From Bacteroidales bacterium (GTDB lineage Bacteria; Bacteroidota; Bacteroidia; Bacteroidales; UBA932): a stretch of DNA of 64,000 nucleotides. Of this stretch, positions 1-64,000 are shown piece by piece. A program made the translations under genes and the position numbers. Within the stretch, counting starts at the first letter, position 1, and every line of letters begins with the position of its first letter. Location: NCBI GenBank assembly GCA_017412645.1, contig JAFPWX010000017.1, positions 102,284 through 166,283 of the forward strand, written 5' to 3'. The notes beneath the pieces were generated by a model that was given only the letters and a program-made list of their open reading frames with translations, ran no database searches and was not told the origin of the DNA.

Positions 1-116
1 AGCAGATAAGACGCCTCCGGAGTGCCCAGTTCCACCAGGGGAACGAAGGCGGAGTCGTCCACCTTGCAGGCTGCAAGCAGGAGAAGTGATGCCAGTATAA
101 ATATTGTCTTTTTCAT
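1..116 (-). CDS. Lipoprotein, N-terminal fragment (runs off window)
   Basis: Reading the minus strand from an ATG at 114-116 gives an open frame of 38 codons that leaves the window. It begins with a typical lipoprotein signal: MKK, a hydrophobic stretch, then a lipobox LAAC with the lipidated Cys at residue 17. The start lies 3 bp after the stop of the preceding BACON lipoprotein, so it is probably the next gene of the same SusCD operon and exported to the outer membrane. Function cannot be judged from this fragment; many such last genes encode surface glycan-binding proteins or enzymes. Confidence 0.6.
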   Translation of the reverse strand, partial: MKKTIFILASLLLLAACKVDDSAFVPLVELGTPEASYL

Positions 117-119
117 ATA

Positions 120-1088
120 CTAACCCTTTTGCATGACGGTAAATGATGCCTTTACGTTAGCTCCGGAATCATCGGTGAAATCGATGCTGATCTTAGCCGA
201 ACGCAACTTTCCGGAAGCGTTTTCCGACAGATTGAACTGGAGGCTCTGGGAAGTGAGCTGCAAGCCGCTTATCCAGTCACAGGTCTCCGGTACCGCAATG
301 GTAACGCTGTATGGATAGATGTTGTTGAGAGTTGTCTCGGCTGTCACGGTCGCAGACTCTTTTTCGTAGGTTCCGCTCAGGCTTTTGAGAGTGAATTTTG
401 GACCGTCCATGGTCTGGTTCACGGTTATCAGACTCTTGAGCGTACGCCCGGTGGGATCGTTGATATTCATAAGGATCTGGGCGTTGCGCAGGCTGCCGGA
501 AGCATTGTCCGCAACCGTAAAAGCAAGCCCGTTCCAAGCCGGTGTGGCAGAGAGGATCCAGTGCGACGAATCGGTGTCGTTGCCGGTGATGACAACAGTA
601 TCCTTAACGTTTTCCGGAGTGGTGTAGATGGCCTTCGCCACCAGTGCGTCCGCACTGTAGTAAAGGTTGCTGGTCGCCGATACACGCACCTCTCCGCCAA
701 CCCTCAGGATTGGAACGGAAGCGTCGGTGAAACGGAACGACGGGGTGGTGACGGGACCGTTCTGCAACATAAAGACAGTATCGCGCACAGAGCCGCTCTC
801 CAGCACAATCCCAACCTGGCGGGCGATGCCATAGTTGGCGCCGAACGAGAAGACGAGTTCGGAGTTGCCGTGGCCGGAAGTGCGGTCGATTGCCGCCCAG
901 CGCACGCTGTGATCGAAATGCGCCGTCCAGTCTCCGGTGGAATATACCAGCACGTGGGTGGAGCCGCCGTCTTTCGACAGTGTGATGTGGCGTCCGTCCA
1001 CCGAAAGCGGAAGATCCATTTCATATGGCTTGTCGCAGGCGGCAACCATAGCCGCCAGGACGAGTATCTTACATACCGTATTGCGCAT
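120..1088 (-). CDS. BACON-repeat surface lipoprotein
   Basis: 322 residues from the ATG at 1086-1088. A longer frame exists upstream, but only this start gives a lipoprotein signal (lipobox VAAC, Cys18). The rest looks like three consecutive beta-sandwich repeats at roughly residues 27-112, 120-230 and 232-322. The first has the BACON pattern (GGSTHVLVYSTGDWTAHF, then RTSGHG). The second and third share a near-identical turn (NASGSLRNAQI and NASGKLRSAKI). BACON domains usually act as spacers or binding modules in surface proteins of SusCD loci. The start overlaps the end of susD by 20 bp, so the two are probably co-translated. No catalytic motif is visible. Confidence 0.72.
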   Translation of the reverse strand: MRNTVCKILVLAAMVAACDKPYEMDLPLSVDGRHITLSKDGGSTHVLVYSTGDWTAHFDHSVRWAAIDRTSGHGNSELVFSFGANYGIARQVGIVLESGSVRDTVFMLQNGPVTTPSFRFTDASVPILRVGGEVRVSATSNLYYSADALVAKAIYTTPENVKDTVVITGNDTDSSHWILSATPAWNGLAFTVADNASGSLRNAQILMNINDPTGRTLKSLITVNQTMDGPKFTLKSLSGTYEKESATVTAETTLNNIYPYSVTIAVPETCDWISGLQLTSQSLQFNLSENASGKLRSAKISIDFTDDSGANVKASFTVMQKG

Positions 1089-2556
1089 ATTCTTTGTTGT
1101 CAAGGTTATACTTTGAATAAACCACCTGGGTGTCGGGGATGGGATAATAGCGGTGGCACGGAAGGACATTGCCCAGCAGAGTGCTGTAGTCGTTGTATTC
1201 TACCACGCTCTTATACCAGATGTCCCAGCGGACGAGGTCGAACTTGCGCTGGAACTCGCCGAAGAGTTCGCGGGCGCGCTCGAGACGTATCTCTTCCTGC
1301 AGGCGTACATCGGTGCGGAAGACGTAGTCGGAAAGGCCCGCACGGTTACGTGTCATATTGAGATACCGGACGCTTTCCGCACTGCTGCCAGTTTCGCACA
1401 GGGCTTCCGCCTTGAGGAGAAGGGCTCCGGCATAGCGGAACACCTTGTAGTTGTTGTGGTCGGCCGAGGCCTTCATTCCCGGGCACCAGAACTTGGGTCC
1501 CATCCACGGACGGGTCGCGTTCTTCAGGCTGGTGAAAATCTCGCCTTCGTAAGCCCAGGCATAATTGATGTCCTTGCGCAGGTCTTTACCCATTCTCGGC
1601 TGCAGGCCCTGGCTGAAAAACACACAGGGCTGCGCGCTCTGCCAGGTGGTCGCCTCGTTGCCGAGTTCGGGAATATGAATTCCGTCGTAGATATCGTCCT
1701 TGTTGCGCTTGGGAGTGGTTACGCAGGCCACGTTGGAGGTGTAGTTGAGTCCGCCTTCGACGTAGGTGTGCTGAACTTCGAATATGGATTCCGGCGTATT
1801 CTTGTTGCGCCAGAGCGTATTCTCGGTGAGATCGTATTTCGAGAGGTCGCCGTAGATGTCTTCCAGATGGCCGACCGCTTCGATGACCGCGTCCCAGTCC
1901 TTGTTCCATGCGGCCATCTCGGCTATGAGCATATAGGCCATGGATGCTCCCAGGCGGGCGCCTTCATTATCCGACGTACGTGTCTGGGCGGCCAGCGGAG
2001 CAATCTCCTGAAGGTCGCGTACGAGCGCCGCCCTGGTGGAATCGGCCGACATCCTGGGAAGGACTGCGATCCGCTCGAGGGCGGCATTGTCGAGAATCGG
2101 TTCCAGGTAGAACGGGACATCCCCGAAGAAGGACGTGAGCAACCAGTAGTACAGGCCGCGCAGCGCCTTGGCTTCGCAGAGGAGAGACATCCTCTGTTCT
2201 TCAGTGACGGCATCGGTCTTTTCTATTCCGTAAACTGCGAAATTGCAGCGGCGTATGCCCTGGTAACACTGGTCCCACACGGTGGCGCCGAAACGCGGCT
2301 TTACCGGAGAGATGTCCAACTGCGCATCCAGGGTGCCGGACGCTATCCACATTATGTCGGTAGCACATTCTGTCGCCATAAAGAAAGGAGCGGTATAGAT
2401 GCTCTTTATCGGCTGGTAGCAGCCGTTCACTACGCTCTGGCATTCGGAATACTTGCGGAAGAAGTTGTCCGGGGAGGAAAGGGCGTCGGTGTTCTCGTCG
2501 AGGGAACAGGACGTTACAGCCAGGGCCATTATCAGAATCTTATATAATTTTTTCAT
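1069..2556 (-). CDS. SusD/RagB family nutrient-binding lipoprotein (pair 2)
   Basis: 495 residues with lipobox VTSC (Cys17) and the SusD N-terminal pattern (SSPDNFFRKYSECQSVVNGCY). The C-terminal half carries the usual SusD ending (ARELFGEFQRKFDLVRWDIW). SusD proteins are alpha-helical TPR-like lids on the extracellular side of a SusC channel and help bind the ligand. The gene follows its susC partner with a 5 bp gap. The ligand cannot be read from the sequence. Length is normal for the family. Confidence 0.93.
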   Translation of the reverse strand: MKKLYKILIMALAVTSCSLDENTDALSSPDNFFRKYSECQSVVNGCYQPIKSIYTAPFFMATECATDIMWIASGTLDAQLDISPVKPRFGATVWDQCYQGIRRCNFAVYGIEKTDAVTEEQRMSLLCEAKALRGLYYWLLTSFFGDVPFYLEPILDNAALERIAVLPRMSADSTRAALVRDLQEIAPLAAQTRTSDNEGARLGASMAYMLIAEMAAWNKDWDAVIEAVGHLEDIYGDLSKYDLTENTLWRNKNTPESIFEVQHTYVEGGLNYTSNVACVTTPKRNKDDIYDGIHIPELGNEATTWQSAQPCVFFSQGLQPRMGKDLRKDINYAWAYEGEIFTSLKNATRPWMGPKFWCPGMKASADHNNYKVFRYAGALLLKAEALCETGSSAESVRYLNMTRNRAGLSDYVFRTDVRLQEEIRLERARELFGEFQRKFDLVRWDIWYKSVVEYNDYSTLLGNVLPCHRYYPIPDTQVVYSKYNLDNKEYAQYGM

Positions 2557-2561
2557 GGCTA

Positions 2562-5500
2562 TTAGTATCTGACTTGAACCGAGAATGTGATGGTACGGGC
2601 TTTCGGGTATGCCCCGATATCCGCACGACGCAAGGTAGAGGATGATCCCTCCGAACTCACGTCCGGATCGAAGCCGTTGTAGTTCTTCCAGAGATACAGG
2701 TTGTCTCCGGAAAGCGTGAAGGTAATATCCCTGAGATAACGCTTCTTGAGATTGAGGGTGTAGCCGAGGCTGACGGTCTTGATCCTCAGGTAGGAAGCGT
2801 CGTGGATAAGGAAGTCGGAAGGAATGGCGACGTCGGTGTAGCCGGCACGGGGGATATTGCTTTCCGGATTCCTCTCGGGATGCCAGGAATTGAGCATATA
2901 CCGGTACTGGTTGGTGTACATACCGCCCGACATATAGAATTCGCCGTAGTTGTAAATCTTTCCTCCCAGCGAATACGAGAGGTAAACACCCAGCTTCCAG
3001 TTGTTCCAGTAGAAGGAGTTCTGGAGACCGCCGTAGATGAACGGATCGGCATTGCCCTGATAGATAAGGTCGAGCTGGTTGAGTACCCCGTCGTGGTTGA
3101 TATCATAGTAGCGCGGCGTTCCGTCTTCCCACTTGGAGGTGAGGCTCACATAGGAATTGGTCACCTCGTTGCGGGCACGCTCTTCGTCGTTCTTCCATAC
3201 GCCGGCGTACTTGAATCCCCAGAGGGAGTTGAGGGGATAGCCTGCGACATAGCCGTACATGCGGTACGGATTGTTTCCCGGAGAATCCAGGGCGGAGACG
3301 AAATCTTCGGAGCCGATGTCGAGCACCATCTGATCGTTGTGAGAAATCGTGAAGGTGGTGGTCCACTGGAACTTCTTGGTTTCAATGTTACGAGTGTCAA
3401 GGGTAAACTCGACGCCCTGGTTGGAAACCTTGCCGAGGTTCATCATATGGTTGTGGAAGCCCGTCTGCTGGGCCACCTGAACCTGGAGCAGAAGGTCGGA
3501 AGTGTATGACTTGTATGCCTCTGCCGTGAAGATGATCCTGTCTTTCAGGAAGGAGCCTTCGATTGCCAGGTTATAGGAATCTGTCTTTTCCCAGGTGAGT
3601 TCCGGCTGATTGAGTCTGCTCTGATAGAACGATACCGGCTGGGTGCCGTCGAAGATGTATCCTCCGGTGGTGGAGGACAGGGCGGCCAGGGAATAATAGG
3701 CGCTGATGGCATCGTTTCCGGTACGGCCGGCGGAGAACCTCACGGATAGGTTGTTCACCCACGGCAGGGCCTTCATGAAGCGCTCGTTAGAGATATTCCA
3801 CCTGATTGCCGCCGACGGGAAAGGCGCCCATTTGTGGTTGGACGCGAAGTTCGACGCACCGTCGTAACGCATGGTCGCAGTGATGTAATAACGGGAATCG
3901 TAGTTCCAGTCGAGACGGCCGAAGAAAGACATCTTCTTGCGTTCGCTCATGGAGGTTCCCGCGGAATAGGTCTGCTTGTCGAGCACGGCGTTCATATTAT
4001 TCCATTTCACCTCGTCGTCCATATATCCCTTTCCCGAAAGGGAGAAGTTGCGGGTGTTGAAATTATATGTGGAGAAACCTACCAGCGGCACGAGGGTGTG
4101 TTTGCCGAAAGAGCCGTGATACATCGCCGTGGTTTCGGTGGACATTGAGTTCTCGTGGTATTCCGCCCTCTGGGCGTCGCCGCCCTGGTTCTGCGTACGG
4201 TTGGGCAGGTTGCCGGGATCGTAACGGAATGTTGAACGGAAATAGTTATAGTACGAGAACAGGCTCTTGATGTGCAGGTCCTTTATGGGATTCAGTTCCG
4301 CATTGAAGGAGTGGTTGCTGGAATGACGCTCGGTCTGGTAGTCGATGAGGTCTATCTTGGAGCGCGGGGTGTTGATCTTGGAGCCCAGGTTATACAGGGG
4401 GTTCTCGGAATCGGTCACCTTGATCATCGGCGAGAGGTACTGGGCCGCTCCCCACCACTCCTTACCGCCGATGGACGTGGTGTTCTCGTCGGTGATACGG
4501 TAGGTATAGGAGCCATTGTATCCCACCTTGAGCCAGGGGAACAGATTGCGGTCAACCTTTATTCGGCCGGTGAAACGCCTCTGGCCCGTTCCGTCCACGA
4601 TACCCTCCGTGTCGTTGTAAGAGAGGGAGGTGAAGTAGGAATGGCTCTTGTCGCCTCCGGTAACGGAAAGACCGTAGTTCTGGTTTACGGCCCTGCGGGT
4701 AATCTCCTTTATCCAGTCGGTTCCTTCGCCGAGGCTGAGCGGGTCGGGATAGACGGTGCCGCTCAGAGGAGTCGAGGCACCAACCGCGGAATGGCTGGCG
4801 TCTTTGCCGAAATAGGCGTAGTCGTTACGATACTGGGCGAACTCGGATGCGTTCATTATATCGAGGCTTCTCGGCAGTTCCGCTATACCCAGGTCGGCCT
4901 TGAAGGAGATGCGCGGATGGTCGCTTCCCATACCCGCCTTGGTGGTGACGATAATAACGCCGTTCGCGCCCCTGGAACCGTATATTGCGGTGGAGGAAGC
5001 GTCCTTCAGGACAGAGATGGAAGCGATATCGTCCGAGTTGATATCGTTCAGGTCGTGGATGGCATCGGTGATTCCGTCCACGATGATGAGCGGCTCGTTG
5101 GAAGCAGTGATGGAACGTGTTCCGCGGATACGGATGGTGGTGGTGGAGCCGGGAGCTCCGTCGGTGGACATGAAGTCCGCACCGGCGATACGGCCCTGAA
5201 GGGCGTTGTCCACAGAAAGCACCGGAGCATCCTTGATATCGGTCATCTTGACGGAAGCTACCGAACCGGTCAGGTCGGTTTTCTTGGACGTACCGTAACC
5301 GATGACAACCAGATCCTCTATCACATTGGCCTCTTCGCGCAGGGAAAAGTCGATGGTCTTGCGGCCGTCCACCTTTTCCGAAACACTCTCATATCCAAGA
5401 CACTCCACAGAAAGGGTCGCGTCGGCCGCGGCTTTGATGGAATATCTGCCGTCCAGGTCGGTGGTAACACCGTTCCTGGTGCCTTTCACCAGTACCGCCG

Positions 5501-5627
5501 CACCGGGGAGAGGCTCTCCGGTAGCGTCGCTCACAACACCGGTGACGGTGATGGTCTGCGCCCATGCGGCTGTGCCGATTATCAGCGTAAGCACTGCCAG
5601 AATTGTCTTTTTAATAATTCCGTTCAT
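2562..5627 (-). CDS. SusC/RagA TonB-linked outer-membrane transporter (pair 2)
   Basis: 1021 residues. A signal peptide ends near AWAQ (about residue 24). A carboxypeptidase-regulatory-like domain (about 25-105) follows, then a TonB-box region with VVIGYGTSKK, a plug domain with LIIVDGI and SVLKDASSTAIYGSRGANG, and a long C-terminal beta-barrel ending in aromatic FSVQVRY. The protein should import a ligand across the outer membrane using TonB energy, capped by the following SusD. It has no STN domain, so unlike the first SusC of this locus it should not signal to an anti-sigma factor. Confidence 0.95.
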   Translation of the reverse strand: MNGIIKKTILAVLTLIIGTAAWAQTITVTGVVSDATGEPLPGAAVLVKGTRNGVTTDLDGRYSIKAAADATLSVECLGYESVSEKVDGRKTIDFSLREEANVIEDLVVIGYGTSKKTDLTGSVASVKMTDIKDAPVLSVDNALQGRIAGADFMSTDGAPGSTTTIRIRGTRSITASNEPLIIVDGITDAIHDLNDINSDDIASISVLKDASSTAIYGSRGANGVIIVTTKAGMGSDHPRISFKADLGIAELPRSLDIMNASEFAQYRNDYAYFGKDASHSAVGASTPLSGTVYPDPLSLGEGTDWIKEITRRAVNQNYGLSVTGGDKSHSYFTSLSYNDTEGIVDGTGQRRFTGRIKVDRNLFPWLKVGYNGSYTYRITDENTTSIGGKEWWGAAQYLSPMIKVTDSENPLYNLGSKINTPRSKIDLIDYQTERHSSNHSFNAELNPIKDLHIKSLFSYYNYFRSTFRYDPGNLPNRTQNQGGDAQRAEYHENSMSTETTAMYHGSFGKHTLVPLVGFSTYNFNTRNFSLSGKGYMDDEVKWNNMNAVLDKQTYSAGTSMSERKKMSFFGRLDWNYDSRYYITATMRYDGASNFASNHKWAPFPSAAIRWNISNERFMKALPWVNNLSVRFSAGRTGNDAISAYYSLAALSSTTGGYIFDGTQPVSFYQSRLNQPELTWEKTDSYNLAIEGSFLKDRIIFTAEAYKSYTSDLLLQVQVAQQTGFHNHMMNLGKVSNQGVEFTLDTRNIETKKFQWTTTFTISHNDQMVLDIGSEDFVSALDSPGNNPYRMYGYVAGYPLNSLWGFKYAGVWKNDEERARNEVTNSYVSLTSKWEDGTPRYYDINHDGVLNQLDLIYQGNADPFIYGGLQNSFYWNNWKLGVYLSYSLGGKIYNYGEFYMSGGMYTNQYRYMLNSWHPERNPESNIPRAGYTDVAIPSDFLIHDASYLRIKTVSLGYTLNLKKRYLRDITFTLSGDNLYLWKNYNGFDPDVSSEGSSSTLRRADIGAYPKARTITFSVQVRY

Positions 5628-5631
5628 AGGC

Positions 5632-6696
5632 TTATTCAGTATTGATGGTAGTCATGATTTTATCTTTCCCGCTGCCTTCGTTCTCAGCATAGAAGTCCTC
5701 GTCCACATCGGGAACGAGCCTGGTTATGCTGATGTCGTCAAGGAAGAGTCGGGAGCAACCCTCGGAAGTGTCGGTGCCGGAGGTGATCTTGATTCGCGTG
5801 GTGGCGGTCATCTGGTTTGAGTCGCTGTCGGCAATGAAAACAAGGAACCAGCTGTCTGATCCGAAGAAATCCTCCTTGTTCTGGATGTATGGTGCCTCAA
5901 GGTCTATCCACGTCTGTTCCGTCTCAGCATAATCCCTGATGAATCCTCCCCCGGTGACTTCGACGCGGAAGTGGTTGTCGTCCTTTGAACCGACCTTTTC
6001 TTTGAAGGCGGCGGCACGGAACGAAACCATAAGGAGAGTGTCGAAACGGAAGCTGTCGTTCCTCGGGGTGAGCACGCTGCCACGGTGGGCCTCCTTATCG
6101 CCGAGACGGATGTAGCCTACACGGCCGTAACAGCGGCCAAGGGTGTCCGAGCCTACGGGTTCAGATGAGAATCCCCTGTCCTTGAGGGCAGCGGTCCAAT
6201 TGTCCAGCGGCGTATCGGAGATATCCGACCACGGATCGGCGCTGCCGTAGGTCCAGGCCGAAAAATCTTCGACAACACGGTCGGTCGCACCCTGCCTTAC
6301 AGGAAGGAATACTCCGAAATCTTCACCTGGCACCACCGCTGACAGGGTGCCGACCCTTCTGGCATACCAGACTCCAGGATAACGGTCGGGATAACTGAGC
6401 GTAATTCTGTACACGCCCTTTGTCCCTGTGGGTTCGAATTCCTCGATCTTCGCCCACGGATACGTTGCGGCATCCTGCCAGAACAGGTCTATCTCCTTGT
6501 CGAAGGAACTCTTGAGATAGAGCGTCCTGGTTCCTGCAAGAACACTGACAGCCGCTTCCTTCATCGGTTCATCGGAACAGTCCGCCTGGGCGTGAAAACT
6601 CAGCTTGTCTTCACGCGTCTGGCCGGTCTGCTCCTTGGAACAGGAAAGCACGACAGCAGCGATGCCGATTGCAATAAGCAGTTTCTTTAAATACAT
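5632..6696 (-). CDS. Surface lipoprotein, BACON-like N-terminus and jelly-roll-like C-terminus
   Basis: 354 residues with lipobox VLSC (Cys19). Residues about 30-140 look like one beta-sandwich of BACON type (VSVLAGTRTLYLKSS, IDLFWQDAATYPWAKI). Residues about 145-335 look like a jelly roll of the kind seen in carbohydrate-binding or MAM-like modules, ending in FLDDISITRL. The EEP lipoprotein next door has a similar block ending in FYLDNVSISI, so the two may bind the same polymer. Spacing is 4 bp to susC and 11 bp to the EEP gene. No catalytic residues are recognised; a binding role is an inference. Confidence 0.6.
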   Translation of the reverse strand: MYLKKLLIAIGIAAVVLSCSKEQTGQTREDKLSFHAQADCSDEPMKEAAVSVLAGTRTLYLKSSFDKEIDLFWQDAATYPWAKIEEFEPTGTKGVYRITLSYPDRYPGVWYARRVGTLSAVVPGEDFGVFLPVRQGATDRVVEDFSAWTYGSADPWSDISDTPLDNWTAALKDRGFSSEPVGSDTLGRCYGRVGYIRLGDKEAHRGSVLTPRNDSFRFDTLLMVSFRAAAFKEKVGSKDDNHFRVEVTGGGFIRDYAETEQTWIDLEAPYIQNKEDFFGSDSWFLVFIADSDSNQMTATTRIKITSGTDTSEGCSRLFLDDISITRLVPDVDEDFYAENEGSGKDKIMTTINTE

Positions 6697-6707
6697 TTTA
6701 TTGATTG

Positions 6708-9170
6708 TTAGTACTTTACATCAACCAAAACAGGCCTGTGGTCGGAGGGACGGCAGAAGTAGCCGCTGACGGTATTGTCCTGATACAGCAGGGTCCAGTC
6801 GTCAACAATTATCATTGCGTTCTGCACGCCCTCGTATGCCTTCGGCGTGGCATAAAACATATCCATTCTCTCGAAATCCTTATTTACGGAACTCAGCCAG
6901 TTGCCCCGCCAGTACTCGCCGATTACGTCTATCAGGTTGGAGTTGTTCCTTAGGTAATTCTGGGCGAGATAGTCCGTGTGAGAGGCGCCTTTGTTATAAT
7001 ACCACTCGTCCACGGAACTGGGGCAGTTGAAGTCTCCCATCATAAAGAGGTAGTCCACTCCGCTGTAGTCCGAGAGTAGGTTGTTCACAATATTCTTCAT
7101 CTCGTTCTCGCGTTCTATATCACCTTCACGGGCAGCCTGCGACGCCGGGCGCTCGGATTCCGCTATGCCCCTTGCGTAATCTGCCGGCCACAGATGCGTG
7201 GACAGGAAATGAAGGTCCTTGCCGCCGATGGTAACCCGAACCACAGCTGCTCCGTGGGCCACTTCCGATGTCTCCAGCTCCTTCAATTTGGTTATCGGAT
7301 ATTTGGAAGTTATCATCTCGGGATAGTTGTCTTTCTGACAAGACATGGTATAGTTGTGGCCATAGCGCTTTGCAAGGGCTGGCCATCCGCTTTCGAGGGT
7401 ACGGGCGCTGCTTTTGAGCCATTCGCCTTTTTCGTCGTATAAAGAACGGGCCTCGCAGAACACGCAGACATCGGGTTTGTATTTATTGAGCCAGGCGACG
7501 AAGTTGTTGTAGTTATTGGCCTGGTCAGACCACATTCCGCACTGGATATTCCAGTAGAGTATGCGGATTCCGTTCACCGGCGTGCGGCGGTATTTGGCTA
7601 TAGAGATGCTGACATTGTCGAGATAGAAACCATGGTAGCCGCCTTCCTCAAGAGCCGTGGTGAGACGGATCTGAGTTGCGTTGTTGACATTCTCCACATA
7701 CATCACAACATGGCGCCACTGCTTTGCGGCGGGAGTGCTGGTGGGAACGGGAACGCTGGCCGCGGAGATGGCCCATCTTCCTCCGCATCCTTCGTACCGG
7801 CAGAGTTTGTTGTCAAGCACGGCCTGCTCCCCGTCAACGGTGACGCTTGAAACGATTCCGCTGTTGTATGTCTCCAGACAGACCTGGTCTTTGAAACCGA
7901 CACGCGGACAATAGTCGAAAGAAATCTCCAGATCGCAGAGTTCGCTGATTCCAAGGTCCGGGGCCTGGAAGATGCCCCTCGTGGCGTCAGCGGTTCCAAC
8001 TCCAAGGTAACCCTGGTATTCCTGACAGTGATGCAACAGAAGATAGTCGCCAAGGTTACGGCTTCGGACGTAAGAGCCGCTCATTGAATGATAACCCTCA
8101 ACTGTCTTTCCGGAAGCCTGGGACAGGGAGCCGCCCTGAATATATCCGCTGCCTGCCCAGGTATATTCGGCATTCTTGAATGCGTGCTCATAACCGGTCA
8201 GGGAGGAGCCGTAACTCGAAGAAGTCTCAACTCCATCCGGAGAGAATCCGAAGGTAGAGTATCCGCCAACGTAGTCTCCTCCCCACGCGAAATTGTCAAA
8301 GCCCTCGTAGAAAAGAAGGTTTTTGCTTGGAGACCAGTTGGCCTTCGCCTCATATACTTCGCCTGCCTTGAGGCTGGTGACGTTGAGGTCGAGAGTGATT
8401 CTCTTATGGGACATGTCGCATATGTTCAGCTTGAGACCGTCCGGGTATTCGCCGGGGGCGAGGAGAAGGACAAACTGCCCGCCGGAAGAAAGACTTACTC
8501 CGGTCCCCCTGTTGGTGCAGTTAAGCACCGTGAAAGGAAGGGCCTTTGTGATGGAAAGCGTTTTCTTGGACGCCTGGTAGCTGCCAATACCGGAGATTGG
8601 CACTCCCGCGTCTATCTTGATCGAAGAGATTTTTGCGTCTCCGCTCAAGGTCAGCTTTACTGCCGCTACGAGCGGGGTCATCTTAAGCACATTGCCGTCC
8701 TCGGAGGAATAGCTGCCATAGAGGGGCAGTGCGTCAATGTCCTTAGTGAGACAATGATAGAAGGACATCGGAGGAATCACCACGTTCACGTAGCGCGACA
8801 ATCCGTAGTACATCGCAGATTCCTCCCTGTAAAGAACGGCATTGTACGATGCGGCCGCGTCTGCCTCGATGTACGGTTCGCCGTTTTCCGTGAGCAGGAT
8901 CGGATAATCCACACCGCTTATGCTCACCCTGAAAGCAGACCAGTCGAAAGTAGAGATTCCTGCGGCTTGGCGCACAGAGTTATCGCTTTCTGCCAGGTAG
9001 AAACGCACTTTTCCGTCCACTACCGTTATCGGATCTCCGGGACGGATGGATTCTTCTGTCTTGTCGTTGATGTCTTCTTTGTTGTTTTTCCCGTTATCCG
9101 AAGGTTCCCCTTCGCAGGCAGCGAAGAGCAGCCCCAGGATAAGAAACGCATATAATCTGTTGTTTTTCAT
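6708..9170 (-). CDS. Surface lipoprotein with EEP (DNase I-like) domain
   Basis: 820 residues with lipobox FAAC (Cys19). Residues about 45-280 resemble a fimbrillin-like beta domain. Residues about 290-530 form a jelly-roll-like module (LLFYEGFDNFAWGGDY to FYLDNVSISI). From about 537 to the end is a complete endonuclease/exonuclease/phosphatase domain. Its metal and catalytic motifs are all present: ILYWNIQCG, VFCEARS, FLSTHLW, MMGDFNCP and the final SDHRPVLVDVKY. EEP enzymes cut phosphodiesters or phosphomonoesters in DNA, RNA, lipids or inositol phosphates with divalent metal. Placed between two SusCD pairs and lipid-anchored, it is probably the degradative enzyme of the locus. The substrate is unknown. 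Confidence 0.85.
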   Translation of the reverse strand: MKNNRLYAFLILGLLFAACEGEPSDNGKNNKEDINDKTEESIRPGDPITVVDGKVRFYLAESDNSVRQAAGISTFDWSAFRVSISGVDYPILLTENGEPYIEADAAASYNAVLYREESAMYYGLSRYVNVVIPPMSFYHCLTKDIDALPLYGSYSSEDGNVLKMTPLVAAVKLTLSGDAKISSIKIDAGVPISGIGSYQASKKTLSITKALPFTVLNCTNRGTGVSLSSGGQFVLLLAPGEYPDGLKLNICDMSHKRITLDLNVTSLKAGEVYEAKANWSPSKNLLFYEGFDNFAWGGDYVGGYSTFGFSPDGVETSSSYGSSLTGYEHAFKNAEYTWAGSGYIQGGSLSQASGKTVEGYHSMSGSYVRSRNLGDYLLLHHCQEYQGYLGVGTADATRGIFQAPDLGISELCDLEISFDYCPRVGFKDQVCLETYNSGIVSSVTVDGEQAVLDNKLCRYEGCGGRWAISAASVPVPTSTPAAKQWRHVVMYVENVNNATQIRLTTALEEGGYHGFYLDNVSISIAKYRRTPVNGIRILYWNIQCGMWSDQANNYNNFVAWLNKYKPDVCVFCEARSLYDEKGEWLKSSARTLESGWPALAKRYGHNYTMSCQKDNYPEMITSKYPITKLKELETSEVAHGAAVVRVTIGGKDLHFLSTHLWPADYARGIAESERPASQAAREGDIERENEMKNIVNNLLSDYSGVDYLFMMGDFNCPSSVDEWYYNKGASHTDYLAQNYLRNNSNLIDVIGEYWRGNWLSSVNKDFERMDMFYATPKAYEGVQNAMIIVDDWTLLYQDNTVSGYFCRPSDHRPVLVDVKY

Positions 9171-9171
9171 A

Positions 9172-10899
9172 TCATTCCCAATTGGGGTTTTGAACTACGG
9201 CACCGCCGGTCAGAACAATGTCGTCAGTGGGTATGGGGAAGAGATAATCCCTGTCTTCCCTCCAGTTGCGCGGGACGTTTGAGAAACGCACGATATTTCC
9301 GCTCGTCCCCTCGGTAAGCGAAAGGTCGTCTATGTTGGAATAAGCCATTCCGCTTTCAACGGCTGGGGCTTCTCCGGAATAGATACAGAAGTCGTCGGTG
9401 CCACTACCGTCGAGGTCGTAGGAGCCGGGGCCTGGGAAATACATTCCCCTGAACGGGCGGTCGAAGCGTTTACCTTCTTTCCATCGCATAATATCCCAGT
9501 AGCGGAAGCCCTCACAGATGAGCTCGATGGTCCTTTCCCTGCGTATCTCCAGTATCACGCCTTTGTGGGCTCCGGTAACGTTCTTGTATCCGGTAAGGGG
9601 ATTGGAAAGGAACGGGTCCGGATCGGAATCGGCCGCAGCAAGAATCAGCGGTGGCATTCCGGCACGGGCGCGAAGCAGGCAAACCGTAGCATCGAGGTCG
9701 TCCTGGGTGATGGTTCCAAGCTCCGCCTTCGCCTCCGCATAGTTCAGATAAGTTTCTGCTATACGGAAAAGAGGAAGGTCATTTTCGGATGTGTTGGAGA
9801 TATCGTACTTCGGCTCTCCCACATACTTCACGATCTGGTATCCGGTGAGGGTGGCGTTCATATCTGGAGCAACCCAAACCTTGCTGCCCACGCGTGTATA
9901 CCCCGGAGTGCGTATGGTCTGAGAAAGGCGCGGGTCTCTGTTCTGGCATTCCTGTATGAAGCTCATCGTGCCAAAACCGGGGATATCGGTAAAGCGGCTT
10001 CCGTCTGCATTGAGGTAGCTGTCCACAATATCTTTCAATACCCCGGAACGCCCCATTGTAGTGGATGTAAAATAGTCGTTCACGTTGTGGGTGATACACA
10101 TTGAAAGGCCGTAAGCCTGGGAGAGTATCACTTCCTGCCTGATGGTTTTCAAACTGCGGAAAAGGTCTCCGTAGGGAGTGTCTCCCGCGGTGTACAGGGA
10201 ATAACCGCCGTTTTCCATGAGTTCCCTGCTGGCATTCACACACTCCGCCAGACAGTCTTCCCACCCGGAAATGCCGTGGTACTTGCGGAAGGTGCCTTCG
10301 AAAAGGAAGATGCGGCTTTTCAACGCAAGCGCCGTCCAGCGGGTCACCCTGTAGTCTTCGTGCCTGTCGGGAAGGACAGATGCGGCCTCGTCGATATCGG
10401 ACAGTACGTGCTGCATGATGAGGACCCTGGAATCCCTTCCTTTGTACAGGTTGGCGTCGTTCGTTCCGAGAGTATGCTCGAACCACGGCACGTCGCCGAA
10501 TCGCCGCACTTTGTCGTAGTAGAACCACGCCCGGAAGAACTTCGCGAGTCCAACGTATTCCCTGCGAGCTGAAGTGTCGCTGCACTGGTCGGCGCGCTCG
10601 AGGAAGAAATTGATGTCGCGCAGGTCGCCCCATGTCCAGTGACTGTCTTTTGACGATACGAAACGGGAACCGCGGACCTCGGGGGCGAGAGTGCTCTTGA
10701 TGATGATGTCGGCCCCTTCGTTGAAGATGTCCATGCCCGACGGCAGCATGCGGTAGAACTGGTTTGTGTAGAGCCGGCACTGCTCCTCGTCCTTAAAGAA
10801 CTCTCCGACCGGCAGGGCATCTTCGGGTTCCCTGGTAAGGAAATCCGAGCAGGCGGTGAGAGCCAGGAGGCTTGCGATTATGAGAAGTCGTCTTGCCAT
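9172..10899 (-). CDS. SusD/RagB family nutrient-binding lipoprotein (pair 1)
   Basis: 575 residues with lipobox LTAC (Cys17) and the SusD start pattern SDFLTREPEDALPVGEFF. The usual middle and end features are present (FRIAETYLNYAEAKAELG; RRERTIELICEGFRYWDIMR). It should cap the SusC encoded just upstream (4 bp gap) on the cell surface. The EEP gene starts 1 bp after its stop, suggesting one transcript and coupled translation. Its sequence and length differ clearly from the second SusD of the locus (495 residues), so the two pairs are not a recent duplication. Confidence 0.93.
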   Translation of the reverse strand: MARRLLIIASLLALTACSDFLTREPEDALPVGEFFKDEEQCRLYTNQFYRMLPSGMDIFNEGADIIIKSTLAPEVRGSRFVSSKDSHWTWGDLRDINFFLERADQCSDTSARREYVGLAKFFRAWFYYDKVRRFGDVPWFEHTLGTNDANLYKGRDSRVLIMQHVLSDIDEAASVLPDRHEDYRVTRWTALALKSRIFLFEGTFRKYHGISGWEDCLAECVNASRELMENGGYSLYTAGDTPYGDLFRSLKTIRQEVILSQAYGLSMCITHNVNDYFTSTTMGRSGVLKDIVDSYLNADGSRFTDIPGFGTMSFIQECQNRDPRLSQTIRTPGYTRVGSKVWVAPDMNATLTGYQIVKYVGEPKYDISNTSENDLPLFRIAETYLNYAEAKAELGTITQDDLDATVCLLRARAGMPPLILAAADSDPDPFLSNPLTGYKNVTGAHKGVILEIRRERTIELICEGFRYWDIMRWKEGKRFDRPFRGMYFPGPGSYDLDGSGTDDFCIYSGEAPAVESGMAYSNIDDLSLTEGTSGNIVRFSNVPRNWREDRDYLFPIPTDDIVLTGGAVVQNPNWE

Positions 10900-10903
10900 G
10901 TCG

Positions 10904-13900
10904 TCAGAAAGTAAGTGTTATGCCGAGCGAGAACACCCTGTACCAAGGATAGGTGTTGCCGTTGCGGTCGCCGTCGGCCGAAATCTGCTCGGGGTCGATA
11001 TAGTCGCCGTGCACGGCGCTCCAGGTGAGGAGGTTTTCGCCGCTCAGGCAGATTCGGGCGTTGGATATGCCGGTTCGGGACAGGCTCTTTGCGGGCAACG
11101 TATAGCCGACCGACAGATTCTTCAACCGCAGGTATGCCAGGTTCTGCAGGTAGCGGGAATTGGTGTAATAGAGGGAGCCGCCTGTTGCATTGAGGGCCGC
11201 GTATCCTCTTGGACGCGGGAAGTAGGCATCCGGATTTTCCTCCGACCATACGTCATCCATGAAGCCTTTGGGAACGAACGAGGCATAAGGCCGGCAGTAT
11301 GGACCCCAGAAACGCATGTTTTCGTGGCCCGGATACCAGTCCATGTGGCCTATTCCCTGGAAAAATGCCTGTGCGTCCCATCCGTTCCAGGCCACATGGA
11401 AACGGAAACCGTAACTCCAGCGGGGAAGGCTGTTGCCTATAACCTCCAGGTCTCCGTGGTCGTCCAGGGTGTTCTTCCCGGCATCGATAACCCCGTCTTT
11501 CTTAAGGTCCACGTATTTCATGTCTCCTCCTCGCACTCCTCGTGATGCCTCGTTGAAGGAGTAGTAATAGCCGGGGCTCACCTGCGACATGTCAACCTCC
11601 GCAGCATAAGCCGCCGCTTCCGCATCGTCTGCAAAAAGACCGTCCACCCTGTATCCCCAGATTTCCCCGAGTCGGCGGCCTGGATAGGGTTCCGACAGAA
11701 GGCCTGACGGGTTGTCGCAACGCGTATAGGTGGAAATATAGTCGGACAGAGTGGCGCTGGCCCCATAGGAAAATGGCTTTCCGAGAAGCTGCGCCGAGTT
11801 GTTCCACTCTATAGAGAATTCGCACCCGCGCGTGCGTATGTCGTGGGCATTCACCATCGGCTCGGAGGCTCCGTAGAACGATGGCAACAGCGGCCCGGAA
11901 GTGAGGATACCAAGCGCGTCCCGAATATAGAAATCCCCGGTGAGTCGCAGCCTTCCTCCGAAGAATCCGAGATCGGCCCCCAGGTTCCTGGTCTGTATTG
12001 TCTCCCATGTTCCGGTGGACACGGGGTCGTCGGCCTCAGCGTAACGGCTGCGCGTTTCGCCGTCGAAGGAATAATTCATGGTTCCTCCTGTCCGGATTGT
12101 CTGCCAGTAGGCATATTCGTTTATGGACTGATTCCCGAGAGAACCCACTGAAGCACGCAGTTTGGCCTGGGCAATCACCGGGAGCAGCGGAGCCCAGAAC
12201 GGCTCTCCGCTGAGCTGCCATCCGAGCGAAACTGACGGGAACAGGCCCCACTTCTTGCCTTCCGGGAAACGGGAGGAGCCGTCCAGACGGCCGTTCGTCT
12301 CCACCAGATAACGGCCCTTCCAATCGTAGGATAAACGGTAGAATACGCCCATCAGACTGTATTCCCGCACTCCGCCGTTAAGGCGCTTGAGTTCTCCGGT
12401 GGCAAGGTTAAAGTCGGACATGGTTTCCGAAAGCAGGTCTTTGCGCTGCACCGTAAGCGCGGTCCTGCGCCAGTCTTCGTAGTTTACGCCGGCTACGGCC
12501 GTGAGATGATGCCCTTTCCGGAAATGACCTTCGTAGGTAAGGAATGCATCCACGGAGTTCCTGCGCAGGCGGTTGTCCCTTTCTGAGAGATAGTCTTCGT
12601 AGGCGTTCTCCGGCTCATACGCGGTTTCGCCCGGATACATCGAATAGGAGGCCGGGGCGCTGCGGAACAGTTTCTGGACGGTGGAGGAATGGTAGGTCCA
12701 GGATGTCTTGAACACCAACCCCGGGAGGATGTCCGCAGTAAGGTCCAGGGTGTTGTAACTCTGTTCGTCGGAATTGCTCCCGCCCGTGTTTCCGCTGCGT
12801 ATCATGGAATTGTAGCCCGACATAATGTAGTGGGCCGAAGAATTGGTGAGGACGGTGTGTGACACGGTGGTTCCGTCGGGATTCTCCGGGACAAAGGAAG
12901 GTAGGGCGTGGATGGTTGGCCGGTAGAAATTGATATACTGCGACTCGAGCCCAAGGTAGGAGTAGTCTGACTGGTAGAAGCGCACGCTGTAGCCCAGCGC
13001 GAGCCAACTGCGAAGCTGCATCTGAACCCTGCTGGACAGGGTGTAGGAACGGAAACGGTCTGGCCCGTGGCGCTGGATGCCCCGCTGGTCGTAATAGCGG
13101 CCGCTGAGCTTGTAGGAAATGCGGCGCGAGCCTCCGGTTATGTCGATGTTGTAGTCCTGCGTGGGGCGGGATTCGTCGTACAGGTAACGATACCAGTCGT
13201 AGTTGGCAAGATAGGTATAGGAAGGAATGCCATCCCTGGTTTCCCGAACAACCCACGGCCTTTCCGCAACTTCCTTTTTGTCGCCCCGACGTTCATAAAG
13301 CCGCTGGTAATCATAGTCGGTGTATTTTGTGTACGGAATGCCCGAAACCGAGGTGAGCATGAAGGTGTCCGCCAGTTTGGCGGCATCATAGCCCCTTGTT
13401 TCGTAGTCGGTGGAAACGGTGTTGGCCGAAAGGGAATACCGGGCGTTGAAAACGACCTTGGACGCCATATCCTTCTCCCCGCCGCGAGTTGTGATGAGTA
13501 TCACTCCGAAGGCTCCGCGTATTCCGTAGATGGCCGAGGACGAAGCGTCCTTCAGCACTGAGATGGATTCTATATCGGACGGGTTGACGCTCATCGGATC
13601 GGTCTCCACCCCGTCTACAAGAATCAGCGGATCCCCGCCGTTGAGGGAGGTCTTTCCCCTGATGTTGTACAGTGATATCGCTCCCGGCTGACCGGACTCC
13701 TGAAGGATGTTGAGGTTGCCCACCATTCCCTGCATAACCTGGCCCACTCCGGAAACCGGACGGTCTTTGAGTTCCTTTCCGGCAAGCACGGAGACTGCCC
13801 CTGTGACATTGGCCTTCTGCTGCACGCCATAGCCCACGACCACCGACTCTTTTAACCAGTTAACCATGGGCAGAAGCGGATGCAGCTGCAACGAATCCGC

Positions 13901-14251
13901 TTTGTCCGGAACGTCCGGACTGTCGTCAGATGTGGGGGGTAACTCGGCTCTCTTGCGCTCGGGCACAAGGATTATCCGCTCTTCGAGGATGATGCAGCGT
14001 ATGCCCGGAAGCACGCTTCGCAGCACTTCTTCGAGCTGAACCCCTTTCACGTGGACGGACACCTTGGCCTCCACGTCGATTTCGTTGTTGCTGTAGAAGA
14101 ATGCAAGTCCCGTCTCCTCTTCGATGTTGTAGAGCAACTCCCGAATGCTCACGTTGTCCAGATCGAGCGAGAGCTTCTGAGCCGACAGGCCGGTCCAGAA
14201 GGCTCCGGCCAGCAGCAGGAAGAAGGAGAGTATGACGGTCTTGCGGAGCAT
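10904..14251 (-). CDS. SusC/RagA TonB-linked transporter with STN signalling domain (pair 1)
   Basis: 1115 residues. A signal peptide ends near LSAQ (about 25). An STN domain at about 28-95 (SLDLDNVSIRELLYNIEEET, LEEVLRSVLPGI) is the part that contacts FecR-type anti-sigma factors in the periplasm. After it comes a charged linker (about 96-135), then the TonB box region (VVVGYGVQQK), plug (LILVDGV, SVLKDASSSAIYGIRGAFG) and barrel. The carboxypeptidase-regulatory-like domain normally found between STN and plug appears to be missing. The start codon overlaps the stop of fecR by one base (TAATG), so the two are translationally coupled. Confidence 0.94.
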   Translation of the reverse strand: MLRKTVILSFFLLLAGAFWTGLSAQKLSLDLDNVSIRELLYNIEEETGLAFFYSNNEIDVEAKVSVHVKGVQLEEVLRSVLPGIRCIILEERIILVPERKRAELPPTSDDSPDVPDKADSLQLHPLLPMVNWLKESVVVGYGVQQKANVTGAVSVLAGKELKDRPVSGVGQVMQGMVGNLNILQESGQPGAISLYNIRGKTSLNGGDPLILVDGVETDPMSVNPSDIESISVLKDASSSAIYGIRGAFGVILITTRGGEKDMASKVVFNARYSLSANTVSTDYETRGYDAAKLADTFMLTSVSGIPYTKYTDYDYQRLYERRGDKKEVAERPWVVRETRDGIPSYTYLANYDWYRYLYDESRPTQDYNIDITGGSRRISYKLSGRYYDQRGIQRHGPDRFRSYTLSSRVQMQLRSWLALGYSVRFYQSDYSYLGLESQYINFYRPTIHALPSFVPENPDGTTVSHTVLTNSSAHYIMSGYNSMIRSGNTGGSNSDEQSYNTLDLTADILPGLVFKTSWTYHSSTVQKLFRSAPASYSMYPGETAYEPENAYEDYLSERDNRLRRNSVDAFLTYEGHFRKGHHLTAVAGVNYEDWRRTALTVQRKDLLSETMSDFNLATGELKRLNGGVREYSLMGVFYRLSYDWKGRYLVETNGRLDGSSRFPEGKKWGLFPSVSLGWQLSGEPFWAPLLPVIAQAKLRASVGSLGNQSINEYAYWQTIRTGGTMNYSFDGETRSRYAEADDPVSTGTWETIQTRNLGADLGFFGGRLRLTGDFYIRDALGILTSGPLLPSFYGASEPMVNAHDIRTRGCEFSIEWNNSAQLLGKPFSYGASATLSDYISTYTRCDNPSGLLSEPYPGRRLGEIWGYRVDGLFADDAEAAAYAAEVDMSQVSPGYYYSFNEASRGVRGGDMKYVDLKKDGVIDAGKNTLDDHGDLEVIGNSLPRWSYGFRFHVAWNGWDAQAFFQGIGHMDWYPGHENMRFWGPYCRPYASFVPKGFMDDVWSEENPDAYFPRPRGYAALNATGGSLYYTNSRYLQNLAYLRLKNLSVGYTLPAKSLSRTGISNARICLSGENLLTWSAVHGDYIDPEQISADGDRNGNTYPWYRVFSLGITLTF

Positions 14252-15051
14252 TACCTGCTTACCTGTACAACCGAAAGAAGGTTTATGGCTTCCAGTATGG
14301 CATCAAGCTCTTCGCTCCTTACGGTAAGGGACAGGAAGATGCCTTTTGCTTCTTCCGGGTCGCTTACAGTGAGGCCAGTGCCGTACCAATGCTCCAGCGC
14401 GGAGACAATCTCCGACAGGGAGCGGTTTTCCAGCACAAGCCTGTCGTTTATCCACGAAGTGTGGCAGGATGCGGGTTCTTCAGAAACTGTCCATTCTCCC
14501 CCCTCATAGCACACCTTCTGGTCGGGAGAAAGCGTGGTTTCAGAAAGGCCGTGGCCCTTTACTGAGATTGACCCTTCTTCGAGCCATGCAGACTGTTCTC
14601 CGTCCCCGTAGGCCGATACTGTGAACCTGGTGCCGTGGACGGTTATGTCCATCCGGCCGGTTTCAACCACGAAGGCCCGGGAGTCTTTGGCGACATCGAA
14701 AAAGGCCTCGCCTGTGAGCTTCACCCGGCGCTCCGACTTTCCGAACGATGATTTGTAACTAAGGGAAGAACTGCGGTTGAGCCAGATGGAAGAACCGTCG
14801 GGCAGTTCGTAGTGCTGCTTTTGCCCTTCAGCCACAAGGCGCACAGGGGCATTGTTTTTCACATAAATACCTGTGCCGAGCGCCACAACCATCAGGGCCA
14901 TGACGGAAGAGATCCACGCTCTCCGCGCTTTTCTTACGGCATTTTCCTTCGCTTCCGCCTTTTCCAGTACACTACCGGCAGAGTGCAGCATAGTTGCGTC
15001 CATGGGAGTGGAACTATTCCACACGTCCATTATATCTTTGTTCTTGTTCAT
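14251..15051 (-). CDS. FecR family anti-sigma factor
   Basis: 266 residues. A short N-terminal cytoplasmic part includes DVWNSSTP. One membrane segment lies at about 44-62 (AWISSVMALMVVALGTGIYV). The periplasmic FecR domain follows (LPDGSSIWLNRSSSLSYKSS, GEAFFDVAKDSRAFVV, TRFTVSAYG). A C-terminal DUF4974-like STN-fold domain ends the protein (LSEIVSALEHWYGTGLTV). It should hold the divergently encoded ECF sigma factor inactive until the STN domain of the adjacent SusC signals that ligand is bound. It is the first gene of the minus-strand operon. Confidence 0.92.
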   Translation of the reverse strand: MNKNKDIMDVWNSSTPMDATMLHSAGSVLEKAEAKENAVRKARRAWISSVMALMVVALGTGIYVKNNAPVRLVAEGQKQHYELPDGSSIWLNRSSSLSYKSSFGKSERRVKLTGEAFFDVAKDSRAFVVETGRMDITVHGTRFTVSAYGDGEQSAWLEEGSISVKGHGLSETTLSPDQKVCYEGGEWTVSEEPASCHTSWINDRLVLENRSLSEIVSALEHWYGTGLTVSDPEEAKGIFLSLTVRSEELDAILEAINLLSVVQVSR

Positions 15052-15130
15052 ATGCTTGATGGTATTATGTCTCTTTTATATTATGACGGTTTTCTGCGTC
15101 CGGATACTTAACCATTTTGTAAAATAATCT

Positions 15131-15138
15131 TACCTTTG
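15131..15138 (+). promoter_or_regulatory. Candidate -7 element of the ECF sigma gene
   Basis: TACCTTTG fits the Bacteroidota -7 consensus TAnnTTTG and lies 22 nt before the TTG start of the sigma gene. No TTG is found at the usual 19-21 bp upstream. A TTTTG at 15115-15119 is only 11 bp away, the same odd spacing seen upstream of ychF. The 109 bp divergent region 15052-15160 should also hold the promoter of the fecR-susCD operon, which is presumably read by the ECF factor and was not recognised. Confidence 0.4.
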
Positions 15139-15160
15139 TTTCCGCTAAACGATAACCGAC

Positions 15161-15694
15161 TTGTCTCCGGATAATAATATATTGCTGTCCTGTGCCCACG
15201 GGGACAGGCAAGCGTTCGCCCTGCTGTACGAACGCTATGCTCCCAAGTGCGCAGGTTTCGTCAGGAGTCTGCTGAAAGATCCCGAGGAGGCTGCGGATAT
15301 CACGCAGGATATCTTCGTCAGGCTCTGGGTATACCGTTCCCGGCTGCTTCGCATTAATTCTTTCGAGCCCTATCTGATGAATATCGCAAAGAATGCGGTG
15401 CTTGACAGATGTGACCATATACAGGTAACCCGGAAATTCGCGGAGAACTTCCGGGTTACATTCGATGAGGTATCGGAGGAAACAGCCCGCAGATACGAAG
15501 CCGACGAATTTCTTCGGAGAGTGCAGAAGGCCGTTTCCTGGATGCCGCCTGCAAGAAGGAAGGTGTTCCTGTTAAGCCGTTTTTACGGAATGGACAACAA
15601 AAGCATCGCCTCCCTCTGCGAGCTTTCCGTGAGAACTGTCGAGACACATCTTTTCCACGCCACGCAGTATCTCCGGAAAAAGCTTCTTCCCTAA
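15161..15694 (+). CDS. ECF RNA polymerase sigma factor
   Basis: 177 residues from a TTG start; no ATG precedes the conserved N-terminus in this frame. Region 2 is at about 15-80 (FALLYERYAPKCAGFVRSLL, ADITQDIFVRLW). Region 4 is at about 120-172 (WMPPARRKVFLLSRFYGMDN, then ELSVRTVETHLFHATQYLRK). It belongs to the sigma-70 group found next to FecR in Bacteroidota and should drive the SusCD operon transcribed away from it. Its stop codon overlaps the converging stop of the DUF4923 gene (CTAA at 15691-15694). Confidence 0.93.
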   Translation: MSPDNNILLSCAHGDRQAFALLYERYAPKCAGFVRSLLKDPEEAADITQDIFVRLWVYRSRLLRINSFEPYLMNIAKNAVLDRCDHIQVTRKFAENFRVTFDEVSEETARRYEADEFLRRVQKAVSWMPPARRKVFLLSRFYGMDNKSIASLCELSVRTVETHLFHATQYLRKKLLP

Positions 15695-16386
15695 TTCTGC
15701 TTCGTGAGTTTGAAACCGAGCTGCAGGCCGTTGGCGTCTGCGAGCAGGGTGCTGACGGCGCTGGTGTCGACGAACTTGCCGGCCACAGTTATAGCCCTCT
15801 TTATGAACTCAAGGAACTTGTCGGCGTTGCACAGGATCTGGCAGCCTCCGGGAGTCACGGCTACGGTTCCCTCCATGGTGAGGTAGTTGTAGACCTTGCC
15901 GAACTTGAGCACCACTGCGTTGGTCTTGGTGTCGAGGGTGTAGGTGCCGCTGGTGATGACCTTGGTTCCGTTGGAGATGGAGAACTGACCGTCTTCGGTG
16001 AAAGTGAAGATAGCGCTACCCTGCTTGATGCCGACCTTAGCCAGATAGCTGTTGAGTTTGTTCTCGAGCTTGGTCTTGTAGGCGGAAGACGCCAGCGTGA
16101 CGAGGGTATTTTCGCTGCTGATGGCAGTGGCAACTCCGTTGTAGGTCCAGGTTCCGGTGAGGGAAACGGTGGTGTAGGTGTTCAGCAGGTCGCCGAGAAG
16201 GCCGCCGAGGATGCTTCCGAGCTCCTCGGAACCGGTGGCGTTGGTAACGGTTGTGGTTGCGTCGTTAGCGGCGTTGCCGAGTGCAGTGGTGGCTGCATCC
16301 TTGAGGGCTCCGAGGAGGCCGCCCTGTGCGAGTGCTGCGCTTGCGCTGATGGTCAGCGCGGCGATGATAGTGATGATCTTTTTCAT
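15691..16386 (-). CDS. DUF4923 family secreted protein
   Basis: 231 residues with a signal peptide ending near ALAQ (about 21). A Gly/Ala/Thr-rich segment follows (GGLLGALKDAATTALGNAAN). The body at about 70-231 has the lipocalin-like pattern of DUF4923: SLTGTWTYNGVATAI, FTFTEDGQFSISNGTK and a C-terminal VSTLLADANGLQLGFKLTK. The family is common in Bacteroidales and has no assigned function; a periplasmic or outer-membrane-facing location is likely. It sits 3 bp downstream of the ThiL-like gene. Confidence 0.75.
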   Translation of the reverse strand: MKKIITIIAALTISASAALAQGGLLGALKDAATTALGNAANDATTTVTNATGSEELGSILGGLLGDLLNTYTTVSLTGTWTYNGVATAISSENTLVTLASSAYKTKLENKLNSYLAKVGIKQGSAIFTFTEDGQFSISNGTKVITSGTYTLDTKTNAVVLKFGKVYNYLTMEGTVAVTPGGCQILCNADKFLEFIKRAITVAGKFVDTSAVSTLLADANGLQLGFKLTKQN

Positions 16387-16389
16387 AAC

Positions 16390-17361
16390 TTATTGATTAT
16401 CTGTTTCTTCTATCCAACCCTGGGCACGAAGCGGGAGTTCCGCTCCTCCAGGGGTTACAAGCACGGTTCCCACCTCCGGCAGGGCCAGATGCCCCACGAT
16501 ATCGAAGGTCTGGAAGTCCCTGCGGAATTTTTCCGCCTGGAGGATGGGGATGGCGAGCAGCAGCTGGCAGTCGTCGCCCCCGTTCATTGCAGCCGACACC
16601 GGGTCGATATCGAGTTCTTTCCCCAGCTGGAAGGAGTTGCCTTCGAAGGGGATGCGCTCGGCGTACACCTTGGCGCCCAGCCCCGTCTGCCTTGCGAGCC
16701 TTTTCACGGCGTCGGCGAGGCCGTGCCTTATGAAGACGGCGCCGCTTGGGACGATGCCGGCGTCTGCCAGATTGCCAAGCACTCCTACCGGCAATTCGGG
16801 GTGCAGATAAGCCCCCACAAGCATGCGGTTTTTCTCCATCTCTTCGGAGGCGGCGGTGGTGCCGGCTTCGAAGCGGACGCGCTCGCGCTCGAGCACCTGC
16901 AGGCCGAGATAGGCCGCTCCGAGACGGCCGCTCACGCAGAGAAGGTCTTTGCTCTGCGGGGCGGGAATCTCCTTTTCGAAGGGAGTTCCGCTGGCCGCAA
17001 CGCTGATGCAGAGGCCGTTCTGCGAGGGCTTGAGGTCGAGTGAAAGGTCCTGATATCCAAACTCTTTCGCCGCCGCAACCACGCCTTCCCAGAGTTCGCT
17101 GATTTGCGGGAAATCGAGCTTAGCGCTGACGCTCAGCACTACCGAGAGGGCCTGCGGATGACGCAGCCCAGCCAGTAGTTCGCCGGTGGCCTCTACCACA
17201 GCCTTGTAGCCGAGATGCCTGAGGGGGAAGTAGACCAGATTGAAGTCTACCCCTTCCTGCAGGGCGATGTGAGCCGCCGGAACGAAGGGCTTGAAGGGCG
17301 TGCCGTCGTAAAGCCGCCTGAGGGCCTCCTGAAGGCCGAGGTCTGCGAATTTCTCTTCCAC
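16390..17361 (-). CDS. ThiL/AIR-synthase-like protein with lost catalytic motifs
   Basis: 323 residues aligned by eye to thiamine-monophosphate kinase (ThiL) of Bacteroidota. It matches through QEGVDFNLVYFPLRHLGYKA and LCVSGRLGAAYLGLQVLERE. The acidic metal/ATP motifs are mostly gone: the GDDAAV loop reads FVPAAHI, the NLSD loop reads VEATGELLAG, the GGDTT loop reads LDLKPS, and the SDGL motif reads RHGLADA. Only the late GGDDCQLLLAIP resembles the family's GGEDYELL. The N-terminus is also short. The protein is full and open, so it is a probable pseudoenzyme or a protein with a changed role rather than a fresh pseudogene. It starts 2 bp after glyS. Confidence 0.7.
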   Translation of the reverse strand: MEEKFADLGLQEALRRLYDGTPFKPFVPAAHIALQEGVDFNLVYFPLRHLGYKAVVEATGELLAGLRHPQALSVVLSVSAKLDFPQISELWEGVVAAAKEFGYQDLSLDLKPSQNGLCISVAASGTPFEKEIPAPQSKDLLCVSGRLGAAYLGLQVLERERVRFEAGTTAASEEMEKNRMLVGAYLHPELPVGVLGNLADAGIVPSGAVFIRHGLADAVKRLARQTGLGAKVYAERIPFEGNSFQLGKELDIDPVSAAMNGGDDCQLLLAIPILQAEKFRRDFQTFDIVGHLALPEVGTVLVTPGGAELPLRAQGWIEETDNQ

Positions 17362-17363
17362 GG

Positions 17364-18905
17364 TTAGAGCTTGCGAAGGAGGTTGGTGAGGTTGACTTTT
17401 GCGTCGATGCGGGCGCGGAGCTCGGCAACCGGCACGCGCTCCTGGGCCATCGTGTCACGGTCGCGCAGGGTCACGCAACCGTCTTCCAGAGAATCGTGGT
17501 CCACAGTGACGCAGAACGGAGTGCCGATGGCATCCTGCCTGCGGTAGCGGCGGCCGATGGTGTCTTTCTCTTCGTACTGGCAGGCGAAGTCGTAACGGAG
17601 GTCTTTCATGATCTCCTGGGCCATGCCGGTAAGACGCTCGTCGTTCTTGAGGAGCGGCAGCACTGCGACCTTCACGGGAGCCAGTGCGGCGGGGATCCTG
17701 AGCACTACGCGGCTCTCGCCGTTTTCGAGCTCTTCCTGGGTGTAGGCGTGCGAAAGCACGGTGAGGAACATACGGTCCACGCCGATACTCGTCTCAACGC
17801 AATAGGGAGTGTATTTCTCGCCCGTTTCGGGATCGAAGTACTGGAGATTGCGGCCGCTGAGCTTCTGGTGGTTGCCCAGGTCGAAATCGGTGCGGGAATG
17901 GATGCCTTCGAGCTCCTTGAATCCGAAGGGGAAGCGGAACTCGATGTCGGTGGCGGCGTTAGCGTAATGGGCCAGCTTCTCGTGATCGTGGAAGCGGTAG
18001 TTGTCGTCCCCGAAGCCGAGGGCCTTGTGCCACTTCATGCGCTCCTCTTTCCAGTAGGCGAACCACTCCATTTCGGTGCCGGGCTTGCAGAAGAATTCCA
18101 TCTCCATCTGCTCGAATTCGCGCATGCGGAAGATGAACTGACGGGCCACCACCTCGTTGCGGAAGGCCTTACCTATCTGGGAGATACCGAAGGGGATCTT
18201 CATACGGCCGGTCTTCTGTACGTTGATATAGTCCACGAAGATGCACTGGGCGGTTTCCGGACGGAGATAGACCTTGTCGGCTCCCTCGCCGGTGCTGCCG
18301 AACTGTGTGCTGAACATGAGGTTGAACTGGCGCACGTCGGTCCAGTTCTTGGTGCCGGAGATGGAGCAGACTATGCCGCAGTCGAGGATAATCTGCTTAT
18401 ATTCATCGAAATTGTTGGTCTCTTCCGCCTTCTTGTAACGCTCGTGGATCTCGTCGTAACGGGCCTTTTCACGCAGCACGTTGGGGTTGGTCTCGCGGAA
18501 CTTGGCCTCGTCGAAGGACTCGCCGAAGCGCTTGCGGCCTTTCTCGACCTCTTTCTCGATCTTCTCCTCAATCTTGCCAAGATAGTCCTCGATGAGGTTG
18601 TCGGCGCGATAGCGCTTCTTGCTGTCGCGGTTGTCGATGAGAGGGTCGTTGAAGGCCGCCACGTGGCCGCTCGCAACCCAGGTGTTGGGGTGCATGAACA
18701 CGGCCGCGTCGATACCGACGATGTTCTCGTGGAGACGATTCATGGCATCCCACCAGTATTTCTTTATGTTATTCTTGAGCTCGACGCCCATCTGGCCGTA
18801 GTCGTACACGGCGGCCAGGCCGTCATAGATTTCGCTCGAAGGGAAAATGAATCCGTACTCTTTGCAATGGGCTACGAGTACCTTGAAAAGTTCGTCCTGT
18901 GTCAT
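17364..18905 (-). CDS. glyS: Glycine--tRNA ligase (single-chain type)
   Basis: 513 residues from the ATG at 18903-18905; a longer frame upstream lacks homology and this start has a promoter element just before it. Class II motifs are visible: YDYGQMGVELKNNIKKYWW near the N-terminus, RPETAQCIF, FGISQIGKAFRNE (motif 2), CVETSIGVDRMFL (motif 3), and a C-terminal anticodon-binding domain (LAPVKVAVLPLLKNDE). This is the alpha2 type, not the alpha2beta2 type of E. coli, so the symbol glyS (glyQS in some schemes) refers to a single chain. It charges tRNA-Gly in the cytoplasm. Confidence 0.95.
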   Translation of the reverse strand: MTQDELFKVLVAHCKEYGFIFPSSEIYDGLAAVYDYGQMGVELKNNIKKYWWDAMNRLHENIVGIDAAVFMHPNTWVASGHVAAFNDPLIDNRDSKKRYRADNLIEDYLGKIEEKIEKEVEKGRKRFGESFDEAKFRETNPNVLREKARYDEIHERYKKAEETNNFDEYKQIILDCGIVCSISGTKNWTDVRQFNLMFSTQFGSTGEGADKVYLRPETAQCIFVDYINVQKTGRMKIPFGISQIGKAFRNEVVARQFIFRMREFEQMEMEFFCKPGTEMEWFAYWKEERMKWHKALGFGDDNYRFHDHEKLAHYANAATDIEFRFPFGFKELEGIHSRTDFDLGNHQKLSGRNLQYFDPETGEKYTPYCVETSIGVDRMFLTVLSHAYTQEELENGESRVVLRIPAALAPVKVAVLPLLKNDERLTGMAQEIMKDLRYDFACQYEEKDTIGRRYRRQDAIGTPFCVTVDHDSLEDGCVTLRDRDTMAQERVPVAELRARIDAKVNLTNLLRKL

Positions 18906-18909
18906 GTTA

Positions 18910-18917
18910 CAAAGATA
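18910..18917 (-). promoter_or_regulatory. -7 element 4 nt upstream of glyS ATG
   Basis: On the minus strand this reads TATCTTTG, a full match to TAnnTTTG, followed by 4 nt and the glyS ATG. It lies between the prohibitin stop and glyS. No TTG is seen at the usual -33 distance. If used, the mRNA would start at or inside the start codon region. Confidence 0.45.
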
Positions 18918-18922
18918 GTTTT

Positions 18923-19720
18923 TTACTTCGGAATGTCGATAAACGGAACGGCATTTCCGAGCATGTACTGCGGGAGTTTTCCATCCCACTTCTGAACCGC
19001 CTCATACTGAGTGAGTTTGGGGTTGGCGGTAAGGGCCGACGCCTTGATCTGCATTGCCTTTGCTTCGGCTTCGGCGGTGATGATCTTCTGGTTGGCCTCT
19101 TCCTGGATGCGGATGGTGTTGTTCTTGGCGGTGAGAGCCTTCTGCTCTGCCACCTGCTTGTCCACGATGCTCTGTTCGAAAGCGTCGTCGTACTCGATGT
19201 TCACCATCTGGAAGTGTACGTTGCGCACATAATCGCCGGGCAGCTGGGCGTCCAGTTCGCGCTCGACCGATTTACGCACCTCGTCGCGGTTACCCACAAT
19301 ATCAGCCGCATTATAGCCGCCGATTACATCCTTGAGCACGCCCTCAATCACCGGGGTAATGATCTTTGCGATGTAGTTGTTACCCACATTGCTGTAGAGC
19401 AGAGCCATGTTTTCCGGAACCGGGTCGAAGTTGAGCACGTAGCGCACATCGGCGGTCTGGATGTCCTTGGTGTAGGACGGGGCGTTCTCTTCGAGCTTGA
19501 CGGTCTGGATGCTCATTTTGTGGATCGTCTGCACAAAGGGGATCTTGATGTGCAGGCCGGCCTCGACTACTTCAGGCTTGATCTTTCCGAAAGTTGCGAT
19601 AACTCCCCTCTGGGTAGAGGAGACGCTGTAGAATCCGGAAAGGATGAAGATGACGACGGCGGCGATGATGAGAGTCGCGGCCACGGCCTTTTTCTGATTA
19701 GCGGGATTTGTGTGTTGCAT
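18923..19720 (-). CDS. Prohibitin/SPFH-domain membrane protein
   Basis: 265 residues from the ATG at 19718-19720; a TTG nine codons upstream is possible but lies deeper in folK. A short cytoplasmic start is followed by one membrane segment at about 13-32 (VAATLIIAAVVIFILSGFYS). The SPFH domain follows (STQRGVIATFGKI, GLHIKIPFVQ, YVLNFDPVPENMALLY). A coiled-coil Ala/Glu/Lys-rich helix ends the protein (EQKALTAKNNTIRIQEEANQ). Prohibitin-like proteins form large membrane rings that modulate proteases and membrane domains. The start overlaps the folK end by 23 bp. Confidence 0.9.
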   Translation of the reverse strand: MQHTNPANQKKAVAATLIIAAVVIFILSGFYSVSSTQRGVIATFGKIKPEVVEAGLHIKIPFVQTIHKMSIQTVKLEENAPSYTKDIQTADVRYVLNFDPVPENMALLYSNVGNNYIAKIITPVIEGVLKDVIGGYNAADIVGNRDEVRKSVERELDAQLPGDYVRNVHFQMVNIEYDDAFEQSIVDKQVAEQKALTAKNNTIRIQEEANQKIITAEAEAKAMQIKASALTANPKLTQYEAVQKWDGKLPQYMLGNAVPFIDIPK

Positions 19721-20180
19721 ATTGCTTTGTTTTTGTTGTTTGTTCAATTGCTGCGTCCAGGAGCGGCCGCACGAACGGGCGGCTCTCTACCTGGGGATGC
19801 GGGACGACGAGGGCGGGAGAGCTGATTTCCAGCGACTTATCCGGATCCGCCGCCGTCCTGTATTCGAGTATGTCGATATCGATGACGCGATTGTGGTAGA
19901 CCCGGCTGCCGTCTTCCCGGTACTGCGGAGCGTCGGTGCGGCCCATTCTGCGTTCTATTCCTTTGCAGGCGGCCAGAACGGCGGCGGGTTTGCGGCGGGT
20001 GCGGTAGGCCTCCACCCGGTTCAGGAAAGCCGGACCGACAAAGCCGAGAGCCTCCGTCTCCACGGTGGGAGAGGCTCCTTCGTTCGGGCCGAAAGCCTCT
20101 TCCAGGAAGCCCCGTGCGGCCGTCAGGTTGGCCGTACGGTCTCCAAGATTGGTCCCCAGAAGAAGATATACCAGCGCCAT
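19698..20180 (-). CDS. folK: 2-amino-4-hydroxy-6-hydroxymethyldihydropteridine pyrophosphokinase
   Basis: 160 residues from the ATG at 20178-20180, chosen because the family begins exactly there (VYLLLGTNLGDRTANL). The family signatures follow: the Leu-Asn-Arg segment (FLNRVEAYRT), NRVIDIDILEY (metal-binding Asp pair), and VVPHPQVESRPFVRPLL. It transfers pyrophosphate from ATP to the pterin in folate synthesis. Folate genes folA and thyA are elsewhere in the window (46 kb). The gene starts 5 nt after sufT and overlaps the prohibitin gene. Confidence 0.95.
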   Translation of the reverse strand: MALVYLLLGTNLGDRTANLTAARGFLEEAFGPNEGASPTVETEALGFVGPAFLNRVEAYRTRRKPAAVLAACKGIERRMGRTDAPQYREDGSRVYHNRVIDIDILEYRTAADPDKSLEISSPALVVPHPQVESRPFVRPLLDAAIEQTTKTKQYATHKSR

Positions 20181-20185
20181 ATCGT

Positions 20186-20527
20186 CTAGTCCATACCAAG
20201 TGTCACCCTGGCTTCGTCCGAGAGCAGGCTGGTATCCCACACCGGTTCGAAAACCAGTTCTATTTCACAGCTCTTCACGCCGGGAGTGAGCTCTACGCTC
20301 CGTTTTACTTCCGCTATCACTTCGTCCGCCATAGGACAGTTGGGCGCAGTGAAGGTCATTTTTATGTAGACTTCGTGCTCTTTGTTGATGTTCAGCTCGT
20401 AGATGAGCCCCAGGTCATAGACGTTTACCGGAATTTCCGGGTCGTACACCTGTTTGAGCGCAAGAACCACGGCGTCGTAGAGGGGCGCCAGTTCGCGTAC
20501 GTCTTCTGCGGTGAGAACGTCAGACAT
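20186..20527 (-). CDS. SufT-like Fe-S assembly factor (MIP18/DUF59 family)
   Basis: 113 residues with the DUF59 pattern: LKQVYDPEIPVNVYDLGLIY near the N-terminus, then MTFTAPNCPMADEVIAEVKR with the conserved Cys, and ELVFEPVWDTSLLSDEAR at the end. SufT proteins help deliver or mature Fe-S clusters. It overlaps sufE by 8 bp and is third in a sufS-sufE-sufT series, which supports the assignment. The scaffold genes sufB, sufC and sufD are not in the window. Confidence 0.9.
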   Translation of the reverse strand: MSDVLTAEDVRELAPLYDAVVLALKQVYDPEIPVNVYDLGLIYELNINKEHEVYIKMTFTAPNCPMADEVIAEVKRSVELTPGVKSCEIELVFEPVWDTSLLSDEARVTLGMD

Positions 20528-20933
20528 ATTGCTGTGCCTCCCTTTTTATTGTTTCTACCATCGAGACAAGCCCGTTCGCCCTGGTGGGCGAGAGGTTTTC
20601 CCGAAGTCCGATTTTATCGAGGAAAGAAAAGTCGTCAGCCGCGATCTCTGCCGCCGTACGGCCATTGTAAACGCTTATCAACAAGGAGATTATACCCTTT
20701 GTGATGATGGCGTCGGAGTCTGCCCGGAAGGTGATGACGCCGGCATCGCTGCGGCAATCCAGCCAAACACGGGACTGGCAGCCTTTGATGAGGCGGTCGT
20801 CGGTTTTGAGTTCCTCCGGGAAGGGTTCGAGGTTCTTTCCGAGGTCGATGAGATATTCGTATTTATCCAGCCACTCTTCCATCATGGAGAAGTCCCCCAC
20901 GACTGCGGCTTTCGCTTCTTCCAAACTCGTCAT
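20520..20933 (-). CDS. sufE: SufE sulfur-acceptor protein
   Basis: 137 residues from the ATG at 20931-20933 (the frame is open further upstream, inside sufS, without homology). The active-site Cys lies in LIKGCQSRVWL; the C-terminal helix contains FSFLDKIGLRENLSPTRANG. SufE accepts persulfide sulfur from SufS and passes it to the SufBCD scaffold. Its start overlaps the sufS stop as ATGA, so the pair should be translated together. Confidence 0.94.
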   Translation of the reverse strand: MTSLEEAKAAVVGDFSMMEEWLDKYEYLIDLGKNLEPFPEELKTDDRLIKGCQSRVWLDCRSDAGVITFRADSDAIITKGIISLLISVYNGRTAAEIAADDFSFLDKIGLRENLSPTRANGLVSMVETIKREAQQYV

Positions 20934-22153
20934 TTCAACATTTTTATTGCCTTCTTCAGGCTTTTGATAAAGTATTCCGCCTCTTCCTGGGTATTGTACG
21001 GAGCGAATGACGCCCGCACCATGCCGGTAACTCCATAGCGGTCCATCAGAGGCTCCGCGCACATCTGCCCGGAACGTACGGCTATGCCCATTTTGTCAAG
21101 GATAAGCGCCAGATCTTCATGGTGGGCCCCTTCAACTGTGAAGGAGAATACTGGTATCTTCTCTTCTGGGGCCTCCGGCACGCCGAAAAGACGCAGTCCG
21201 GGAATATCCTGAAGAGCCTCTAGCATATAGCGTTTCACCCCCTCCAGTTCAGGATAATTGCGGAATTTATAAACCCACGCAATGGCATGACCGAAGGTTG
21301 GAACGCCGGCCAGATTCTGTGTTCCCGCCTCGAACTTGTGCGGCACCGAGGCGTAGGTGCTCTTTTCCCACTTTACCGTTCCTACCATCTCTCCTCCTCC
21401 CATGTATGGCGGAAGCGAATCGAGAAGCGCCTTTTTCCCCCAGAGAACACCCGTCCCCGGAGCAGCGTAGAGCTTATGCCCGGAGAAGGCATAGAAGTCC
21501 GCGCCCATCGCCTGAACGTCAGTCTTGCAATGAACCACGCCCTGCGCTCCGTCCACCACGAGAAGGACTCCTCGGGAGTGACAATAATCCGCAATCTGCC
21601 TTACGGGATTCACCAGACCAAGCACGTTGGATACCTGGGCGACGGCGCAGATCCGGGTGCGGTCGCTTATCAGACGAGGAAGCTCCTCGAGCCGGAGAGC
21701 GCCCCTTTCATCCACAGGCAACACCTTAATTTTCAGGTTTTTACGCTCTGCCAGGAATTGCCAGGGAAGGATATTGGAGTGGTGCTCTTCTTCTCCTATA
21801 AGAATCTCGTCGCCTACGTTCAGGAAGCCTTTTCGCTCGCCAAGACAGAATGCAAGCAGGTTTATCGCCTGCGTGGTTCCGCTGGTGAAGACTACCTCCT
21901 TCGGAGAATTTGCGTTTATGAAGTCCGCTACTTCTTCGCGGGCAGCCTCAAATTCCTCGGTAGCCTTGGCCGAGGTGAAATGAACGGCGCGGTGGAGGTT
22001 TGCGCTGTAGCGCGCAGACATCCAGTCCCACTTTTCTATCACGCTTCGAGGACGCAGCGAAGTGGCCGCATTGTCCAGATAGACAAGCGGTTTGCCGTAG
22101 ACTTTTGTGGAAAGCTGCGGGAATTGTTCGCGCAATTCTTCAATCGATGACAT
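20930..22153 (-). CDS. sufS: Cysteine desulfurase SufS
   Basis: 407 residues. The PLP-binding Lys lies in FYAFSGHKLYAAPGTGVLWG, the substrate-side Cys in RSGQMCAEPLMD, and the N-terminal substrate loop in YLDNAATSLRP. This is a group II desulfurase that removes sulfur from cysteine for Fe-S cluster assembly. It is first in the series sufS-sufE-sufT-folK-prohibitin. A TAnnTTTG element lies 7 nt before its ATG, in a 41 bp region shared with divergent ruvA. Confidence 0.95.
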   Translation of the reverse strand: MSSIEELREQFPQLSTKVYGKPLVYLDNAATSLRPRSVIEKWDWMSARYSANLHRAVHFTSAKATEEFEAAREEVADFINANSPKEVVFTSGTTQAINLLAFCLGERKGFLNVGDEILIGEEEHHSNILPWQFLAERKNLKIKVLPVDERGALRLEELPRLISDRTRICAVAQVSNVLGLVNPVRQIADYCHSRGVLLVVDGAQGVVHCKTDVQAMGADFYAFSGHKLYAAPGTGVLWGKKALLDSLPPYMGGGEMVGTVKWEKSTYASVPHKFEAGTQNLAGVPTFGHAIAWVYKFRNYPELEGVKRYMLEALQDIPGLRLFGVPEAPEEKIPVFSFTVEGAHHEDLALILDKMGIAVRSGQMCAEPLMDRYGVTGMVRASFAPYNTQEEAEYFIKSLKKAIKMLK

Positions 22154-22160
22154 AAGAGCA

Positions 22161-22168
22161 CAAATTTA
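22161..22168 (-). promoter_or_regulatory. -7 element of sufS
   Basis: Minus strand TAAATTTG, 7 nt from the sufS ATG. It faces the ruvA -7 element 13 bp away, so the whole 41 bp divergent region holds both. No clear -33 TTG is visible. Confidence 0.45.
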
Positions 22169-22181
22169 ACATTTATTTCGC

Positions 22182-22189
22182 TATTTTTG
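22182..22189 (+). promoter_or_regulatory. -7 element of ruvA
   Basis: TATTTTTG fits TAnnTTTG, with 5 nt (CAGAT) between it and the ruvA ATG at 22195. No TTG is present at the expected -33 position. Confidence 0.45.
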
Positions 22190-22194
22190 CAGAT

Positions 22195-22791
22195 ATGATC
22201 GACTATATAAAAGGAAAAATTTCGGAGCTTACTCCCACTCGCATCGTGCTCGAAAACGCCGGTATCGGCTATGCTATGGAAATCTCGCTGCAGACCTACA
22301 GCGCAATGGAAAATAAGGGTGAAGGAACCATCTATATTCAGAAACAGGTCAACCCCCGCGACGGAAGCGACGTGGACTATGGCTTTGCTACTCAGGACGA
22401 ACGCTCTCTGTTTCAATTAATTACGGGCGTTTCAGGGATGGGTGCAGCCTCTGCTCGAATGGTTCTCAGCTCCATGAGCTCGGAGGAGTTCCAGAAAGCA
22501 ATCCTGGCGGAGGACATCAACCGTATCAAGTCGGTCAAGGGCATAGGTCTCAAGACGGCCCAGCGCCTGATCCTTGAACTAAAGGATAAAATCACTAAGG
22601 GCGAAGGGGACTCTGCTCCCACCGAACTCTTCCGCACCGTGGACAATCAGGCCGTGGAAGAAGCAACGCAGGCTCTGGTCATGCTTGGCTTCAATAAGCC
22701 GGCGGTCGCAAAAGCCATTCAGAAAATTCTAGAGAAAAAACCCGACTCAAAGGTCGAAGAAATCATCAAGGCAGCATTACAGATGCTGTAG
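22195..22791 (+). CDS. ruvA: Holliday junction branch-migration protein RuvA
   Basis: 198 residues with the OB-fold domain first (MIDYIKGKISELTPTRIVLE), two helix-hairpin-helix motifs in the middle (LITGVSGMGAASARMVLSSM; INRIKSVKGIGLKTAQRLIL), and the C-terminal RuvB-contacting domain (EEATQALVMLGFNKPAVAKA). RuvA tetramers bind four-way junctions and recruit RuvB. ruvB is in the same window but 7 kb away on the other strand, not in a ruvAB operon. It converges on mnmG with a 3 bp gap. Confidence 0.96.
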   Translation: MIDYIKGKISELTPTRIVLENAGIGYAMEISLQTYSAMENKGEGTIYIQKQVNPRDGSDVDYGFATQDERSLFQLITGVSGMGAASARMVLSSMSSEEFQKAILAEDINRIKSVKGIGLKTAQRLILELKDKITKGEGDSAPTELFRTVDNQAVEEATQALVMLGFNKPAVAKAIQKILEKKPDSKVEEIIKAALQML

Positions 22792-22794
22792 TTT

Positions 22795-24663
22795 CTACCT
22801 ACCAAAATACACCAGGAGAACAGAGATGTCGGCAGGAGAAACCCCCGATATTCTCGCTGCCTGAGCCAGCGTAACAGGCTGATATCGAGCCAGTTTTTGT
22901 CTTGCCTCGATTGTCAGCCCATTGAGTTTTGAGTAGTCGAAACCTTCCGGGATCGTCAGGTTTTCCAGGCGTCTGATCTTCTCTGCCTGTAGTCTTTCTT
23001 TCTCAATATAACCGCTATACTTGAGCGAGATTTCTACCGAATCCACTATCTCTTCTGGAAGACTATCAAACGTTCCACGTGGAACTCTTTTCAACATTTC
23101 GCTCAATTTCACCTCCGGGCGAAGGGCGATATCTGCGATTCTTTTGCTTTCTGAAATCACGGCTGAGCCAACGGAAGAAAGGAACGCATTGATTTCTTCA
23201 GGAGTGTAATTGTTTGATTTACAGTAGGAGGCCAAGTCGCCTATGGCTTTGTACTTTGCCTCGCAGATATCCATCCTCTGCCTAGAAGCCAAACCGATTT
23301 CATAGCCCTTACCAGTAAGGCGTTCGTCAGCATTATCCTGACGGAGAAGGATTCGATACTCGGCTCTTGAAGTAAACATGCGGTAGGGTTCATCAACTCC
23401 TTTGGAGAGAAGATCATCTATCAAAACCCCAATGTAAGACTCTTCACGCCCCAGGATAAAAGTCTCTTTTTCAGAGAGTTTCAAGTGAGCGTTGATACCG
23501 GCTATCAAACCCTGGGCCGCAGCCTCCTCGTAGCCGGTAGTACCGTTTACCTGGCCAGCCAGATAAAGGTTTTCTACGAACTTACTCTCAAGTGTGGGAC
23601 GAAGACCGGTAGGGTCAAAATAGTCATATTCAACAGCATAAGCCGGCTTGAAAATCTTAGCCTGCTCGAGACCTTCGATCGCATGAAGGGCTTCAATCTG
23701 AATCTCAAGAGGAAGAGAGGACGAGAAGCCCTGAAGGTAATACTCAGTCGTTCCACGACCTTCTGGTTCCAAGAAGAGCTGATGTGCCGGATTGTCTGGA
23801 AAAACCCTCAACTTATCCTCGATGCTCGGACAATACCTCGGTCCGACTCCCTGGATCATGCCAGTAAAGAGAGGAGAATCTTCGAAACCCCTCCGGAGAA
23901 CTTCATGAACTCTTTCGTTCGTATGAAGAATAAAGCAGTTCATCTGTTCTCTCCCCCGCTGAATCTGGGACGGAACAGGAAGGAAAGAGAAACGAGAGGG
24001 GTCACTGTCTCCTGGCTGGGCTGTGAGCCTCTGGACATCGACCGAATTAATATCAATTCTTGGAGGAGTTCCGGTTTTCATGCGACCGGTCGAAAGGCCA
24101 TGGTCGACTAGCTGTTTTGTAAGACCAAGCGATGGAGCTTCGCCTATACGTCCGCCGGGAAAAGAATGACGACCGATAAAAAGAGAGCCTCCCAGGAAGG
24201 TTCCGGCAGTAAGAATAACTGCCCGAGACTTGAAAATTGCCCCGGTATTCGTACGAACTCCCGAAATTTTTGAATTCTCAAAGAGGAATTCCGTAACAAT
24301 ATCAGCGTAAATATTTATGTTACAATGAGTTTCAAGAATCTGGCGCCATATCTGGGAATACTGTATTTTGTCGCACTGTGCTCGTGGACTCCACATAGCC
24401 GGTCCCTTGGACCTGTTAAGCATACGGAACTGCAGGGTCGCAGCATCGGTAACCAGTCCCATCTGACCGCCAAGCGCATCTATTTCCCTGACTATCTGAC
24501 CTTTAGCGATTCCTCCTATCGCGGGATTACAACTCATCTGAGCAAATCCCTGAAGATTCATGGAAACGATCAGAACCTTCGAACCCATATTCGCCGCGGC
24601 AGCGGCAGCCTCGCAACCAGCGTGACCGCCACCGACAACTATTATGTCGTAAGGGGGAAACAT
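22795..24663 (-). CDS. mnmG: tRNA uridine 5-carboxymethylaminomethyl modification enzyme MnmG (GidA)
   Basis: 622 residues. The FAD-binding start is [20 protein letters not shown]; family signatures include [20 protein letters not shown] and [20 protein letters not shown]-type sequence (here [19 protein letters not shown]). With MnmE it modifies the wobble uridine of several tRNAs. It follows ybeY directly with no gap. Codon use is more A/T-rich than in the surrounding genes. The segment encoding VPRGTF near the C-terminus contains a parS-like palindrome (23072-23085). The old name gidA reflects its frequent position next to the chromosome origin. Confidence 0.96.
23072..23085. other. Candidate parS centromere site
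   Basis: The 14 bp sequence GTTCCACGTGGAAC is a perfect palindrome and equals the core of the ParB-binding parS site known from several phyla (16-mer TGTTCCACGTGGAACA; here flanked by C and T, so 14 of 16 match). It lies inside the mnmG coding sequence. parS sites cluster near the replication origin and often lie inside genes. About 8 kb away lies a DnaA-box-like cluster. Confidence 0.7.
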
Positions 24664-25095
24664 CTATTTCTCTCCAGTAACGGATTCCCTGAGGGAAAGG
24701 TAGTAATCTTCTTTACTTCTCATCGTCTTCTGATCTTCCGGAGTATGGTCGTCATATCCGATAAGATGAAGAAGTCCGTGAACCATGACTCTTCGAAGTT
24801 CCACGGGGAACTCGGCCCCATAGAAGGAAGCATTATCGCGGACGGAGTCCACACTGATAAAAAGATCTCCCGAGAGAATATTTCCTTCGACATAATCGAA
24901 AGTGATTATGTCGGTGAAGTAATCGTGTCCCAGATACTTGATGTTGACATCCAGTATATAAGGATCGGAACAAAAAATTATGTTAACATCGCCTATTCTT
25001 TTAGCCTCCGCCTCGGCAACGAAACGAAGCCAGCGATTGTTCGCAAGTTTGCCCTTCAGATCGAAATCAATACCCTCTGAGAAATACTTAATCAT
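24664..25095 (-). CDS. ybeY: Endoribonuclease YbeY (rRNA maturation)
   Basis: 143 residues with the zinc-binding signature HGLLHLIGYDDHT near the C-terminus, in place of the family HGxLHLxGYDH, and the upstream GDLFISVDSVRDNA segment. YbeY processes the 3' end of 16S rRNA and takes part in ribosome quality control. It is immediately upstream of mnmG with no gap. A TAnnTTTG element ends 4 nt before its ATG. Confidence 0.93.
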   Translation of the reverse strand: MIKYFSEGIDFDLKGKLANNRWLRFVAEAEAKRIGDVNIIFCSDPYILDVNIKYLGHDYFTDIITFDYVEGNILSGDLFISVDSVRDNASFYGAEFPVELRRVMVHGLLHLIGYDDHTPEDQKTMRSKEDYYLSLRESVTGEK

Positions 25096-25099
25096 GGCG

Positions 25100-25107
25100 C
25101 AAAGTTA
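25100..25107 (-). promoter_or_regulatory. -7 element of ybeY
   Basis: Minus strand TAACTTTG, 4 nt from the ybeY ATG at 25093-25095. No clear TTG lies 19-21 bp upstream. It shares a 101 bp divergent region with the tonB promoter. Confidence 0.45.
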
Positions 25108-25125
25108 ACTCTATTCTCGAAAAAA

Positions 25126-25156
25126 TTGGATTTCAAAAGAAAAATTAATACCTTTG
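25126..25156 (+). promoter_or_regulatory. tonB promoter (-33 TTG, -7 TACCTTTG)
   Basis: TTG at 25126-25128, a 20 bp spacer, then TACCTTTG at 25149-25156: a full match to the Bacteroidota housekeeping promoter. The ATG of tonB follows after 40 nt, so this is one of the few promoters in the window that predicts a normal leader. Confidence 0.65.
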
Positions 25157-25196
25157 AGAACCAGTATAGAATAGTAAACAAAACGAAATACCATTT

Positions 25197-25886
25197 ATGG
25201 AAATCAAAAAATCAGAGAAGGCAAGCCTGGAGAACAAGAGACTCTTCTTCATAGAAATCGGTCTCGTCATTTCTCTCGGGATAGTACTTGGAGTCTTCGA
25301 ATACAGCTCCAAGGAAAAGAAGCAGTCTGTAATGGAGGCCGTAAGTGAGGAAATCATCGAAGACGAAATGGTTCCCATCACTCAGGAAGCTCCCCCGCCG
25401 CCACCGGCAACCCCCGACATTCCCGTCCTGTCGGACCAGATAGATATCGTAGACGATGAAATCGAGGTAGACGACAACATCCTCAACCTCGAAGACGACG
25501 CCAATCTCGGCGTTGAAATCATGGACTACGTTGAAGAAGTGGAGGAAGAGGTGGTGGAAGAAGAGGCTATTCCTTTCCAGCTGGTGGAAACCAAGCCCAC
25601 CTTCATGGGAGGCGACGCCAACACCTTCCGCACCTGGGTCAATGAGCGCCTCGAATACCCCGAAATCGCTAAGGAAAACGGTATTCAGGGCCGCGTCACC
25701 CTCCAGTTCACTGTAGGTTCCGACGGCAAGGTTTCAAACGTAAAGGTTCTCCGTGGCGTGGATCCCACCCTGGATAAGGAAGCTGTGCGCGTCGTATCCA
25801 TGTCTCCCAAGTGGAGCCCCGGAAAACAAAGGGACCGTGCAGTAAAGGTTACCTACACCTTCCCTGTTATCTTCCAGCTTAGGTAA
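25197..25886 (+). CDS. TonB-family energy transducer
   Basis: 229 residues. A short cytoplasmic N-terminus is followed by one membrane segment at about 20-38 (FIEIGLVISLGIVLGVF). The periplasmic spacer begins with a short APPPPPATP stretch but is otherwise very acidic (VDDEIEVDDNILNLEDDAN; VEEVEEEVVEEE), unlike the Pro/Lys-rich spacer of classical TonB. The C-terminal TonB domain (about 140-229) contains YPEIAKENGIQGRVTLQFTV and the final VKVTYTFPVIFQ. It should couple ExbBD energy to TonB-dependent receptors such as the SusC proteins here. exbB and exbD are not in the window. Confidence 0.92.
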   Translation: MEIKKSEKASLENKRLFFIEIGLVISLGIVLGVFEYSSKEKKQSVMEAVSEEIIEDEMVPITQEAPPPPPATPDIPVLSDQIDIVDDEIEVDDNILNLEDDANLGVEIMDYVEEVEEEVVEEEAIPFQLVETKPTFMGGDANTFRTWVNERLEYPEIAKENGIQGRVTLQFTVGSDGKVSNVKVLRGVDPTLDKEAVRVVSMSPKWSPGKQRDRAVKVTYTFPVIFQLR

Positions 25887-25891
25887 GCACT

Positions 25892-27082
25892 CTGGAACAG
25901 AGGGAAATACTCACCGAAAAAGCGGTCTTCGTCGGAATCATCAAACAGAATGACGACGAAGACCGAATTCGTGAATACCTCGACGAACTCCGTTTCCTCG
26001 CGGAAACAGCCGGCATCGTAGGTGATAAAACCTTTATCCAGAAGGTCGACCGTCCCGACGGCGCCACCTATATCAGAAGCGGCAAGGTCGAGGAAATCGG
26101 GGAATACTGCGAAGCCAACAGTATACGTTACTGCATCTTCGATGACGAACTCACCGGAATGCAGCAGCGCAATATAGAGCGTCTTCTCAAGCACTGCATA
26201 GTAATAGACCGAACCAGCCTCATTCTTGAAATCTTCGCTCAGAGAGCCCAAACCTCCTACGCAAAGATGCAGGTAGAACTGGCAAAGTATAACTATATGT
26301 TGCCAAGGCTTGCCGGTATGTGGACCCACCTCGAAAGACAGAGGGGAGGAAGAGGTACCCGAGGCGGCATGGGCGAAACCCAGATCGAGGCGGACCGCCG
26401 TATAGTAAAGCAGCGCATCACGCGTCTTAAGGAACAACTCGCAAAGGTCGACCGCCAGATGAGCACCCAGCGCGGGCATCGCGGACAAATGGTAAGACTG
26501 GCTCTCGTCGGCTACACCAACGTGGGTAAAAGCACCCTCATGAACCTGCTGGCCAAGTCCAATATCTTCGCTGAAAACAAACTCTTCGCAACACTCGACA
26601 CCACCGTCCGGAAGGTAGTCATCGAAAACGTTCCTTTCCTTCTGAGCGACACCGTAGGATTCATCCGCAAACTTCCCACTCAACTCATAGAAGCTTTCAA
26701 AAGTACGCTTGACGAAGTGCGCGAAGCCGACATCCTCGTTCACGTCGTAGACATCTCACATCCGGGATTCGAAGAACAGATGGAAGTGGTAGAAAGAACC
26801 CTCCGGGAAATAGGAGCTGGGAACAAACCGGTATACGTCGTTTTCAATAAAGTCGACGCCTACACTTACAAGGAATACGACCAGTTCTCACTCACTCCTC
26901 CGACCCGCGAAAACCGCACCCTGGATGAACTCAAAAACAGCTGGATCGCTCAGGAGAAAAGTCCCTGTATTTTCATCAGCGCTCTCACCAAGGAAGGCAT
27001 CCCGAAACTGCGCAACGACATCTATAAAATGGTGGCGGAAATACATGCCGGGAGATACCCGTTCAACAACTTCCTCTGGTAG
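25892..27082 (+). CDS. hflX: Ribosome-associated GTPase HflX (non-standard start)
   Basis: The homologous frame is open from just after the tonB stop. It reads EKAVFVGIIKQNDDEDRIRE and onward, the normal HflX N-terminal domain, then the glycine-rich linker (RGGRGTRGGMGETQIEADRR) and G domain (GYTNVGKST, DTVGFIRKLP, NKVD). The first ATG in frame is at 26159, which would delete much of the N-terminal domain. No ATG, GTG or TTG precedes it; an in-frame stop sits at 25880-25882. The best candidate is CTG at 25892, 5 nt after the tonB stop, giving 396 residues, close to normal length. A single-base sequence error is the alternative. Confidence 0.85.
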   Translation: MEQREILTEKAVFVGIIKQNDDEDRIREYLDELRFLAETAGIVGDKTFIQKVDRPDGATYIRSGKVEEIGEYCEANSIRYCIFDDELTGMQQRNIERLLKHCIVIDRTSLILEIFAQRAQTSYAKMQVELAKYNYMLPRLAGMWTHLERQRGGRGTRGGMGETQIEADRRIVKQRITRLKEQLAKVDRQMSTQRGHRGQMVRLALVGYTNVGKSTLMNLLAKSNIFAENKLFATLDTTVRKVVIENVPFLLSDTVGFIRKLPTQLIEAFKSTLDEVREADILVHVVDISHPGFEEQMEVVERTLREIGAGNKPVYVVFNKVDAYTYKEYDQFSLTPPTRENRTLDELKNSWIAQEKSPCIFISALTKEGIPKLRNDIYKMVAEIHAGRYPFNNFLW

Positions 27083-27098
27083 GGAGGAGAGAAGTAAG

Positions 27099-27132
27099 AA
27101 AAAGGCGACTGAAGTGAATCAGTCGCCTTTTT
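27099..27132. terminator. Bidirectional intrinsic terminator between hflX and the sdh genes
   Basis: A perfect 12 bp inverted repeat (AAAAAGGCGACT / AGTCGCCTTTTT) with a 10 nt loop lies between the converging stops of hflX and sdhB. The stem ends in A/T runs on both sides, so it can act in both directions. Confidence 0.85.
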
Positions 27133-27147
27133 CTATCTACTTAACTG

Positions 27148-27933
27148 CTACGCTTTGTCCCTAAAATGAGCCTTCAGGAATTCGCGGTTCAGACGGGCGA
27201 TATTCTCTATGCTTACGCCCTTCGGACACTCGATTTCACAGGCCCTGGTATTGGTGCAGTTTCCGAATCCGAGGGAGTCCATAACGGCCACCATATTGGC
27301 CGCTCTTTTGGCTGCCTCGGGAGCGCCCTGCGGAAGCAGAGCAAGGGAGGAAACACGGGCTGCGACGAAGAGCATGGCCGAGCCGTTTTTACAGGTTGCG
27401 ACGCAGGCTCCGCAGCCGATGCACGAGGCGGCGTCCATACTCTTTTCCGCCTTGTCATGGCCGATGAGAATCGCGTTCGCATCCTGGGCTGAACCGGTAC
27501 GCACGGAGATGAATCCGCCGGCCTGAAGGATCTTGTCGAAAGCCGAGCGGTCAACCACCAGGTCCTTGATCACCGGGAAGGCAACAGAACGGAAAGGTTC
27601 GACCGTAATAGTGGAACCGTCCTTGAAGTGACGCATGAAAAGCTGGCAGGTGGTGACGCGATCGTCCGGACCATGGGCGCGGCCGTTGATATACAGACCG
27701 CAGGCTCCGCATATACCTTCACGGCAGTCGTGATCGAAAGACACCGGACCGCTGCTCTTGCATCCTCTTTCAACAGCGACCGGATCCACACCTTCGCGGA
27801 TGAGTTGTTCGTTAAGGATATCCAGCATCTCCAGGAAGGAGGCGTCGCTTTCTATACCCGCAATATGATAAGTCTCGAAATGACCCTTGGTCTTGGCGTT
27901 TTTCTGACGCCATATCTTGAGATTGAATTCCAT
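27148..27933 (-). CDS. sdhB: Succinate dehydrogenase/fumarate reductase iron-sulfur subunit
   Basis: 261 residues. The [2Fe-2S] ligands lie in [19 protein letters not shown] and the following TTC. The [4Fe-4S] and [3Fe-4S] ligands lie in [14 protein letters not shown] and [14 protein letters not shown]. The length and pattern fit the type-B enzyme of Bacteroidota (frdB/sdhB). It transfers electrons between the flavin of SdhA and membrane quinone or haem. It starts 4 nt after sdhA. The membrane cytochrome b subunit is not encoded here. Confidence 0.94.
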
Positions 27934-27937
27934 AATC

Positions 27938-29887
27938 TTAGTCTTTATAGTTACGGGTCTTAACCTCTATGAACTCATACTTGAGGGGTTCCTTATGGAG
28001 TTTGGGCTCAGCACCCTCACCCTTGAACTCCCACGCTGCGACATACATATAATTCTTGTCGTCGCGCTTGGCTTCACCTTCCTCCGTCTGGCTTTCCACA
28101 CGGAAGTGACCGCCGCAACTCTCTTTTCGATTAAGAGCGTCCAGAGCCATGAGTTCACCTATATCGAAGAAGTCTTCCAGACGCAGGGCTTTTTCCAATT
28201 CCTGATTGAACTCGAACTGGGTTCCCGGCACCTGAACATCGCGGTAGAACTCCTCACGAAGAGCCTTGATCTCGGCTATAGCCTTCTTCAGACCGGCCTC
28301 ATCACGAGCCATACCCACATTATCCCACATTATATTGCCGAGTTTTTTGTGGATTACATCCACCGGAGTCTTGCCGTTGATTGCGAACAGCCGGTCGATG
28401 CGGGCCTGAACGGCCTTTTCGGCCTCGTCGAACTCGGGAGCCGACACGTCCGTCTTCGGCTCGGCGAACTTATGCGAGAGATAATCACCTATGGTAACCG
28501 GAACGATGAAGTAACCGTCGGCCAGACCCTGCATAAGGGCGGAAGCACCCAGGCGGTTGCCGCCATGATCCGAGAAGTTAGCCTCGCCTATGGCATACAG
28601 GCCGGGGATTGTGGTCTGCAGATCGTAGTCTACCCAGATACCTCCCATGGTATAGTGGATAGCGGGATAAATCATCATCGGCTCCTTCCACGGGTCGGAG
28701 TCCGTGATCTTCTGATACATCTCGAACAGATTGCCATAACGTTCGGCAACCCTCTGATGTCCGAGCCTCTGTATGGCCTCGGAGAAATCCAGGAACACGG
28801 CCTTGCCTGTTTCGTTCACTCCGTAGCCGGCATCGCAACGCTCCTTCGCTGCACGGGAAGCCACGTCACGCGGCACCAGGTTACCGAAGGCCGGATAACG
28901 GCGCTCGAGATAGTAATCGCGGTCCTCTTCAGGAATCTGCGAAGGTTTGATCTCTCCCTTGCGCAACTTGGCCACGTCCTCCAGTTTCTTGGGAACCCAG
29001 ATACGGCCGTCATTTCGGAGACTCTCACTCATGAGCGTCAGCTTGCACTGCTGCTCACCGTGCACAGGAATACAGGTAGGATGAATCTGCGCAAAACAGG
29101 GATTTGCGAAATAAGCACCCTTGCGATAGCACTGCATGGCGGCAGAACCATTGGAATTCATAGCGTTGGTGCTCAGGAAATAAGTATTTCCATAACCACC
29201 GGTAGCTATTATAACTGCATGAGCGCCGAATCTTTCAAGCTGTCCAGTCGTGAGATTACGGGCGATGATACCCTTAGCTTCGCCGTTGATCACGACCAGG
29301 TCAAGCATCTCATGCCTCGGATAGCTCTTCACCGTTCCGGCCGCTATCTGTCGGTTGAGCGCAGCGTAAGCGCCGAGCAGCAGCTGCTGTCCGGTTTGAC
29401 CGCGGGCGTAGAAGGTACGGCTCACTTGTACGCCGCCGAAAGAGCGGTTGGCCAGATATCCGCCGTACTCGCGGGCGAACGGAATACCCTGAGCAACGCA
29501 CTGGTCGATGATATCGTTACTCACTTCGGCCAGACGGTAAACATTAGCCTCGCGGGCACGGTAGTCACCGCCCTTGATGGTATCGTAGAAAAGACGGTAA
29601 ACCGAATCGTTGTCGTTCTGGTAATTCTTTGCCGCATTGATACCACCCTGAGCTGCGATGGAATGCGCGCGCCTGGGGGAATCGCTGATACAGAAAACCT
29701 TGACATTATAACCGAGTTCACCCAGCGTGGCGGCCGCAGAAGCGCCGCCAAGACCGGTTCCCACGACTATAACCTCAAGTTTACGCTTGTTGTTGGGGCT
29801 TACCAGATGGATTTCCGACTTCCGCTTCGTCCATTTTTCGGCGAGCGGACCGTCCGGAACCTTGGAAATGAGTTTTGTTTCTGCCAT
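27938..29887 (-). CDS. sdhA: Succinate dehydrogenase/fumarate reductase flavoprotein subunit
   Basis: 649 residues. The FAD-binding motif is [20 protein letters not shown]; the flavin-linking His lies in [16 protein letters not shown]; the substrate-site region includes [11 protein letters not shown]-type sequence (here [14 protein letters not shown]). The C-terminus has the type-B insertions and ends in [10 protein letters not shown]. It interconverts succinate and fumarate, used by Bacteroidales for anaerobic fumarate respiration. ruvB ends 6 bp upstream, in the place where sdhC (cytochrome b) normally stands. Confidence 0.95.
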
Positions 29888-29893
29888 ATCGTA

Positions 29894-30913
29894 TTAGAAT
29901 AGTGTATTGTCAGACGAAGGGGACTTGGCTATTCCCAGATGATCGTAAGCCTTATCCGTGGCGATACGTCCCCTCTGGGTGCGAAGAATATATCCTTCCT
30001 TTATGAGGAAAGGTTCGTAAACCTCCTCAAACGTGCCCTGATCCTCACCTATTGCCGTAGCAATGGTATTGGCTCCGACCGGGCCTCCCTTGAACTTATT
30101 GATGATAGTATCGAGAATGCGGTTGTCGATACTGTCGAGTCCGCGCACATCTATATGAAGCTTGTCCAACGCATACTTGGTAATCTTCAGGTCGATAACC
30201 CCGGATCCCATCACCTGAGCGAAATCCCGTACACGGCGCAGCAGGCTGTTGGCTATACGCGGCGTACCCCTGGAACGCAGGGCAATTTCGCGAGCGGCTT
30301 CATCCTCAATGGGAATATTCAGTATACCTGCGGAACGACGGACTATCGCCTCCAGATCGGCCGAATCATAATACTCGAGAGCACAGTCGATACCGAAGCG
30401 GGCGCGGAGCGGCGAGGTGAGAAGACCCTTGCGGGTGGTGGCACCTATCAGGGTAAACGGAGCCAGATTGATCCGCACCGACCTCGCACCGGGTCCCTTA
30501 TCTATCATGATATCAATCACATAGTCCTCCATAGCAGAATAGAGATATTCCTCTACTTCGGGGGAGAGACGATGGATTTCATCTATAAAGAGCACGTCGC
30601 CCTCTTCCAGGGAAGTGAGCAGACCTGCCAGATCCCCTGGCCTGTCCAGCACCGGACCGGAGGTGATTTTCATATTCACCCCCATTTCATTTGCGATGAT
30701 ATGTGCCAGAGTGGTCTTTCCAAGACCCGGAGGCCCGTGGAACAGGGTATGATCCAGAGACTCCCCGCGCATCTTGGCGGCCTTGATATAAATATTCAGG
30801 TTCTGGACAATCTCCCGCTGACCGGTGAAATCTTCCAACTCCTGCGGGCGGATAATTCCGTCCAATTCCTTATCTTTGCTGTCCGGAGCGTTGCGGGGAT
30901 CGAAATCTGCCAT
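29894..30913 (-). CDS. ruvB: Holliday junction ATP-dependent helicase RuvB
   Basis: 339 residues. Walker A is [19 protein letters not shown], Walker B is [19 protein letters not shown], sensor 1 is [20 protein letters not shown] (containing the arginine finger), and a winged-helix domain ends the protein ([18 protein letters not shown]). It drives branch migration with RuvA. The gene faces away from mfd across a 248 bp AT-rich region with DnaA-box-like repeats. A minus-strand TATATTTG (-7-like) lies 26 nt before its ATG. Confidence 0.96.
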
Positions 30914-31161
30914 CTTCAGAGGTCTGGAGTTACGGATTACAAATATAATTCTTTTTCTTTAAAAAGGATGATTTTTATATTGGTGTTGAAATGTTGAAAA
31001 CTGATGCAACTATTTCAGTATCAATAAAATATAAAGGTTGAAAGTTGTTGGAGAAATCGTTGATGAAAAGTTGATTACGGGCTCAATCCCGGGCTGTCCC
31101 CGTCGTGGCCTCCATTATCAACAGGGTTATACACAGCTTTTCAACCATTTAATACGGGCAA
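30914..31161. other. AT-rich divergent region with DnaA-box-like cluster (candidate oriC)
   Basis: This is the longest internal gap apart from the window end. Three near-DnaA boxes lie in tandem: TTATCAACA (31115-31123), TTATACACA (31127-31135, exact fit to TTATNCACA) and TTTTCAACC (31138-31146). Inverted relatives lie on the other side of the gap: TGTTGAAAT (30984-30992), TGTTGAAAA (30992-31000), GGTTGAAAG (31036-31044), CGTTGATGA (31058-31066) and AGTTGATTA (31069-31077). The ruvB-side part is AT-rich, as an unwinding element would be. ruvB and mfd diverge from it. A parS-like site is 8 kb away. Confidence 0.5.
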
Positions 31162-34100
31162 ATGTTAATATCTACAAAAGCCTCCGCCACCTTAAGTGAC
31201 AGAATATCCCGTGAGAGCGAAATATTCTGCCAGGGGCTCTTTCTCTCCGCCCGTTGGTTTGTGGCTTCCCAGGTAGCCAGAAAGGGCTTGCAGCTGATAA
31301 TCCTCCCCGATCGCGAAAGTGCCGAATACTGCAGCGGCGACCTTTACAACCTCACCGAAGGCGACATAGTCTTCCATCTTCCCGAATCCGGAAAAGGGGT
31401 GGAGCGCAGCAACTACAAGAGCACGCTCGGCGTCCAACGCACCGCCGCCCTGGAAAAGATACTCTCCAACAAAGGCGATCTACTGTTTGTAGTCTCGTAT
31501 CCCGAGGCCCTGGAAGAGCAGATTCCTGTCGCCTCGAAGATGAAGGGTGCCGTACTCACGGTAAAGAAAGGCCAGACCGCCCGTTTCGACAAGATCATCG
31601 AGACACTCGGCACCTCCGGTTTCGAAAGGGTTGATTTTGTGGGCGCTCCCGGTCAGTTCGCGGTTCGTGGATCTCTTATCGACATCTTCTCCTACGCTGC
31701 CAGCGAGCCCTTCCGCCTCTCTTTCTGGGGCGACGAGATCGAAGACATCCGCATCTTCGACCCGAACACCCAGACCTCCAAGGAAACGGTTGATAAGGCC
31801 GACATCGTCTCCTCCCTCCTTTCAGACGCCGCCTCCGAAGACGGACGCAGCATCCTCGAAATTCTTCCGGCCGACACCACCGTCTGGCTCGATTCGTCCG
31901 ACATCTACCGTGAGCGGGCGTTCTTCCCCGCGCTCGGGGCCTTCAAACGCGTCTACACCGACATCCCCCTGGATTCGAAGGACAGTGCCAATCCGGTACG
32001 TTTCTCCATCTCCCCGCAGCCGACCTTCAACAAAAACTTCGAACTCCTCGGGGCCGACATCGCCGCGCGGCTCGAAAGCGGATTCAAGGTATACATCTAC
32101 GGCGAAAAGCAGAGCCAGCTCGACCGTCTCCGCAGCATTCTTTCGGAAAACGGCGGCCGTCTGCCCGAATTCGTGAAAGGACGGAACATTCACGCCGGCT
32201 TCATCGACTCGGAAGACAAAATCTGTTGCTACACCGACCACGAGATATTCGACCGCTTCCACCGGGTACAGCTCCGCCGGAGCGTCGAAAAGACCGAGCA
32301 ACTCACCCTTAACGACCTGAACTCCTTCAACATAGGCGACTACGTGGTGCACATCGACCACGGCGTCGGAACCTTCGGCGGACTGGTGCGTATGACCGAC
32401 GACCGCGGCCGCGCCAAAGAGGTGGTGAAACTCGTCTATCGCGACGGCGACGTGGTGTTCGTGAGCGTCCACAACCTCAACAAAATCTCGCGTTTCCGCT
32501 CGGCCGACGGCGTGCCTCCGAAGATCAACAAACTCGGCGGCAAGGCATGGGAAAACCTCAAGGGCAGCGCCAAACGCAAGGTCAAGGACATCGCCAAGGA
32601 CCTCATCCAGCTGTACGCCAAGCGGAAGGCCACCAAGGGATTCGCCTTCTCGGGAGACACCTACATGCAGGACGAACTCGAATCCTCCTTCATGTACGAA
32701 GACACCCCCGATCAGGAGGCTGCCACGGCGGCGGTAAAGCGCGACATGGAAGAGACCCATCCCATGGACCGTCTCATCTGCGGCGACGTAGGCTTCGGAA
32801 AGACGGAAATAGCCATCCGCGCCGCCTTCAAGGCCGTTTCCGACAACAAGCAGGTGGCGGTGCTGGTACCCACCACCATCCTGGCCCTGCAACACTACAA
32901 CACCTTCTCCGAACGCCTCAAGGGCTTCCCCTGCAACATCGAATTCGTCAGCCGGCTCAAAACCGCGAAACAGATAACGGAGATAAAGGAAAAGCTGGCA
33001 AAAGGACAGATAGACATCATTATCGGCACGCACAAGCTACTCGGGGCGGGCTTCGCTTTCAGGGATCTCGGCCTGCTGGTGATAGACGAAGAACAGAAAT
33101 TCGGAGTGGGCGCAAAGGAAAAGCTCCGTCAGCTCAAGGTCGGGGTCGACACCCTCACGCTCACCGCCACCCCGATCCCCCGCACCCTGCAGTTCAGCCT
33201 ACTGGGAGCCCGCGACCTTTCCATCATCCAGACAGCACCGCCCAACCGCATCCCCATTCAGACGGAGATCATCCTCTTCGACGAAAACGAAATCCGAAGC
33301 ATCATCAATTACGAGCTGAACCGCGGCGGCCAGGTCTTCTTCCTGCACAACAAGGTGGAGGAACTGCCGTCCATACACGACATCTTGCACCGGCTCCTGC
33401 CCGATGCGCGTATCTGCGTGGCCCACGGGCAGATGAAATCGGAGGAACTCGAAAACCGTATCCTCGACTTCATGCGGGGCGATTACGACATCCTGCTCTG
33501 CACCACCATCATCGAGAACGGCCTGGACATCCCCAACGCGAACACCATCATCATCAATCAGGCCCAGAACATAGGCCTGAGCGACCTGCATCAGCTGCGC
33601 GGCCGTGTCGGACGAAGCAACCGCAAAGCCTTCTGCTATCTCATCGTGCCTCCGCTGGTGAGCATCACCGAAGACTCCCGCCGGCGTCTGCGGGCGATCG
33701 AGGAGTTTAGCGACCTGGGAAGCGGCTTCAACATCGCCATGCAGGACCTCGATATCCGCGGAGCCGGCAACCTGCTAGGTGCCGAACAGAGCGGATTCAT
33801 CATGGAGATGGGTTACGAGACATACCAGAAGATACTGGAAGAAGCCATGGCCGAACTCGGACTCGAAACAGGCCTCGAAACCGCCCGCGGCCGGCGCGGA
33901 GCCTATGTTGAGGAGTGCGCCATCGAAACCGACCAGCCCGCCTTCATCCCCGACTCTTACATCGACATAACTGCCGAAAAGATAAGGATTTACAAGCACC
34001 TCGACTCCCTTACCGACGACCGTTCCCTGGACCGCTACGCTTCGGTTACGGCCGACCGCTTCGGGCCCCTGCCTCAGGAACTGCAAAACCTCTTCAACGT

Positions 34101-34347
34101 GGTGAAGATACGCAACCTCGGCGCAGCCCTGGGATTCGAGAAGATAATAGTTAAGAACGGCATGCTCATATGCTTCTTCGTAGGCAACCCAATGTCGGCT
34201 TACTACAGTTCGGATACCTTCGAGGGAGTGATGCGCCGCCTCACCCTTCCGTTCGAGTTCAAACAGGTCGAGGGCAAACTCAAACTCGTCGCGCGCGGGG
34301 TGGATACCCTCGAAAAGGCCCGTGCCCTTTTGGGGAAGTTGAAATAA
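31162..34347 (+). CDS. mfd: Transcription-repair coupling factor Mfd
   Basis: 1061 residues. N-terminal UvrB-like region (about 15-350); CarD-like RNA-polymerase-interaction domain at about 383-445 (FNIGDYVVHIDHGVGTFGGL); translocase with Walker A GDVGFGKTEIAIRAAF near 541, LLVIDEEQKFGVGAKEKLRQ near 641, and helicase motif LHQLRGRVGRSNRKAFCYL; C-terminal TRCF domain. Mfd removes RNA polymerase stalled at DNA lesions and recruits UvrA. It begins at the mfd side of the candidate origin region; coaX follows after 19 nt. Confidence 0.96.
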   Translation: MLISTKASATLSDRISRESEIFCQGLFLSARWFVASQVARKGLQLIILPDRESAEYCSGDLYNLTEGDIVFHLPESGKGVERSNYKSTLGVQRTAALEKILSNKGDLLFVVSYPEALEEQIPVASKMKGAVLTVKKGQTARFDKIIETLGTSGFERVDFVGAPGQFAVRGSLIDIFSYAASEPFRLSFWGDEIEDIRIFDPNTQTSKETVDKADIVSSLLSDAASEDGRSILEILPADTTVWLDSSDIYRERAFFPALGAFKRVYTDIPLDSKDSANPVRFSISPQPTFNKNFELLGADIAARLESGFKVYIYGEKQSQLDRLRSILSENGGRLPEFVKGRNIHAGFIDSEDKICCYTDHEIFDRFHRVQLRRSVEKTEQLTLNDLNSFNIGDYVVHIDHGVGTFGGLVRMTDDRGRAKEVVKLVYRDGDVVFVSVHNLNKISRFRSADGVPPKINKLGGKAWENLKGSAKRKVKDIAKDLIQLYAKRKATKGFAFSGDTYMQDELESSFMYEDTPDQEAATAAVKRDMEETHPMDRLICGDVGFGKTEIAIRAAFKAVSDNKQVAVLVPTTILALQHYNTFSERLKGFPCNIEFVSRLKTAKQITEIKEKLAKGQIDIIIGTHKLLGAGFAFRDLGLLVIDEEQKFGVGAKEKLRQLKVGVDTLTLTATPIPRTLQFSLLGARDLSIIQTAPPNRIPIQTEIILFDENEIRSIINYELNRGGQVFFLHNKVEELPSIHDILHRLLPDARICVAHGQMKSEELENRILDFMRGDYDILLCTTIIENGLDIPNANTIIINQAQNIGLSDLHQLRGRVGRSNRKAFCYLIVPPLVSITEDSRRRLRAIEEFSDLGSGFNIAMQDLDIRGAGNLLGAEQSGFIMEMGYETYQKILEEAMAELGLETGLETARGRRGAYVEECAIETDQPAFIPDSYIDITAEKIRIYKHLDSLTDDRSLDRYASVTADRFGPLPQELQNLFNVVKIRNLGAALGFEKIIVKNGMLICFFVGNPMSAYYSSDTFEGVMRRLTLPFEFKQVEGKLKLVARGVDTLEKARALLGKLK

Positions 34348-34360
34348 ATGCTTATTTTTG
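34329..34360 (+). promoter_or_regulatory. coaX promoter (TTTG, 20 bp, TATTTTTG)
   Basis: TTTG at 34329-34332 inside the last codons of mfd, a 20 bp spacer, then TATTTTTG at 34353-34360. The coaX ATG follows after 6 nt, so transcription from this promoter should begin at or next to the start codon. It is among the best full promoter matches in the window. Confidence 0.6.
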
Positions 34361-34366
34361 CGAGCT

Positions 34367-35092
34367 ATGGCTAATTTGGTCATCGAAATAGGCAACACCG
34401 CTCTCAAGGCGGCCTGGGCGGAGGGCAAAACCCTCGGCAAAACCTTCCGTTACCAGGGCGAAAAGACCCTCGAATTCATCCTTTCCATCACGGAAAAGGA
34501 AAAGCCCGAGGTGATGGCGGTCGTGTGCGGCCGTCCGTTCTCCGGGGCGGAAGAGGAAATCCTGCGGGGCGAGTGCCGCCATCTGATGCTGCTCGACAGC
34601 GCCCATCCGGACTATCTGCAACGTTACGGCATCCCCGAATACCTCAGCTACGACCGCGCCTGTTCCATCATGGCGGTGCGTCACCTCTTCAAGGGCAAAT
34701 CCTGCACGGTGTTCGATTTCGGCACCACCCTCACCATAGATCTGGTCGATGCCGACGGCCTCTACCGAGGTGGCAACATCTCCCCGGGCTGCCGCACCCG
34801 CTTCAAGAGCCTCAACCGCTACGCAAAGGCTCTGCCCATGGTCAACACCCCCGCCAGAGTCCCTCAGGAAGGCACCTCCCTGGAGAGCTCCATCGAGTCG
34901 GGAGTGATTTCGGGCATAATGTTTGAAATCGAGGGCTACGTGCGCCAGCTGCCCGGCAACGTGATCGTATTCACGGGCGGCGACGCCATATACTTTGCCA
35001 AGCGGATGAAGTACTCGCTCTTCGTTATGAGCAACCTGGTACTCGCCGGCCTGGCCATTATGACAGACGATTATGCCCAGAAGAACGTATAG
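34367..35092 (+). CDS. coaX: Type III pantothenate kinase
   Basis: 241 residues from the ATG at 34367 (a TTG three codons upstream lies inside the -7 element and is unlikely). Phosphate-binding and family motifs: LVIEIGNTALKAAW, TVFDFGTTLTIDLVDADG, YRGGNISPGCRTRFKSLNRY and VIVFTGGDAIYFAKRM. It phosphorylates pantothenate, the first step of coenzyme A synthesis, and is not feedback-inhibited by CoA in known members. Its end overlaps the next gene by 20 bp. Confidence 0.94.
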   Translation: MANLVIEIGNTALKAAWAEGKTLGKTFRYQGEKTLEFILSITEKEKPEVMAVVCGRPFSGAEEEILRGECRHLMLLDSAHPDYLQRYGIPEYLSYDRACSIMAVRHLFKGKSCTVFDFGTTLTIDLVDADGLYRGGNISPGCRTRFKSLNRYAKALPMVNTPARVPQEGTSLESSIESGVISGIMFEIEGYVRQLPGNVIVFTGGDAIYFAKRMKYSLFVMSNLVLAGLAIMTDDYAQKNV

Positions 35093-36389
35093 TGTCATCG
35101 CGGCCCTGCTGCTCTCTGCCGTCGGCGCGTTCGCGCAGAGCGGAGAGTACGGTTCCTATTCGCCCTACTCCATTTTCGGAGTTGGCAACCTGGCCGGCTC
35201 GCCGTCGGCCTACGTGTCCGGCATGGCCGGAACGGGAATCGCCAGCCGCAATCACCGCTATCTCAATACCCTCAATCCGGCGGCCGTATCGGTCCGGGAC
35301 TCCCTGGCCCTCATGATAGACTTCTCGGTGTTCAATACCAACACCCTTTATTCCCAGACCTACGGAGGAGTGACCCGCCATTCGGCCAACAACGCCACCA
35401 ACATCGGCGGCTTCGCCATCTCCTTCCCCATCTGGAACAAGATGGCCGGATACGTTGGACTCAGGCCATATAGCAGTGTAGGCTACACCTTCAGTGTGAA
35501 TTCGGCCGATGCCGACGCGGGCGTGGTCTCCCAGACCCACAGCGGAATCGGAAGCCTCTACAACTTCTACGGCGGGCTTTCCCACAACTTCGCGAACCGC
35601 TTCTCCATAGGAGCGGAGGCCGACTACATCTTCGGTAAGCTGGAGAAACAGTTCGTTCAGGACTTCGCCTCCTCCGGATACAATGAGGCCCAGACCTACC
35701 ACACCCTCACCCTGAACGCCTTCACCGGCAAGTTCGGCGCGCAGTACGAGCTGCCTCTGGGGAAAGACTACAAACTGTCGCTGGGAGCCACCTACACCCT
35801 CCGTTCCTGGCTGCACGGCTTCAACGACGGCCAGTATTATTCGGCCGGAAGTGTACAGAATGCAACCCTTCCAGAATCCTACGCCGACACTCTTCGCGGA
35901 GCCTCCGGAATCGCGCTTGCAGGCGAGCTGGGGCTGGGAATCACCCTCAATTTCAGGAACAAGTTAAGGGCATCCTTCGACTACTCCCGCTCCGACTGGA
36001 GGAATTCTGGCATGGATTCTGCCAAAGGCTTTGAAGTGAGCGACGCTCAGCAGTCCTTTGAAAACTCTGTAAAGGAAAGTTACAAGCTCGGTTTCGAGTA
36101 CGTCCCCAACATCAGCGACGTACGCTATTACCACAAGCGGATAGCATATCGGGCTGGAGCTTATTTCAACAACGAATACTACACGGTCGCCGGCAGGCCG
36201 GTAAACACTGTCGGTTTAACCCTCGGGGCCACCCTTCCAGTCTTCCGTTGGTACAACTGTCTGTCCATCGCGGTGGACATAGGACAGAGGGGCCCGTTCA
36301 GTGGCAGTCTGGTTCGGGAAAACTATTTCAAGATATCCGTAGGGGTGAACCTCTTCGACATCTGGTTCCAGCAGCCCAGGTATGATTAA
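35073..36389 (+). CDS. Predicted outer-membrane beta-barrel protein
   Basis: 438 residues. A signal peptide ends near AFAQ (about 22). The rest has alternating hydrophobic strands and many aromatic/Gly residues (SPYSIFGVGNLAGSPSAYVS, LGLGITLNFRNKLRASFDYS, FKISVGVNLFDIWFQQ), typical of a barrel. The C-terminus is not the classical aromatic end. It is second in the series coaX-OMP-TPR-lptC-isomerase, which hints at a role in envelope assembly or transport, but no function is recognised. Confidence 0.72.
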   Translation: MPRRTYSVIAALLLSAVGAFAQSGEYGSYSPYSIFGVGNLAGSPSAYVSGMAGTGIASRNHRYLNTLNPAAVSVRDSLALMIDFSVFNTNTLYSQTYGGVTRHSANNATNIGGFAISFPIWNKMAGYVGLRPYSSVGYTFSVNSADADAGVVSQTHSGIGSLYNFYGGLSHNFANRFSIGAEADYIFGKLEKQFVQDFASSGYNEAQTYHTLTLNAFTGKFGAQYELPLGKDYKLSLGATYTLRSWLHGFNDGQYYSAGSVQNATLPESYADTLRGASGIALAGELGLGITLNFRNKLRASFDYSRSDWRNSGMDSAKGFEVSDAQQSFENSVKESYKLGFEYVPNISDVRYYHKRIAYRAGAYFNNEYYTVAGRPVNTVGLTLGATLPVFRWYNCLSIAVDIGQRGPFSGSLVRENYFKISVGVNLFDIWFQQPRYD

Positions 36390-36410
36390 AAGAATGAAAA
36401 GACTATAACC

Positions 36411-37733
36411 ATGAAAAAGATCACTCTCGCAGTTTTGACCCTGATGCTCGCCTTCTCTGGCATCGCATTCGCTCAGGGCAAGTATGGAAAGGACAGTGCG
36501 GAATGCATCAAGTACCTCTCCTACTACAAGGAATACTTCAAGCAGAAGGCATACGACGACGCCATGCCCAACTGGCGTCAGGCATATAAGATATGTCCGC
36601 CCACCGCGAACCAGACCATGCTCATCGATGGCACAACCCTCATGCGCATGCTCATCAACCGCAACGCCAAGGATCCGGTCTACAGGGCGGCCCTTATCGA
36701 CTCGCTTGTGGCCATCCACGAAGCCCGTGCTGCAGCATGGCCCAAGAATGCCGTCACGGCCCGCAATAACAAGGGTCAGGACCTCGCCAACTACGTAAAG
36801 GACAACCCGGCCCGCCTGCACAATGAATTCACCGAGATCATCGAGGCCAACAAGTCGGCTACCAAGCCCAGCCTGTTCCTCTTCGACCTTCAGGCTGCTA
36901 TCAACCTCTATGAGGCAGGCAAGCTTGGAGCGGAAGACGTGATCGCCTGCTACCAGAACAACCTGGCCTACCTCGAGAACGCCAAAGCCAAGAGCAGCGC
37001 CGAGGCAGAGAATATCCAGAAGGTCCGCACCGACCTCGAGACCCTGTTCATCAGCAGTAAGGTCGCCAGCTGCGAAGATCTGATCGCCCTGTTCGAGCCC
37101 CGCTTCAGCGCGGCTCCCGACGACCTCAACCTCGTGAAGAATATCGTGAAGATGCTCTCCATCACCGAGGACTGCCAGGACAACGACCTCTATCTGCAGG
37201 CCGCCACCCGCATGTACGCCCTCGAACCGGGCTACAACTCGGCATACTTCCTCTATAAGCTCAATGCTTCGAAGGGCAACTACAACGACGCTGTGAAGTA
37301 TCTCGACGAGGCCATTGAGTACGACGAGTCCGACGCCGCCACCGACGCCCAGTACAGCTACGAACTTGCAGCCTACTGCTACAAGAACGCACGCTTCGCC
37401 AAGGCCAACGCGGCTGCCCACAAGGCTCTGGAACTCGATCCTTCCATGGCCGGAAAGTGCTACTTCCTCATCGGCCAGATATGGGGAACCGTGAGCTGTG
37501 GAGGCGACGAAATCCAGACCCGCGCCCACTTCTGGGTGGCTGTGGACAACATGCGCAAGGCAGCTGCCGCGGACGCATCCCTCGCCGACGAGGCAAGCCG
37601 CATGATCGCCCAGTACTCCAAGTACTACCCGCAGACGGCCGAGGCCTTCATGTACAACTTTACCGACGGACAGAGCTATACTGTGAACTGCAGCGGCATG
37701 ACCGCTACCACAACCGTCCGCACCCAGAAGTAA
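36411..37733 (+). CDS. Secreted TPR-repeat protein
   Basis: 440 residues with a signal peptide (MKKITLAVLTLMLAFSGIAF, cleavage near AFAQ). Helical repeats run through the protein; clear TPR-like pairs include YFKQKAYDDAMPNWRQAYKI near the N-terminus, LDEAIEYDESDAATDAQYSY and FAKANAAAHKALELDPSMAG near the C-terminus. The end is SYTVNCSGMTATTTVRTQK. It probably acts as a periplasmic scaffold. Placement between an outer-membrane protein and lptC suggests envelope work. The exact role is unknown. Confidence 0.72.
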   Translation: MKKITLAVLTLMLAFSGIAFAQGKYGKDSAECIKYLSYYKEYFKQKAYDDAMPNWRQAYKICPPTANQTMLIDGTTLMRMLINRNAKDPVYRAALIDSLVAIHEARAAAWPKNAVTARNNKGQDLANYVKDNPARLHNEFTEIIEANKSATKPSLFLFDLQAAINLYEAGKLGAEDVIACYQNNLAYLENAKAKSSAEAENIQKVRTDLETLFISSKVASCEDLIALFEPRFSAAPDDLNLVKNIVKMLSITEDCQDNDLYLQAATRMYALEPGYNSAYFLYKLNASKGNYNDAVKYLDEAIEYDESDAATDAQYSYELAAYCYKNARFAKANAAAHKALELDPSMAGKCYFLIGQIWGTVSCGGDEIQTRAHFWVAVDNMRKAAAADASLADEASRMIAQYSKYYPQTAEAFMYNFTDGQSYTVNCSGMTATTTVRTQK

Positions 37734-37734
37734 G

Positions 37735-38376
37735 GTGAAAGGCTCCCTCAGGTTTTTACTCAGGATGGCAGGCGTTTCTACGCTTGCCGTCCTGTCTTTT
37801 TCCTGCAAGGGAAAGCTCGGGCAGGCGGCGGCAATCAACCTGGCCGAGACTCCGGTACAGACCGTAGAGCGCATGTTTGCCGTACAGAGCAAAAACGGCC
37901 TTCTGGATGCCCGTATGGAGGCCCCTGTGATGGAACGCTACGACAACGACACCTCTTCCTACGAGTGCTTCCCGAAAGGAGTTTCGCTTTACGCCTACAC
38001 CCCCGACGGCCGTCTGGAGACGATAATCGTGGCGGACAACGCCAAACACATCACCGGAAAAGGCAAGTCCGGCTCTTCCAAATCGGAAGTCTGGGAGGCC
38101 TTCGGCAATGTTATCGTCCACAATGTAATCAAGCAGGAGACCATGGAAACCGATACCCTCTACTGGGATCGTGAAGCCGCGGAAATCTACACCGATTGCT
38201 ACGTCCAGCTCTATTCTCCCGACGGTTACATGCAGGGAACCGGCATGCGCAGCGACGATCATGCCCGCAACGCCATCCTCCACAACCCCTTCAACAGCTA
38301 CGGCATAACAGGGCGTGACAGCACGGCCGTGGTAATAGACTCGGTGAATTTTATAGGGCCTTTACTTCGTAAATAA
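37735..38376 (+). CDS. lptC: LptC-like LPS export protein
   Basis: 213 residues from a GTG start one base after the TPR gene's stop. It has a lipoprotein signal (VLSFSC, Cys24) in place of the membrane helix of E. coli LptC. The body matches the OstA/LptC beta-jellyroll pattern: MFAVQSKNGLLDARMEAPVM, AYTPDGRLETIIVADNAKHI, ETDTLYWDREAAEIYTD and YMQGTGMRSDDHA. LptC passes lipopolysaccharide from the inner-membrane LptBFG complex to LptA. No other lpt gene is in the window. Confidence 0.82.
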   Translation: MKGSLRFLLRMAGVSTLAVLSFSCKGKLGQAAAINLAETPVQTVERMFAVQSKNGLLDARMEAPVMERYDNDTSSYECFPKGVSLYAYTPDGRLETIIVADNAKHITGKGKSGSSKSEVWEAFGNVIVHNVIKQETMETDTLYWDREAAEIYTDCYVQLYSPDGYMQGTGMRSDDHARNAILHNPFNSYGITGRDSTAVVIDSVNFIGPLLRK

Positions 38377-38435
38377 AAGAAAATTACTAAATTCGCGGTC
38401 CCTTTTGATTATTAATTAAAAATCTAACCAATACT

Positions 38436-40523
38436 ATGGCGGTTCTTGAAAAAATCCGTGTAAGATTCGGCCTGGCGATTTCCATCATCATCGCCCTGGC
38501 TCTTTTGTCCTTTATAATCGACCCTGGCACGCTCCAGAGCGCTATGCAGGGAATGTCCAGCAAGTACGACGTGGGTAAGATAGCCGGCCGCGCAGTGCGC
38601 TACACCGACTACCAGGAAGAGGTCGAGCGTTTCACCACAATAAACGAGGTTACCACTGGCAGCAGCGCCCACAGCGAGCAGCAGCAGAAGCAGATCCGCG
38701 ATGCCGCATGGCAGAGCTTCATCGACAAGTTCCTCTTCGTCAAGAACGCGAAAGACGCCGGCATCACCGTCGGCAGCGCGGAACTCGTGGACCTCACCAC
38801 CGGCAGCAATCCTTCCCCGATGATCGCCCAGATGTTCGGCGGTCCCGACGGATACGACCCGCAGGTGCTCGTGGACTTCGTGCAGAACCAGGTTCCCGGA
38901 GACGAATCCGGCCGTCTGCAGACCTTCTGGAACTACATCCAGAACTCTGTCAGTACCCAGCAGTACTACGCAAAGTACGGCGCCCTCTTCACAGCGTCCG
39001 CATACCTGAACGCCCTTGAGAAGGCCGACCTCGTGGCAAAGAACAACGCCACCGCGAACGTGGACTACATCGCCGTCTCCTATCCTTATCAGGACGACAG
39101 CACCGTAGTGGTCAAGAAGAGCGAGATCAAGAAATTCTACAAGGATCACAAGGACTTTTACGAGCAGAAGGCCAACCGCGACATCGAATACGTAGTGTTC
39201 GAGGTCACCCCGTCCGCAGAGGACATCGCCGCCGCCAATGAGAAGGTCTCCGCCGTCTACGACGAGTTCGGAGCCACCAGCAATATGAAGGCGTTCCTGC
39301 TCCGTAACTCCGACCGCCAGCTCAGCAACTACTGGTACAAGGCCGGCGAGCTTAACAGCATCAACAGCGAGGTGAACAACTATGTGTTCAACACCCGCAG
39401 CAGCGCTCCGTCGCCCATCTACACCGATGCAGACAACACCTTCTACAGCGTCCGCGTGCTCGATACCGCCAATCTTCCCGACTCCGTGTACGTGAAGCAC
39501 ATCCTGCTTCAGGGCAGCGAGGCCAAGGCCACCGCTGAAGAGGTTCTTGCCAAGCTCCGCAAGGGAGAGAAGTTCTCCGCTCTCGCAGCCGAGTACTCCA
39601 CTGATAAGGGCTCCATGGCCGACGGCGAACTCGGAAACATCGGCTGGATGACCCAGACCTACATGATTCCCGGATTCGAAGGCGTGATCACTGCAAAGCT
39701 GAACGACCCCTACATCGTTAACACCCAGTACGGCACTCACGTTATCGTGGTCACCAAGCGCACGAAGCCCATTGTGAAGAAGCAGGTCGCTATCCTCGAA
39801 AAGGCCGCTATCGCCAGCAAGGAAACCTTCGGTAAGTACTACGCACAGGCCAACCGTTTCGCTTCTATCGCCGGCCAGAGCTACGAAGGCTACAAGGCCG
39901 CCGTGGACTCCATGAGCATCTATTCGCATCCGATGAACGTGAACGAAGGAACCTCCACCTACGGTTCCATCGACCAGGCCAAGGAAGTCACTCGCTGGGT
40001 ATTCGATGCCAAGAAGGGTAAGGCCTCCAACATCATCACCGTGAACAACAACTACTTCTTCGTGGTTGCCGTCAAGGAAATCCACAAAGAAGGCGTGAAG
40101 CCTCTTGACGAGGTGGCCGCCGGCATCCGCCAGAGGCTCTACTTCGAGAAGCTCCGCGACGTTAAGACCGCTCAGGTGGCCGAGAAGGTGCAGGGTCTCG
40201 AGACCCTCGAGCAGATGGCGGAAGCCCTTGGTGTGTCCATCACCAACGAGCCCGCTCTGTCCCTGTCCACCACAGGCCGTGCCAATGATCCGGCTCTTGC
40301 CGGAGCTGCTGGCGCCGCAGTCGATGGCGAAGTTTACGGTCCGATAGCAGGTGGTATGGCCTCCTACATCGTAAGGGTCAACTCCCGCGAGGCCGGCAGC
40401 TTCTTCACCGAGGAAGACGCCACCATGCAGGCAGCCCAGAAGGCGCAGTACACCACCCAGATGGTGCTGCCCGTCATGAGCCGCATCGGCGAAGTGAAGG
40501 ACAATAGAGAGAGGTTCTTCTAG
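38436..40523 (+). CDS. PpiD/SurA-like membrane-anchored peptidylprolyl isomerase
   Basis: 695 residues. One N-terminal membrane segment at about 10-28 (FGLAISIIIALALLSFIID) is followed by a SurA_N-type chaperone region. A parvulin domain lies at about 345-440 (SVYVKHILLQGSEAKATAEE, FSALAAEYSTDKGSMADGEL, GTHVIVVTKRTKP). A second chaperone-like region follows. The layout is that of PpiD, which helps fold secreted and outer-membrane proteins in the periplasm. Its stop codon overlaps the converging ychF stop within CTAG (40520-40523). Confidence 0.9.
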   Translation: MAVLEKIRVRFGLAISIIIALALLSFIIDPGTLQSAMQGMSSKYDVGKIAGRAVRYTDYQEEVERFTTINEVTTGSSAHSEQQQKQIRDAAWQSFIDKFLFVKNAKDAGITVGSAELVDLTTGSNPSPMIAQMFGGPDGYDPQVLVDFVQNQVPGDESGRLQTFWNYIQNSVSTQQYYAKYGALFTASAYLNALEKADLVAKNNATANVDYIAVSYPYQDDSTVVVKKSEIKKFYKDHKDFYEQKANRDIEYVVFEVTPSAEDIAAANEKVSAVYDEFGATSNMKAFLLRNSDRQLSNYWYKAGELNSINSEVNNYVFNTRSSAPSPIYTDADNTFYSVRVLDTANLPDSVYVKHILLQGSEAKATAEEVLAKLRKGEKFSALAAEYSTDKGSMADGELGNIGWMTQTYMIPGFEGVITAKLNDPYIVNTQYGTHVIVVTKRTKPIVKKQVAILEKAAIASKETFGKYYAQANRFASIAGQSYEGYKAAVDSMSIYSHPMNVNEGTSTYGSIDQAKEVTRWVFDAKKGKASNIITVNNNYFFVVAVKEIHKEGVKPLDEVAAGIRQRLYFEKLRDVKTAQVAEKVQGLETLEQMAEALGVSITNEPALSLSTTGRANDPALAGAAGAAVDGEVYGPIAGGMASYIVRVNSREAGSFFTEEDATMQAAQKAQYTTQMVLPVMSRIGEVKDNRERFF

Positions 40524-41620
40524 ACGTTGAACAGGAAGTGCATTATGTCGCCGTCCTTGACGACATAATCCTTACCTTCAGTAGCAAGCTTGCCTGCCGC
40601 CCGGCAGGCAGCTTCTGTTTTAAGGGCTACGAAGTCATCGTACTTGATGACTTCCGCGCGGATGAAGCCCTTTTCGAAATCGGTGTGAATCACGCCTGCG
40701 GCCTTGGGGGCCTTGTCTCCGACGTGGATAGTCCAGGCGCGGCACTCGTCCGAGCCGGCGGTGAAGAAGGTCTGCAGACCCAGCAGGCGGTAGGCGCCCT
40801 GGATGAGGCGCACCACGCCGGATTCTTCGAGGCCCAGGTCTTCCAGGAACATCTGGCGCTCGTCGAAGTCTTCGATTTCGGCAATCTCAGCCTCGGTCTT
40901 GGCCGCTATCACCAGGATCTCCGCGTTCTCGTCCTTCACCGCCTCGCGCACAGCCTCCACGTAGGCGTTTCCGCTTGCGGCGGAGCTTTCGTCCACGTTG
41001 CAGACGTACATCACGGGCTTGTTGGTGAGAAGGAAGAGGTTCTTGGCGATGGCGGCTTCTTCGTCGTTCAGAAGGGCCACGCTGCGGCAGCTCTTTCCCG
41101 CCTCGAGGGCGGCCTTGTAGCGAGCGAGCAGCTCCGCCATTTTCTTCGCCTCCTTGTCTCCTGCTTTCCCAGCCTTGTCGGCCTTGGCCAGACGGGCTTC
41201 AACCGTTTCGAGATCCTTTATCTGGAGTTCCAGGTCCACCACCTCTTTGTCGCGCACCGGGTCGACGTTGCCGTCCACATGCACCACGTTGCCGTCGTCG
41301 AAGCAGCGGAGCACGTGAAGGATGGCATCGCACTCGCGAATGTTGGCCAGGAACTGGTTGCCCAGGCCCTCTCCGCGGCTGGCACCGCGCACCAGACCCG
41401 CTATGTCCACGATGTCCACCGTGGCGGGGATGGTACGCTCAGGCTTACAGATTTCACTCAGGACATCCAGCCTGCGGTCCGGCACGTTCGTGCTGCCGAG
41501 GTTGGGTTCAATGGTACAGAACGGGAAGTTGGCGGCCTGCGCCCTTCCGGAACTTATACAGTTGAAAAGAGTGGATTTGCCCACATTGGGCAGGCCCACG
41601 ATTCCGCATTTAAGGCTCAT
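40520..41620 (-). CDS. ychF: YchF/OLA1 family ATPase
   Basis: 366 residues. P-loop GLPNVGKSTLFNCISSG, DIAGLVRGASRGEGLGNQFL (G3 region), NKPVMYVCNVDE in place of the GTPase NKxD (the reason the family prefers ATP), a coiled-coil insert (DLETVEARLAKADKAGKAGD) and the C-terminal TGS domain (ACRAAGKLATEGKDYVVKDG). YchF binds ribosomes and is linked to stress and translation start control. Length is normal. Confidence 0.95.
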   Translation of the reverse strand: MSLKCGIVGLPNVGKSTLFNCISSGRAQAANFPFCTIEPNLGSTNVPDRRLDVLSEICKPERTIPATVDIVDIAGLVRGASRGEGLGNQFLANIRECDAILHVLRCFDDGNVVHVDGNVDPVRDKEVVDLELQIKDLETVEARLAKADKAGKAGDKEAKKMAELLARYKAALEAGKSCRSVALLNDEEAAIAKNLFLLTNKPVMYVCNVDESSAASGNAYVEAVREAVKDENAEILVIAAKTEAEIAEIEDFDERQMFLEDLGLEESGVVRLIQGAYRLLGLQTFFTAGSDECRAWTIHVGDKAPKAAGVIHTDFEKGFIRAEVIKYDDFVALKTEAACRAAGKLATEGKDYVVKDGDIMHFLFNV

Positions 41621-41638
41621 ATCTTAAAGAATTCGGGA

Positions 41639-41646
41639 CAAAGATA
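41639..41646 (-). promoter_or_regulatory. -7 element of ychF
   Basis: Minus strand TATCTTTG, 18 nt from the ychF ATG. A TTG lies only 11 bp upstream (minus strand, 41658-41660), the same unusual spacing as at the ECF sigma gene. Confidence 0.4.
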
Positions 41647-41656
41647 CCGATAATTT

Positions 41657-42271
41657 TCAAAACAGACTCGGCTCCAGCGCCTTCGGGTGGAAGGACTTGC
41701 GATGATGGGGCGTGAGGCCGTAGCGCCGTATGGCCTCTATGTGCTCGGGGGTGGGGTAGCCGAAGTTGCGATCCCAGCCGTACTGGGGGAACTCTTCCGA
41801 GAGCCGCCGCATGTACTCGTCCCTATGCGTCTTGGCCAGAACCGAAGCGGCGGCGATGGAGGCATAAGTGGCGTCGCCATGCACTACCGTCGCGGCCTGG
41901 TAGCCCGGCAGCGGACGCCAGCGGTTGCCGTCTACCAGAATCCATTCCGGCTTTACGGACAGCCGTAAAACCGCCCTCTGCATCCCGGTAACCGACGCCC
42001 ATAGGATATTCAGACGGTCGATCTCCTCAACGGACACTTCCTCCACCGCCCAGGCAAGCGCGTCTCGTTCGATAATCTCCCGAAGCGCGCTCCTGTCCTC
42101 CTCCGACATCTGCTTGGAATCGTTCAGACGCGGGTCGAAAAAGCCTTCCGGCAGCACCACCGCGGCAGCGAACACAGGCCCGGCAAGGGGACCGCGTCCG
42201 GCCTCGTCGCACCCGGCCTCAACGGCTCCGGGGTGCATGAAAGGAAGAAGCTTGTCAGGGGAGCCCTTCAT
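41657..42271 (-). CDS. rnhB: Ribonuclease HII
   Basis: 204 residues. Active-site motifs are VEAGCDEAGRGPLAGPVFAA (first Asp and Glu), ILVDGN and VVHGDATYASIAAASVLAKT. The C-terminus has YGLTPHHRKSFHP. It cuts the RNA strand at ribonucleotides embedded in DNA. A start 11 codons downstream (MHPGAVEAG) is also possible. The chosen start overlaps the preceding DUF4249 gene by 17 bp. Confidence 0.94.
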   Translation of the reverse strand: MKGSPDKLLPFMHPGAVEAGCDEAGRGPLAGPVFAAAVVLPEGFFDPRLNDSKQMSEEDRSALREIIERDALAWAVEEVSVEEIDRLNILWASVTGMQRAVLRLSVKPEWILVDGNRWRPLPGYQAATVVHGDATYASIAAASVLAKTHRDEYMRRLSEEFPQYGWDRNFGYPTPEHIEAIRRYGLTPHHRKSFHPKALEPSLF

Positions 42272-43292
42272 AAGGATCGTCGTCGTAGCTAACGGTGTTG
42301 GAGTATGGTGGGAGGGAAAACTCCTGCGAGACGGTGTTGGAGATACCCACGAATCCTATTCCGCCCACGACGTTGCTCGGGACGGCAATATCCTCCAGAG
42401 CAAGGTCTCCCGAGCCGCTCTCCAGAGAATTGAGGGCCTTGAGATAATGATAGTGGCGTCCGCCTATGTGGGATAGTTCCACCTTGAGGGTAGGCCGCAC
42501 ATAGCAGCTGTCGTAAGGGACGAATCCGGTAAGATACCAGCTCTTCAGCTCCCACCAGTCCACCTTCGGCCGCAGGGTCACCGAAGCGCAGTCGAACTGG
42601 CTGTCGAAGAAGGCTCCGTAGTAGTTGGGCGTGCCGAAGTCGAACATCGAATCCATATTGGCTGCCGCGATGCCGTCTTCCGAAAGGATGAGGTCGTCGC
42701 CCGTGTCGAGCGGGCAGATACGGACGAACTTCTCCGTGCCGATCAGCACCCCTTCCCGGTAAAGCTCGATCTGTGAGGAGCAGCTGATTCCGAGCGAGTA
42801 GTAGTCGGCCCCCGGCGTGCTGTCGGTCATCTTGATGCGGAAGGCCAGCTGACGGGAGGCGGAGTCGCCGACGCTCAGAGTGTCGATACTGCCGAGTTCC
42901 GGTGCCGACGGAACGGTAACGCTCGCCGAGGCCTTTTTGGAAACGGTTTCGCCCGACCTCTTTTTCTCGACAAGGAGCTCCAGCTCAAGCTTGTCTCCCG
43001 GTTCCAGGGGAGCGCTGAACACGAAGCGGCGAAGTCCCTGCCGTCCCGGCTTCTCCGTTGCCACCACCCCCATATGGTCGTTTATGTGGCAATGTACAGC
43101 CGCGTCCCCGGTGAGTGTGTCCACGCATCCGGGCTTGCTGACCCCCACCCACACTTCGTGCTCGTCGCTGTCTACCGTAATGAGCGAGTTCATAATCAGC
43201 AGGGGTTCCGTGTTGCGCGGAGTGTAGGACATATCGTTCACACACCCTGCAAAAGCCATCAGCAGTAGCAATATCAGAAGCTTCTTGTCCAT
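42255..43292 (-). CDS. DUF4249 family lipoprotein
   Basis: 345 residues from the ATG at 43290-43292 with lipobox FAGC (Cys17); the longer upstream frame lies in the receptor gene. The start (EPLLIMNSLITVDSDEHEVW) and the barrel-like middle (FRIKMTDSTPGADYYSLGIS) fit DUF4249, a family found as outer-membrane partners of carboxypeptidase-regulatory-type TonB receptors in Bacteroidota. It overlaps the receptor gene by 19 bp, so the two likely act together in uptake. The ligand is unknown. Confidence 0.82.
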   Translation of the reverse strand: MDKKLLILLLLMAFAGCVNDMSYTPRNTEPLLIMNSLITVDSDEHEVWVGVSKPGCVDTLTGDAAVHCHINDHMGVVATEKPGRQGLRRFVFSAPLEPGDKLELELLVEKKRSGETVSKKASASVTVPSAPELGSIDTLSVGDSASRQLAFRIKMTDSTPGADYYSLGISCSSQIELYREGVLIGTEKFVRICPLDTGDDLILSEDGIAAANMDSMFDFGTPNYYGAFFDSQFDCASVTLRPKVDWWELKSWYLTGFVPYDSCYVRPTLKVELSHIGGRHYHYLKALNSLESGSGDLALEDIAVPSNVVGGIGFVGISNTVSQEFSLPPYSNTVSYDDDPYEGLP

Positions 43293-45700
43293 CCTATCGA
43301 AGGTATAAAGGGAAGGATAGTGAGTTTCTGGAGCTTGACCCCGCTGTCCACGAGCTGTCCTTCTGAATTGTAAATCGCATATGTATCCGAGAACACGAAG
43401 TTCGGGTTCATCTGGTTGTAAACATTGTATATCGACAGGTCCCACACCGCCTGGCCGCGGCGTTTGACGCGTGTCCATGAGAGCCCCAGATTGAGCCTGT
43501 GCGACGGCGGCAGACGGTAGTTGTTACGCCCGGACACATAGTCCTGCTGGAGGATACGGCCGTCCGGGGTCACCACCACGGTCTGCCTTTCCGGAAGGGT
43601 CATGGTGTTGCCGGAGGCGAAGGTCCAGGTGGCGGAGGCGTTGAGCCCGTGGCCGAAGTCGTAGTTGAACACCAGCGACACGTTGTGCCGGCGGTCGTAG
43701 CGGTAGGGGAACCACTCGCCTCCGTTTATGCTGCCGTTAGGGAAGCGGCGGTCGCTCCAGGCCAGGGTGTAGCCCAGCCAGCCGGTAGCGCGGCCAGTCT
43801 TCTTCTCCACGAACAGTTCAACGCCGCGCGCCAGGCCCTCACCCATCTCCACGTTGTTCTGCCAGTTAGCGCTGTTGCCGAAGAACGAGGTGCCGTCGCG
43901 GTACTCGAGAATATTATGCATCCACTTGTAGTAACCCTCCAGAGAGAACTCCCAGCCCTTCAGGCCGGTCCAGTAGATGCCCAGCGAGGTCTGATCGGAG
44001 GTCACGGGCTTGATCTTGTCGGTGATCGGCACCCAGAGGTCGGTGGGAAGGGTTATGGACGACGGCGACAGCAGATGCACGTACTGCGCCATGCGCGAAT
44101 AGGCCGCTTTGGCCGAGACAGTGGAGGAGATGTCCACCTTGGCGCTCATGCGCGGTTCTATGCTCCAATAGGGTGTGCCCTGGGTATGGAAGAAGGCGGC
44201 GTGCAGACCGGGGTTCAGGGTGAGGCGGTCCCAGATGGTGAAGTCGTCTTCCGCGTACAGGCTTATCTCGTGACCCCGCATGATATCGTTCACCGAAGCG
44301 TTGAAGGTGGTATCCAGACTGGCGGAGATGTCGCCGCTGTTGTATTCCGAGAGGTATCCACCTACGGTCTCAGGGATGAAGGTGTGATGCACGTATTCCG
44401 CCCCGAACTTCACCAGGTGCTCCGGCGAGGGCGTGTAGTCGAAGTCCATCTTGGCGGTGAGGTCGCGCATGCCGGATTCGTACCCGAAGCGGAAGGTATT
44501 GCTCATACGGGTTTCCACGCCGGTGTCGCGGTCTTTCTGCCGCATCTCCGACATTATGTCCATTCCCACGTGCATGCGGTAGCGCGTGTACGCGAGCGTG
44601 ACGTTGGAGAAAAGCTTGCTGTTGAACACATGGTTCCAGCGCAGGCCGCCCAGGGTGTTGCCCCAGTTGATGTTCATCTTGGCCGCGCTGGTGCTCCTGG
44701 TGTCGTATTCCGAATCGGAGTAATCCGAACCGTCCCCCTTGTCCTTATAGTAGAAGATGTCGCGTCCGTTGTAGAAATTGGCGAAGAGACGGTCGCGGTC
44801 GGAGATTCGCCAGGCAAGCTTACCGTTGAGGTCGTAGAAATAATAGTTGACAGGCGTGCCGGCGAACTTGTGGATGAGGGGCGTATAGAGGAAGGTGTGA
44901 AGCGCGCGTCCGCTCAGGCTGAAGGCGAGCTTGTCCTTGATGATGGGTCCCTCGAAGTGAATCTTGTCCGTTAGCGCGCTCACCCCCACGCTGCCGTGGA
45001 GCTCCTTGAGGTTGCCGTCGTTCGTGCGAACGTCTATAATCGAAGAGATACGGCCGCCGTAGCGGGCGGGGAAGCTGCCCTTGTAGAGGGTGACCTTCTT
45101 CACCGCCTCCGGCTGGAAGACGGAGAGGATTCCCATCAAATGCTCGGCGTTGTAGAGGGGGATGCCGTCGAGCAGCAGGAGGTTCTCTTCGGGGCCTCCG
45201 CCGCGCACATAGATGCCGCTGAATCCTTCTGCGCCGCTCTGTACTCCCGGCATGAGCTGGATGGTCTTCAGCACGTCGTGCTCGCCGAAAAGCACCGGAG
45301 TGTGCTTGATCAGCTGCATCGGCAGTTCGATGGCGCTCATCTTGGTGCTCTGTATGCCGGCGTCCTTGCTGGCCACCACTGTTGCTTCCTTAAGCGCTGT
45401 GCCGGGGGCCAGGTGGATGTTGATGGTGGTGTCTTTTTGAAGATTCAGTTCCAGTGTCTGCTCGGCGTAGCCCACATAGGAGAAGGTAAGGCTGTGCCGC
45501 CCCTTCGCAAGCGTCAGCGTGTAGAATCCGTACGCGTTGGTAACTGCCCCTTTGCCCGCTTCTATCACCCCCGCGCCGATGAGGGTCTCGCCCGTCTGCG
45601 CGTCGGTGATATAACCGCTCACGGTTGCCCTCTGCGCAAAGGCTCCCAGTCCCGCCATAAGTAGCAGGACCGCGCATGCAAGGGCATGGAGAACTTTCAT
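43274..45700 (-). CDS. TonB-dependent receptor with carboxypeptidase-regulatory-like domain
   Basis: 808 residues. A signal peptide ends near AFAQ (about 23). A carboxypeptidase-regulatory-like domain lies at about 25-105 (ATVSGYITDAQTGETLIGAG). The plug follows (VLFGEHDVLKTIQLMPGVQS, GIYVRGGGPEENLLLLDGIP), then a barrel. It is not a SusC: it is shorter and lacks a SusD partner; its partner is the DUF4249 lipoprotein just downstream. It likely imports a metal chelate or small ligand, but nothing in the sequence tells which. Confidence 0.93.
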   Translation of the reverse strand: MKVLHALACAVLLLMAGLGAFAQRATVSGYITDAQTGETLIGAGVIEAGKGAVTNAYGFYTLTLAKGRHSLTFSYVGYAEQTLELNLQKDTTINIHLAPGTALKEATVVASKDAGIQSTKMSAIELPMQLIKHTPVLFGEHDVLKTIQLMPGVQSGAEGFSGIYVRGGGPEENLLLLDGIPLYNAEHLMGILSVFQPEAVKKVTLYKGSFPARYGGRISSIIDVRTNDGNLKELHGSVGVSALTDKIHFEGPIIKDKLAFSLSGRALHTFLYTPLIHKFAGTPVNYYFYDLNGKLAWRISDRDRLFANFYNGRDIFYYKDKGDGSDYSDSEYDTRSTSAAKMNINWGNTLGGLRWNHVFNSKLFSNVTLAYTRYRMHVGMDIMSEMRQKDRDTGVETRMSNTFRFGYESGMRDLTAKMDFDYTPSPEHLVKFGAEYVHHTFIPETVGGYLSEYNSGDISASLDTTFNASVNDIMRGHEISLYAEDDFTIWDRLTLNPGLHAAFFHTQGTPYWSIEPRMSAKVDISSTVSAKAAYSRMAQYVHLLSPSSITLPTDLWVPITDKIKPVTSDQTSLGIYWTGLKGWEFSLEGYYKWMHNILEYRDGTSFFGNSANWQNNVEMGEGLARGVELFVEKKTGRATGWLGYTLAWSDRRFPNGSINGGEWFPYRYDRRHNVSLVFNYDFGHGLNASATWTFASGNTMTLPERQTVVVTPDGRILQQDYVSGRNNYRLPPSHRLNLGLSWTRVKRRGQAVWDLSIYNVYNQMNPNFVFSDTYAIYNSEGQLVDSGVKLQKLTILPFIPSIGWTRSF

Positions 45701-45712
45701 TCTGAGAGATGC

Positions 45713-46507
45713 TTAAACCGCTACGGGAGCCTTGATTGCCGGCCAGGGGTCGTAACCTTCCAGTTGGAAATCGTCGATACGGAAGTCGAACACGCTCTTC
45801 ACGTCGGGGTTGAGCTTCATCGTGGGAAGCGGCCTCGGGTTGCGGGAGAGCTGGAGGTCCACCTGCTCTATGTGGTTGAGGTAGATGTGCGTGTCGCCCG
45901 TGGTGTGGATGAAATCGCCGGGCTCCAGGCCGCATTCCTGCGCTATCATCATGGTGAGAAGCGAATACGAGGCGATGTTGAACGGCACTCCGAGGAAGGT
46001 GTCGGCGCTGCGCTGGTAGAGCTGGCAGCTGAGGCGGCCGTCTGCCACATAGAACTGGAAGAGGCAGTGGCAGGGAGGCAGGGCCATCCGGTCTACCTCT
46101 CCGGGGTTCCAGGCCGTCACGAGCAGGCGCCTCGAATCAGGATTGCGTTTGATGGTGTCAATCACGTTCTTGAGCTGGTCGATCTTGCGGCCGTCCGGAG
46201 CGGGCCAGCTGCGCCACTGGTGACCGTACACCGGGCCGAGGTCGCCGTTCTCGTCGGCCCACTCGTCCCAGATATGCACGTTGTTGTCCAGGAGGTACTT
46301 GATATTGGTATCGCCGGCGATGAACCAGAGGAGTTCGTGAATGATGCCCCTCAGGAACACCTTTTTGGTGGTGAGAAGGGGGAAGCCCTCCTGCAGATTG
46401 TAGCGGCTCTGCGTGCCGAATATGCTTTGTGTACCGGTGCCGGTACGGTCTTGCTTTATGACTCCGTGCTCGCGAATCTCGCGAAGCATGTCCAGATACT
46501 GCTTCAT
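45713..46507 (-). CDS. thyA: Thymidylate synthase
   Basis: 264 residues, exactly the size of E. coli ThyA. Catalytic Cys in [20 protein letters not shown]; dUMP-binding [20 protein letters not shown]; folate region at the C-terminus ending APVAV. It methylates dUMP to dTMP using methylene-tetrahydrofolate and yields dihydrofolate, which the divergent folA product reduces. The 39 bp between the two genes contains promoter elements for both. Confidence 0.97.
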
Positions 46508-46508
46508 A

Positions 46509-46540
46509 TTGCAAATTTAGCAAAATTATCCGTACCTTTG
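46509..46540 (+). promoter_or_regulatory. folA promoter (TTG, 21 bp, TACCTTTG)
   Basis: TTG at 46509-46511, a 21 bp spacer, TACCTTTG at 46533-46540, then 6 nt to the folA ATG. The -33 element overlaps the edge of the thyA -7 element (46512-46519), so polymerase binding at one promoter may exclude the other. Confidence 0.6.
46512..46519 (-). promoter_or_regulatory. -7 element of thyA
   Basis: Minus strand TAAATTTG, 4 nt from the thyA ATG at 46505-46507. It abuts the -33 TTG of folA on the other strand. No good -33 for thyA is visible. Confidence 0.45.
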
Positions 46541-46546
46541 GAGAGT

Positions 46547-47035
46547 ATGCAAAAATGTCTGATAGTGGCGATAGCCGACAATAACGCGATAGGGGTGAAA
46601 GGGGATCTGCCCTGGCATCTCGGCGAAGATCTGAAGTATTTCAAGCGTAAAACCAAAGGCCATCCGGTGATCATGGGCCGCACCACATATTTCTCGCTTC
46701 CAAAGCACCCGCTTCCGCAGCGCAAGAATATCGTGCTTAACCTTGGAGGAGACCCGATTCCGGAAGCGACTTGTGTGTATTCCTTCGAAGAGGCCTACAA
46801 GGCCGTGCGTCCGGCACGCAAGTGCTTCATCATGGGCGGAGCCTCGGTATACAAGGCCGCCTTGCCGGATATGGACACCCTCTACATCACCCACGTCCAT
46901 ACCGTCATTGAAGGGGCCGACGCCTTCTTCCCTGAAATAGACCCGAAGATCTGGCATCCCAGTTGGAAGAGCCGCATGCATCACGACGACGCCACGGGCT
47001 ACGACTTCCAGTTCGTAATCTACCGCAGGAAATAA
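46547..47035 (+). CDS. folA: Dihydrofolate reductase
   Basis: 162 residues from the ATG at 46547; the frame is open far upstream into thyA on the other strand, but homology begins here (CLIVAIADNNAIGVKGDLPW). Cofactor and substrate motifs: HPVIMGRTTYFSL, KCFIMGGASVYKAALP and DTLYITHVH. It regenerates tetrahydrofolate from the dihydrofolate made by ThyA. Its stop overlaps the start of the symporter gene as TAATG. Confidence 0.96.
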   Translation: MQKCLIVAIADNNAIGVKGDLPWHLGEDLKYFKRKTKGHPVIMGRTTYFSLPKHPLPQRKNIVLNLGGDPIPEATCVYSFEEAYKAVRPARKCFIMGGASVYKAALPDMDTLYITHVHTVIEGADAFFPEIDPKIWHPSWKSRMHHDDATGYDFQFVIYRRK

Positions 47036-48330
47036 TGGCAGTTGGGAGAGGATCGTTCAGTTCGCGCTTCGCGGCCATAATGGCCCTCGCGGGTAGCGCC
47101 ATCGGGCTCGGCAATATCTGGCGCTTTCCCTACATGGTGGGGCAGCACGGCGGGGCCGCGTTTATCCTGCTATACGTCTTCTTCTGCGTCTTCCTTTCGC
47201 TTCCTGTCTTCTTTGCCGAAGGCATTCTGGGAAAGACCTCCCGTCTGAACCCCCTGGGCGCTCTCCGTGCAAAGGCGCCCAAGTGGAGCTGGGCTGGTTA
47301 TATGGGAATCCTCGCGGCCTTTGTGATCACCTCCTACTACAGTGTGGTCGGCGGCTGGAGTTTGGATTATTTCATCCGCTCGATTTCCCGCGGATTCCAC
47401 GGGATGACGATGGAAGAATCCGCCGCGGTGTTCCATAGCATCACTGCCACCTCCTGGGAGGTGCTGGCGGTGTTCGTGGGCTTCCTTGGCCTCACCGCCC
47501 TCATCGTGCTGGCAGGGGTAGAGAAGGGCATAGGCGGCTTCTCCAAGGTGATGATGCCGCTGCTCTTCGTGATGATGCTGCTCATCGTGGTGCGGTCGCT
47601 CTCCCTCCCCGGTGCCGGCGAAGGCCTGAACTACCTGCTCAAGCCCGACTTCTCCAAGATCGACGGGCCCGCCATTGCCTCGGCCCTGGGGCAGAGTTTC
47701 TTCTCGCTCTCGCTCGGCGTGGGCTGTGTGCTCACCTATTGTTCCTATATGCCGGAAGATGAGAACCTCTTCGCCACTGGCATGTGGACGGCTCTATTCG
47801 ACACCATCTTTGCCCTTCTGGCCGGCTTCGCCGTGATGCCGGCGGTCTTCTCCGTTTCTGGCCTGGAGCCGGGAGCGGGGCCGTCGCTGGTATTCGAGAC
47901 GCTGCCGGTGGTGTTCACCAAGATGGGAGGAATCGTTCCCGTCGTGTTCTTCCTGGCGGTGCTGGTGGCCGCGCTCACGTCGTCCATATCCATGTTCGAA
48001 GTGGTGGTCGCCTGGCTCATCGACGAAAAAGGCATGCGTCGCGGCCGCGCCGTGCTGCTGGTCTTCCTGGCCGCCCTCGCGCTCGGAGCCGTGTGCGCTC
48101 TCGCGCCGAAGGTCTTCAGCGCCTGCGACTTCGCAACCAGCAACATCTTCATGACTCTGGGTGCTCTGGTCTTCGTGATAGTGATAGGCTGGGTGGTGCC
48201 CAAGTCGGAACCCTTCAAGGAGTTCTCGTCTTCTCCTTCAGGGGCCCGTCTCTTCCCGGTGTTCTGGTTCCTCCTAAAATGGATATGCCCGATAGCCATT
48301 GCGGCCATCGCGGTAACGAATCTGCTGTAA
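47035..48330 (+). CDS. Sodium-dependent transporter of the NSS (SNF) family
   Basis: 431 residues from the ATG at 47035. About eleven to twelve hydrophobic segments. The first carries the NSS sodium and substrate motif AGSAIGLGNIWRFPYMVGQH; another carries YYSVVGGWSLDYFI. Bacterial NSS members (LeuT, MhsT, TnaT) import amino acids with sodium. The substrate here cannot be told. The extra 24 codons upstream in frame are inside folA and are not part of the protein. Confidence 0.93.
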   Translation: MAVGRGSFSSRFAAIMALAGSAIGLGNIWRFPYMVGQHGGAAFILLYVFFCVFLSLPVFFAEGILGKTSRLNPLGALRAKAPKWSWAGYMGILAAFVITSYYSVVGGWSLDYFIRSISRGFHGMTMEESAAVFHSITATSWEVLAVFVGFLGLTALIVLAGVEKGIGGFSKVMMPLLFVMMLLIVVRSLSLPGAGEGLNYLLKPDFSKIDGPAIASALGQSFFSLSLGVGCVLTYCSYMPEDENLFATGMWTALFDTIFALLAGFAVMPAVFSVSGLEPGAGPSLVFETLPVVFTKMGGIVPVVFFLAVLVAALTSSISMFEVVVAWLIDEKGMRRGRAVLLVFLAALALGAVCALAPKVFSACDFATSNIFMTLGALVFVIVIGWVVPKSEPFKEFSSSPSGARLFPVFWFLLKWICPIAIAAIAVTNLL

Positions 48331-48347
48331 CATAAAACCGCATAATA

Positions 48348-49349
48348 ATGAAAACCTACACCTTAACCAACAAGAGCGGCGCAAGCGTGGTCTTGAGCGA
48401 TATCGGTGCCGCAATCGTCGCCATTAATGTGCCTGACAGGGACGGAAAGCTTGCCGACGTGGTGATCGGCTATCCCAAGCCTGAGAGCTACTTTGGTGAC
48501 GGTCCGTGTTCCGGCAAATGCCCCGGACGCTACGCCAACCGCATCGCCCTAGGAAAGTTCACTTTGGACGGAGTGGAGTACACTCTTCCTGTCAACAACG
48601 GCCCCAACCATCTGCACGGCGGACCCGAAGGCTTCCAGAACAAGGTCTGGGAAAGCCGTCAGGAAGGGAATGCCGTGGAGTTCATGTACTTCAGTGCCGA
48701 CGGCGAGGCCGGCTATCCCGGCAACCTCAAGGTGGTGGCGCGTTATGAATGGGACGACGACAACCGTCTCCAGCTCACCTTCACCGCCCAGACCGACAAG
48801 GCCACGGTGATTAACCTCACCAACCACGCATACTTTAATCTCGACGGCGAAGGTTCCGGTACTGTGCTGAACCACATGCTGCGCCTTAACGCATCGGAGT
48901 TCCTGCCCACCAGCGAAAGCCTCATCCCTTTGGGCGAATCCGTCCCGGTGGCCGGTACCCCCATGGATTTTGTGAACCCCAAACCTATCGGTCGCGACAT
49001 CAAGGAGGACTTCGAGCCGCTGCGCATAGCCAAGGGCTACGATCACTGCTTCGTGCTTGACGGCTGGATGGAAGGCCAGTTGGGCGAGGCCGCGGAACTC
49101 TGGTCGGAAAAGAGCGGCCGTTGCGTCAAGATCTACACCACGCAGCCAGGAATCCAGATCTACACCGGCAACTATCTCGAAGGCTGCCCGGAGGGCATGG
49201 ACGGACACGTCTACCACGACTACGACGCCGTGGCCCTCGAGTGCCAGCACTTCCCCGACAGCCCCAACAAGCCCGACTATCCCTCTACGGTCCTTCGCCC
49301 CGGCGAAACCTACGAGCAGGCCATCATCTGGCAATTCGGGATTAAATAA
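48348..49349 (+). CDS. galM: Aldose 1-epimerase (galactose mutarotase)
   Basis: 333 residues. Family motifs: GRYANRIALGKFTLDGVEY, NGPNHLHGGPEGFQNKVW (first catalytic His), TNHAYFNLDGEGSGTVLNHM (second His), YDHCFVLD, and the C-terminal catalytic Glu region ALECQHFPDSPNKPDYPSTV. No secretion signal, so cytoplasmic. It interconverts alpha and beta galactose or glucose, feeding galactokinase (galK, at 54-55 kb). Its end overlaps the converging DUF5106 gene by 8 bp. Confidence 0.94.
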   Translation: MKTYTLTNKSGASVVLSDIGAAIVAINVPDRDGKLADVVIGYPKPESYFGDGPCSGKCPGRYANRIALGKFTLDGVEYTLPVNNGPNHLHGGPEGFQNKVWESRQEGNAVEFMYFSADGEAGYPGNLKVVARYEWDDDNRLQLTFTAQTDKATVINLTNHAYFNLDGEGSGTVLNHMLRLNASEFLPTSESLIPLGESVPVAGTPMDFVNPKPIGRDIKEDFEPLRIAKGYDHCFVLDGWMEGQLGEAAELWSEKSGRCVKIYTTQPGIQIYTGNYLEGCPEGMDGHVYHDYDAVALECQHFPDSPNKPDYPSTVLRPGETYEQAIIWQFGIK

Positions 49350-50295
49350 GCCCCTGTAAAGACAAGGTTTGAAGGACGCGCTCGAAAGGTGCGTCCTTTA
49401 AAATTATACGCTTCTCAGCATCCAGCAGATAAACCGAAGGGATGGCGCGTACGTCGTAGATATGTTCGCCACGCACCCTGCCGGCATAGTCGAAGCCGGT
49501 ATACCATTCGCGCGGATAGTTGCCAACGTAGGCCCTCCACGCGGCATAGTCTTCGTCGATATAGATGTTCGCGACGGCCAGCACGCCTTCATTTACGAGC
49601 TCGGCCAGGTTCATGTTTATCTGGTCGATGATCTCCTTGCAGGCATTGCAGCCGGGGTTTGTGAAGAAGAGAAGGGTCAAAGGAGCTTTGATGCTGTGGA
49701 GCGTGAAACGCGAACCGTCCGGCCGCTGCGCGGAGATATCCGGAGCCACACTGCCGCGCGGGCAGAGGGCGCACATCGACGCCTCGTAACGGTAGGCCGT
49801 GCGCATATCGTCCCGGGTAAGGCGGCTCTCCGCCAGGCCGGCCACGAACGGCAGCCAGAGGTCCTCGTCGCGCATCGGGGAGTTCGGGTCGTAGAAGTAG
49901 TAGGCCGCCGTCTGCGCGAACTGTGTATAGAACTGTCCTGACGGATCCTTCTCCTGCACGGCAGAAACTGCCTTGAACAGGCCCGCGACGTTCTGCTGTG
50001 CCACCGGAAGCGGCTGCAGCCAGAGAAGCGAGATGTAGTCTGAAAGCGCCTGCTCTACCTCCGCCTTTGGCACTCCAAGCAGATGCGAACTGTCGGTAGG
50101 CCCGCCTTCGGCGAGAAAGCCGTCCCAGTAATGGGCGGCGGCATAGGCGATTTGATCCGCCTCTTCCGTATAGGCCGCCGGCACGCTTACCACCGGGAAC
50201 ATCCTGTCCTGCACGGTCGCGCGCTTGCCCTTAGGCCCCCCGCAGCACACAGCCAGCAGGGAGACAGACAGAACTATGATACTCGCTTTTTTCAT
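49342..50295 (-). CDS. DUF5106/thioredoxin-like lipoprotein
   Basis: 317 residues with lipoprotein signal (LLAVCC, Cys17 or 18). The first half (about 25-180) matches DUF5106, a helical region often placed before thioredoxin folds in Bacteroidales. The second half (about 185-317) is a thioredoxin-like domain with FTNPGCNACKEIIDQI (CxxC), VANIYIDEDYAAW and the cis-Pro loop RAIPSVYLLDAEKRI. A periplasmic thiol-redox role is likely. The partner is unknown. It diverges from the next gene across 49 bp. Confidence 0.85.
   Translation of the reverse strand: MKKASIIVLSVSLLAVCCGGPKGKRATVQDRMFPVVSVPAAYTEEADQIAYAAAHYWDGFLAEGGPTDSSHLLGVPKAEVEQALSDYISLLWLQPLPVAQQNVAGLFKAVSAVQEKDPSGQFYTQFAQTAAYYFYDPNSPMRDEDLWLPFVAGLAESRLTRDDMRTAYRYEASMCALCPRGSVAPDISAQRPDGSRFTLHSIKAPLTLLFFTNPGCNACKEIIDQINMNLAELVNEGVLAVANIYIDEDYAAWRAYVGNYPREWYTGFDYAGRVRGEHIYDVRAIPSVYLLDAEKRIILKDAPFERVLQTLSLQGLI
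49372..49398 (+). terminator. Possible galM terminator inside the converging gene
   Basis: AAGGACGC (49372-49379) and GCGTCCTT (49391-49398) form an 8 bp stem with an 11 nt loop, followed by TTTAAAATT-type sequence, 23 bp after the galM stop. It lies in the 3' coding end of the DUF5106 gene, and the T-run is weak. Confidence 0.3.
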
Positions 50296-50344
50296 CTGCG
50301 GAAAAATCTTGCTAAATTTACGAAAAATTTACGATCCGCCTTTC

Positions 50345-53257
50345 ATGAAGAGCATTTCCCATAAGATAATCCTGTTTGTACTGGCGCTTTCCACAGCCGT
50401 TCCGGCTTCTGCGCAGATCACCGCATCTGGCACCGAACCGGCAAAAGTGCAGTGGCAGACCTTCAACAGCGCCCACTACCAGCTCATCTTTCCCGAAGGG
50501 CTGGATTCCCTGGCACGTCTGTACGCTGCGTCGCTGGAGCGGTACCGCATACCGAATAGCGTTTCCTCGGGATTCAAGGCCAACGAGTTCTACAAAACCC
50601 CCATGCCGGCGGTGCTTCACAGCTTCACCGGCTATTCCAACGGATCGGTATCCTGGGCGCCGCGAAACATGTCGCTCTACACCAACCCCGAGAGCTACAG
50701 CCCCGATCCGCAGAACTGGATAGACCAGCTCGCGGTGCATGAAGGGCGTCACGTGACCCAGATGCAGTTCGGCGCCTCCGCCCGCAAGTTCGAAATCTTC
50801 AACATACTCAGCGGAGAACTCTTCGCCGGGGCAATGGCGGGAGTCTATTCCGGTCCCGCTTTCCTCGAGGGCGATGCAGTCGCAGCCGAAACGGCCCTTA
50901 CCGACGCCGGCCGCGGCCGTACGGCCGACTTTCTGCAATACTACCGCGTCTGCTTTGCCGACAGCCTCTGGAGGGACTACTGGAAATGGGTCTACGGTTC
51001 GCAGCGCTGGTACACTCCCGACTACTACCGCGCCGGCTACGTGCTCCACGCCGGAATGCGCAATACTTTCGACAAGCCCGACTTCACCAAGTATTACTAT
51101 CAAAGGATAGTCCGCAAGCCCCTCTTCCCGATAATGAATCTCCAGAAAAGCGTAAAAGAGGTCTCCGGCCTCAAGTTCAAGGACGCGTTCAGGCGCATAG
51201 AGGAAGACTTCGCGGCCGACTTCGCAGCCAACGATTCGCTCCGCCTTGAGCTTTACGGAGAGTTCCAGCAGGGGACCGACATCACAAAGGCGACAAAATA
51301 TTTCCGGGCATATCGCGGCCTGGCTGTTTTGGGCGACTCCCTTTACGCCATCCGCTCGGGCCTCGATCTGGTGCCTGAACTGGTGCGCCTCGACGGCGGT
51401 CGGGTAAGGCATCTTCATTACATGGCCTCCCAGACCTCGCGCCTCACGGCCAGCGAAAAGACGGGATCCCTCTATTGGACCGAGCATACCGAAGACATCC
51501 GCTGGGAGAAAAAGTCTTCGTCGCGTCTCTACTGTTACGACCCCCGTCATGGCAAACCGGCTGCTCTTTCCGGCCACGACGACCGCTGGTACAATCCTGC
51601 CGCTTCGCCGGTCGACAGCCTCGTAGCCGTGGTCTCCAACCGCCTCGACGGCCGAACCGAGCTGCTGCTGGTGAGCGGCCGCTCCGGCGAAATCCGGCAG
51701 ACGATTCCGGCTCCCGACTCGCTGCAGCTGGTAGAGCCGGCTTGGATCGAAGACAGACTCTACACCTCCGCCATCGGCCTGAAGGGCTTCGGAATCTATG
51801 CGGTCGACGGCTGGAAGGAGCTGCTGCCTCAGCGGATAGTCAAGATAAACCGCCTCTTCGGTCGCGAAGGCCGCCTCTGGTTCACTTCCGACCGCGACGG
51901 GACCGCAGAACTCTATTCTCTCGGCACCGAAGGCTCGCTCCGTCAGGAGACCTCCCTCCGCTTTGGCGGAAATGACTGGTGTTTTGCGGGCGACAGCCTC
52001 CTTTTCGCCGCCCTTTCCGTGAACGACAGGGGTGTGAAGTCGCTGCCGGCCTCGGCCCTGCTGGGAAGGCCGGTATCGTCCGAACCCCTGCCGCGCCCGA
52101 TTCCGAAAAAGCTCTCCTTCCAGGAAGACACTCTCGCGGCGAAGCTCGTGTTGGGCCCGAAAGATTCGCTTCGGCTGGACTTTTCCGAAACGAAGCCCTA
52201 CAGCAAGCCGGCACACCTTTTCAAGTTCCACTCCTGGCTGCCAGTCTATGTCGACGAAGACGTGGTGTCGTCGATGAGTTTCGAAGATATCTATACCGAC
52301 GCCACGCTGGGTGCTACCATATTCTTCCAGAACGACCTCGAGACTTCCTACGGCCAGATCGGGGTGCAGGCGCTGGGTGGCACAATGCCAGCCTTGCATA
52401 TGCAATGGGTTTATGCCGGTTGGCTGCCGAAGATTGAGTTGAGGGCTACGGTTGGCGGAAGGAAGTCGCTGTTCCAGGATATTGATATTGAGACTACGGA
52501 TTCAACCATCTCATTTACCGGAGTGTTGGATACTCTAGCGGCTCCGTGCATCTCTGGAATGGCAAGGATATATGTTCCGTTGAATCTCTCCAAAGGCGCA
52601 TGGACCAGCGGCTTCATCCCCAGCTTCACTATTTCAGCCTCGAATGATATCGTGACAGCGGTGGATTATTCCGGAACTCGTCTCTTTAAAACCACTTCGA
52701 GTCCTCTCGCCCTTCAGCTGGCGCTCAGGGGGTATACCATGCTGCCCACTCCTCCTTCCGGCATCTTCCCGAAACTGGGGATAGGCGCGGAAGTAGGATA
52801 TATTGATTATCCTTTGCGCAGGGTTTGGCAGCCGGGGAAGTATTATGCTTCTGTATATGGATATCTCCCGGGTCTTGCTAGAACTCATGGACTTCGCCTG
52901 TCGGGCGTGGCGTCGCAGGAGTTCGGGAGCAAGTGGCAGGAGAGCACGACAATGTCCGCCTCTGCGGAATATGCCCTGCCTTTCGCTCCCGTGGACTGGA
53001 GTTTCATGTGCCCTGTGACTTATGTGCGTAATTTCGAACTGCACCTTTATGGGTCCTGGGAATATATGGGAACGACCAATATGCTTAATGGCAGGACAGA
53101 TGGCGTGAACGATGCCTATGTCGGAGCTGGTATATGCGCGCATCTGGCTAATTTCGCCTGGAGTCCTTATGGTATACGTATAGGACTTAAATACCTGTAT
53201 AATCCTATTCACCCGGAATTGTCTGGCTTAGACGGAATATTCTCAATTGACTTATAA
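50345..53257 (+). CDS. Outer-membrane protein with zincin-like motif, beta-propeller-like middle and barrel
   Basis: 970 residues from the ATG at 50345, which starts a signal peptide ending near ASAQ (about 24). Residues about 35-300 resemble peptidase-MA-like gluzincins: HEGRH at 132-136 (HExxH) and FLEGDAVAAET at 174-183, which supplies candidate third ligands Glu175 and Glu182. Residues about 340-640 contain repeated WD/TolB-like strand blocks (SLYWTEHTEDIRWEKKSSSR, RLWFTSDRDGTAELYSLGTE). The last third is barrel-like. From about 52380 codon use shifts from C-ending to A/T-ending codons, hinting at a mosaic 3' part. Protease activity is inferred only. Confidence 0.75.
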   Translation: MKSISHKIILFVLALSTAVPASAQITASGTEPAKVQWQTFNSAHYQLIFPEGLDSLARLYAASLERYRIPNSVSSGFKANEFYKTPMPAVLHSFTGYSNGSVSWAPRNMSLYTNPESYSPDPQNWIDQLAVHEGRHVTQMQFGASARKFEIFNILSGELFAGAMAGVYSGPAFLEGDAVAAETALTDAGRGRTADFLQYYRVCFADSLWRDYWKWVYGSQRWYTPDYYRAGYVLHAGMRNTFDKPDFTKYYYQRIVRKPLFPIMNLQKSVKEVSGLKFKDAFRRIEEDFAADFAANDSLRLELYGEFQQGTDITKATKYFRAYRGLAVLGDSLYAIRSGLDLVPELVRLDGGRVRHLHYMASQTSRLTASEKTGSLYWTEHTEDIRWEKKSSSRLYCYDPRHGKPAALSGHDDRWYNPAASPVDSLVAVVSNRLDGRTELLLVSGRSGEIRQTIPAPDSLQLVEPAWIEDRLYTSAIGLKGFGIYAVDGWKELLPQRIVKINRLFGREGRLWFTSDRDGTAELYSLGTEGSLRQETSLRFGGNDWCFAGDSLLFAALSVNDRGVKSLPASALLGRPVSSEPLPRPIPKKLSFQEDTLAAKLVLGPKDSLRLDFSETKPYSKPAHLFKFHSWLPVYVDEDVVSSMSFEDIYTDATLGATIFFQNDLETSYGQIGVQALGGTMPALHMQWVYAGWLPKIELRATVGGRKSLFQDIDIETTDSTISFTGVLDTLAAPCISGMARIYVPLNLSKGAWTSGFIPSFTISASNDIVTAVDYSGTRLFKTTSSPLALQLALRGYTMLPTPPSGIFPKLGIGAEVGYIDYPLRRVWQPGKYYASVYGYLPGLARTHGLRLSGVASQEFGSKWQESTTMSASAEYALPFAPVDWSFMCPVTYVRNFELHLYGSWEYMGTTNMLNGRTDGVNDAYVGAGICAHLANFAWSPYGIRIGLKYLYNPIHPELSGLDGIFSIDL

Positions 53258-53326
53258 GTTCTTCCGTTTGAAAAAGAAATTAAAAAAGAATTGTCTGTTT
53301 CTTAAAGGAATAAATATTTGATTCAC

Positions 53327-53363
53327 GATTATTGCCGGTATGTTAAAAATACTGGCAATAATC
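53327..53363. repeat. Inverted repeat covering the start codon of the EEP gene
   Basis: GATTATTGCCGGTAT (53327-53341) and ATACTGGCAATAATC (53349-53363) pair over 15 positions with one mismatch around a 7 nt loop. The ATG of the downstream gene (53340-53342) is at the loop edge of the left arm. In RNA this would hide the start codon. No T-run follows, so it is not a typical terminator. Confidence 0.7.
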
Positions 53364-54248
53364 ATTTATTTCTGGAACGTCGAGAACTTCTTTGCTCCGG
53401 GAGAGTTCCCCGGACACTCGTGGAGCAAGACCAGATTCTACACCAAGTGCAATGCCGTGGCCAAGACGCTCTTGCTTTCGGCCGACGAACTCGGCAGTCT
53501 GCCGGACATTGTCGGCTTTGCCGAAGTGGGCGACGCATCGGTGCTGAAGGCTCTGCTCGGTGCTACCCCTCTCCACAAACTCGATTATTCCTTCGTTCAC
53601 TACGATTCTCCCGACAGGCGCGGCATCGATTGCGCTCTGCTCTACCGTCGCAGCCGGTTCAGGCTGTTAAACTCAAAACCCTGCCATCTGTATGACAGCA
53701 TCGGAGCTGTTATGCGCACGCGGGATATCCTTCTGGCGGTGCTGGAAACAAAAGGAGGAGCCCGCCTCGACAGCGTTAGCGGGGCGGGCTTCGACGAACG
53801 CTCCGGCGGGCGCCCCGACACGCTGGCCGTGCTGGTGAACCACCATCCTTCGAAGGTGGGCTCCGCGAGTGACGAACGCCGCAACATCGCCATGTCGCGC
53901 CTGCACTTCCTCGCCGATTCCCTGCAGGCAGCCGGCATCTCCCGGATAATAGCCGTAGGAGACTTCAACGACGAGGTGGTTCCGGCCGCTGGAGTGGCGA
54001 TAGGCGGCCGGGAAGGGACAATCAAATTCCAGGGCAAATGGGAAAAGATCGACGGCTGCCCACTCCTCGAAGGCCTGCGGGCCGAAGAAAGAATCTTCGC
54101 CCCGCGCTGTCTCCTCGAAAGAGACAGTTACGGCGGGGAAAAACCCCGCCGTACCTTCTCCGGCCCCCGCTACCTAGGCGGGATCAGCGATCATCTGCCG
54201 GTTATTTACTTGATTTCCCTCGCTCCGTCGGAGACCACCACGTCGTAG
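53340..54248 (+). CDS. EEP (endonuclease/exonuclease/phosphatase) family protein
   Basis: 302 residues. Catalytic motifs of the family are in order: YFWNVENFF near the start, PDIVGFAEVGD (metal Glu), GIDCALLYRR, VLVNHHPSK, IIAVGDFNDEVVP and ISDHLPVIYL. No clear signal peptide is present, although the first residues are hydrophobic and no other start exists before an in-frame stop at 53319-53321. The start codon lies in a long hairpin. The last 43 bp overlap the converging galK end. Substrate (nucleic acid or other phosphoester) is unknown. Confidence 0.88.
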   Translation: MLKILAIIIYFWNVENFFAPGEFPGHSWSKTRFYTKCNAVAKTLLLSADELGSLPDIVGFAEVGDASVLKALLGATPLHKLDYSFVHYDSPDRRGIDCALLYRRSRFRLLNSKPCHLYDSIGAVMRTRDILLAVLETKGGARLDSVSGAGFDERSGGRPDTLAVLVNHHPSKVGSASDERRNIAMSRLHFLADSLQAAGISRIIAVGDFNDEVVPAAGVAIGGREGTIKFQGKWEKIDGCPLLEGLRAEERIFAPRCLLERDSYGGEKPRRTFSGPRYLGGISDHLPVIYLISLAPSETTTS

Positions 54249-55357
54249 ATCTTGGGTTCGTGACCGAACTTGGCTGCGAACTGCTTTTTGGCCTCAGCGA
54301 TGAAGGCGTCGTAGAGTTCGTCCTTCACCAGGTTGATGGTGCAGCCGCCGAAGCCGCCGCCCATTACGCGCGAGCCGGTGACGTCCATCTTGCGGGCAAG
54401 CTTATTCAGGAAGTCGAGCTCTTCGCAGGAAACCTCATACAGCCTTGAAAGCCCGAAGTGGGTCTGGTACATCATTTCGCCCACGGTCTCGTAGTCGTCG
54501 CGCTCAAGAGCGTCACACACATCGAGCACGCGCTGTACTTCGCCGATAACATATTCGGCGCGGAGGAAATCCTCCTCGGGAATCTGCTCACGCACCTCGT
54601 CGAGCCACACGCGCTTGGCATCCGAAAGGAACTCCACTTCAGGGTGGTTCTTGCGTATTGCGGCGGCGGCGTTCTCGCAGGAAGCGCGGCGCTTGTTGTA
54701 AGCGCTGGAAGCCAGCTCATGCTTCACGCAGGAGTCGATAAGAACCAGCTTGTATCCCTTGGGATTGAACGGGAAGTATTTGTATTCCAGAGTTTTGCAG
54801 TTGAGGCGAATGAGGCTGCCCTCCTTGCCGAAGCAGGAGGCGAACTGGTCCATTATGCCGCACTTTACACCGCAGTAGTTGTGCTCGGTACTCTGTCCGA
54901 TCTTGGCCAGCTCGAACTTGTCGATACCGTTCTGGAAGAGTTCGTTGAGAGCGAAAGCGAAGCAGCTCTCCAGGGCGGCTGAAGAAGAAAGGCCGGCACC
55001 CAGCGGAACATCTCCGGCAAATACGGCGTCGAAGCCCTTCACGGTGCCGCCGCGTTTGATGGTTTCGCGGCATACGCCGAACACGTAACGGGCCCACTGC
55101 TTTTCGGGCTTATCTTCCTCGCCCAGGCCGAAGAAAGCCTCTTCATTGTAGTCCAGGCTGTACACGCGTACGGTGTTCTTGCCGTTGGGCTTGATTTCCG
55201 CGATTATACCTTTGTCGATAGCTCCGGGGAACACATAACCGCCATTGTAGTCGGTGTGCTCGCCGATAAGGTTGATACGACCTGCGGATGCGAAGATTCT
55301 GCCGCCCTCTCCGTAGAGTTCGACAAACTTGGAATGGATTTTCTGTTGCATTGACAT
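54206..55357 (-). CDS. galK: Galactokinase
   Basis: 383 residues. GHMP motifs: GRINLIGEHTDYNGGYVFPG (galactose signature), VPLGAGLSSSAALESCFAFA (ATP-binding motif 2) and SRVMGGGFGGCTINLVK (motif 3). It phosphorylates galactose in the Leloir pathway together with galM at 48 kb; galT and galE are not in the window. It is the last gene of the long minus-strand series that begins with dapB, 11 bp after hydE. Confidence 0.96.
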   Translation of the reverse strand: MSMQQKIHSKFVELYGEGGRIFASAGRINLIGEHTDYNGGYVFPGAIDKGIIAEIKPNGKNTVRVYSLDYNEEAFFGLGEEDKPEKQWARYVFGVCRETIKRGGTVKGFDAVFAGDVPLGAGLSSSAALESCFAFALNELFQNGIDKFELAKIGQSTEHNYCGVKCGIMDQFASCFGKEGSLIRLNCKTLEYKYFPFNPKGYKLVLIDSCVKHELASSAYNKRRASCENAAAAIRKNHPEVEFLSDAKRVWLDEVREQIPEEDFLRAEYVIGEVQRVLDVCDALERDDYETVGEMMYQTHFGLSRLYEVSCEELDFLNKLARKMDVTGSRVMGGGFGGCTINLVKDELYDAFIAEAKKQFAAKFGHEPKIYDVVVSDGAREIK

Positions 55358-55368
55358 AGTATGTAGTG

Positions 55369-56493
55369 TTATTGTTTTGCGTTATCCTTCAAAGATAGCG
55401 ATTTTTTCGGGGAAAAATCTCCCAACTGCCCATAGCCGATAACGATCTTGCCCTTGCTGAGGCTTTCTCCCATCGAGCAGAAGGGGAACACGCAATCGCG
55501 GCAGATATGGTTTTCGCCTTTTCCGGCAGAAGGGCAGTCCTTTATCAGGGTTTTCCGGTCGTAAAGATTATACTTCACCATTTCTTCCGCGGGGGTGACG
55601 TTGGGCATAAACACGTTCGCTCCTGCGAGTATGCCCATCTCGCGTCCGCGAGGATCCAGCACTTCCAGCGCCGTGGCCGCCGCGATATTGATATCCGGCA
55701 TCAGCAGGCGAAGCAGGGCAATCATCTTCAGCCCCAGGGTAAAACGCTCCGCATCAGGCGGATACGAGACCCCGGACAGGGTGAGCGGAGTGCCGGGATG
55801 CGGATTATAGGGCCCCATCCCTATCATTGGCGCACCGAAACTCTTATAGAACAGGAGGTCGTCTGCGAGGTCCGCACTCGTCTGGAACGGCATTCCTATC
55901 ATCGCTCCGGTTCCGGCCCGATAGCCTATGGCCTTGAGGTCCTGCAGGCACTCCAGACGCGTGTCGAAAGAGTGTTGCGAATCGTCCGGATGGATCTTCC
56001 GGTAGAGATCCGGATTGCTGGATTCTATCCTCAATAGATAGCGGTGGGCACCGGCCTCAAACCATTCTTCGTATACCTCCCTGGACTGTTCGCCAAGCGA
56101 GAGCGTGATGCCGAGGGGAGGATCCCCCCCGGTATCGATGGCTTTGATGGCGCGCACCAGACGGGTGATTTTGCGGATGAATGCCGGATCTTTCCGTTCT
56201 CCGCCCTGAATGACCACGGAGCCGTAGCGTCTCTTCGCGGCGATGGTGGCGGCCTCAAGCACCTGCTCGTCGCTGAGTTCATAACGCGGACAGTCCATGT
56301 CGCGGCGGATGCCGCAGTAAAGACAATCCTTCGCGCAGATATTGGAGATTTCAATGAGACCGCGGAGATAGACGGTTGCGCCCACGGAAGCGACCTTCAC
56401 CCGATACGCCTCCTGAAGCAATTCCTTAGTGAACGCCGGATCTTTAGATTCCAGCACCGCAATGAGTCCTTCCCGGCTGAGATTAACCTCCAT
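55369..56493 (-). CDS. hydE: [FeFe]-hydrogenase maturation radical SAM protein HydE
   Basis: 374 residues. Radical-SAM cluster CX3CX2C at Cys53, Cys57 and Cys60 (ICAKDCLYCGIR). SAM-binding and barrel motifs follow (VVIQGGER, YLLRIESSNPDLYRKIHP, GTGAMIGMPFQT, IGMGPYNPHPGTPL). A second cysteine group near the C-terminus (CPSAGKGENHICRDCVFPFC) fits the accessory cluster of HydE. HydE helps build the dithiomethylamine-bearing H-cluster with HydF and HydG, neither of which is here. Its presence implies hydrogen metabolism in the organism. Confidence 0.9.
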   Translation of the reverse strand: MEVNLSREGLIAVLESKDPAFTKELLQEAYRVKVASVGATVYLRGLIEISNICAKDCLYCGIRRDMDCPRYELSDEQVLEAATIAAKRRYGSVVIQGGERKDPAFIRKITRLVRAIKAIDTGGDPPLGITLSLGEQSREVYEEWFEAGAHRYLLRIESSNPDLYRKIHPDDSQHSFDTRLECLQDLKAIGYRAGTGAMIGMPFQTSADLADDLLFYKSFGAPMIGMGPYNPHPGTPLTLSGVSYPPDAERFTLGLKMIALLRLLMPDINIAAATALEVLDPRGREMGILAGANVFMPNVTPAEEMVKYNLYDRKTLIKDCPSAGKGENHICRDCVFPFCSMGESLSKGKIVIGYGQLGDFSPKKSLSLKDNAKQ

Positions 56494-56506
56494 TCTCGTG
56501 TTAGAT

Positions 56507-57124
56507 TTAGCGTATATGCCCCGCCAGCCAGGCGGCGTTCACTCGAACCAGACCGTGTACGGCGAGTTCCGGATTCCGGCCGACAATGCCGGCGGCGTCT
56601 TCATAAACGCTGAAGCCGGTGCCCACGACCTGCATCTCTCCGCTCTCGGGGTAGGTGAGCAGAATGCGGCGGTCGGCCCCTTCGAGCCGGAAGAACTTGA
56701 AGTCGGCGTCGGTCTTGCCCATCTCCTGGGCAGTCACGTACTTGCAGATCTCCATGGCCACATCGTCCAGTCCGGCTTCGGCAATCTTTATCTTCTCCAT
56801 CATCTCCCCGGGGGTGTCCACGATTCGGGCCGAGTAGTCCTGCAGCCCCTCTTCGGAGGCGATGGTCTCAGCCATCCGAGCCTCCACTTCCGGCACGCCG
56901 TCGGTAAGCCAGAGCAGCAGCTTCTGCGCGGGATCATGGTAGAGCAACGGATACTTTATAAGGTTGTCCGCACCGCAGCGGGGGCAGGTCCAAAGGAAGA
57001 GTTTGCCTTCCAACAACTCGGCCCGGAGTTCCGGATTCTCCTGTGCGTTGATTATGTTCCAGGCGGGAATCTCTTCCTCCGCCCCGCACCGCCTGCAGCG
57101 TGCTATTACAGTTCTGTCTGCCAT
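56507..57124 (-). CDS. CpXC domain protein
   Basis: 205 residues from the ATG at 57122-57124 (a TTG three codons upstream is less likely). The N-terminal region carries two CxxC pairs, CRRCGAE at about 10 and CPRCGAD at about 47, typical of the CpXC zinc-ribbon-like domain, followed by a KYPLLYHDPAQKLLLWL segment. The C-terminal part (about 90-205) is unassigned. Function is unknown. It lies between the esterase and hydE with short gaps (16 and 13 bp). Confidence 0.75.
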   Translation of the reverse strand: MADRTVIARCRRCGAEEEIPAWNIINAQENPELRAELLEGKLFLWTCPRCGADNLIKYPLLYHDPAQKLLLWLTDGVPEVEARMAETIASEEGLQDYSARIVDTPGEMMEKIKIAEAGLDDVAMEICKYVTAQEMGKTDADFKFFRLEGADRRILLTYPESGEMQVVGTGFSVYEDAAGIVGRNPELAVHGLVRVNAAWLAGHIR

Positions 57125-57140
57125 TAAACGCAAAGATTCT

Positions 57141-58505
57141 CTATTTTATTCTTTCATTAAAGAAAGTGGTGTATTTGCCCGTCCAGTCGCTCGGGATTGA
57201 ATGTCCCATCTGGGGGTAGTAATACATCTTCTTATCAGCGGTAGGCAAGTTGTTGAACGGAGCGGTGTTGGTGTGGGGCGGACATGTGCCGTCCTGAAGG
57301 CCGCTGCAGGCTATGACAGCAGCGTTGATGCGAGTTGCAAGGTTCTTGGTGTCGAAGTAGGACAGGAAACGGTACATCTCCTCGTCGCTCATCGACCCCT
57401 GATTCTCCCTGGCGGTGTTGCCGGGCCAGGAAACAATCTGGAAGTAGTCGGGGAAGTCCCCGAGGAAAGCCACGCACGGAGCGATGGCGGTGAACGGATA
57501 GTCGCTTAGCGCCGCGGCGGCATAGGAGTACGCTCCGCCCTGACTGGAACCCTCGGCAAAGAGGTTCTTCATGTCGCTGGTCGGACGGGTAGCCATAAAG
57601 TTGACCGCCTGCACGCAGTCCATAAACGCTCCGCGATAGAACCATCCGTCTTTCCCCTGACCGAACTGGAAAGCGAACCAGTCTCCGTAGGTATTGGTGA
57701 AATCCTTCTGGATGCCGTCGCCTCGCTTGTCCGCGCTGCGCGCGTTAATCATCTGGCCGCGGTTGGAGAGATAGAACTCGGCGTACTTGGGATTGGCGGA
57801 AGGGAAATACATCGCCCCCGGAGGATTGGAGTCGTAGCCGTAGAAGTGCATTATCACCGGATACTTACCGGAGCCCTGAGGCTCAAAATAGTATCCGCGT
57901 ACCGTGACCGGCTCTCCGGTGGGGCCGTCGGGCACGGACTTCATCTCCACGAGATAAGCCTTCTGGGCGGAGCTGCTCTTCGAAGGAATCTCGGTAAGTT
58001 CCACATTGGCGGGGTTGGTGATGTCAGGAAGCTGCGCCTTGACTCCGGCCCAGTAACTGTCGAAGTCTGGCTGCATGTCCGGAGGAGAAGAAATCTTGAA
58101 CGGGGAGATTCCAAATCCGCCGCTTTTCAGGACATACTCTTTGTCAACCTTCAGCGTTATAGTATAAAAGCCGGGCTCGAAGTCCTCGTTCGTCTTTATA
58201 TTGACCTTTTTTCTTGAATTCCCCGAAATCTCAATCGTGTTTTCCTTATCCTTCACCGCCTCTTTCTTATCGGTGGCGATCCAGATATGGACGTTGGCCT
58301 CAACCGCTTTTTTGTTCGGGTTCTCTATCATGAGAGTGAATTCCGGCTTGCTCTCAAATATCCAATTGTCGGTGGTAGCCGTCAGTTCGCATTTAAGCGG
58401 CTCAATCTCAACATCTTCATCTTCCTCCTGGTCGGCTTTATGGCAGGAGAGCGCGAGGGCTGCCACCATTGCGGCCGACGCGAGCATTAGAAAATACTTC
58501 TTCAT
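57141..58505 (-). CDS. Acetylxylan esterase-like (CE7-type) lipoprotein
   Basis: 454 residues with lipobox LALSC (Cys21) and an acidic spacer (DQEEDEDVEIE). An N-terminal beta-sandwich lies at about 38-135. An alpha/beta hydrolase follows with CE7 features: SNRGQMINAR (RGQ motif), the nucleophile elbow FAEGSSQGGAYSYAAAAL, and a late MGHSIPSDW carrying the probable catalytic His. The usual HE after the His reads HS here. CE7 enzymes remove acetyl groups from xylan, small sugars or cephalosporin C. It is surface- or periplasm-facing. It is 9 bp after murA. Confidence 0.85.
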   Translation of the reverse strand: MKKYFLMLASAAMVAALALSCHKADQEEDEDVEIEPLKCELTATTDNWIFESKPEFTLMIENPNKKAVEANVHIWIATDKKEAVKDKENTIEISGNSRKKVNIKTNEDFEPGFYTITLKVDKEYVLKSGGFGISPFKISSPPDMQPDFDSYWAGVKAQLPDITNPANVELTEIPSKSSSAQKAYLVEMKSVPDGPTGEPVTVRGYYFEPQGSGKYPVIMHFYGYDSNPPGAMYFPSANPKYAEFYLSNRGQMINARSADKRGDGIQKDFTNTYGDWFAFQFGQGKDGWFYRGAFMDCVQAVNFMATRPTSDMKNLFAEGSSQGGAYSYAAAALSDYPFTAIAPCVAFLGDFPDYFQIVSWPGNTARENQGSMSDEEMYRFLSYFDTKNLATRINAAVIACSGLQDGTCPPHTNTAPFNNLPTADKKMYYYPQMGHSIPSDWTGKYTTFFNERIK

Positions 58506-58514
58506 AACGAAAAA

Positions 58515-59822
58515 CTATTTTCTGGTTATCACGGCTCCGAGTGCGCGCAGGCGGCCGTCGATATCCTCGTAACCACGGTCAATCTGTTCGATGTTGTCGA
58601 TCTCACTGGTTCCCTTGGCGCTCATTGCAGCAAGCACCATTGCGATACCTGCACGGATATCGGGGCTGGTCATGCGGTTGGCGCGCAGCTGGAACTTGTG
58701 ATCGTGGCCAATCACTACAGCGCGGTGCGGGTCGCAGAGGATGATCTGGGCACCCATGTCGATCAATTTATCGGTGAAGAACAGGCGGCTCTCGAACATC
58801 TTCTGGTGAATGAGGACGCTACCCTTGCACTGGGTGGCGACCACCAGAAGCACGCTCAGGAGGTCCGGTGTGAGGCCGGGCCAGGGGGCGTCGGCGATGG
58901 TCATGATGGAGCCGTCGATGAAAGACTCGATCTCGTAGCTCTCCTGTTCCGGCACGAAGATGTCGTCGCCCCGCTGTTCGAGCTTGACGCCGATACGCTT
59001 GAATGCCTCCGGAATGATGCCGAGGTTCTCATACGACACGTCCTTGATGGTGAGCGAGCTCTTGGTGATTGCGGCCATGCCGATGAAAGAGCCCACCTCG
59101 ATCATATCCGGCAGGATGCGGTGGTTCGCGCCGTGGAGTTTCTTTACTCCGTGAATGGTAAGCAGATTGCTGCCTATGCCTTCGATGTTCGCGCCCATGG
59201 CGTTGAGAAGACGGCAGAGCTGCTGCACGTACGGTTCGCAGGCGGCATTGTAGATGGTGGTGTCGCCGTCGGCCAGACTGGCCGCCATGACGATGTTGGC
59301 GGTACCGGTAACGGAGGCTTCGTCCAGAAGCATATAGGTTCCGCGCAGACCCTTGGGTGCGGTGAGATGATAGGCGCGCACCTTGCTGTCGTATTCGTAC
59401 GTGGCCCCGAGGTTCACGAAGCCCTCGATGTGGGTGTCCACCCTGCGGCGGCCGATCTTGTCTCCACCCGGTTTGGGGAACCATGTCTCGCCGAAGCGGG
59501 CCAGGAGCGGGCCGGAAATCATCACCGATCCGCGGAGCGAGGCGCAGAGCTTCACGAATTCCGGGCTGCCGACATACTCGCTGTTGAGCGTGGCGGCCTG
59601 GAAAGTGTACTCGCCCTTTTCGTGACGGGTTACAGCCACCCCCATCTTCTCCAGTAGTCCGATGAGGTTCTTCACGTCCAGGATTTCCGGAACGTTGGAG
59701 ATGCGGACAGCCTTGTCCGTGAGGAGCACTGCGCTCAGGATCTGCAGCGCTTCGTTCTTTGCACCCTGCGGAGTAATGCTTCCGCTCAGCCGGTGCCCGC
59801 CTTCGATGATGAATGTCGACAT
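58515..59822 (-). CDS. murA: UDP-N-acetylglucosamine 1-carboxyvinyltransferase MurA (Asp-type active site)
   Basis: 435 residues from the ATG at 59820-59822. Motifs: GGHRLSGSITPQGAKNEALQ (substrate Lys/Asn), LRGSVMISGPLLARFG, and the active loop KPGGDKIGRRRVDTH. In E. coli the loop has the Cys that fosfomycin alkylates; here the aligned residue is Asp121. The rest is well conserved through NIEQIDRGYEDIDGRL. It makes the first committed precursor of peptidoglycan. A TAnnTTTG element lies 5 nt before the ATG although the upstream CBM9-like gene ends only 2 bp away. Confidence 0.96.
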   Translation of the reverse strand: MSTFIIEGGHRLSGSITPQGAKNEALQILSAVLLTDKAVRISNVPEILDVKNLIGLLEKMGVAVTRHEKGEYTFQAATLNSEYVGSPEFVKLCASLRGSVMISGPLLARFGETWFPKPGGDKIGRRRVDTHIEGFVNLGATYEYDSKVRAYHLTAPKGLRGTYMLLDEASVTGTANIVMAASLADGDTTIYNAACEPYVQQLCRLLNAMGANIEGIGSNLLTIHGVKKLHGANHRILPDMIEVGSFIGMAAITKSSLTIKDVSYENLGIIPEAFKRIGVKLEQRGDDIFVPEQESYEIESFIDGSIMTIADAPWPGLTPDLLSVLLVVATQCKGSVLIHQKMFESRLFFTDKLIDMGAQIILCDPHRAVVIGHDHKFQLRANRMTSPDIRAGIAMVLAAMSAKGTSEIDNIEQIDRGYEDIDGRLRALGAVITRK

Positions 59823-59824
59823 AT

Positions 59825-60496
59825 CTACAAAGATAGTAAAAACTCCAGCTCGGTGAAGAATTCGGGACGATGATAGTCCGGCTTCGCCGTGTCGATGGGG
59901 GCGAAGGTGACGAAGTGGGGAACCTTCAGGGCATCGCCGCACTTGTAGAAATTGCCGCGGGCGTGCAGGCCGGCGAAACTCCGCAGGCCGCTGCGCCACA
60001 GGGCCTCTACGGGGATGTCTGCCCGAAGGGCCCATGGGCCGGCGGCAGGCCTCTCCTCAAAGCCGACCCTGGAACCCTCCACGGAAGGCATGAAAACGGT
60101 CCCTGAGCCTGTCGAAGGGCCGTCAAGAGAAACCTCTCTCCGGACGCTTGCCAGCACCTCTGCCGGAGCGTCTTCAGGGTCGAACCTGCCCGTGCGCCAG
60201 GAACAGACCATGGTGCCGGCGGCGTTGAACTCGAAATTGTAGTAGTGCGGATCGTCTTGAACGGGCTGGAAGAAAAATTCCACGCAGGAATCTTTGTAAA
60301 CGTCGTGTCCGTCGCGTGTCTCCACGGCGCGCACCGTTTGTTCATCTACCCGGTACTCCAGGTGCAGCACATCTCCAGAGTGCCAAAGACGGAACTCTAC
60401 CAAAGGCTTATAAGGCCACCCGGCCTCCCAGTTGAGGAAATCCAGCCGGTGCCATTCTCCCGGCTGCCCAAAAGGAACTTTCAAAGAAATATCCAT
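59825..60496 (-). CDS. CBM9-like (carbohydrate-binding family 9-like) protein
   Basis: 223 residues without a signal peptide. It follows the CBM9-like pattern: FRLWHSGDVLHLEYRVDEQT, a central VYKDSCVEFFFQPVQDDPHY with NFEFNAAGTMV, and a C-terminal FAGLHARGNFYKCGD with a final PEFFTELEFLL. Bacteroidota carry many such single-domain proteins of unknown role; some are parts of glycan enzymes. Residues about 127-133 (GPSTGSG) come from a dispersed repeat (60101-60119) inserted in frame. It is 2 bp from dapD and 2 bp from murA. Confidence 0.72.
   Translation of the reverse strand: MDISLKVPFGQPGEWHRLDFLNWEAGWPYKPLVEFRLWHSGDVLHLEYRVDEQTVRAVETRDGHDVYKDSCVEFFFQPVQDDPHYYNFEFNAAGTMVCSWRTGRFDPEDAPAEVLASVRREVSLDGPSTGSGTVFMPSVEGSRVGFEERPAAGPWALRADIPVEALWRSGLRSFAGLHARGNFYKCGDALKVPHFVTFAPIDTAKPDYHRPEFFTELEFLLSL
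59828..59835 (-). promoter_or_regulatory. -7 element of murA
   Basis: Minus strand TATCTTTG, 5 nt from the murA ATG, inside the 3' end of the CBM9-like gene. No exact TTG at -33 (GAA/TTC there instead). Confidence 0.4.
60101..60119. repeat. Copy of the dispersed CCTGAGCCTGTCGAAGG repeat
   Basis: CCCTGAGCCTGTCGAAGGG matches a short repeat known to be scattered through many unrelated bacterial genomes, usually translated as GPSTGSG or RQAQGPS depending on strand and frame. Here it lies in frame in the CBM9-like gene as a probable loop insertion. No second copy was noticed in this window. Confidence 0.6.
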
Positions 60497-60498
60497 GA

Positions 60499-61260
60499 TT
60501 ATCTAAGCAAATCTTCCAGATGAATGGACCCCTCTGTCTTGGCGTCGCGGTACTTCACGATAACGGGGCAGTAGAGATGCACTCCGGCCTCTGCCCCTGG
60601 GCCCTTGGAGACCGGCTTGCTGCCGCTCACCACCACGGCTCCCTTCGGCACCACGATGCGGCCGTCGGCGTTGCGTTTGATGAATTCGCCGGTGGTGGAA
60701 TCGAAGAGCGCGGTGGACGAAGTGATGATCACCCCGCTCGCGATTACGGCACCTTCCTGCACTATCGTGCCTTCGTAGATGCCGCAGTTGCCGCCTACGA
60801 ACGCGCCGTCTTCGATGATGGTCGGAAGCGCTCCGGCAGGCTCCAGAACGCCCCCGATCTGGGACGACGCACTCACGTGCACGTTCTTTCCCACCTGGGC
60901 GCAGGAGCCGATGGTGACGTGGCTGTCCACCATGGTTCCGCTGTCCACATAGGCGCCCACGTTTACGTAGGCCGGAGGCATGATGATGGATCCGGGCGCC
61001 ATGTAGGCCCCACGGCGCACGGCCGAACCGCCGGGCACCACGCGCACTCCGTCTTCCAGGCCGAACTGCCTGGCGGGGAAGGTGTCCTTGTCCACGAACG
61101 GCCCCATCTGCACGAGCTTGCCCAGACGGAATCCGGCCAGAATCACCTCCTTAACCCAACTGTTGACCTTCCATTCACCGTTCACCTTCTCGGCAACGCG
61201 GACCTCGCCCCTTTCGAGCTGGTCCATCACGGCGTTAAACTTTTCAAGCGTTATTTCCAT
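60499..61260 (-). CDS. dapD: Tetrahydrodipicolinate N-succinyltransferase
   Basis: 253 residues. A short helical N-terminus is followed by a left-handed beta-helix of hexapeptide repeats: PGSIIMPPAYVNVGAYVDSG, VTIGSCAQVGKNVHVSASSQ, IGGVLEPAGALPTIIEDGAF, GGNCGIYEGTIVQEGAVI. The pattern matches DapD, which succinylates tetrahydrodipicolinate in lysine/diaminopimelate synthesis. It overlaps dapA by 10 bp. The later succinylase-pathway genes dapC and dapE are not here. Confidence 0.93.
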   Translation of the reverse strand: MEITLEKFNAVMDQLERGEVRVAEKVNGEWKVNSWVKEVILAGFRLGKLVQMGPFVDKDTFPARQFGLEDGVRVVPGGSAVRRGAYMAPGSIIMPPAYVNVGAYVDSGTMVDSHVTIGSCAQVGKNVHVSASSQIGGVLEPAGALPTIIEDGAFVGGNCGIYEGTIVQEGAVIASGVIITSSTALFDSTTGEFIKRNADGRIVVPKGAVVVSGSKPVSKGPGAEAGVHLYCPVIVKYRDAKTEGSIHLEDLLR

Positions 61261-62135
61261 AATTCAGCAAGCGTGTTGTCGATAATATTTTCGGTGGCGG
61301 GGCCCACGGGAACGAGCGGCAGGCGCAGGACGTTCTGCATGAGGCCGAGTTTTGCGCAGGCGTATTTCGCCGGACCGGGATTGCTCTCCACGAAGAGGTT
61401 CTTCATGAGCGGGAACAGACGGTGATGGAGCTTTCGTGCCTCCGGGAGACGGTCTTTCAGCAACGCTTCCACCAGCCCTACCATCTCCGCCGGGGCGACG
61501 TTCGAGGCTACCGAAATCACGCCTTTCGCTCCCGTCGCCATGAGCGACAGGGTTTCGTCGTCATTGCCGCTCAGCACCGAGAACCCTTCCGGCGCGCCGG
61601 CGATGATTTCCGAAATCTGGGCATACTTGCCCGAAGCTTCCTTCACCGCAACGATGTTCTCCACGTCGCGCGCCAGGCGCAGCACTGTCGCCGCTTCGAT
61701 GTTCGCTCCGGTGCGTCCCGGGACATTGTAGATGATTATCGGCTTGTCGGTTGCGGCAGCCACGGCTTTGAAATACTGGTACTGTCCCTCCTGCGTGGGC
61801 TTGTTGTAATAAGGAACGACGATGAGGAAGGCATCGGGCCCGTAGGGCTCCAGCTGGCGCATGCTTTCGATGGTTGACTCCAGGGAGTTGGTGCCTCCGC
61901 CCACGACCACCGGTCTTCCGGCGCTGTGGGCCTTGGCGATCTTGAGGATCTCGATTCGTTCCTCTACGGACAGACAGGGCGTTTCGCCGGTGGTTCCAAG
62001 CGGCACCAGGAAATGGATGCCCGCCTCCACCTGACGGTCTACGCTGGCGGCAAACGCCTCATAATCGACGCTGCCGTCTGCCTTGAACGGCGTAAGCAAA
62101 GCTGTTCCGCAGCCTTTCAGGGTAAGTTTTTTCAT
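61251..62135 (-). CDS. dapA: 4-hydroxy-tetrahydrodipicolinate synthase
   Basis: 294 residues. Motifs: GCGTALLTPFKADGSVDYEA, LVPLGTTGETPCLSVEERIE, IIIYNVPGRTGANI (catalytic Tyr) and IVAVKEASGKYAQI (Schiff-base Lys). It joins pyruvate and aspartate semialdehyde as the first diaminopimelate-specific step. It follows the two inserted lipoprotein genes by 16 bp and overlaps dapD. Confidence 0.96.
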   Translation of the reverse strand: MKKLTLKGCGTALLTPFKADGSVDYEAFAASVDRQVEAGIHFLVPLGTTGETPCLSVEERIEILKIAKAHSAGRPVVVGGGTNSLESTIESMRQLEPYGPDAFLIVVPYYNKPTQEGQYQYFKAVAAATDKPIIIYNVPGRTGANIEAATVLRLARDVENIVAVKEASGKYAQISEIIAGAPEGFSVLSGNDDETLSLMATGAKGVISVASNVAPAEMVGLVEALLKDRLPEARKLHHRLFPLMKNLFVESNPGPAKYACAKLGLMQNVLRLPLVPVGPATENIIDNTLAELWK

Positions 62136-62151
62136 ATGATATTAGCTATTA

Positions 62152-62616
62152 CTAATCGGCTTCTTGTGTGACGTATATAGAATCGGTGTTAGGTCCACCG
62201 CCTAAGTATATTCTAACTCGTCTGCGTTCTCCGGTATCGTTTTGATTTACCGTAATATGCAGTTCATTGACTGAATACTGACCGTCTTCATCTTTAGGTT
62301 TATACGCGGCATACCAACTTCCTGTCAACAAATCATAATTGGTCAGCGTAATACCCAACCATTCATCATGCGTACTCCCGATATCCTTCCAGTTATTGTC
62401 AATAAATAGATATTCAGTACAGCCAGTAATAAACCACCTGTCCTTCAAACCCTTGAAGTGCGCAATTGCAGAACCTCCATTCGCGGTGAAAGAAAAGTCT
62501 CTATTATCAATCGTCAACCCCTTGTTCGGCGTTACTTTTGGCGGCAAGCGGTCCTGATTGCAGGAGGCCGTCAGAAGAATCAATAATATACCAAATAGGT
62601 GGATTATCGTTTTCAT
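62152..62616 (-). CDS. Small BACON-like lipoprotein A (inserted in dap operon)
   Basis: 154 residues from the ATG at 62614-62616 with lipobox LTASC (Cys19). After a short spacer the protein is one beta-sandwich resembling a BACON domain: LTIDNRDFSFTANGGSAIAH, a Trp at the RWFITGC strand, DLLTGSWYAAYKPK, and a C-terminal YVTQEAD. It aligns along its length with the next gene, so the two are tandem paralogues. Base composition is visibly more A/T-rich than in the dap genes. Function unknown; outer-membrane anchoring likely. Confidence 0.65.
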   Translation of the reverse strand: MKTIIHLFGILLILLTASCNQDRLPPKVTPNKGLTIDNRDFSFTANGGSAIAHFKGLKDRWFITGCTEYLFIDNNWKDIGSTHDEWLGITLTNYDLLTGSWYAAYKPKDEDGQYSVNELHITVNQNDTGERRRVRIYLGGGPNTDSIYVTQEAD

Positions 62617-62630
62617 ACTGTAATAATCCT

Positions 62631-63080
62631 TTATTCCGCTCTTTGTGTTACTGAAACAGAACCAAAGACATCCATACACTCCATGCCAATACTAATTCTT
62701 CTGGAAGTGCCGGTATTGTTCTCATCAACAATAACTACTAAATACTTAGTAAGCAAATTCTTATTGCTTCGAGGAACATAGGCGCGGAACCAACTGCCGG
62801 ACAGCATATCAAAGTCCTTAGATAATGTAATGTCGTCTTTACCATATTCCACGCGTGCCACTTCCGTCCAGACGTTATCAACATAGGAATACTCGTGCGC
62901 ATCGCAAATCCACCAACCTCCATAATTCGTTACACTCGCAACAGCACAACCGCCTTTTGCGGCGAAAAAAATCTCCCTATTTTCAATCTTCATAGGCTCC
63001 CAATCACCTTCTGATGATTTACAGCCGCAAAAAAGGCAAACGGTTAATAGGAGGACGGATAATGAACGAACTCTGTTCAT
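62631..63080 (-). CDS. Small BACON-like lipoprotein B (inserted in dap operon)
   Basis: 149 residues with a lipoprotein signal (CLFCGC; Cys18 or Cys20). It is a paralogue of the gene downstream: MKIENREIFFAAKGGCAVAS, WWICDAHEYSYVDNVWTEVA, DMLSGSWFRAYVPRSN and SVSVTQRAE line up with its partner. The start overlaps the dapB stop as ATGA, so translation is coupled to dapB. AT-rich compared with dapB and dapA. No catalytic motif. Confidence 0.65.
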   Translation of the reverse strand: MNRVRSLSVLLLTVCLFCGCKSSEGDWEPMKIENREIFFAAKGGCAVASVTNYGGWWICDAHEYSYVDNVWTEVARVEYGKDDITLSKDFDMLSGSWFRAYVPRSNKNLLTKYLVVIVDENNTGTSRRISIGMECMDVFGSVSVTQRAE

Positions 63081-63739
63081 ATGATGAGATCTTTGAATTC
63101 GTGAACTCCGGTCAGGCCTTCGGTCATGAGGGCGGCCACCACGGCGCCTTCGGCCAGGCCTTCGCGGGAGAAGGCCTCGTGGGTGAGGGACAGACGGTCG
63201 CAGCTGCCGGTGAGTTCCACGGTGTGGATGCCGGGGACCTCCCCTTCGCGGAAAGATTCGATGTCGGGCACCACGCCGAGCCCCTTCTCCACTATGTCTC
63301 CCAGAATCTTTGCCGTGCCGCTCGGTTTATCGAGCTTATGGATATGATGCGTCTCGCTGATATGGGCCTTGTAGCCCTTGTCTTTCAGCACCGCCGACAC
63401 CTTTTCCACCGCGGCGAAAAGGGCGATCACGCCGATTGAGAAATTGGCCGACCAGATGAGGGTGCAGCCCTGGCGGGCGAACTCAGCGAGCACTTCGTCC
63501 TTGATGTCGTACCAGCCGGTAGTGCCCACCACGGCGGCCTTGAAATGCTCCGCGATAAAACGGTAGTTGGCCCGGAACGCTTCCGGGAAGGTAAAATCTA
63601 TGCACACCGCTTCGCGGGCGAGGGCCGGGTCTACCGAGCAGATGTCTTCGCTGCAAAGCGCCGGTTCGATGCCCCTTGCGCGGAGGCGATCCTCAACCAT
63701 ATGACCCATGCGGCCGTATCCTGAAATGACTACTTTCAT
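63077..63739 (-). CDS. dapB: 4-hydroxy-tetrahydrodipicolinate reductase
   Basis: 220 residues. NAD(P)-binding VVISGYGRMGHMVEDRL; family motifs VGTTGWYDIKDEV, WSANFSIGVIALFAAVEK and the catalytic HHIHKLDKPSGTAKILGDI. It is somewhat shorter than E. coli DapB (273). It reduces the DapA product in lysine/diaminopimelate synthesis. It is the first gene of the long minus-strand series and has a full promoter 6 nt before its ATG. Confidence 0.95.
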   Translation of the reverse strand: MKVVISGYGRMGHMVEDRLRARGIEPALCSEDICSVDPALAREAVCIDFTFPEAFRANYRFIAEHFKAAVVGTTGWYDIKDEVLAEFARQGCTLIWSANFSIGVIALFAAVEKVSAVLKDKGYKAHISETHHIHKLDKPSGTAKILGDIVEKGLGVVPDIESFREGEVPGIHTVELTGSCDRLSLTHEAFSREGLAEGAVVAALMTEGLTGVHEFKDLII

Positions 63740-63745
63740 AACTTA

Positions 63746-63777
63746 CAAAGTTAGTAAAAACTTGGCTTACCCGCAAA
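63746..63777 (-). promoter_or_regulatory. dapB promoter (TTTG, 20 bp, TAACTTTG)
   Basis: Read on the minus strand: TTTG at 63777-63774, a 20 bp spacer counted from TTG, then TAACTTTG at 63753-63746, then 6 nt to the dapB ATG. A full consensus match. The -33 part lies in the left arm of the inverted repeat CCGCAAAG/CTTTGCGG (63771-63778 and 63798-63805). Confidence 0.65.
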
Positions 63778-63828
63778 GGGTGGTTTTTTTCCGCTGACTT
63801 TGCGGTAAAAACCTCTATCTACGCTTTG

Positions 63829-63951
63829 AGAGGCCGATTCAACCGCAAACACCCCGCGTTTTTGCGAGGGCACTGAAAAAGGTGCCCAAACGAAAGGCCT
63901 CTGACAATTACGTCAATCGAAGGATATCGAGATGTTCGGTATCCTTCGATT
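63829..63951 (+). ncRNA. Candidate structured RNA or leader, unassigned
   Basis: No reading frame with support exists in 63740-64000. On the plus strand the sequence has nested inverted repeats: AGAGGCC (63829-63835) with GGCCTCT (63896-63902) encloses CGCAAA/TTTGCG (63844-63849, 63861-63866) and GGGCAC/GTGCCC (63868-63873, 63882-63887), a three-way-junction layout. A strong terminator follows. A possible promoter is TTTGCGG (63799-63805) with TACGCTTTG (63820-63828), which is off consensus and would start RNA near 63834, inside the outer stem. It does not match any RNA family I can recall. Confidence 0.35.
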
Positions 63952-63957
63952 TTTTCG
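63915..63957 (+). terminator. Intrinsic terminator, plus strand
   Basis: AATCGAAGGATA (63915-63926) and TATCCTTCGATT (63940-63951) form a perfect 12 bp stem. It can extend by TCGA/TTCGG pairing to about 16 bp with a 5 nt loop, and a T-run follows (63950-63955). It would end a plus-strand transcript arising within 63780-63900, although no gene is seen there. Confidence 0.75.
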
Positions 63958-64000
63958 ATTCTCAAGAAGAAGTTTGGCCGAGTTGAGGGCGTTTTTCAGG

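Follow-up and report, generated by a model that had tools for sequence, protein, structure and literature searches.

The motif TAnnTTTG very probably marks the housekeeping promoters of an uncultured gut bacterium of the order Bacteroidales, many of them only 4-8 nt before the start codon, an arrangement that predicts leaderless or near-leaderless mRNAs and two modes of initiation. Leaderless translation start, supposedly rare, is probably routine in this organism.

Promoter boxes in the window

The window is a stretch of 64,000 nt from Bacteroidales bacterium (UBA932; GCA_017412645.1, contig JAFPWX010000017.1, positions 102,284-166,283, forward strand). A sequence-only reading had named nine genes with a TAnnTTTG box directly before the start codon. 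All nine boxes were borne out, with the ATG 4-7 nt downstream and each gap as originally given. The boxes are listed with their state in the sister species RUG14270; murA and dapB lie outside the sister stretches compared, which covered seven of the nine genes.

18910..18917, (-) strand: glyS -7 box TATCTTTG, gap 4, ATG at 18905; sister, gap 4
22161..22168, (-) strand: sufS -7 box TAAATTTG, gap 7, ATG at 22153; sister, gap 7
22182..22189, (+) strand: ruvA -7 box TATTTTTG, gap 5, ATG at 22195; sister, gap 5
25100..25107, (-) strand: ybeY -7 box TAACTTTG, gap 4, ATG at 25095; sister, gap 4
34353..34360, (+) strand: coaX -7 box TATTTTTG, gap 6, ATG at 34367; sister, TAATTTTG, gap 6
46512..46519, (-) strand: thyA -7 box TAAATTTG, gap 4, ATG at 46507; sister, identical box, gap 21
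46533..46540, (+) strand: folA -7 box TACCTTTG, gap 6, ATG at 46547; sister, TATCTTTG, gap 5
59828..59835, (-) strand: murA -7 box TATCTTTG, gap 5, ATG at 59822
63746..63753, (-) strand: dapB -7 box TAACTTTG, gap 6, ATG at 63739

The ruvA and sufS genes are divergent and share a spacer of 41 bp; folA and thyA also form a divergent pair. The TTG reported 20-21 bp upstream of the coaX, folA, and dapB boxes is visible in the sequence, at 20 bp for coaX. All nine genes match their claimed families in NCBIfam. The dapB match scores under its curated cut-off. For folA, none of the best 25 of 29 families is matched at cut-off level; for coaX, one of the best 25 of 31 is (TIGR00671).

On both strands, the window contains 22 copies of TAnnTTTG. 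Nine belong to the named genes, nine lie elsewhere, and four are promoters of other genes, whose starts follow 18-40 nt downstream:

25149..25156, (+) strand: TonB C-terminal-domain gene -7 box, leadered, gap 40, ATG at 25197
30940..30947, (-) strand: ruvB -7 box, leadered, gap 26, ATG at 30913
41639..41646, (-) strand: YchF-type GTPase -7 box, leadered, gap 18, ATG at 41620
55390..55397, (-) strand: galactokinase-like gene -7 box, leadered, gap 38, ATG at 55351

Among the 46 window genes called by a motif-blind gene finder, which recovered only six of the nine named cases, 6 have a box at gap 4-8, against a mean of 0.067 and a maximum of 2 in 2000 shuffles of the 60-nt upstreams.

Gap distribution across the genome

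Across the whole 1.8 Mb genome, TAnnTTTG-N4-7-ATG occurs 170 times, against 22 for a reversed control. Gene-based counts were taken from 340 genes called by a motif-blind gene finder in 464 kb, or 26% of the genome. A box at gap 4-8 is found in 48 of the 340 (14%, about 1 in 7), where 0.56 is expected from upstreams shuffled by mononucleotide. Only 5 genes have a box at gap 9-17, and 52 have one at gap 18-60. The enrichment test set by the sequence-only reading therefore gives a strong signal at gap 4-8, followed by a trough at 9-17. The lower edge of the distribution is gap 4; gaps 0-3 hold 2 boxes in this sample and 4 when seven genomes are pooled. The seven sampled genomes together (1197 genes) contribute 83 boxes to the 4-8 class, 16 to the 9-17 class, and 91 to the 18-26 class.

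Pattern-only counts, made without gene calls, fall in the same order with a shallower trough: over the whole genome, gaps 4-7 carry an excess over control of 37 per nt, gaps 9-16 one of 5.8, and gaps 20-27 one of 14.6. Dividing the excess at 9-16 by that at 20-27 gives 0.39 for this genome and medians of 0.50 for the genus and 0.58 for other families.

Gene-based counts come from a retrained run that missed folA and ybeY and called the dapB start 10 codons downstream, so that dapB was counted as leadered and the shares are approximate. A first run had yielded 341 genes and 49 rows with gaps 3-8; counts before and after retraining differ slightly.

Boxes are favored where promoters would be expected, at 33 of 84 divergent genes vs 8 of 183 closely spaced same-strand genes in the motif-blind sample. 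The claim that operon-internal genes lack the pattern is mostly right, apart from those eight. SusC/SusD-type genes were also said to lack it, and the 45 nt upstream of those tested contain no TAnnTTTG.

Promoter character and predicted transcription starts

By composition, the boxes at gap 4-8 look like ordinary promoters. G occupies the nn positions in 0% of the 48 leaderless and about 1% of the 52 leadered boxes, and the flanks are alike in both classes, AT-rich upstream and with a pyrimidine then a purine after TTTG. The -7 consensus published for Flavobacterium johnsoniae is TAHHTTTG, which likewise excludes G at the two n positions. The boxes thus resemble sigma-ABfr promoters (-33 TTTG / -7 TAnnTTTG) in the -7 consensus, the lack of G at nn, and the AT-rich upstream flank; a TTG ~20 bp upstream accompanies some of them. 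They differ in position, since sigma-ABfr promoters lie mostly at least 18 nt before the ATG, whereas here about half of the visible cases lie at 4-8 nt, with a weaker -33 TTG. A TTG at spacing 19-20 is found at 5 of 48 leaderless vs 15 of 52 leadered boxes (Fisher p 0.026); the -33 motif is also described as weak in F. johnsoniae. The sequences GGAG, GAGG, or AGGA are found upstream of 1 of 48 leaderless and 2 of 51 leadered genes, low in both and thus not discriminating.

Transcription starts are predicted here from relatives. In two Flavobacterium species, transcription is reported to start 4-5 nt after the box: F. johnsoniae has 4-5 nt between box and start, and in F. psychrophilum the box is at -12 to -5 (PMC9723704). 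Combined with gaps of 4-8, this spacing predicts leaders of 0-4 nt, which supports the earlier proposal that these mRNAs begin at or next to the ATG. With that spacing, boxes at the lower edge of the gap distribution (gap 4) would have +1 on the A of the ATG. Leaderless initiation had also been proposed as a regular mode. Regular it appears to be, but it is not the sole mode, as 48 leaderless genes stand against 52 leadered ones in the sample.

In the proposed mechanism, the boxes would serve as -7 elements in housekeeping promoters of the ordinary Bacteroidota kind (sigma-ABfr type). A box 4-8 nt before the start codon would direct transcription from the A of the ATG or 1-4 nt ahead of it. 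The mRNA would be leaderless or close to it, leaving the ribosome to initiate at a 5'-terminal AUG with neither Shine-Dalgarno nor A-rich leader signals. Promoters of a second class would give leaders of ~14 nt or more. Leaders of ~5-13 nt would be avoided, separating two initiation modes, and genes may switch between them in evolution through insertions and deletions, often within short divergent spacers. Both this mode of ribosome entry and a role for spacer compaction are what we infer from the geometry.

Conservation and spread across relatives

The short gap is conserved in the sister species, where 6 of 7 testable genes stay leaderless (gap 4-7) despite changed nn and spacer bases; the exception is thyA, which moves from gap 4 to 21. 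Conservation is lower in G318, a less close member of the genus. Of seven genes leaderless in our genome with a partner there, one is leaderless, one is leadered (ruvA, gap 19), and five have no box. Reciprocal-best ortholog pairs number 30 in G318 and 6, 3, 3, and 2 in G311, G041, G345, and G351, too few for rates, and several partner starts are wrongly called: their alignments set in at residue 24, 58, or 79 of our protein.

The leaderless trait is strongest in this genus, yet variable inside it. Genomes were ranked by gene-based shares and per-nt excess instead of the reversed-pattern ratio because AT-rich genomes have a high background. The background-subtracted per-nt ratio exceeds 1 in 22 of 37 genus genomes vs 1 of 24 other Bacteroidales families, with medians of 1.17 and 0.54, though the Mann-Whitney comparison takes related genomes to be independent, which they are not. 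It is at most 1 in the other 15 genus genomes, among them G324 (0.24), G319 (0.39), and G311 (0.41). Boxes at gap 4-8 make up 48 of all 105 boxes at gap 4-60 in our genome (~46%), 20/73 in G318, 5/50 in G311, 3/27 in G345, 1/14 in G351, 1/16 in G332, and 5/19 in G041, with a few genes counted in two classes; G342, G355, G298, and G136 were left out of these shares.

Alternative explanations

The proximal ATG might not be the start, with a downstream in-frame codon used instead and a leader of normal length. Start codons here are predicted, and in 10 of 48 leaderless genes a further in-frame ATG lies among codons 2-25, a count that leaves out GTG and TTG starts further down. The remaining 38 have no such ATG. 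Family profiles begin at residue 1 in thyA, ruvA, and murA and at residue 3-5 in PdxJ, YgbB, the Asp/Glu racemase, and DnaE PHP, as would be expected if those ATGs are real starts, and the first codons of glyS are similar between leaderless (L002, L004) and other relatives. A downstream start is thus very unlikely as a general explanation. The start codon itself is weakly discriminating, being ATG in 48 of 48 leaderless genes and in 329 of all 340 sampled. It is similarly improbable, to the point of being nearly discounted, that TAnnTTTG near the ATG is a ribosome-binding element with transcription starting further upstream. Bacteroidota are described as naturally lacking Shine-Dalgarno sequences and using other upstream signals, which gives the idea some appeal, but the preference for divergent over closely spaced same-strand genes is what promoters would give. 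Moreover, the motif has flanks of the same composition at gap 18-60, boxes set in sharply at gap 4, and a further TAnnTTTG lies 18-110 nt upstream in just 1 of the 48 genes.

More weight, although it is still unlikely, attaches to the view that such enrichment is ordinary for Bacteroidota and that the genus seems extreme only as its higher GC lowers the background. Other lineages do show an excess: G041 has a box at gap 4-8 in 5 of 118 genes, making up 5 of its 19 visible boxes, the counts in a few genomes of the phylum are about 3-4 times the reversed-pattern control, and the distance to other genomes narrows when excess per Mb replaces the ratio. The gene-based shares given above, 48/105 in our genome against 20/73 in G318 and 1/16 to 5/19 in G311, G345, G351, G332, and G041, argue otherwise, and so do the background-subtracted ratios that set the genus apart from the 24 families, subject to the same relatedness of genomes. 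Published leaderless values, as far as the sources cited here report them, are also only about 4-13%. Promoters placed close to the start codon, unusually often in this genus, remain the preferred reading.

Gene function and expression

Examples of leaderless genes are glyS, murA, mutS, uvrA, dnaE, and the gene of a release factor; enolase, EF-G, SecDF, and OmpH-like genes are among the leadered ones. RuvA and UvrA are leaderless and RuvB and UvrB are leadered, so no functional rule is claimed. The function scan covered 46 of the 48 sampled leaderless genes (minus L099:11971 and L100:11011) plus folA, dapB, and ybeY, and 40 of 51 leadered genes. Among the proteins scanned with Pfam at 1e-8, 11 of 40 leaderless and 6 of 40 leadered ones had no match. 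Expression level was considered as a reason for the split and rejected, as codon bias towards S12, S7, and EF-G (S7 and EF-G named by eye) separates neither leaderless from leadered genes (47 vs 50, p 0.11) nor leaderless from operon-internal genes (p 0.997).

Relation to known systems and significance

Leaderless mRNAs are already known; what is new is their share, ~46% of boxes within 60 nt against the published ~4-13%, although definitions differ. In Bacteroides thetaiotaomicron, ~3.7% of 5' UTRs are reported to be shorter than 10 nt (PMC7366714), and 5.5% of F. psychrophilum mRNAs are given as leaderless (PMC9723704), so the phylum is not generally leaderless. Both belong to the same phylum and have the same promoter type as the bacterium studied here, in which, under different definitions, 14% of sampled genes are predicted to be leaderless.

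The TA-led genes described for Actinobacteria and Deinococcus-Thermus (Zheng et al. 2011, PMC3160421) are alike in having a box ~10 bp before the start codon in a substantial share of genes, but their sigma consensus differs. That survey reports leaderless genes in 1 of 37 Bacteroidetes/Chlorobi genomes, at 2.4%. Only Pribnow-like signals were sought there, and TAnnTTTG could therefore be missed; its authors thought large undercounts unlikely. No report of frequent leaderless genes in this genus, probably Cryptobacteroides, was found among the PMC titles and abstract openings listed.

A broader rule may be proposed, with the balance of probability about even. Bacteroidota mRNAs would be two-state, their leaders measuring either 0-4 nt or at least ~14 nt, because the leadered pathway would fail at 5-13 nt; Cryptobacteroides-type lineages would have about half of their promoters leaderless, and genes would jump between states by indels, as thyA may have done.

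How ribosomes of Bacteroidota choose their starts is still under study, and published work makes leaderless mRNAs seem rare in the phylum. The finding bears on gene-start prediction, where the StartLink authors describe AT-rich non-canonical binding sites for the FCB group, to which Bacteroidota belong; a two-state rule would predict 5' ends from DNA alone. A lineage rich in leaderless genes, with leadered orthologs in its relatives, offers natural pairs for comparing the two modes. In E. coli, leaderless initiation is reported to be the less sensitive of the two to kasugamycin. Should the broader two-state rule hold, leaderless initiation would rank among the principal modes, rather than the exceptions, in a widespread group of gut bacteria.

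Gap Distribution of Proximal Boxes

The window (64 kb, 55.8% GC) contains 22 TAnnTTTG boxes, counting both strands. The sequence-only reading placed nine of them 4-7 nt upstream of an ATG, and all are present at exactly those positions. The encoded proteins match the NCBIfam families of the names given (glyS, sufS, ruvA, ybeY, coaX, thyA, folA, murA, and dapB), with dapB and folA scoring below the curated cut-offs among the matches listed. Four more boxes lie 18-40 nt before other starts.

Leadered boxes in the window (gap between box and ATG)
YchF-type gene, 18 nt
ruvB, 26 nt
galactokinase-like gene, 38 nt
TonB-type gene, 40 nt

SusCD genes were said to lack the pattern, and no TAnnTTTG was found in the 45 nt upstream of the SusC/SusD-type genes examined. 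For the gene called at window 56507-57124, the ATG is preceded at gap 6 by AATCTTTG (57125-57138, minus strand), which differs from the box by a single letter. Counts of the exact TAnnTTTG motif probably overlook some leaderless promoters.

Across the organism's whole genome (1.80 Mb), TAnnTTTG-N4-7-ATG occurs 170 times versus 22 for the reversed control, with 102 versus 56 at gaps 9-16 and 161 versus 44 at gaps 20-27. By simple arithmetic, the excess per nt of gap is 37, 5.8, and 14.6, respectively: two peaks with a lower stretch between them, obtained without gene calls. These counts take in any ATG, including those within leaders and genes, and their trough is shallow (median 9-16 excess over 20-27 excess of 0.50 in the genus and 0.58 in other families; 61 genomes).

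A gene finder built on coding composition and start codon only, in which the motif was never used, was applied to the window and 20 stretches, together 464 kb or 26% of the genome, and called 340 genes. In this run of the proposed enrichment check, a box was observed at gap 4-8 in 48 genes, 9-17 in 5, and 18-60 in 52, where one gene may count in two classes. With shuffled 60-nt upstream regions, 0.56 genes on average had a box at gap 4-8 (maximum of 3 in 500 runs). thyA supplies one of the five trough cases through a second box, TAATTTTG at gap 13 in the avoided zone, beside its gap-4 box. Of the nine window cases, the gene finder recovered six; it did not call folA or ybeY, and it placed the dapB start 10 codons late, which made that gene count as leadered.

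Genes with a box at gaps 4-8/9-17/18-60 in six other genomes
G318 (same genus), 20/4/49, 270 genes
G311 (same genus), 5/2/43, 215 genes
G345, 3/1/23, 116 genes
G351, 1/0/13, 99 genes
G332, 1/1/14, 39 genes
G041 (another order), 5/3/11, 118 genes

The trough is unfilled in all six, with the G041 and G332 samples too small to reveal one. Pooled over the seven genomes (1197 genes), there are 83 boxes at gaps 4-8, 16 at 9-17, and 91 at 18-26.

Promoter Features and Predicted 5′ Ends

The boxes are promoter-like in composition. Leaderless and leadered boxes are alike, with no G at nn, AT-rich sequence just upstream, and a pyrimidine-purine step directly after TTTG. Placement among gene contexts is where promoters belong: a gap 4-8 box is found at 33/84 divergent, 7/62 widely spaced, and 8/183 closely spaced same-strand genes. 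The claim that operon-internal genes lack the pattern thus holds for most, but not for those eight. One gene (L100:11011-11316) that resembles ribosomal protein S10 by eye and follows an EF-G-like gene (also by eye) is preceded by a separate gap-8 box in a 20-bp spacer, which suggests an internal leaderless promoter inside a ribosomal operon.

A TTG (-33) at spacing 19-20 is present in 5/48 leaderless versus 15/52 leadered genes (p 0.026), and this weaker element is no help to the simple reading. The leaders of leadered genes are rich in A (47% at -3, 63% at -13), while 69% of leaderless genes carry T at -1.

In Flavobacterium johnsoniae, 4-5 nt are reported to separate the box from the transcription start (PMC6847099), and in F. 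psychrophilum the box is placed at -12 to -5 (PMC9723704). Under this spacing rule, gap 4 would put +1 on the A of ATG, and gaps 4-8 would yield leaders of 0-4 nt. The rule also requires a lower edge at gap 4, because a nearer box would initiate transcription within the codon; just two boxes lie at gaps 0-3 in the gene-based sample.

The assigned starts were also considered. No in-frame ATG occurs within codons 2-25 in 38 of the 48 predicted leaderless genes, and one of the 48 has a second TAnnTTTG 18-110 nt upstream. Family profiles begin at residue 1 for thyA, ruvA, and murA, and at residues 3-5 for PdxJ, pyridine nucleotide-disulphide oxidoreductase, YgbB, Asp/Glu racemase, and DnaE PHP. 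The glyS coding sequence opens with similar codons in leaderless relatives and others. The dapB start is presumed from its N-terminal motif rather than from a profile match.

Short spacers of 28-115 bp are found in 28 of the 33 leaderless genes at divergent starts. The shortest (L098:3421-3448, 28 bp), between acyl-ACP thioesterase-like and CN-hydrolase/NAD synthase genes, holds two back-to-back boxes, each placed to give a leaderless start to one of the two genes. The upstream part of each promoter therefore overlaps the neighboring coding sequence. The thyA and folA genes are also divergent, with overlapping promoter regions (window 46508-46546).

Conservation and Turnover

Comparison with the sister species (G304, taken as RUG14270) covered seven of the nine genes, glyS via locus L002. 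Six keep the leaderless state (glyS 4 to 4, sufS 7 to 7, ruvA 5 to 5, ybeY 4 to 4, coaX 6 to 6, and folA 6 to 5), with sequence changes in nn and the spacer. For thyA, the box is unchanged and 17 extra nt separate it from the ATG, moving the gap from 4 to 21 across the trough. The four leadered genes remain leadered (ruvB 26 to 27, TonB-type 40 to 34, YchF-type 18 to 18, and galactokinase-like 38 to 40).

Beyond the sister species, the state turns over. Among 38 loci, glyS is leaderless by eye only at L002 and L004. A thyA box within 75 nt is present in 6/30 loci, at gaps 4 (own), 21, 6, 6, 4, and 13, the last in the avoided zone and within sequence resembling the end of another gene. In G318, the partners of seven own-leaderless genes comprise one leaderless (dnaE), one leadered (ruvA, gap 19), and five without a box; conversely, G318 has leaderless partners for one own-leadered and two own box-less genes. 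In both the own genome and G311, mutS is predicted leaderless.

Distribution across Bacteroidota

For 61 genomes, the excess over background per nt at gaps 4-7 was divided by that at gaps 20-27. The genus has a median ratio of 1.17 (22/37 genomes above 1; own 2.53, lowest 0.24), and the 24 other Bacteroidales families have a median of 0.54 (1/24 above 1). Low ratios within the genus (G308 0.61, G311 0.41, G319 0.39, G324 0.24, G325 0.54, and G327 0.58) imply that the trait was gained or lost inside it. The 13 genomes behind named loci were also searched.

Gap 4-7 pattern count/control
RUG14270, 180/26
Reindeer MAG, 188/43
UBA4360, 193/49
Ca. Cryptobacteroides caccocaballi, 132/32
Ca. C. intestinigallinarum, 124/28
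Ca. Coprenecus merdipullorum, 126/34
Bacteroidales E22 bin180, 83/42
Alistipes sp., two genomes, 79/21 and 97/101
Prevotellaceae MAG, 121/60
Rikenellaceae MAG, 158/89
Two further Bacteroidales, 384/354 and 211/126

In a phylum scan of 296 genomes, the own genome is highest at 7.7-fold pattern versus control; by eye, about a dozen are at least 2-fold, five of these about 3-4 fold, and many are near or below 1. Raised counts are also seen in distant Bacteroidota (G041, 2.7 fold; the f25 genomes G101, G105, G113, G136, and G144, about 3-3.8 fold). The trait is strong in the organism's own group, variable inside it, and not unique in kind.

Significance

Leaderless mRNAs have long been known. Published values for the phylum are low: in B. 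thetaiotaomicron, about 3.7% of 5′ UTRs are shorter than 10 nt (PMC7366714); in F. psychrophilum, 5.5% of mRNAs are leaderless (PMC9723704); and in F. johnsoniae, 87% of leaders exceed 10 nt (PMC6847099). A 953-genome survey found leaderless genes in 1/37 Bacteroidetes/Chlorobi genomes, at 2.4%; it used Pribnow-like signals only and allowed for an undercount, though it deemed a large one unlikely (PMC3160421). Among the titles and abstract openings of the literature searched, no report of frequent leaderless genes in this genus was found.

The original observation is right, and leaderless initiation from proximal boxes, with predicted 5′ ends, is well supported by sequence. The strongest new findings are the two-state gap distribution, the thyA indel jump, and a predicted leaderless share that would lie well above published phylum values.

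What the first reader, a model, noticed from the sequence alone, without database searches (positions are those of the whole stretch)
18903..63753. Recurrent TAnnTTTG 4-7 nt before ATG predicts leaderless mRNAs for many housekeeping genes
Nine genes have a full TAnnTTTG directly before the start codon: glyS (TATCTTTG, 4 nt), sufS (TAAATTTG, 7), ruvA (TATTTTTG, 5), ybeY (TAACTTTG, 4), coaX (TATTTTTG, 6), thyA (TAAATTTG, 4), folA (TACCTTTG, 6), murA (TATCTTTG, 5) and dapB (TAACTTTG, 6). Three of them (coaX, folA, dapB) also have a TTG 20-21 bp upstream. The Bacteroidota -7 element lies only a few bases from the transcription start, so these mRNAs should begin at or next to ATG. SusCD-locus genes and operon-internal genes lack the pattern. 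This would make leaderless initiation a regular mode in this lineage.
Basis: partly seen in the sequence, partly recalled or inferred. Interest (0 to 1): 0.7.

Follow-up and report, generated by a model that had tools for sequence, protein, structure and literature searches.

The report
Promoters abutting start codons: leaderless mRNAs
In this uncultured Bacteroidales bacterium, roughly four in ten recognisable promoters sit so close to the gene's start codon that the messenger RNA should begin almost at the first codon, a mode of gene start reported as rare in the relatives studied so far.

Summary
Observation confirmed: all nine boxes lie where stated, 4-7 nt before the ATG. It holds beyond the window. 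In 758.8 kb (42%) of the host genome, TAnnTTTG lies 4-8 nt before 66 of 585 called starts; dinucleotide shuffles give 1.03 on average, at most 4. It ranks first of 4096 patterns of its shape. Gaps 9-17 are depleted (8 seen, 20 expected). Close boxes share the extended logo of boxes farther upstream and mark 41 of 158 divergent starts but 11 of 284 operon-type starts. So they look like the ordinary Bacteroidota -7 element placed to give 0-4 nt leaders. About 42% (34-50%) of strict-box promoters have this spacing, against 10% in one sampled relative and 3.7-13% short leaders published for three Bacteroidota. The genome ranks first of 149 sampled family genomes; one more distant family shows the trait too (read by eye). 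A-3, a known leader signal, is rarer at close-box genes; A-6 is not, once the box itself is allowed for. No 5' ends were mapped, so leaderlessness is inferred. Extra: head-to-head boxes 11-14 bp apart.

The parts
18910..18917 (-). -7 box TATCTTTG, 4 nt before glyS ATG (gene 17364-18905, -)
   Evidence: glyS
22161..22168 (-). -7 box TAAATTTG, 7 nt before sufS ATG (gene 20930-22153, -)
22182..22189 (+). -7 box TATTTTTG, 5 nt before ruvA ATG (gene 22195-22791, +); 13 bp from the sufS box, head to head
   Evidence: gap compared in 30 genomes
25100..25107 (-). -7 box TAACTTTG, 4 nt before ybeY ATG (gene 24664-25095, -; missed by my gene caller, supported by NCBIfam)
34353..34360 (+). -7 box TATTTTTG, 6 nt before coaX ATG (gene 34367-35092, +), TTG 20 nt upstream; 5 bp after the end of a gene with TRCF (mfd-like) domains
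46512..46519 (-). -7 box TAAATTTG, 4 nt before thyA ATG (gene 45713-46507, -); another box 46521-46528 lies 13 nt before the same ATG
46533..46540 (+). -7 box TACCTTTG, 6 nt before folA ATG (gene 46547-47035, +; missed by my gene caller), TTG 21 nt upstream; 13 bp from the thyA box, head to head
59828..59835 (-). -7 box TATCTTTG, 5 nt before murA ATG (gene 58515-59822, -); overlaps the last codons of the gene at 59825-60496
63746..63753 (-). -7 box TAACTTTG, 6 nt before dapB ATG (gene 63077-63739, -), TTG 20 nt upstream; the contig ends at the window end
22161..22189 (.). head-to-head pair of -7 boxes, 13 bp apart, a start codon abutting each side (sufS/ruvA)
   Evidence: a CAAAnnTA box at 12-13 bp also stands upstream of the ruvA box in the three nearest relatives L158-L160
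46512..46540 (.). head-to-head pair of -7 boxes, 13 bp apart, a start codon abutting each side (thyA/folA)
41639..41646 (-). leadered -7 box for comparison, 18 nt before a YchF GTPase gene (40520-41620, -)
30940..30947 (-). leadered -7 box for comparison, 26 nt before ruvB (29894-30913, -)
55390..55397 (-). leadered -7 box for comparison, 32 nt before a galactokinase-type GHMP kinase gene (54206-55357, -)
25149..25156 (+). leadered -7 box for comparison, 40 nt before a TonB C-terminal domain gene (25197-25886, +)

Best explanation
TAnnTTTG is the -7 element of the primary (sigma-ABfr type) promoter. In this genome it is used at two spacings: mostly 18 nt or more upstream of the start codon, giving an ordinary leader, and 4-8 nt upstream, giving an mRNA that begins at the A of AUG or up to about 4 nt before it. 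The second class must be translated without a leader, probably by a ribosome that recognises a 5'-terminal AUG. Shown here: the position peak, depletion of gaps 9-17, the shared promoter logo, rarity at operon-type starts, fewer A-3, ATG-only starts, and two-state spacing in ruvA orthologues. Inferred: the transcription start site, 5'-AUG recognition, and the absence of a dominant second promoter upstream.
For: Peak: 66 of 585 called starts at gaps 4-8; 8 boxes at gaps 9-17; 45 at 18-37. Shuffles: mean 1.03, max 4 in 100. TAnnTTTG is first of 4096 XXnnXXXX patterns there, 66; the next two (21, 19) are the same element read one base on. Logos of 66 close and 96 distant sites agree, counted from the T of TA: almost no G at the two free positions (0.00 and 0.00; 0.00 and 0.02), T at -4, A/T at -8 to -5, pyrimidine then purine after the box. 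Close boxes by neighbour: divergent 41 of 158, same-strand gap under 30 nt 11 of 284, Fisher 1.6e-11. A at -3: 12/66 close, 43/84 leadered, p 3.5e-5; for gaps 6-8 alone 8/42, p 5e-4. All 66 starts are ATG; GTG/TTG make 44 of the other 519, p 0.006. T precedes ATG in 49/66 close, 41/87 leadered, 153/379 other starts, a pyrimidine-purine step that suits a start at the A. ruvA in 30 genus members, own included: nearest box at 4-6 nt in 11, at 17 nt or more in 17, none between, no box within 60 nt in 2; the aligned start is ATG in all 30.
Against: No transcription start was mapped. The commonest gap is 6 (22 of 66; 42 of 66 have gap 6-8), which with a fixed 4-nt spacing leaves 2-4 nt of leader. 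The lack of A at -6 (10/66 v 40/84) is no evidence: at gaps 4-6 the box or the base after it holds that place, and at gaps 7-8 A-6 is as common as in leadered genes (9/20 v 40/84, p 1.0). A at -12 and -13 does not differ significantly. The pyrimidine excess at -1 against leadered genes is borderline (56/66 v 62/87, p 0.054). The -33 TTG is less frequent at close sites (13 of 66 at spacers 19-22, 29 of 96 at distant ones). A second upstream promoter cannot be excluded for single genes; thyA has another box 13 nt before its ATG. GTG/TTG after a box at 4-8 nt also show a small whole-genome excess, 118 against 86. My gene caller gives ATG a bonus, which weakens the ATG-only result, and it missed two of the nine window genes.
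Confidence: 0.83

Rival explanations
1. The box near the ATG is an RNA-level ribosome recognition signal (an AU-rich or UUUG element), not a promoter; the mRNA starts farther upstream.
For: [quoted passage not shown] PMC5397173 passages).
Against: A translation signal should also mark operon-internal starts; it marks 11 of 284 there against 41 of 158 divergent starts. Close boxes share features 4-8 nt upstream of the box with distant boxes and occur in head-to-head pairs.
Confidence: 0.06
2. The boxes are real promoters but the true start codons lie farther downstream, so the mRNAs have normal leaders.
For: Start codons are predicted; my caller picks them by codon score with an ATG bonus.
Against: ATG itself is enriched 4-8 nt after the box, 206 against 28 for the reversed pattern. 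thyA, ruvA and murA match family profiles from residue 1. ruvA keeps an aligned ATG in 30 of 30 genomes whether the box is at 4-6 or at 17 nt or more.
Confidence: 0.04
3. The promoters are real and close, but these genes also have stronger upstream promoters, so most of their mRNA is leadered and the leaderless form is minor.
For: thyA has a second box 13 nt before its ATG; three of the nine genes closely follow a same-strand ORF.
Against: In the divergent pairs sufS/ruvA and thyA/folA only 41 and 39 bp separate the two start codons, leaving little room for another promoter outside the neighbouring gene.
Confidence: 0.1
4. Chance or base composition.
For: The motif is not over-abundant in the window as a whole.
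Against: Shuffles keeping dinucleotides give 1.03 on average against 66; the other 29 letter orders of the motif reach at most 19.
Confidence: 0.001

Closest known systems
sigma-ABfr primary promoter of Bacteroidota (-7 TAnnTTTG, -33 TTTG; Bacteroides fragilis, Flavobacterium johnsoniae)
   Same: Same -7 consensus, almost no G at the two free positions, AT-rich tract upstream (consensus in PMC6847099, passages read).
   Different: Here the element often abuts the start codon; published leaders in three Bacteroidota are mostly longer than 10 nt.
Leaderless genes of Actinobacteria and Deinococcus-Thermus (Pribnow-type box next to the start codon)
   Same: Promoter element at a short distance from the start codon, leaving no room for a ribosome binding site (PMC3160421, passages).
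   Different: The promoter is of the Bacteroidota type. That survey notes that it identified only promoters resembling the Pribnow box, and lists leaderless genes in 1 of 37 Bacteroidetes/Chlorobi genomes at 2.4%.
Short-leader transcripts in B. thetaiotaomicron, F. psychrophilum and F. johnsoniae
   Same: A minority of transcripts with short or no leader exists in each: about 3.7% of 5' UTRs under 10 nt (PMC7366714, passages), 5.5% leaderless (PMC9723704, passages), 13% with 10 nt or less (PMC6847099, passages).
   Different: Here the inferred share among strict-box promoters is about 42% and includes nine core genes in the window. The published shares are of transcripts with other cut-offs, so the comparison is rough.
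Bidirectional prokaryotic promoters
   Same: Pseudo-symmetrical promoter DNA facing divergent genes (PMC12825309, abstract passage).
   Different: Here two full -7 boxes stand back to back 11-14 bp apart; the E. coli arrangement was not compared in detail.

Membership tests
sigma-ABfr primary promoter | -7 element TAnnTTTG with H (not G) at the free positions | tested here: met
   G is 0.00 at both free positions in the 66 close sites
sigma-ABfr primary promoter | -33 TTTG about 19-21 nt upstream | tested here: inconclusive
   TTG at spacers 19-22 in 13 of 66 close and 29 of 96 distant sites; weak also in F. johnsoniae
sigma-ABfr primary promoter | transcription start about 4-5 nt after the -7 element | not testable with these tools
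   needs 5'-end mapping
leaderless mRNA | 5' end at or within a few nt of the start codon | not testable with these tools
   predicted 0-4 nt from box position
leaderless mRNA | AUG start codon | tested here: met
   66 of 66, with the caveat of an ATG bonus in the caller and a small GTG/TTG excess
leaderless mRNA | no leader translation signals | tested here: inconclusive
   A-3 depleted (12/66 v 43/84); A-6 not depleted once the box is allowed for; Shine-Dalgarno sites were not scored
leaderless mRNA | initiation on the 5'-terminal AUG by 70S or IF2-loaded ribosomes | not testable with these tools
   biochemical
bidirectional promoter | head-to-head core elements at fixed spacing | tested here: met
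   39 pairs at 11-14 bp in the own genome, 0 for the reversed pattern
bidirectional promoter | both directions transcribed | not testable with these tools
   needs RNA data; of 16 sampled pairs at 11-14 bp, 5 have a called start at 4-8 nt on both sides and 5 on one side

The most novel reading that the evidence does not exclude
Some Bacteroidota lineages run two initiation modes side by side, separated by a disfavoured leader length: promoters abut the start codon or stand about 17 nt or more upstream, orthologues flip between the two states, and compact head-to-head promoters serve two leaderless genes within about 40 bp. In this lineage leaderless initiation would be a main mode for first genes of transcription units, core genes included.
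Probability: 0.5. Interest if true: 0.75.

Novelty: new variant of a known kind. Interest (0 to 1): 0.6.

Why it matters
Bacteroidota lack Shine-Dalgarno sites, and work on three species (3.7-13% short leaders) was taken to mean that leaderless mRNAs do not explain this. A lineage where about 40% of strict-box promoters imply leaderless mRNAs shows that the share varies strongly within one family, and gives paired orthologues (ruvA) in which the two modes can be compared directly. It also matters for start-codon calling in such uncultured bacteria, where TAnnTTTG at 4-8 nt is a strong start signal.

Tried and rejected
Reversed-pattern ratio alone as the measure across genomes: set aside because it seems to rise with GC content and also reflects boxes near starts at any leader length; replaced by gap 4-8 against gap 20-24 counts. 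One-mismatch boxes: 23 at gaps 4-8 summed over 18 variants, against 14.7 per 5 nt at gaps 12-61, so the share rests on strict boxes; a matrix trained on distant boxes gives 68-83 close sites depending on threshold. Loss of A at -6 as evidence: withdrawn, and confidence lowered from 0.85 to 0.83 for that. Head-to-head pairing as the cause of leaderless spacing: rejected, since G305 of the same family has 21 pairs (1 in control) but no clear close peak (10 boxes at gaps 4-8, 6 of them at gap 4). Absence of ribosomal protein bS21: not the case, one is present. Rfam and tRNA scans of the window: nothing. PMC6028130 (GeneMarkS-2) was not held. The 16S anti-Shine-Dalgarno sequence was not examined.
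Full report
Observation. The nine TAnnTTTG boxes are in the window at the stated places and gaps. NCBIfam fits all nine gene names; dapB and folA pass no listed cut-off and rest on E-values of 3e-31 and 2e-32. The motif is not over-abundant in the window as such (22 against 16.6 expected); its position is, with 7 of 22 boxes 4-8 nt before one of 50 called starts (binomial P about 2e-14). ybeY and folA are the other two of the nine and were missed by my caller. Four more boxes stand 18-40 nt before starts. The two SusC/SusD pairs have none.

Source. The window is the end of contig C12 (102284-166283) of an unnamed 1.80-Mb draft genome, 96% complete. By thyA the nearest of the named records returned are uncultured Bacteroidales and Bacteroidia, several of them labelled as from rumen or related samples (89% identity for isolate RUI352); Candidatus Cryptobacteroides faecavium stands at 80%. 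Finer placement was not attempted.

Wider test. Whole genomes were not available as a file, so I used pattern searches on the whole genome and a gene-based test on 758.8 kb of it, window included. Genes were called by codon usage without using the motif, with a bonus for ATG: 585 genes. Boxes at gaps 3 to 9 number 3, 10, 14, 22, 11, 9, 2; gaps 9-17 together hold 8, and gaps 18-37 hold 45. Gaps 9-17 would hold 20 at the density of 18-37 (Poisson P 0.0018). Shuffling each of 578 upstream regions (7 too near an edge were dropped) gives 1.03 genes on average and 4 at most in 100 rounds, against 66; the other 29 letter orders of the motif reach at most 19. Among all 4096 patterns of the form XXnnXXXX the motif is first with 66; the next two are the same element read one base on. 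On the whole genome, TAnnTTTG-N4-8-ATG occurs 206 times against 28 for the reversed pattern; with GTG or TTG instead, 118 against 86.

It looks like a promoter. Logos of 66 close and 96 distant boxes (gap 12-100) agree: almost no G at the free positions, T at -4 and A/T at -8 to -5 from the T of TA, pyrimidine-purine after the box. This matches the TAHHTTTG refinement reported for F. johnsoniae (PMC6847099, passages). Of 573 genes with a classifiable neighbour, close boxes mark 41 of 158 divergent starts, 7 of 73 with a same-strand gap of 100 nt or more, 6 of 58 with 30-100 nt, and 11 of 284 with under 30 nt. A translation signal would not be expected to avoid operon-type starts in this way.

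It implies leaderless or near-leaderless mRNA. In F. johnsoniae 241 of 434 candidate -7 elements lie 4 or 5 nt before the transcription start, as predicted from RNA-seq (PMC6847099); in F. psychrophilum the box occupies -12 to -5 (PMC9723704, passages). Gaps 4-8 then give leaders of about 0-4 nt. Adenines at -3 and -6 promote translation in F. johnsoniae (PMC6847099, passages). A-3 is rarer at close-box genes (12/66 against 43/84, p 3.5e-5; gaps 6-8 alone 8/42, p 5e-4). A-6 looked depleted as well (10/66 against 40/84), but that is the box itself: at gaps 7-8, where the place is free, A-6 stands at 9/20 (p 1.0). At -12 and -13 the difference is not significant. All 66 close starts are ATG (p 0.006). 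T precedes the ATG in 49 of 66, which suits a start at the A, though the pyrimidine excess against leadered genes alone is borderline (p 0.054). That comparison used 66 + 87 + 379 of 585 genes; the 44 GTG/TTG genes and 9 ATG genes near edges or with gaps 3 or 9 were left out.

Share. After subtracting background, close boxes make 42% of strict-box promoters assigned to genes (bootstrap 34-50%), against 10% in G305 of the same family and 25% in G033 of the same class, where only 5 close boxes were seen. Published figures for short leaders are 3.7% (B. thetaiotaomicron), 5.5% (F. psychrophilum) and 13% (F. johnsoniae). Those are shares of transcripts under different cut-offs and mine is an inferred share of promoters, so the comparison is rough.

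Relatives. By the ratio of boxes at 4-8 nt to boxes at 20-24 nt before any ATG, the own genome is first of 149 sampled family genomes, itself included (1.96; median 0.81; 23 of 149 reach 1), with genus g161 next (median 1.16 over 11). The other ten genomes of its own genus in that sample lie far lower (genus median 0.79, minimum 0.65), so the trait changes quickly. The 296-genome phylum sample I read by eye and did not tabulate by script: the 9 rows of family f25 all have more close than far boxes (for example G101 145 against 52, G136 100 against 42), though for three of them (G059, G086, G232) the excess over the reversed pattern is small; G115 shows it as well (165 against 83). In an order-wide sample of 247 genomes I saw, by eye, no other genome with as high a ratio to the reversed pattern. 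ruvA in 30 genus members, own included (the best 30 of 52 with a match, among 61 genomes searched), has its nearest box at 4-6 nt in 11, at 17 nt or more in 17, none between, and no box within 60 nt in 2. thyA in 24 Bacteroidales or Bacteroidia loci (the first 24 of 80 returned): box at 4-6 nt in 6, at 13 in 1, at 23-24 in 2, none within 60 nt in 15, so most thyA loci say nothing either way.

Head-to-head boxes. CAAAnnTA-N11-14-TAnnTTTG occurs 39 times in the own genome and 0 times reversed. In the sample the spacings are 11 (2), 12 (5), 13 (8), 14 (1), none at 6-10 or 15-19, with another group at 1-5 (12). Of 16 sampled pairs at 11-14 bp, 5 have called starts 4-8 nt away on both sides and 5 on one side; thyA/folA counts as one-sided only because folA was not called. 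148 of 149 family genomes have at least one such pair, but in genera g159 and g160 and in G302 the counts hardly or only modestly exceed the control. G305 has 21 pairs and no clear close peak, so the pairs are a separate trait that combines with leaderless spacing here.

Literature. Nine searches turned up, in the rows listed, no report of a Bacteroidota lineage with a large share of leaderless promoters of the TAnnTTTG type; some lists were cut (20 of 52, 10 of 276, 25 of 66). I read passages of ten papers, none in whole. The idea that Bacteroidetes may have many leaderless mRNAs is in print: PMC5397173 says these and other phyla were reported to have a high fraction and links AT-rich biases at -20 to -10 to it, and PMC4535381 raises leaderless mRNAs when discussing genes without a ribosome binding site in Cyanobacteria and Bacteroidetes. 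PMC3160421 notes that its survey identified only Pribnow-like promoters. Only open-licence papers are held, so a report elsewhere is possible.

Noticed in passing
22161-22189 and 46512-46540; 39 sites in the own genome: Head-to-head -7 boxes at a fixed 11-14 bp, absent in the reversed-pattern control, present in most of the family.
   Followed up: partly
own-genome sample, head-to-head spacing 1-5 bp: A second group of 12 head-to-head pairs at 1-5 bp, about one helical turn below the 11-14 bp group.
   Followed up: no
phylum sample, family f25 (9 genomes) and genome G115: More boxes at 4-8 nt than at 20-24 nt before ATG; f25 lies outside the window's class, G115 within it (read by eye).
   Followed up: partly
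genome G109, family f33: 31 head-to-head pairs against 3 in control, in a distant Bacteroidota family.
   Followed up: no
59825-59835: The murA box overlaps the final codons of the upstream CBM9-domain gene, whose stop codon lies between box and murA ATG.
   Followed up: partly
63746-64000: The window ends at a contig end, so the gene upstream of dapB was not identified.
   Followed up: no
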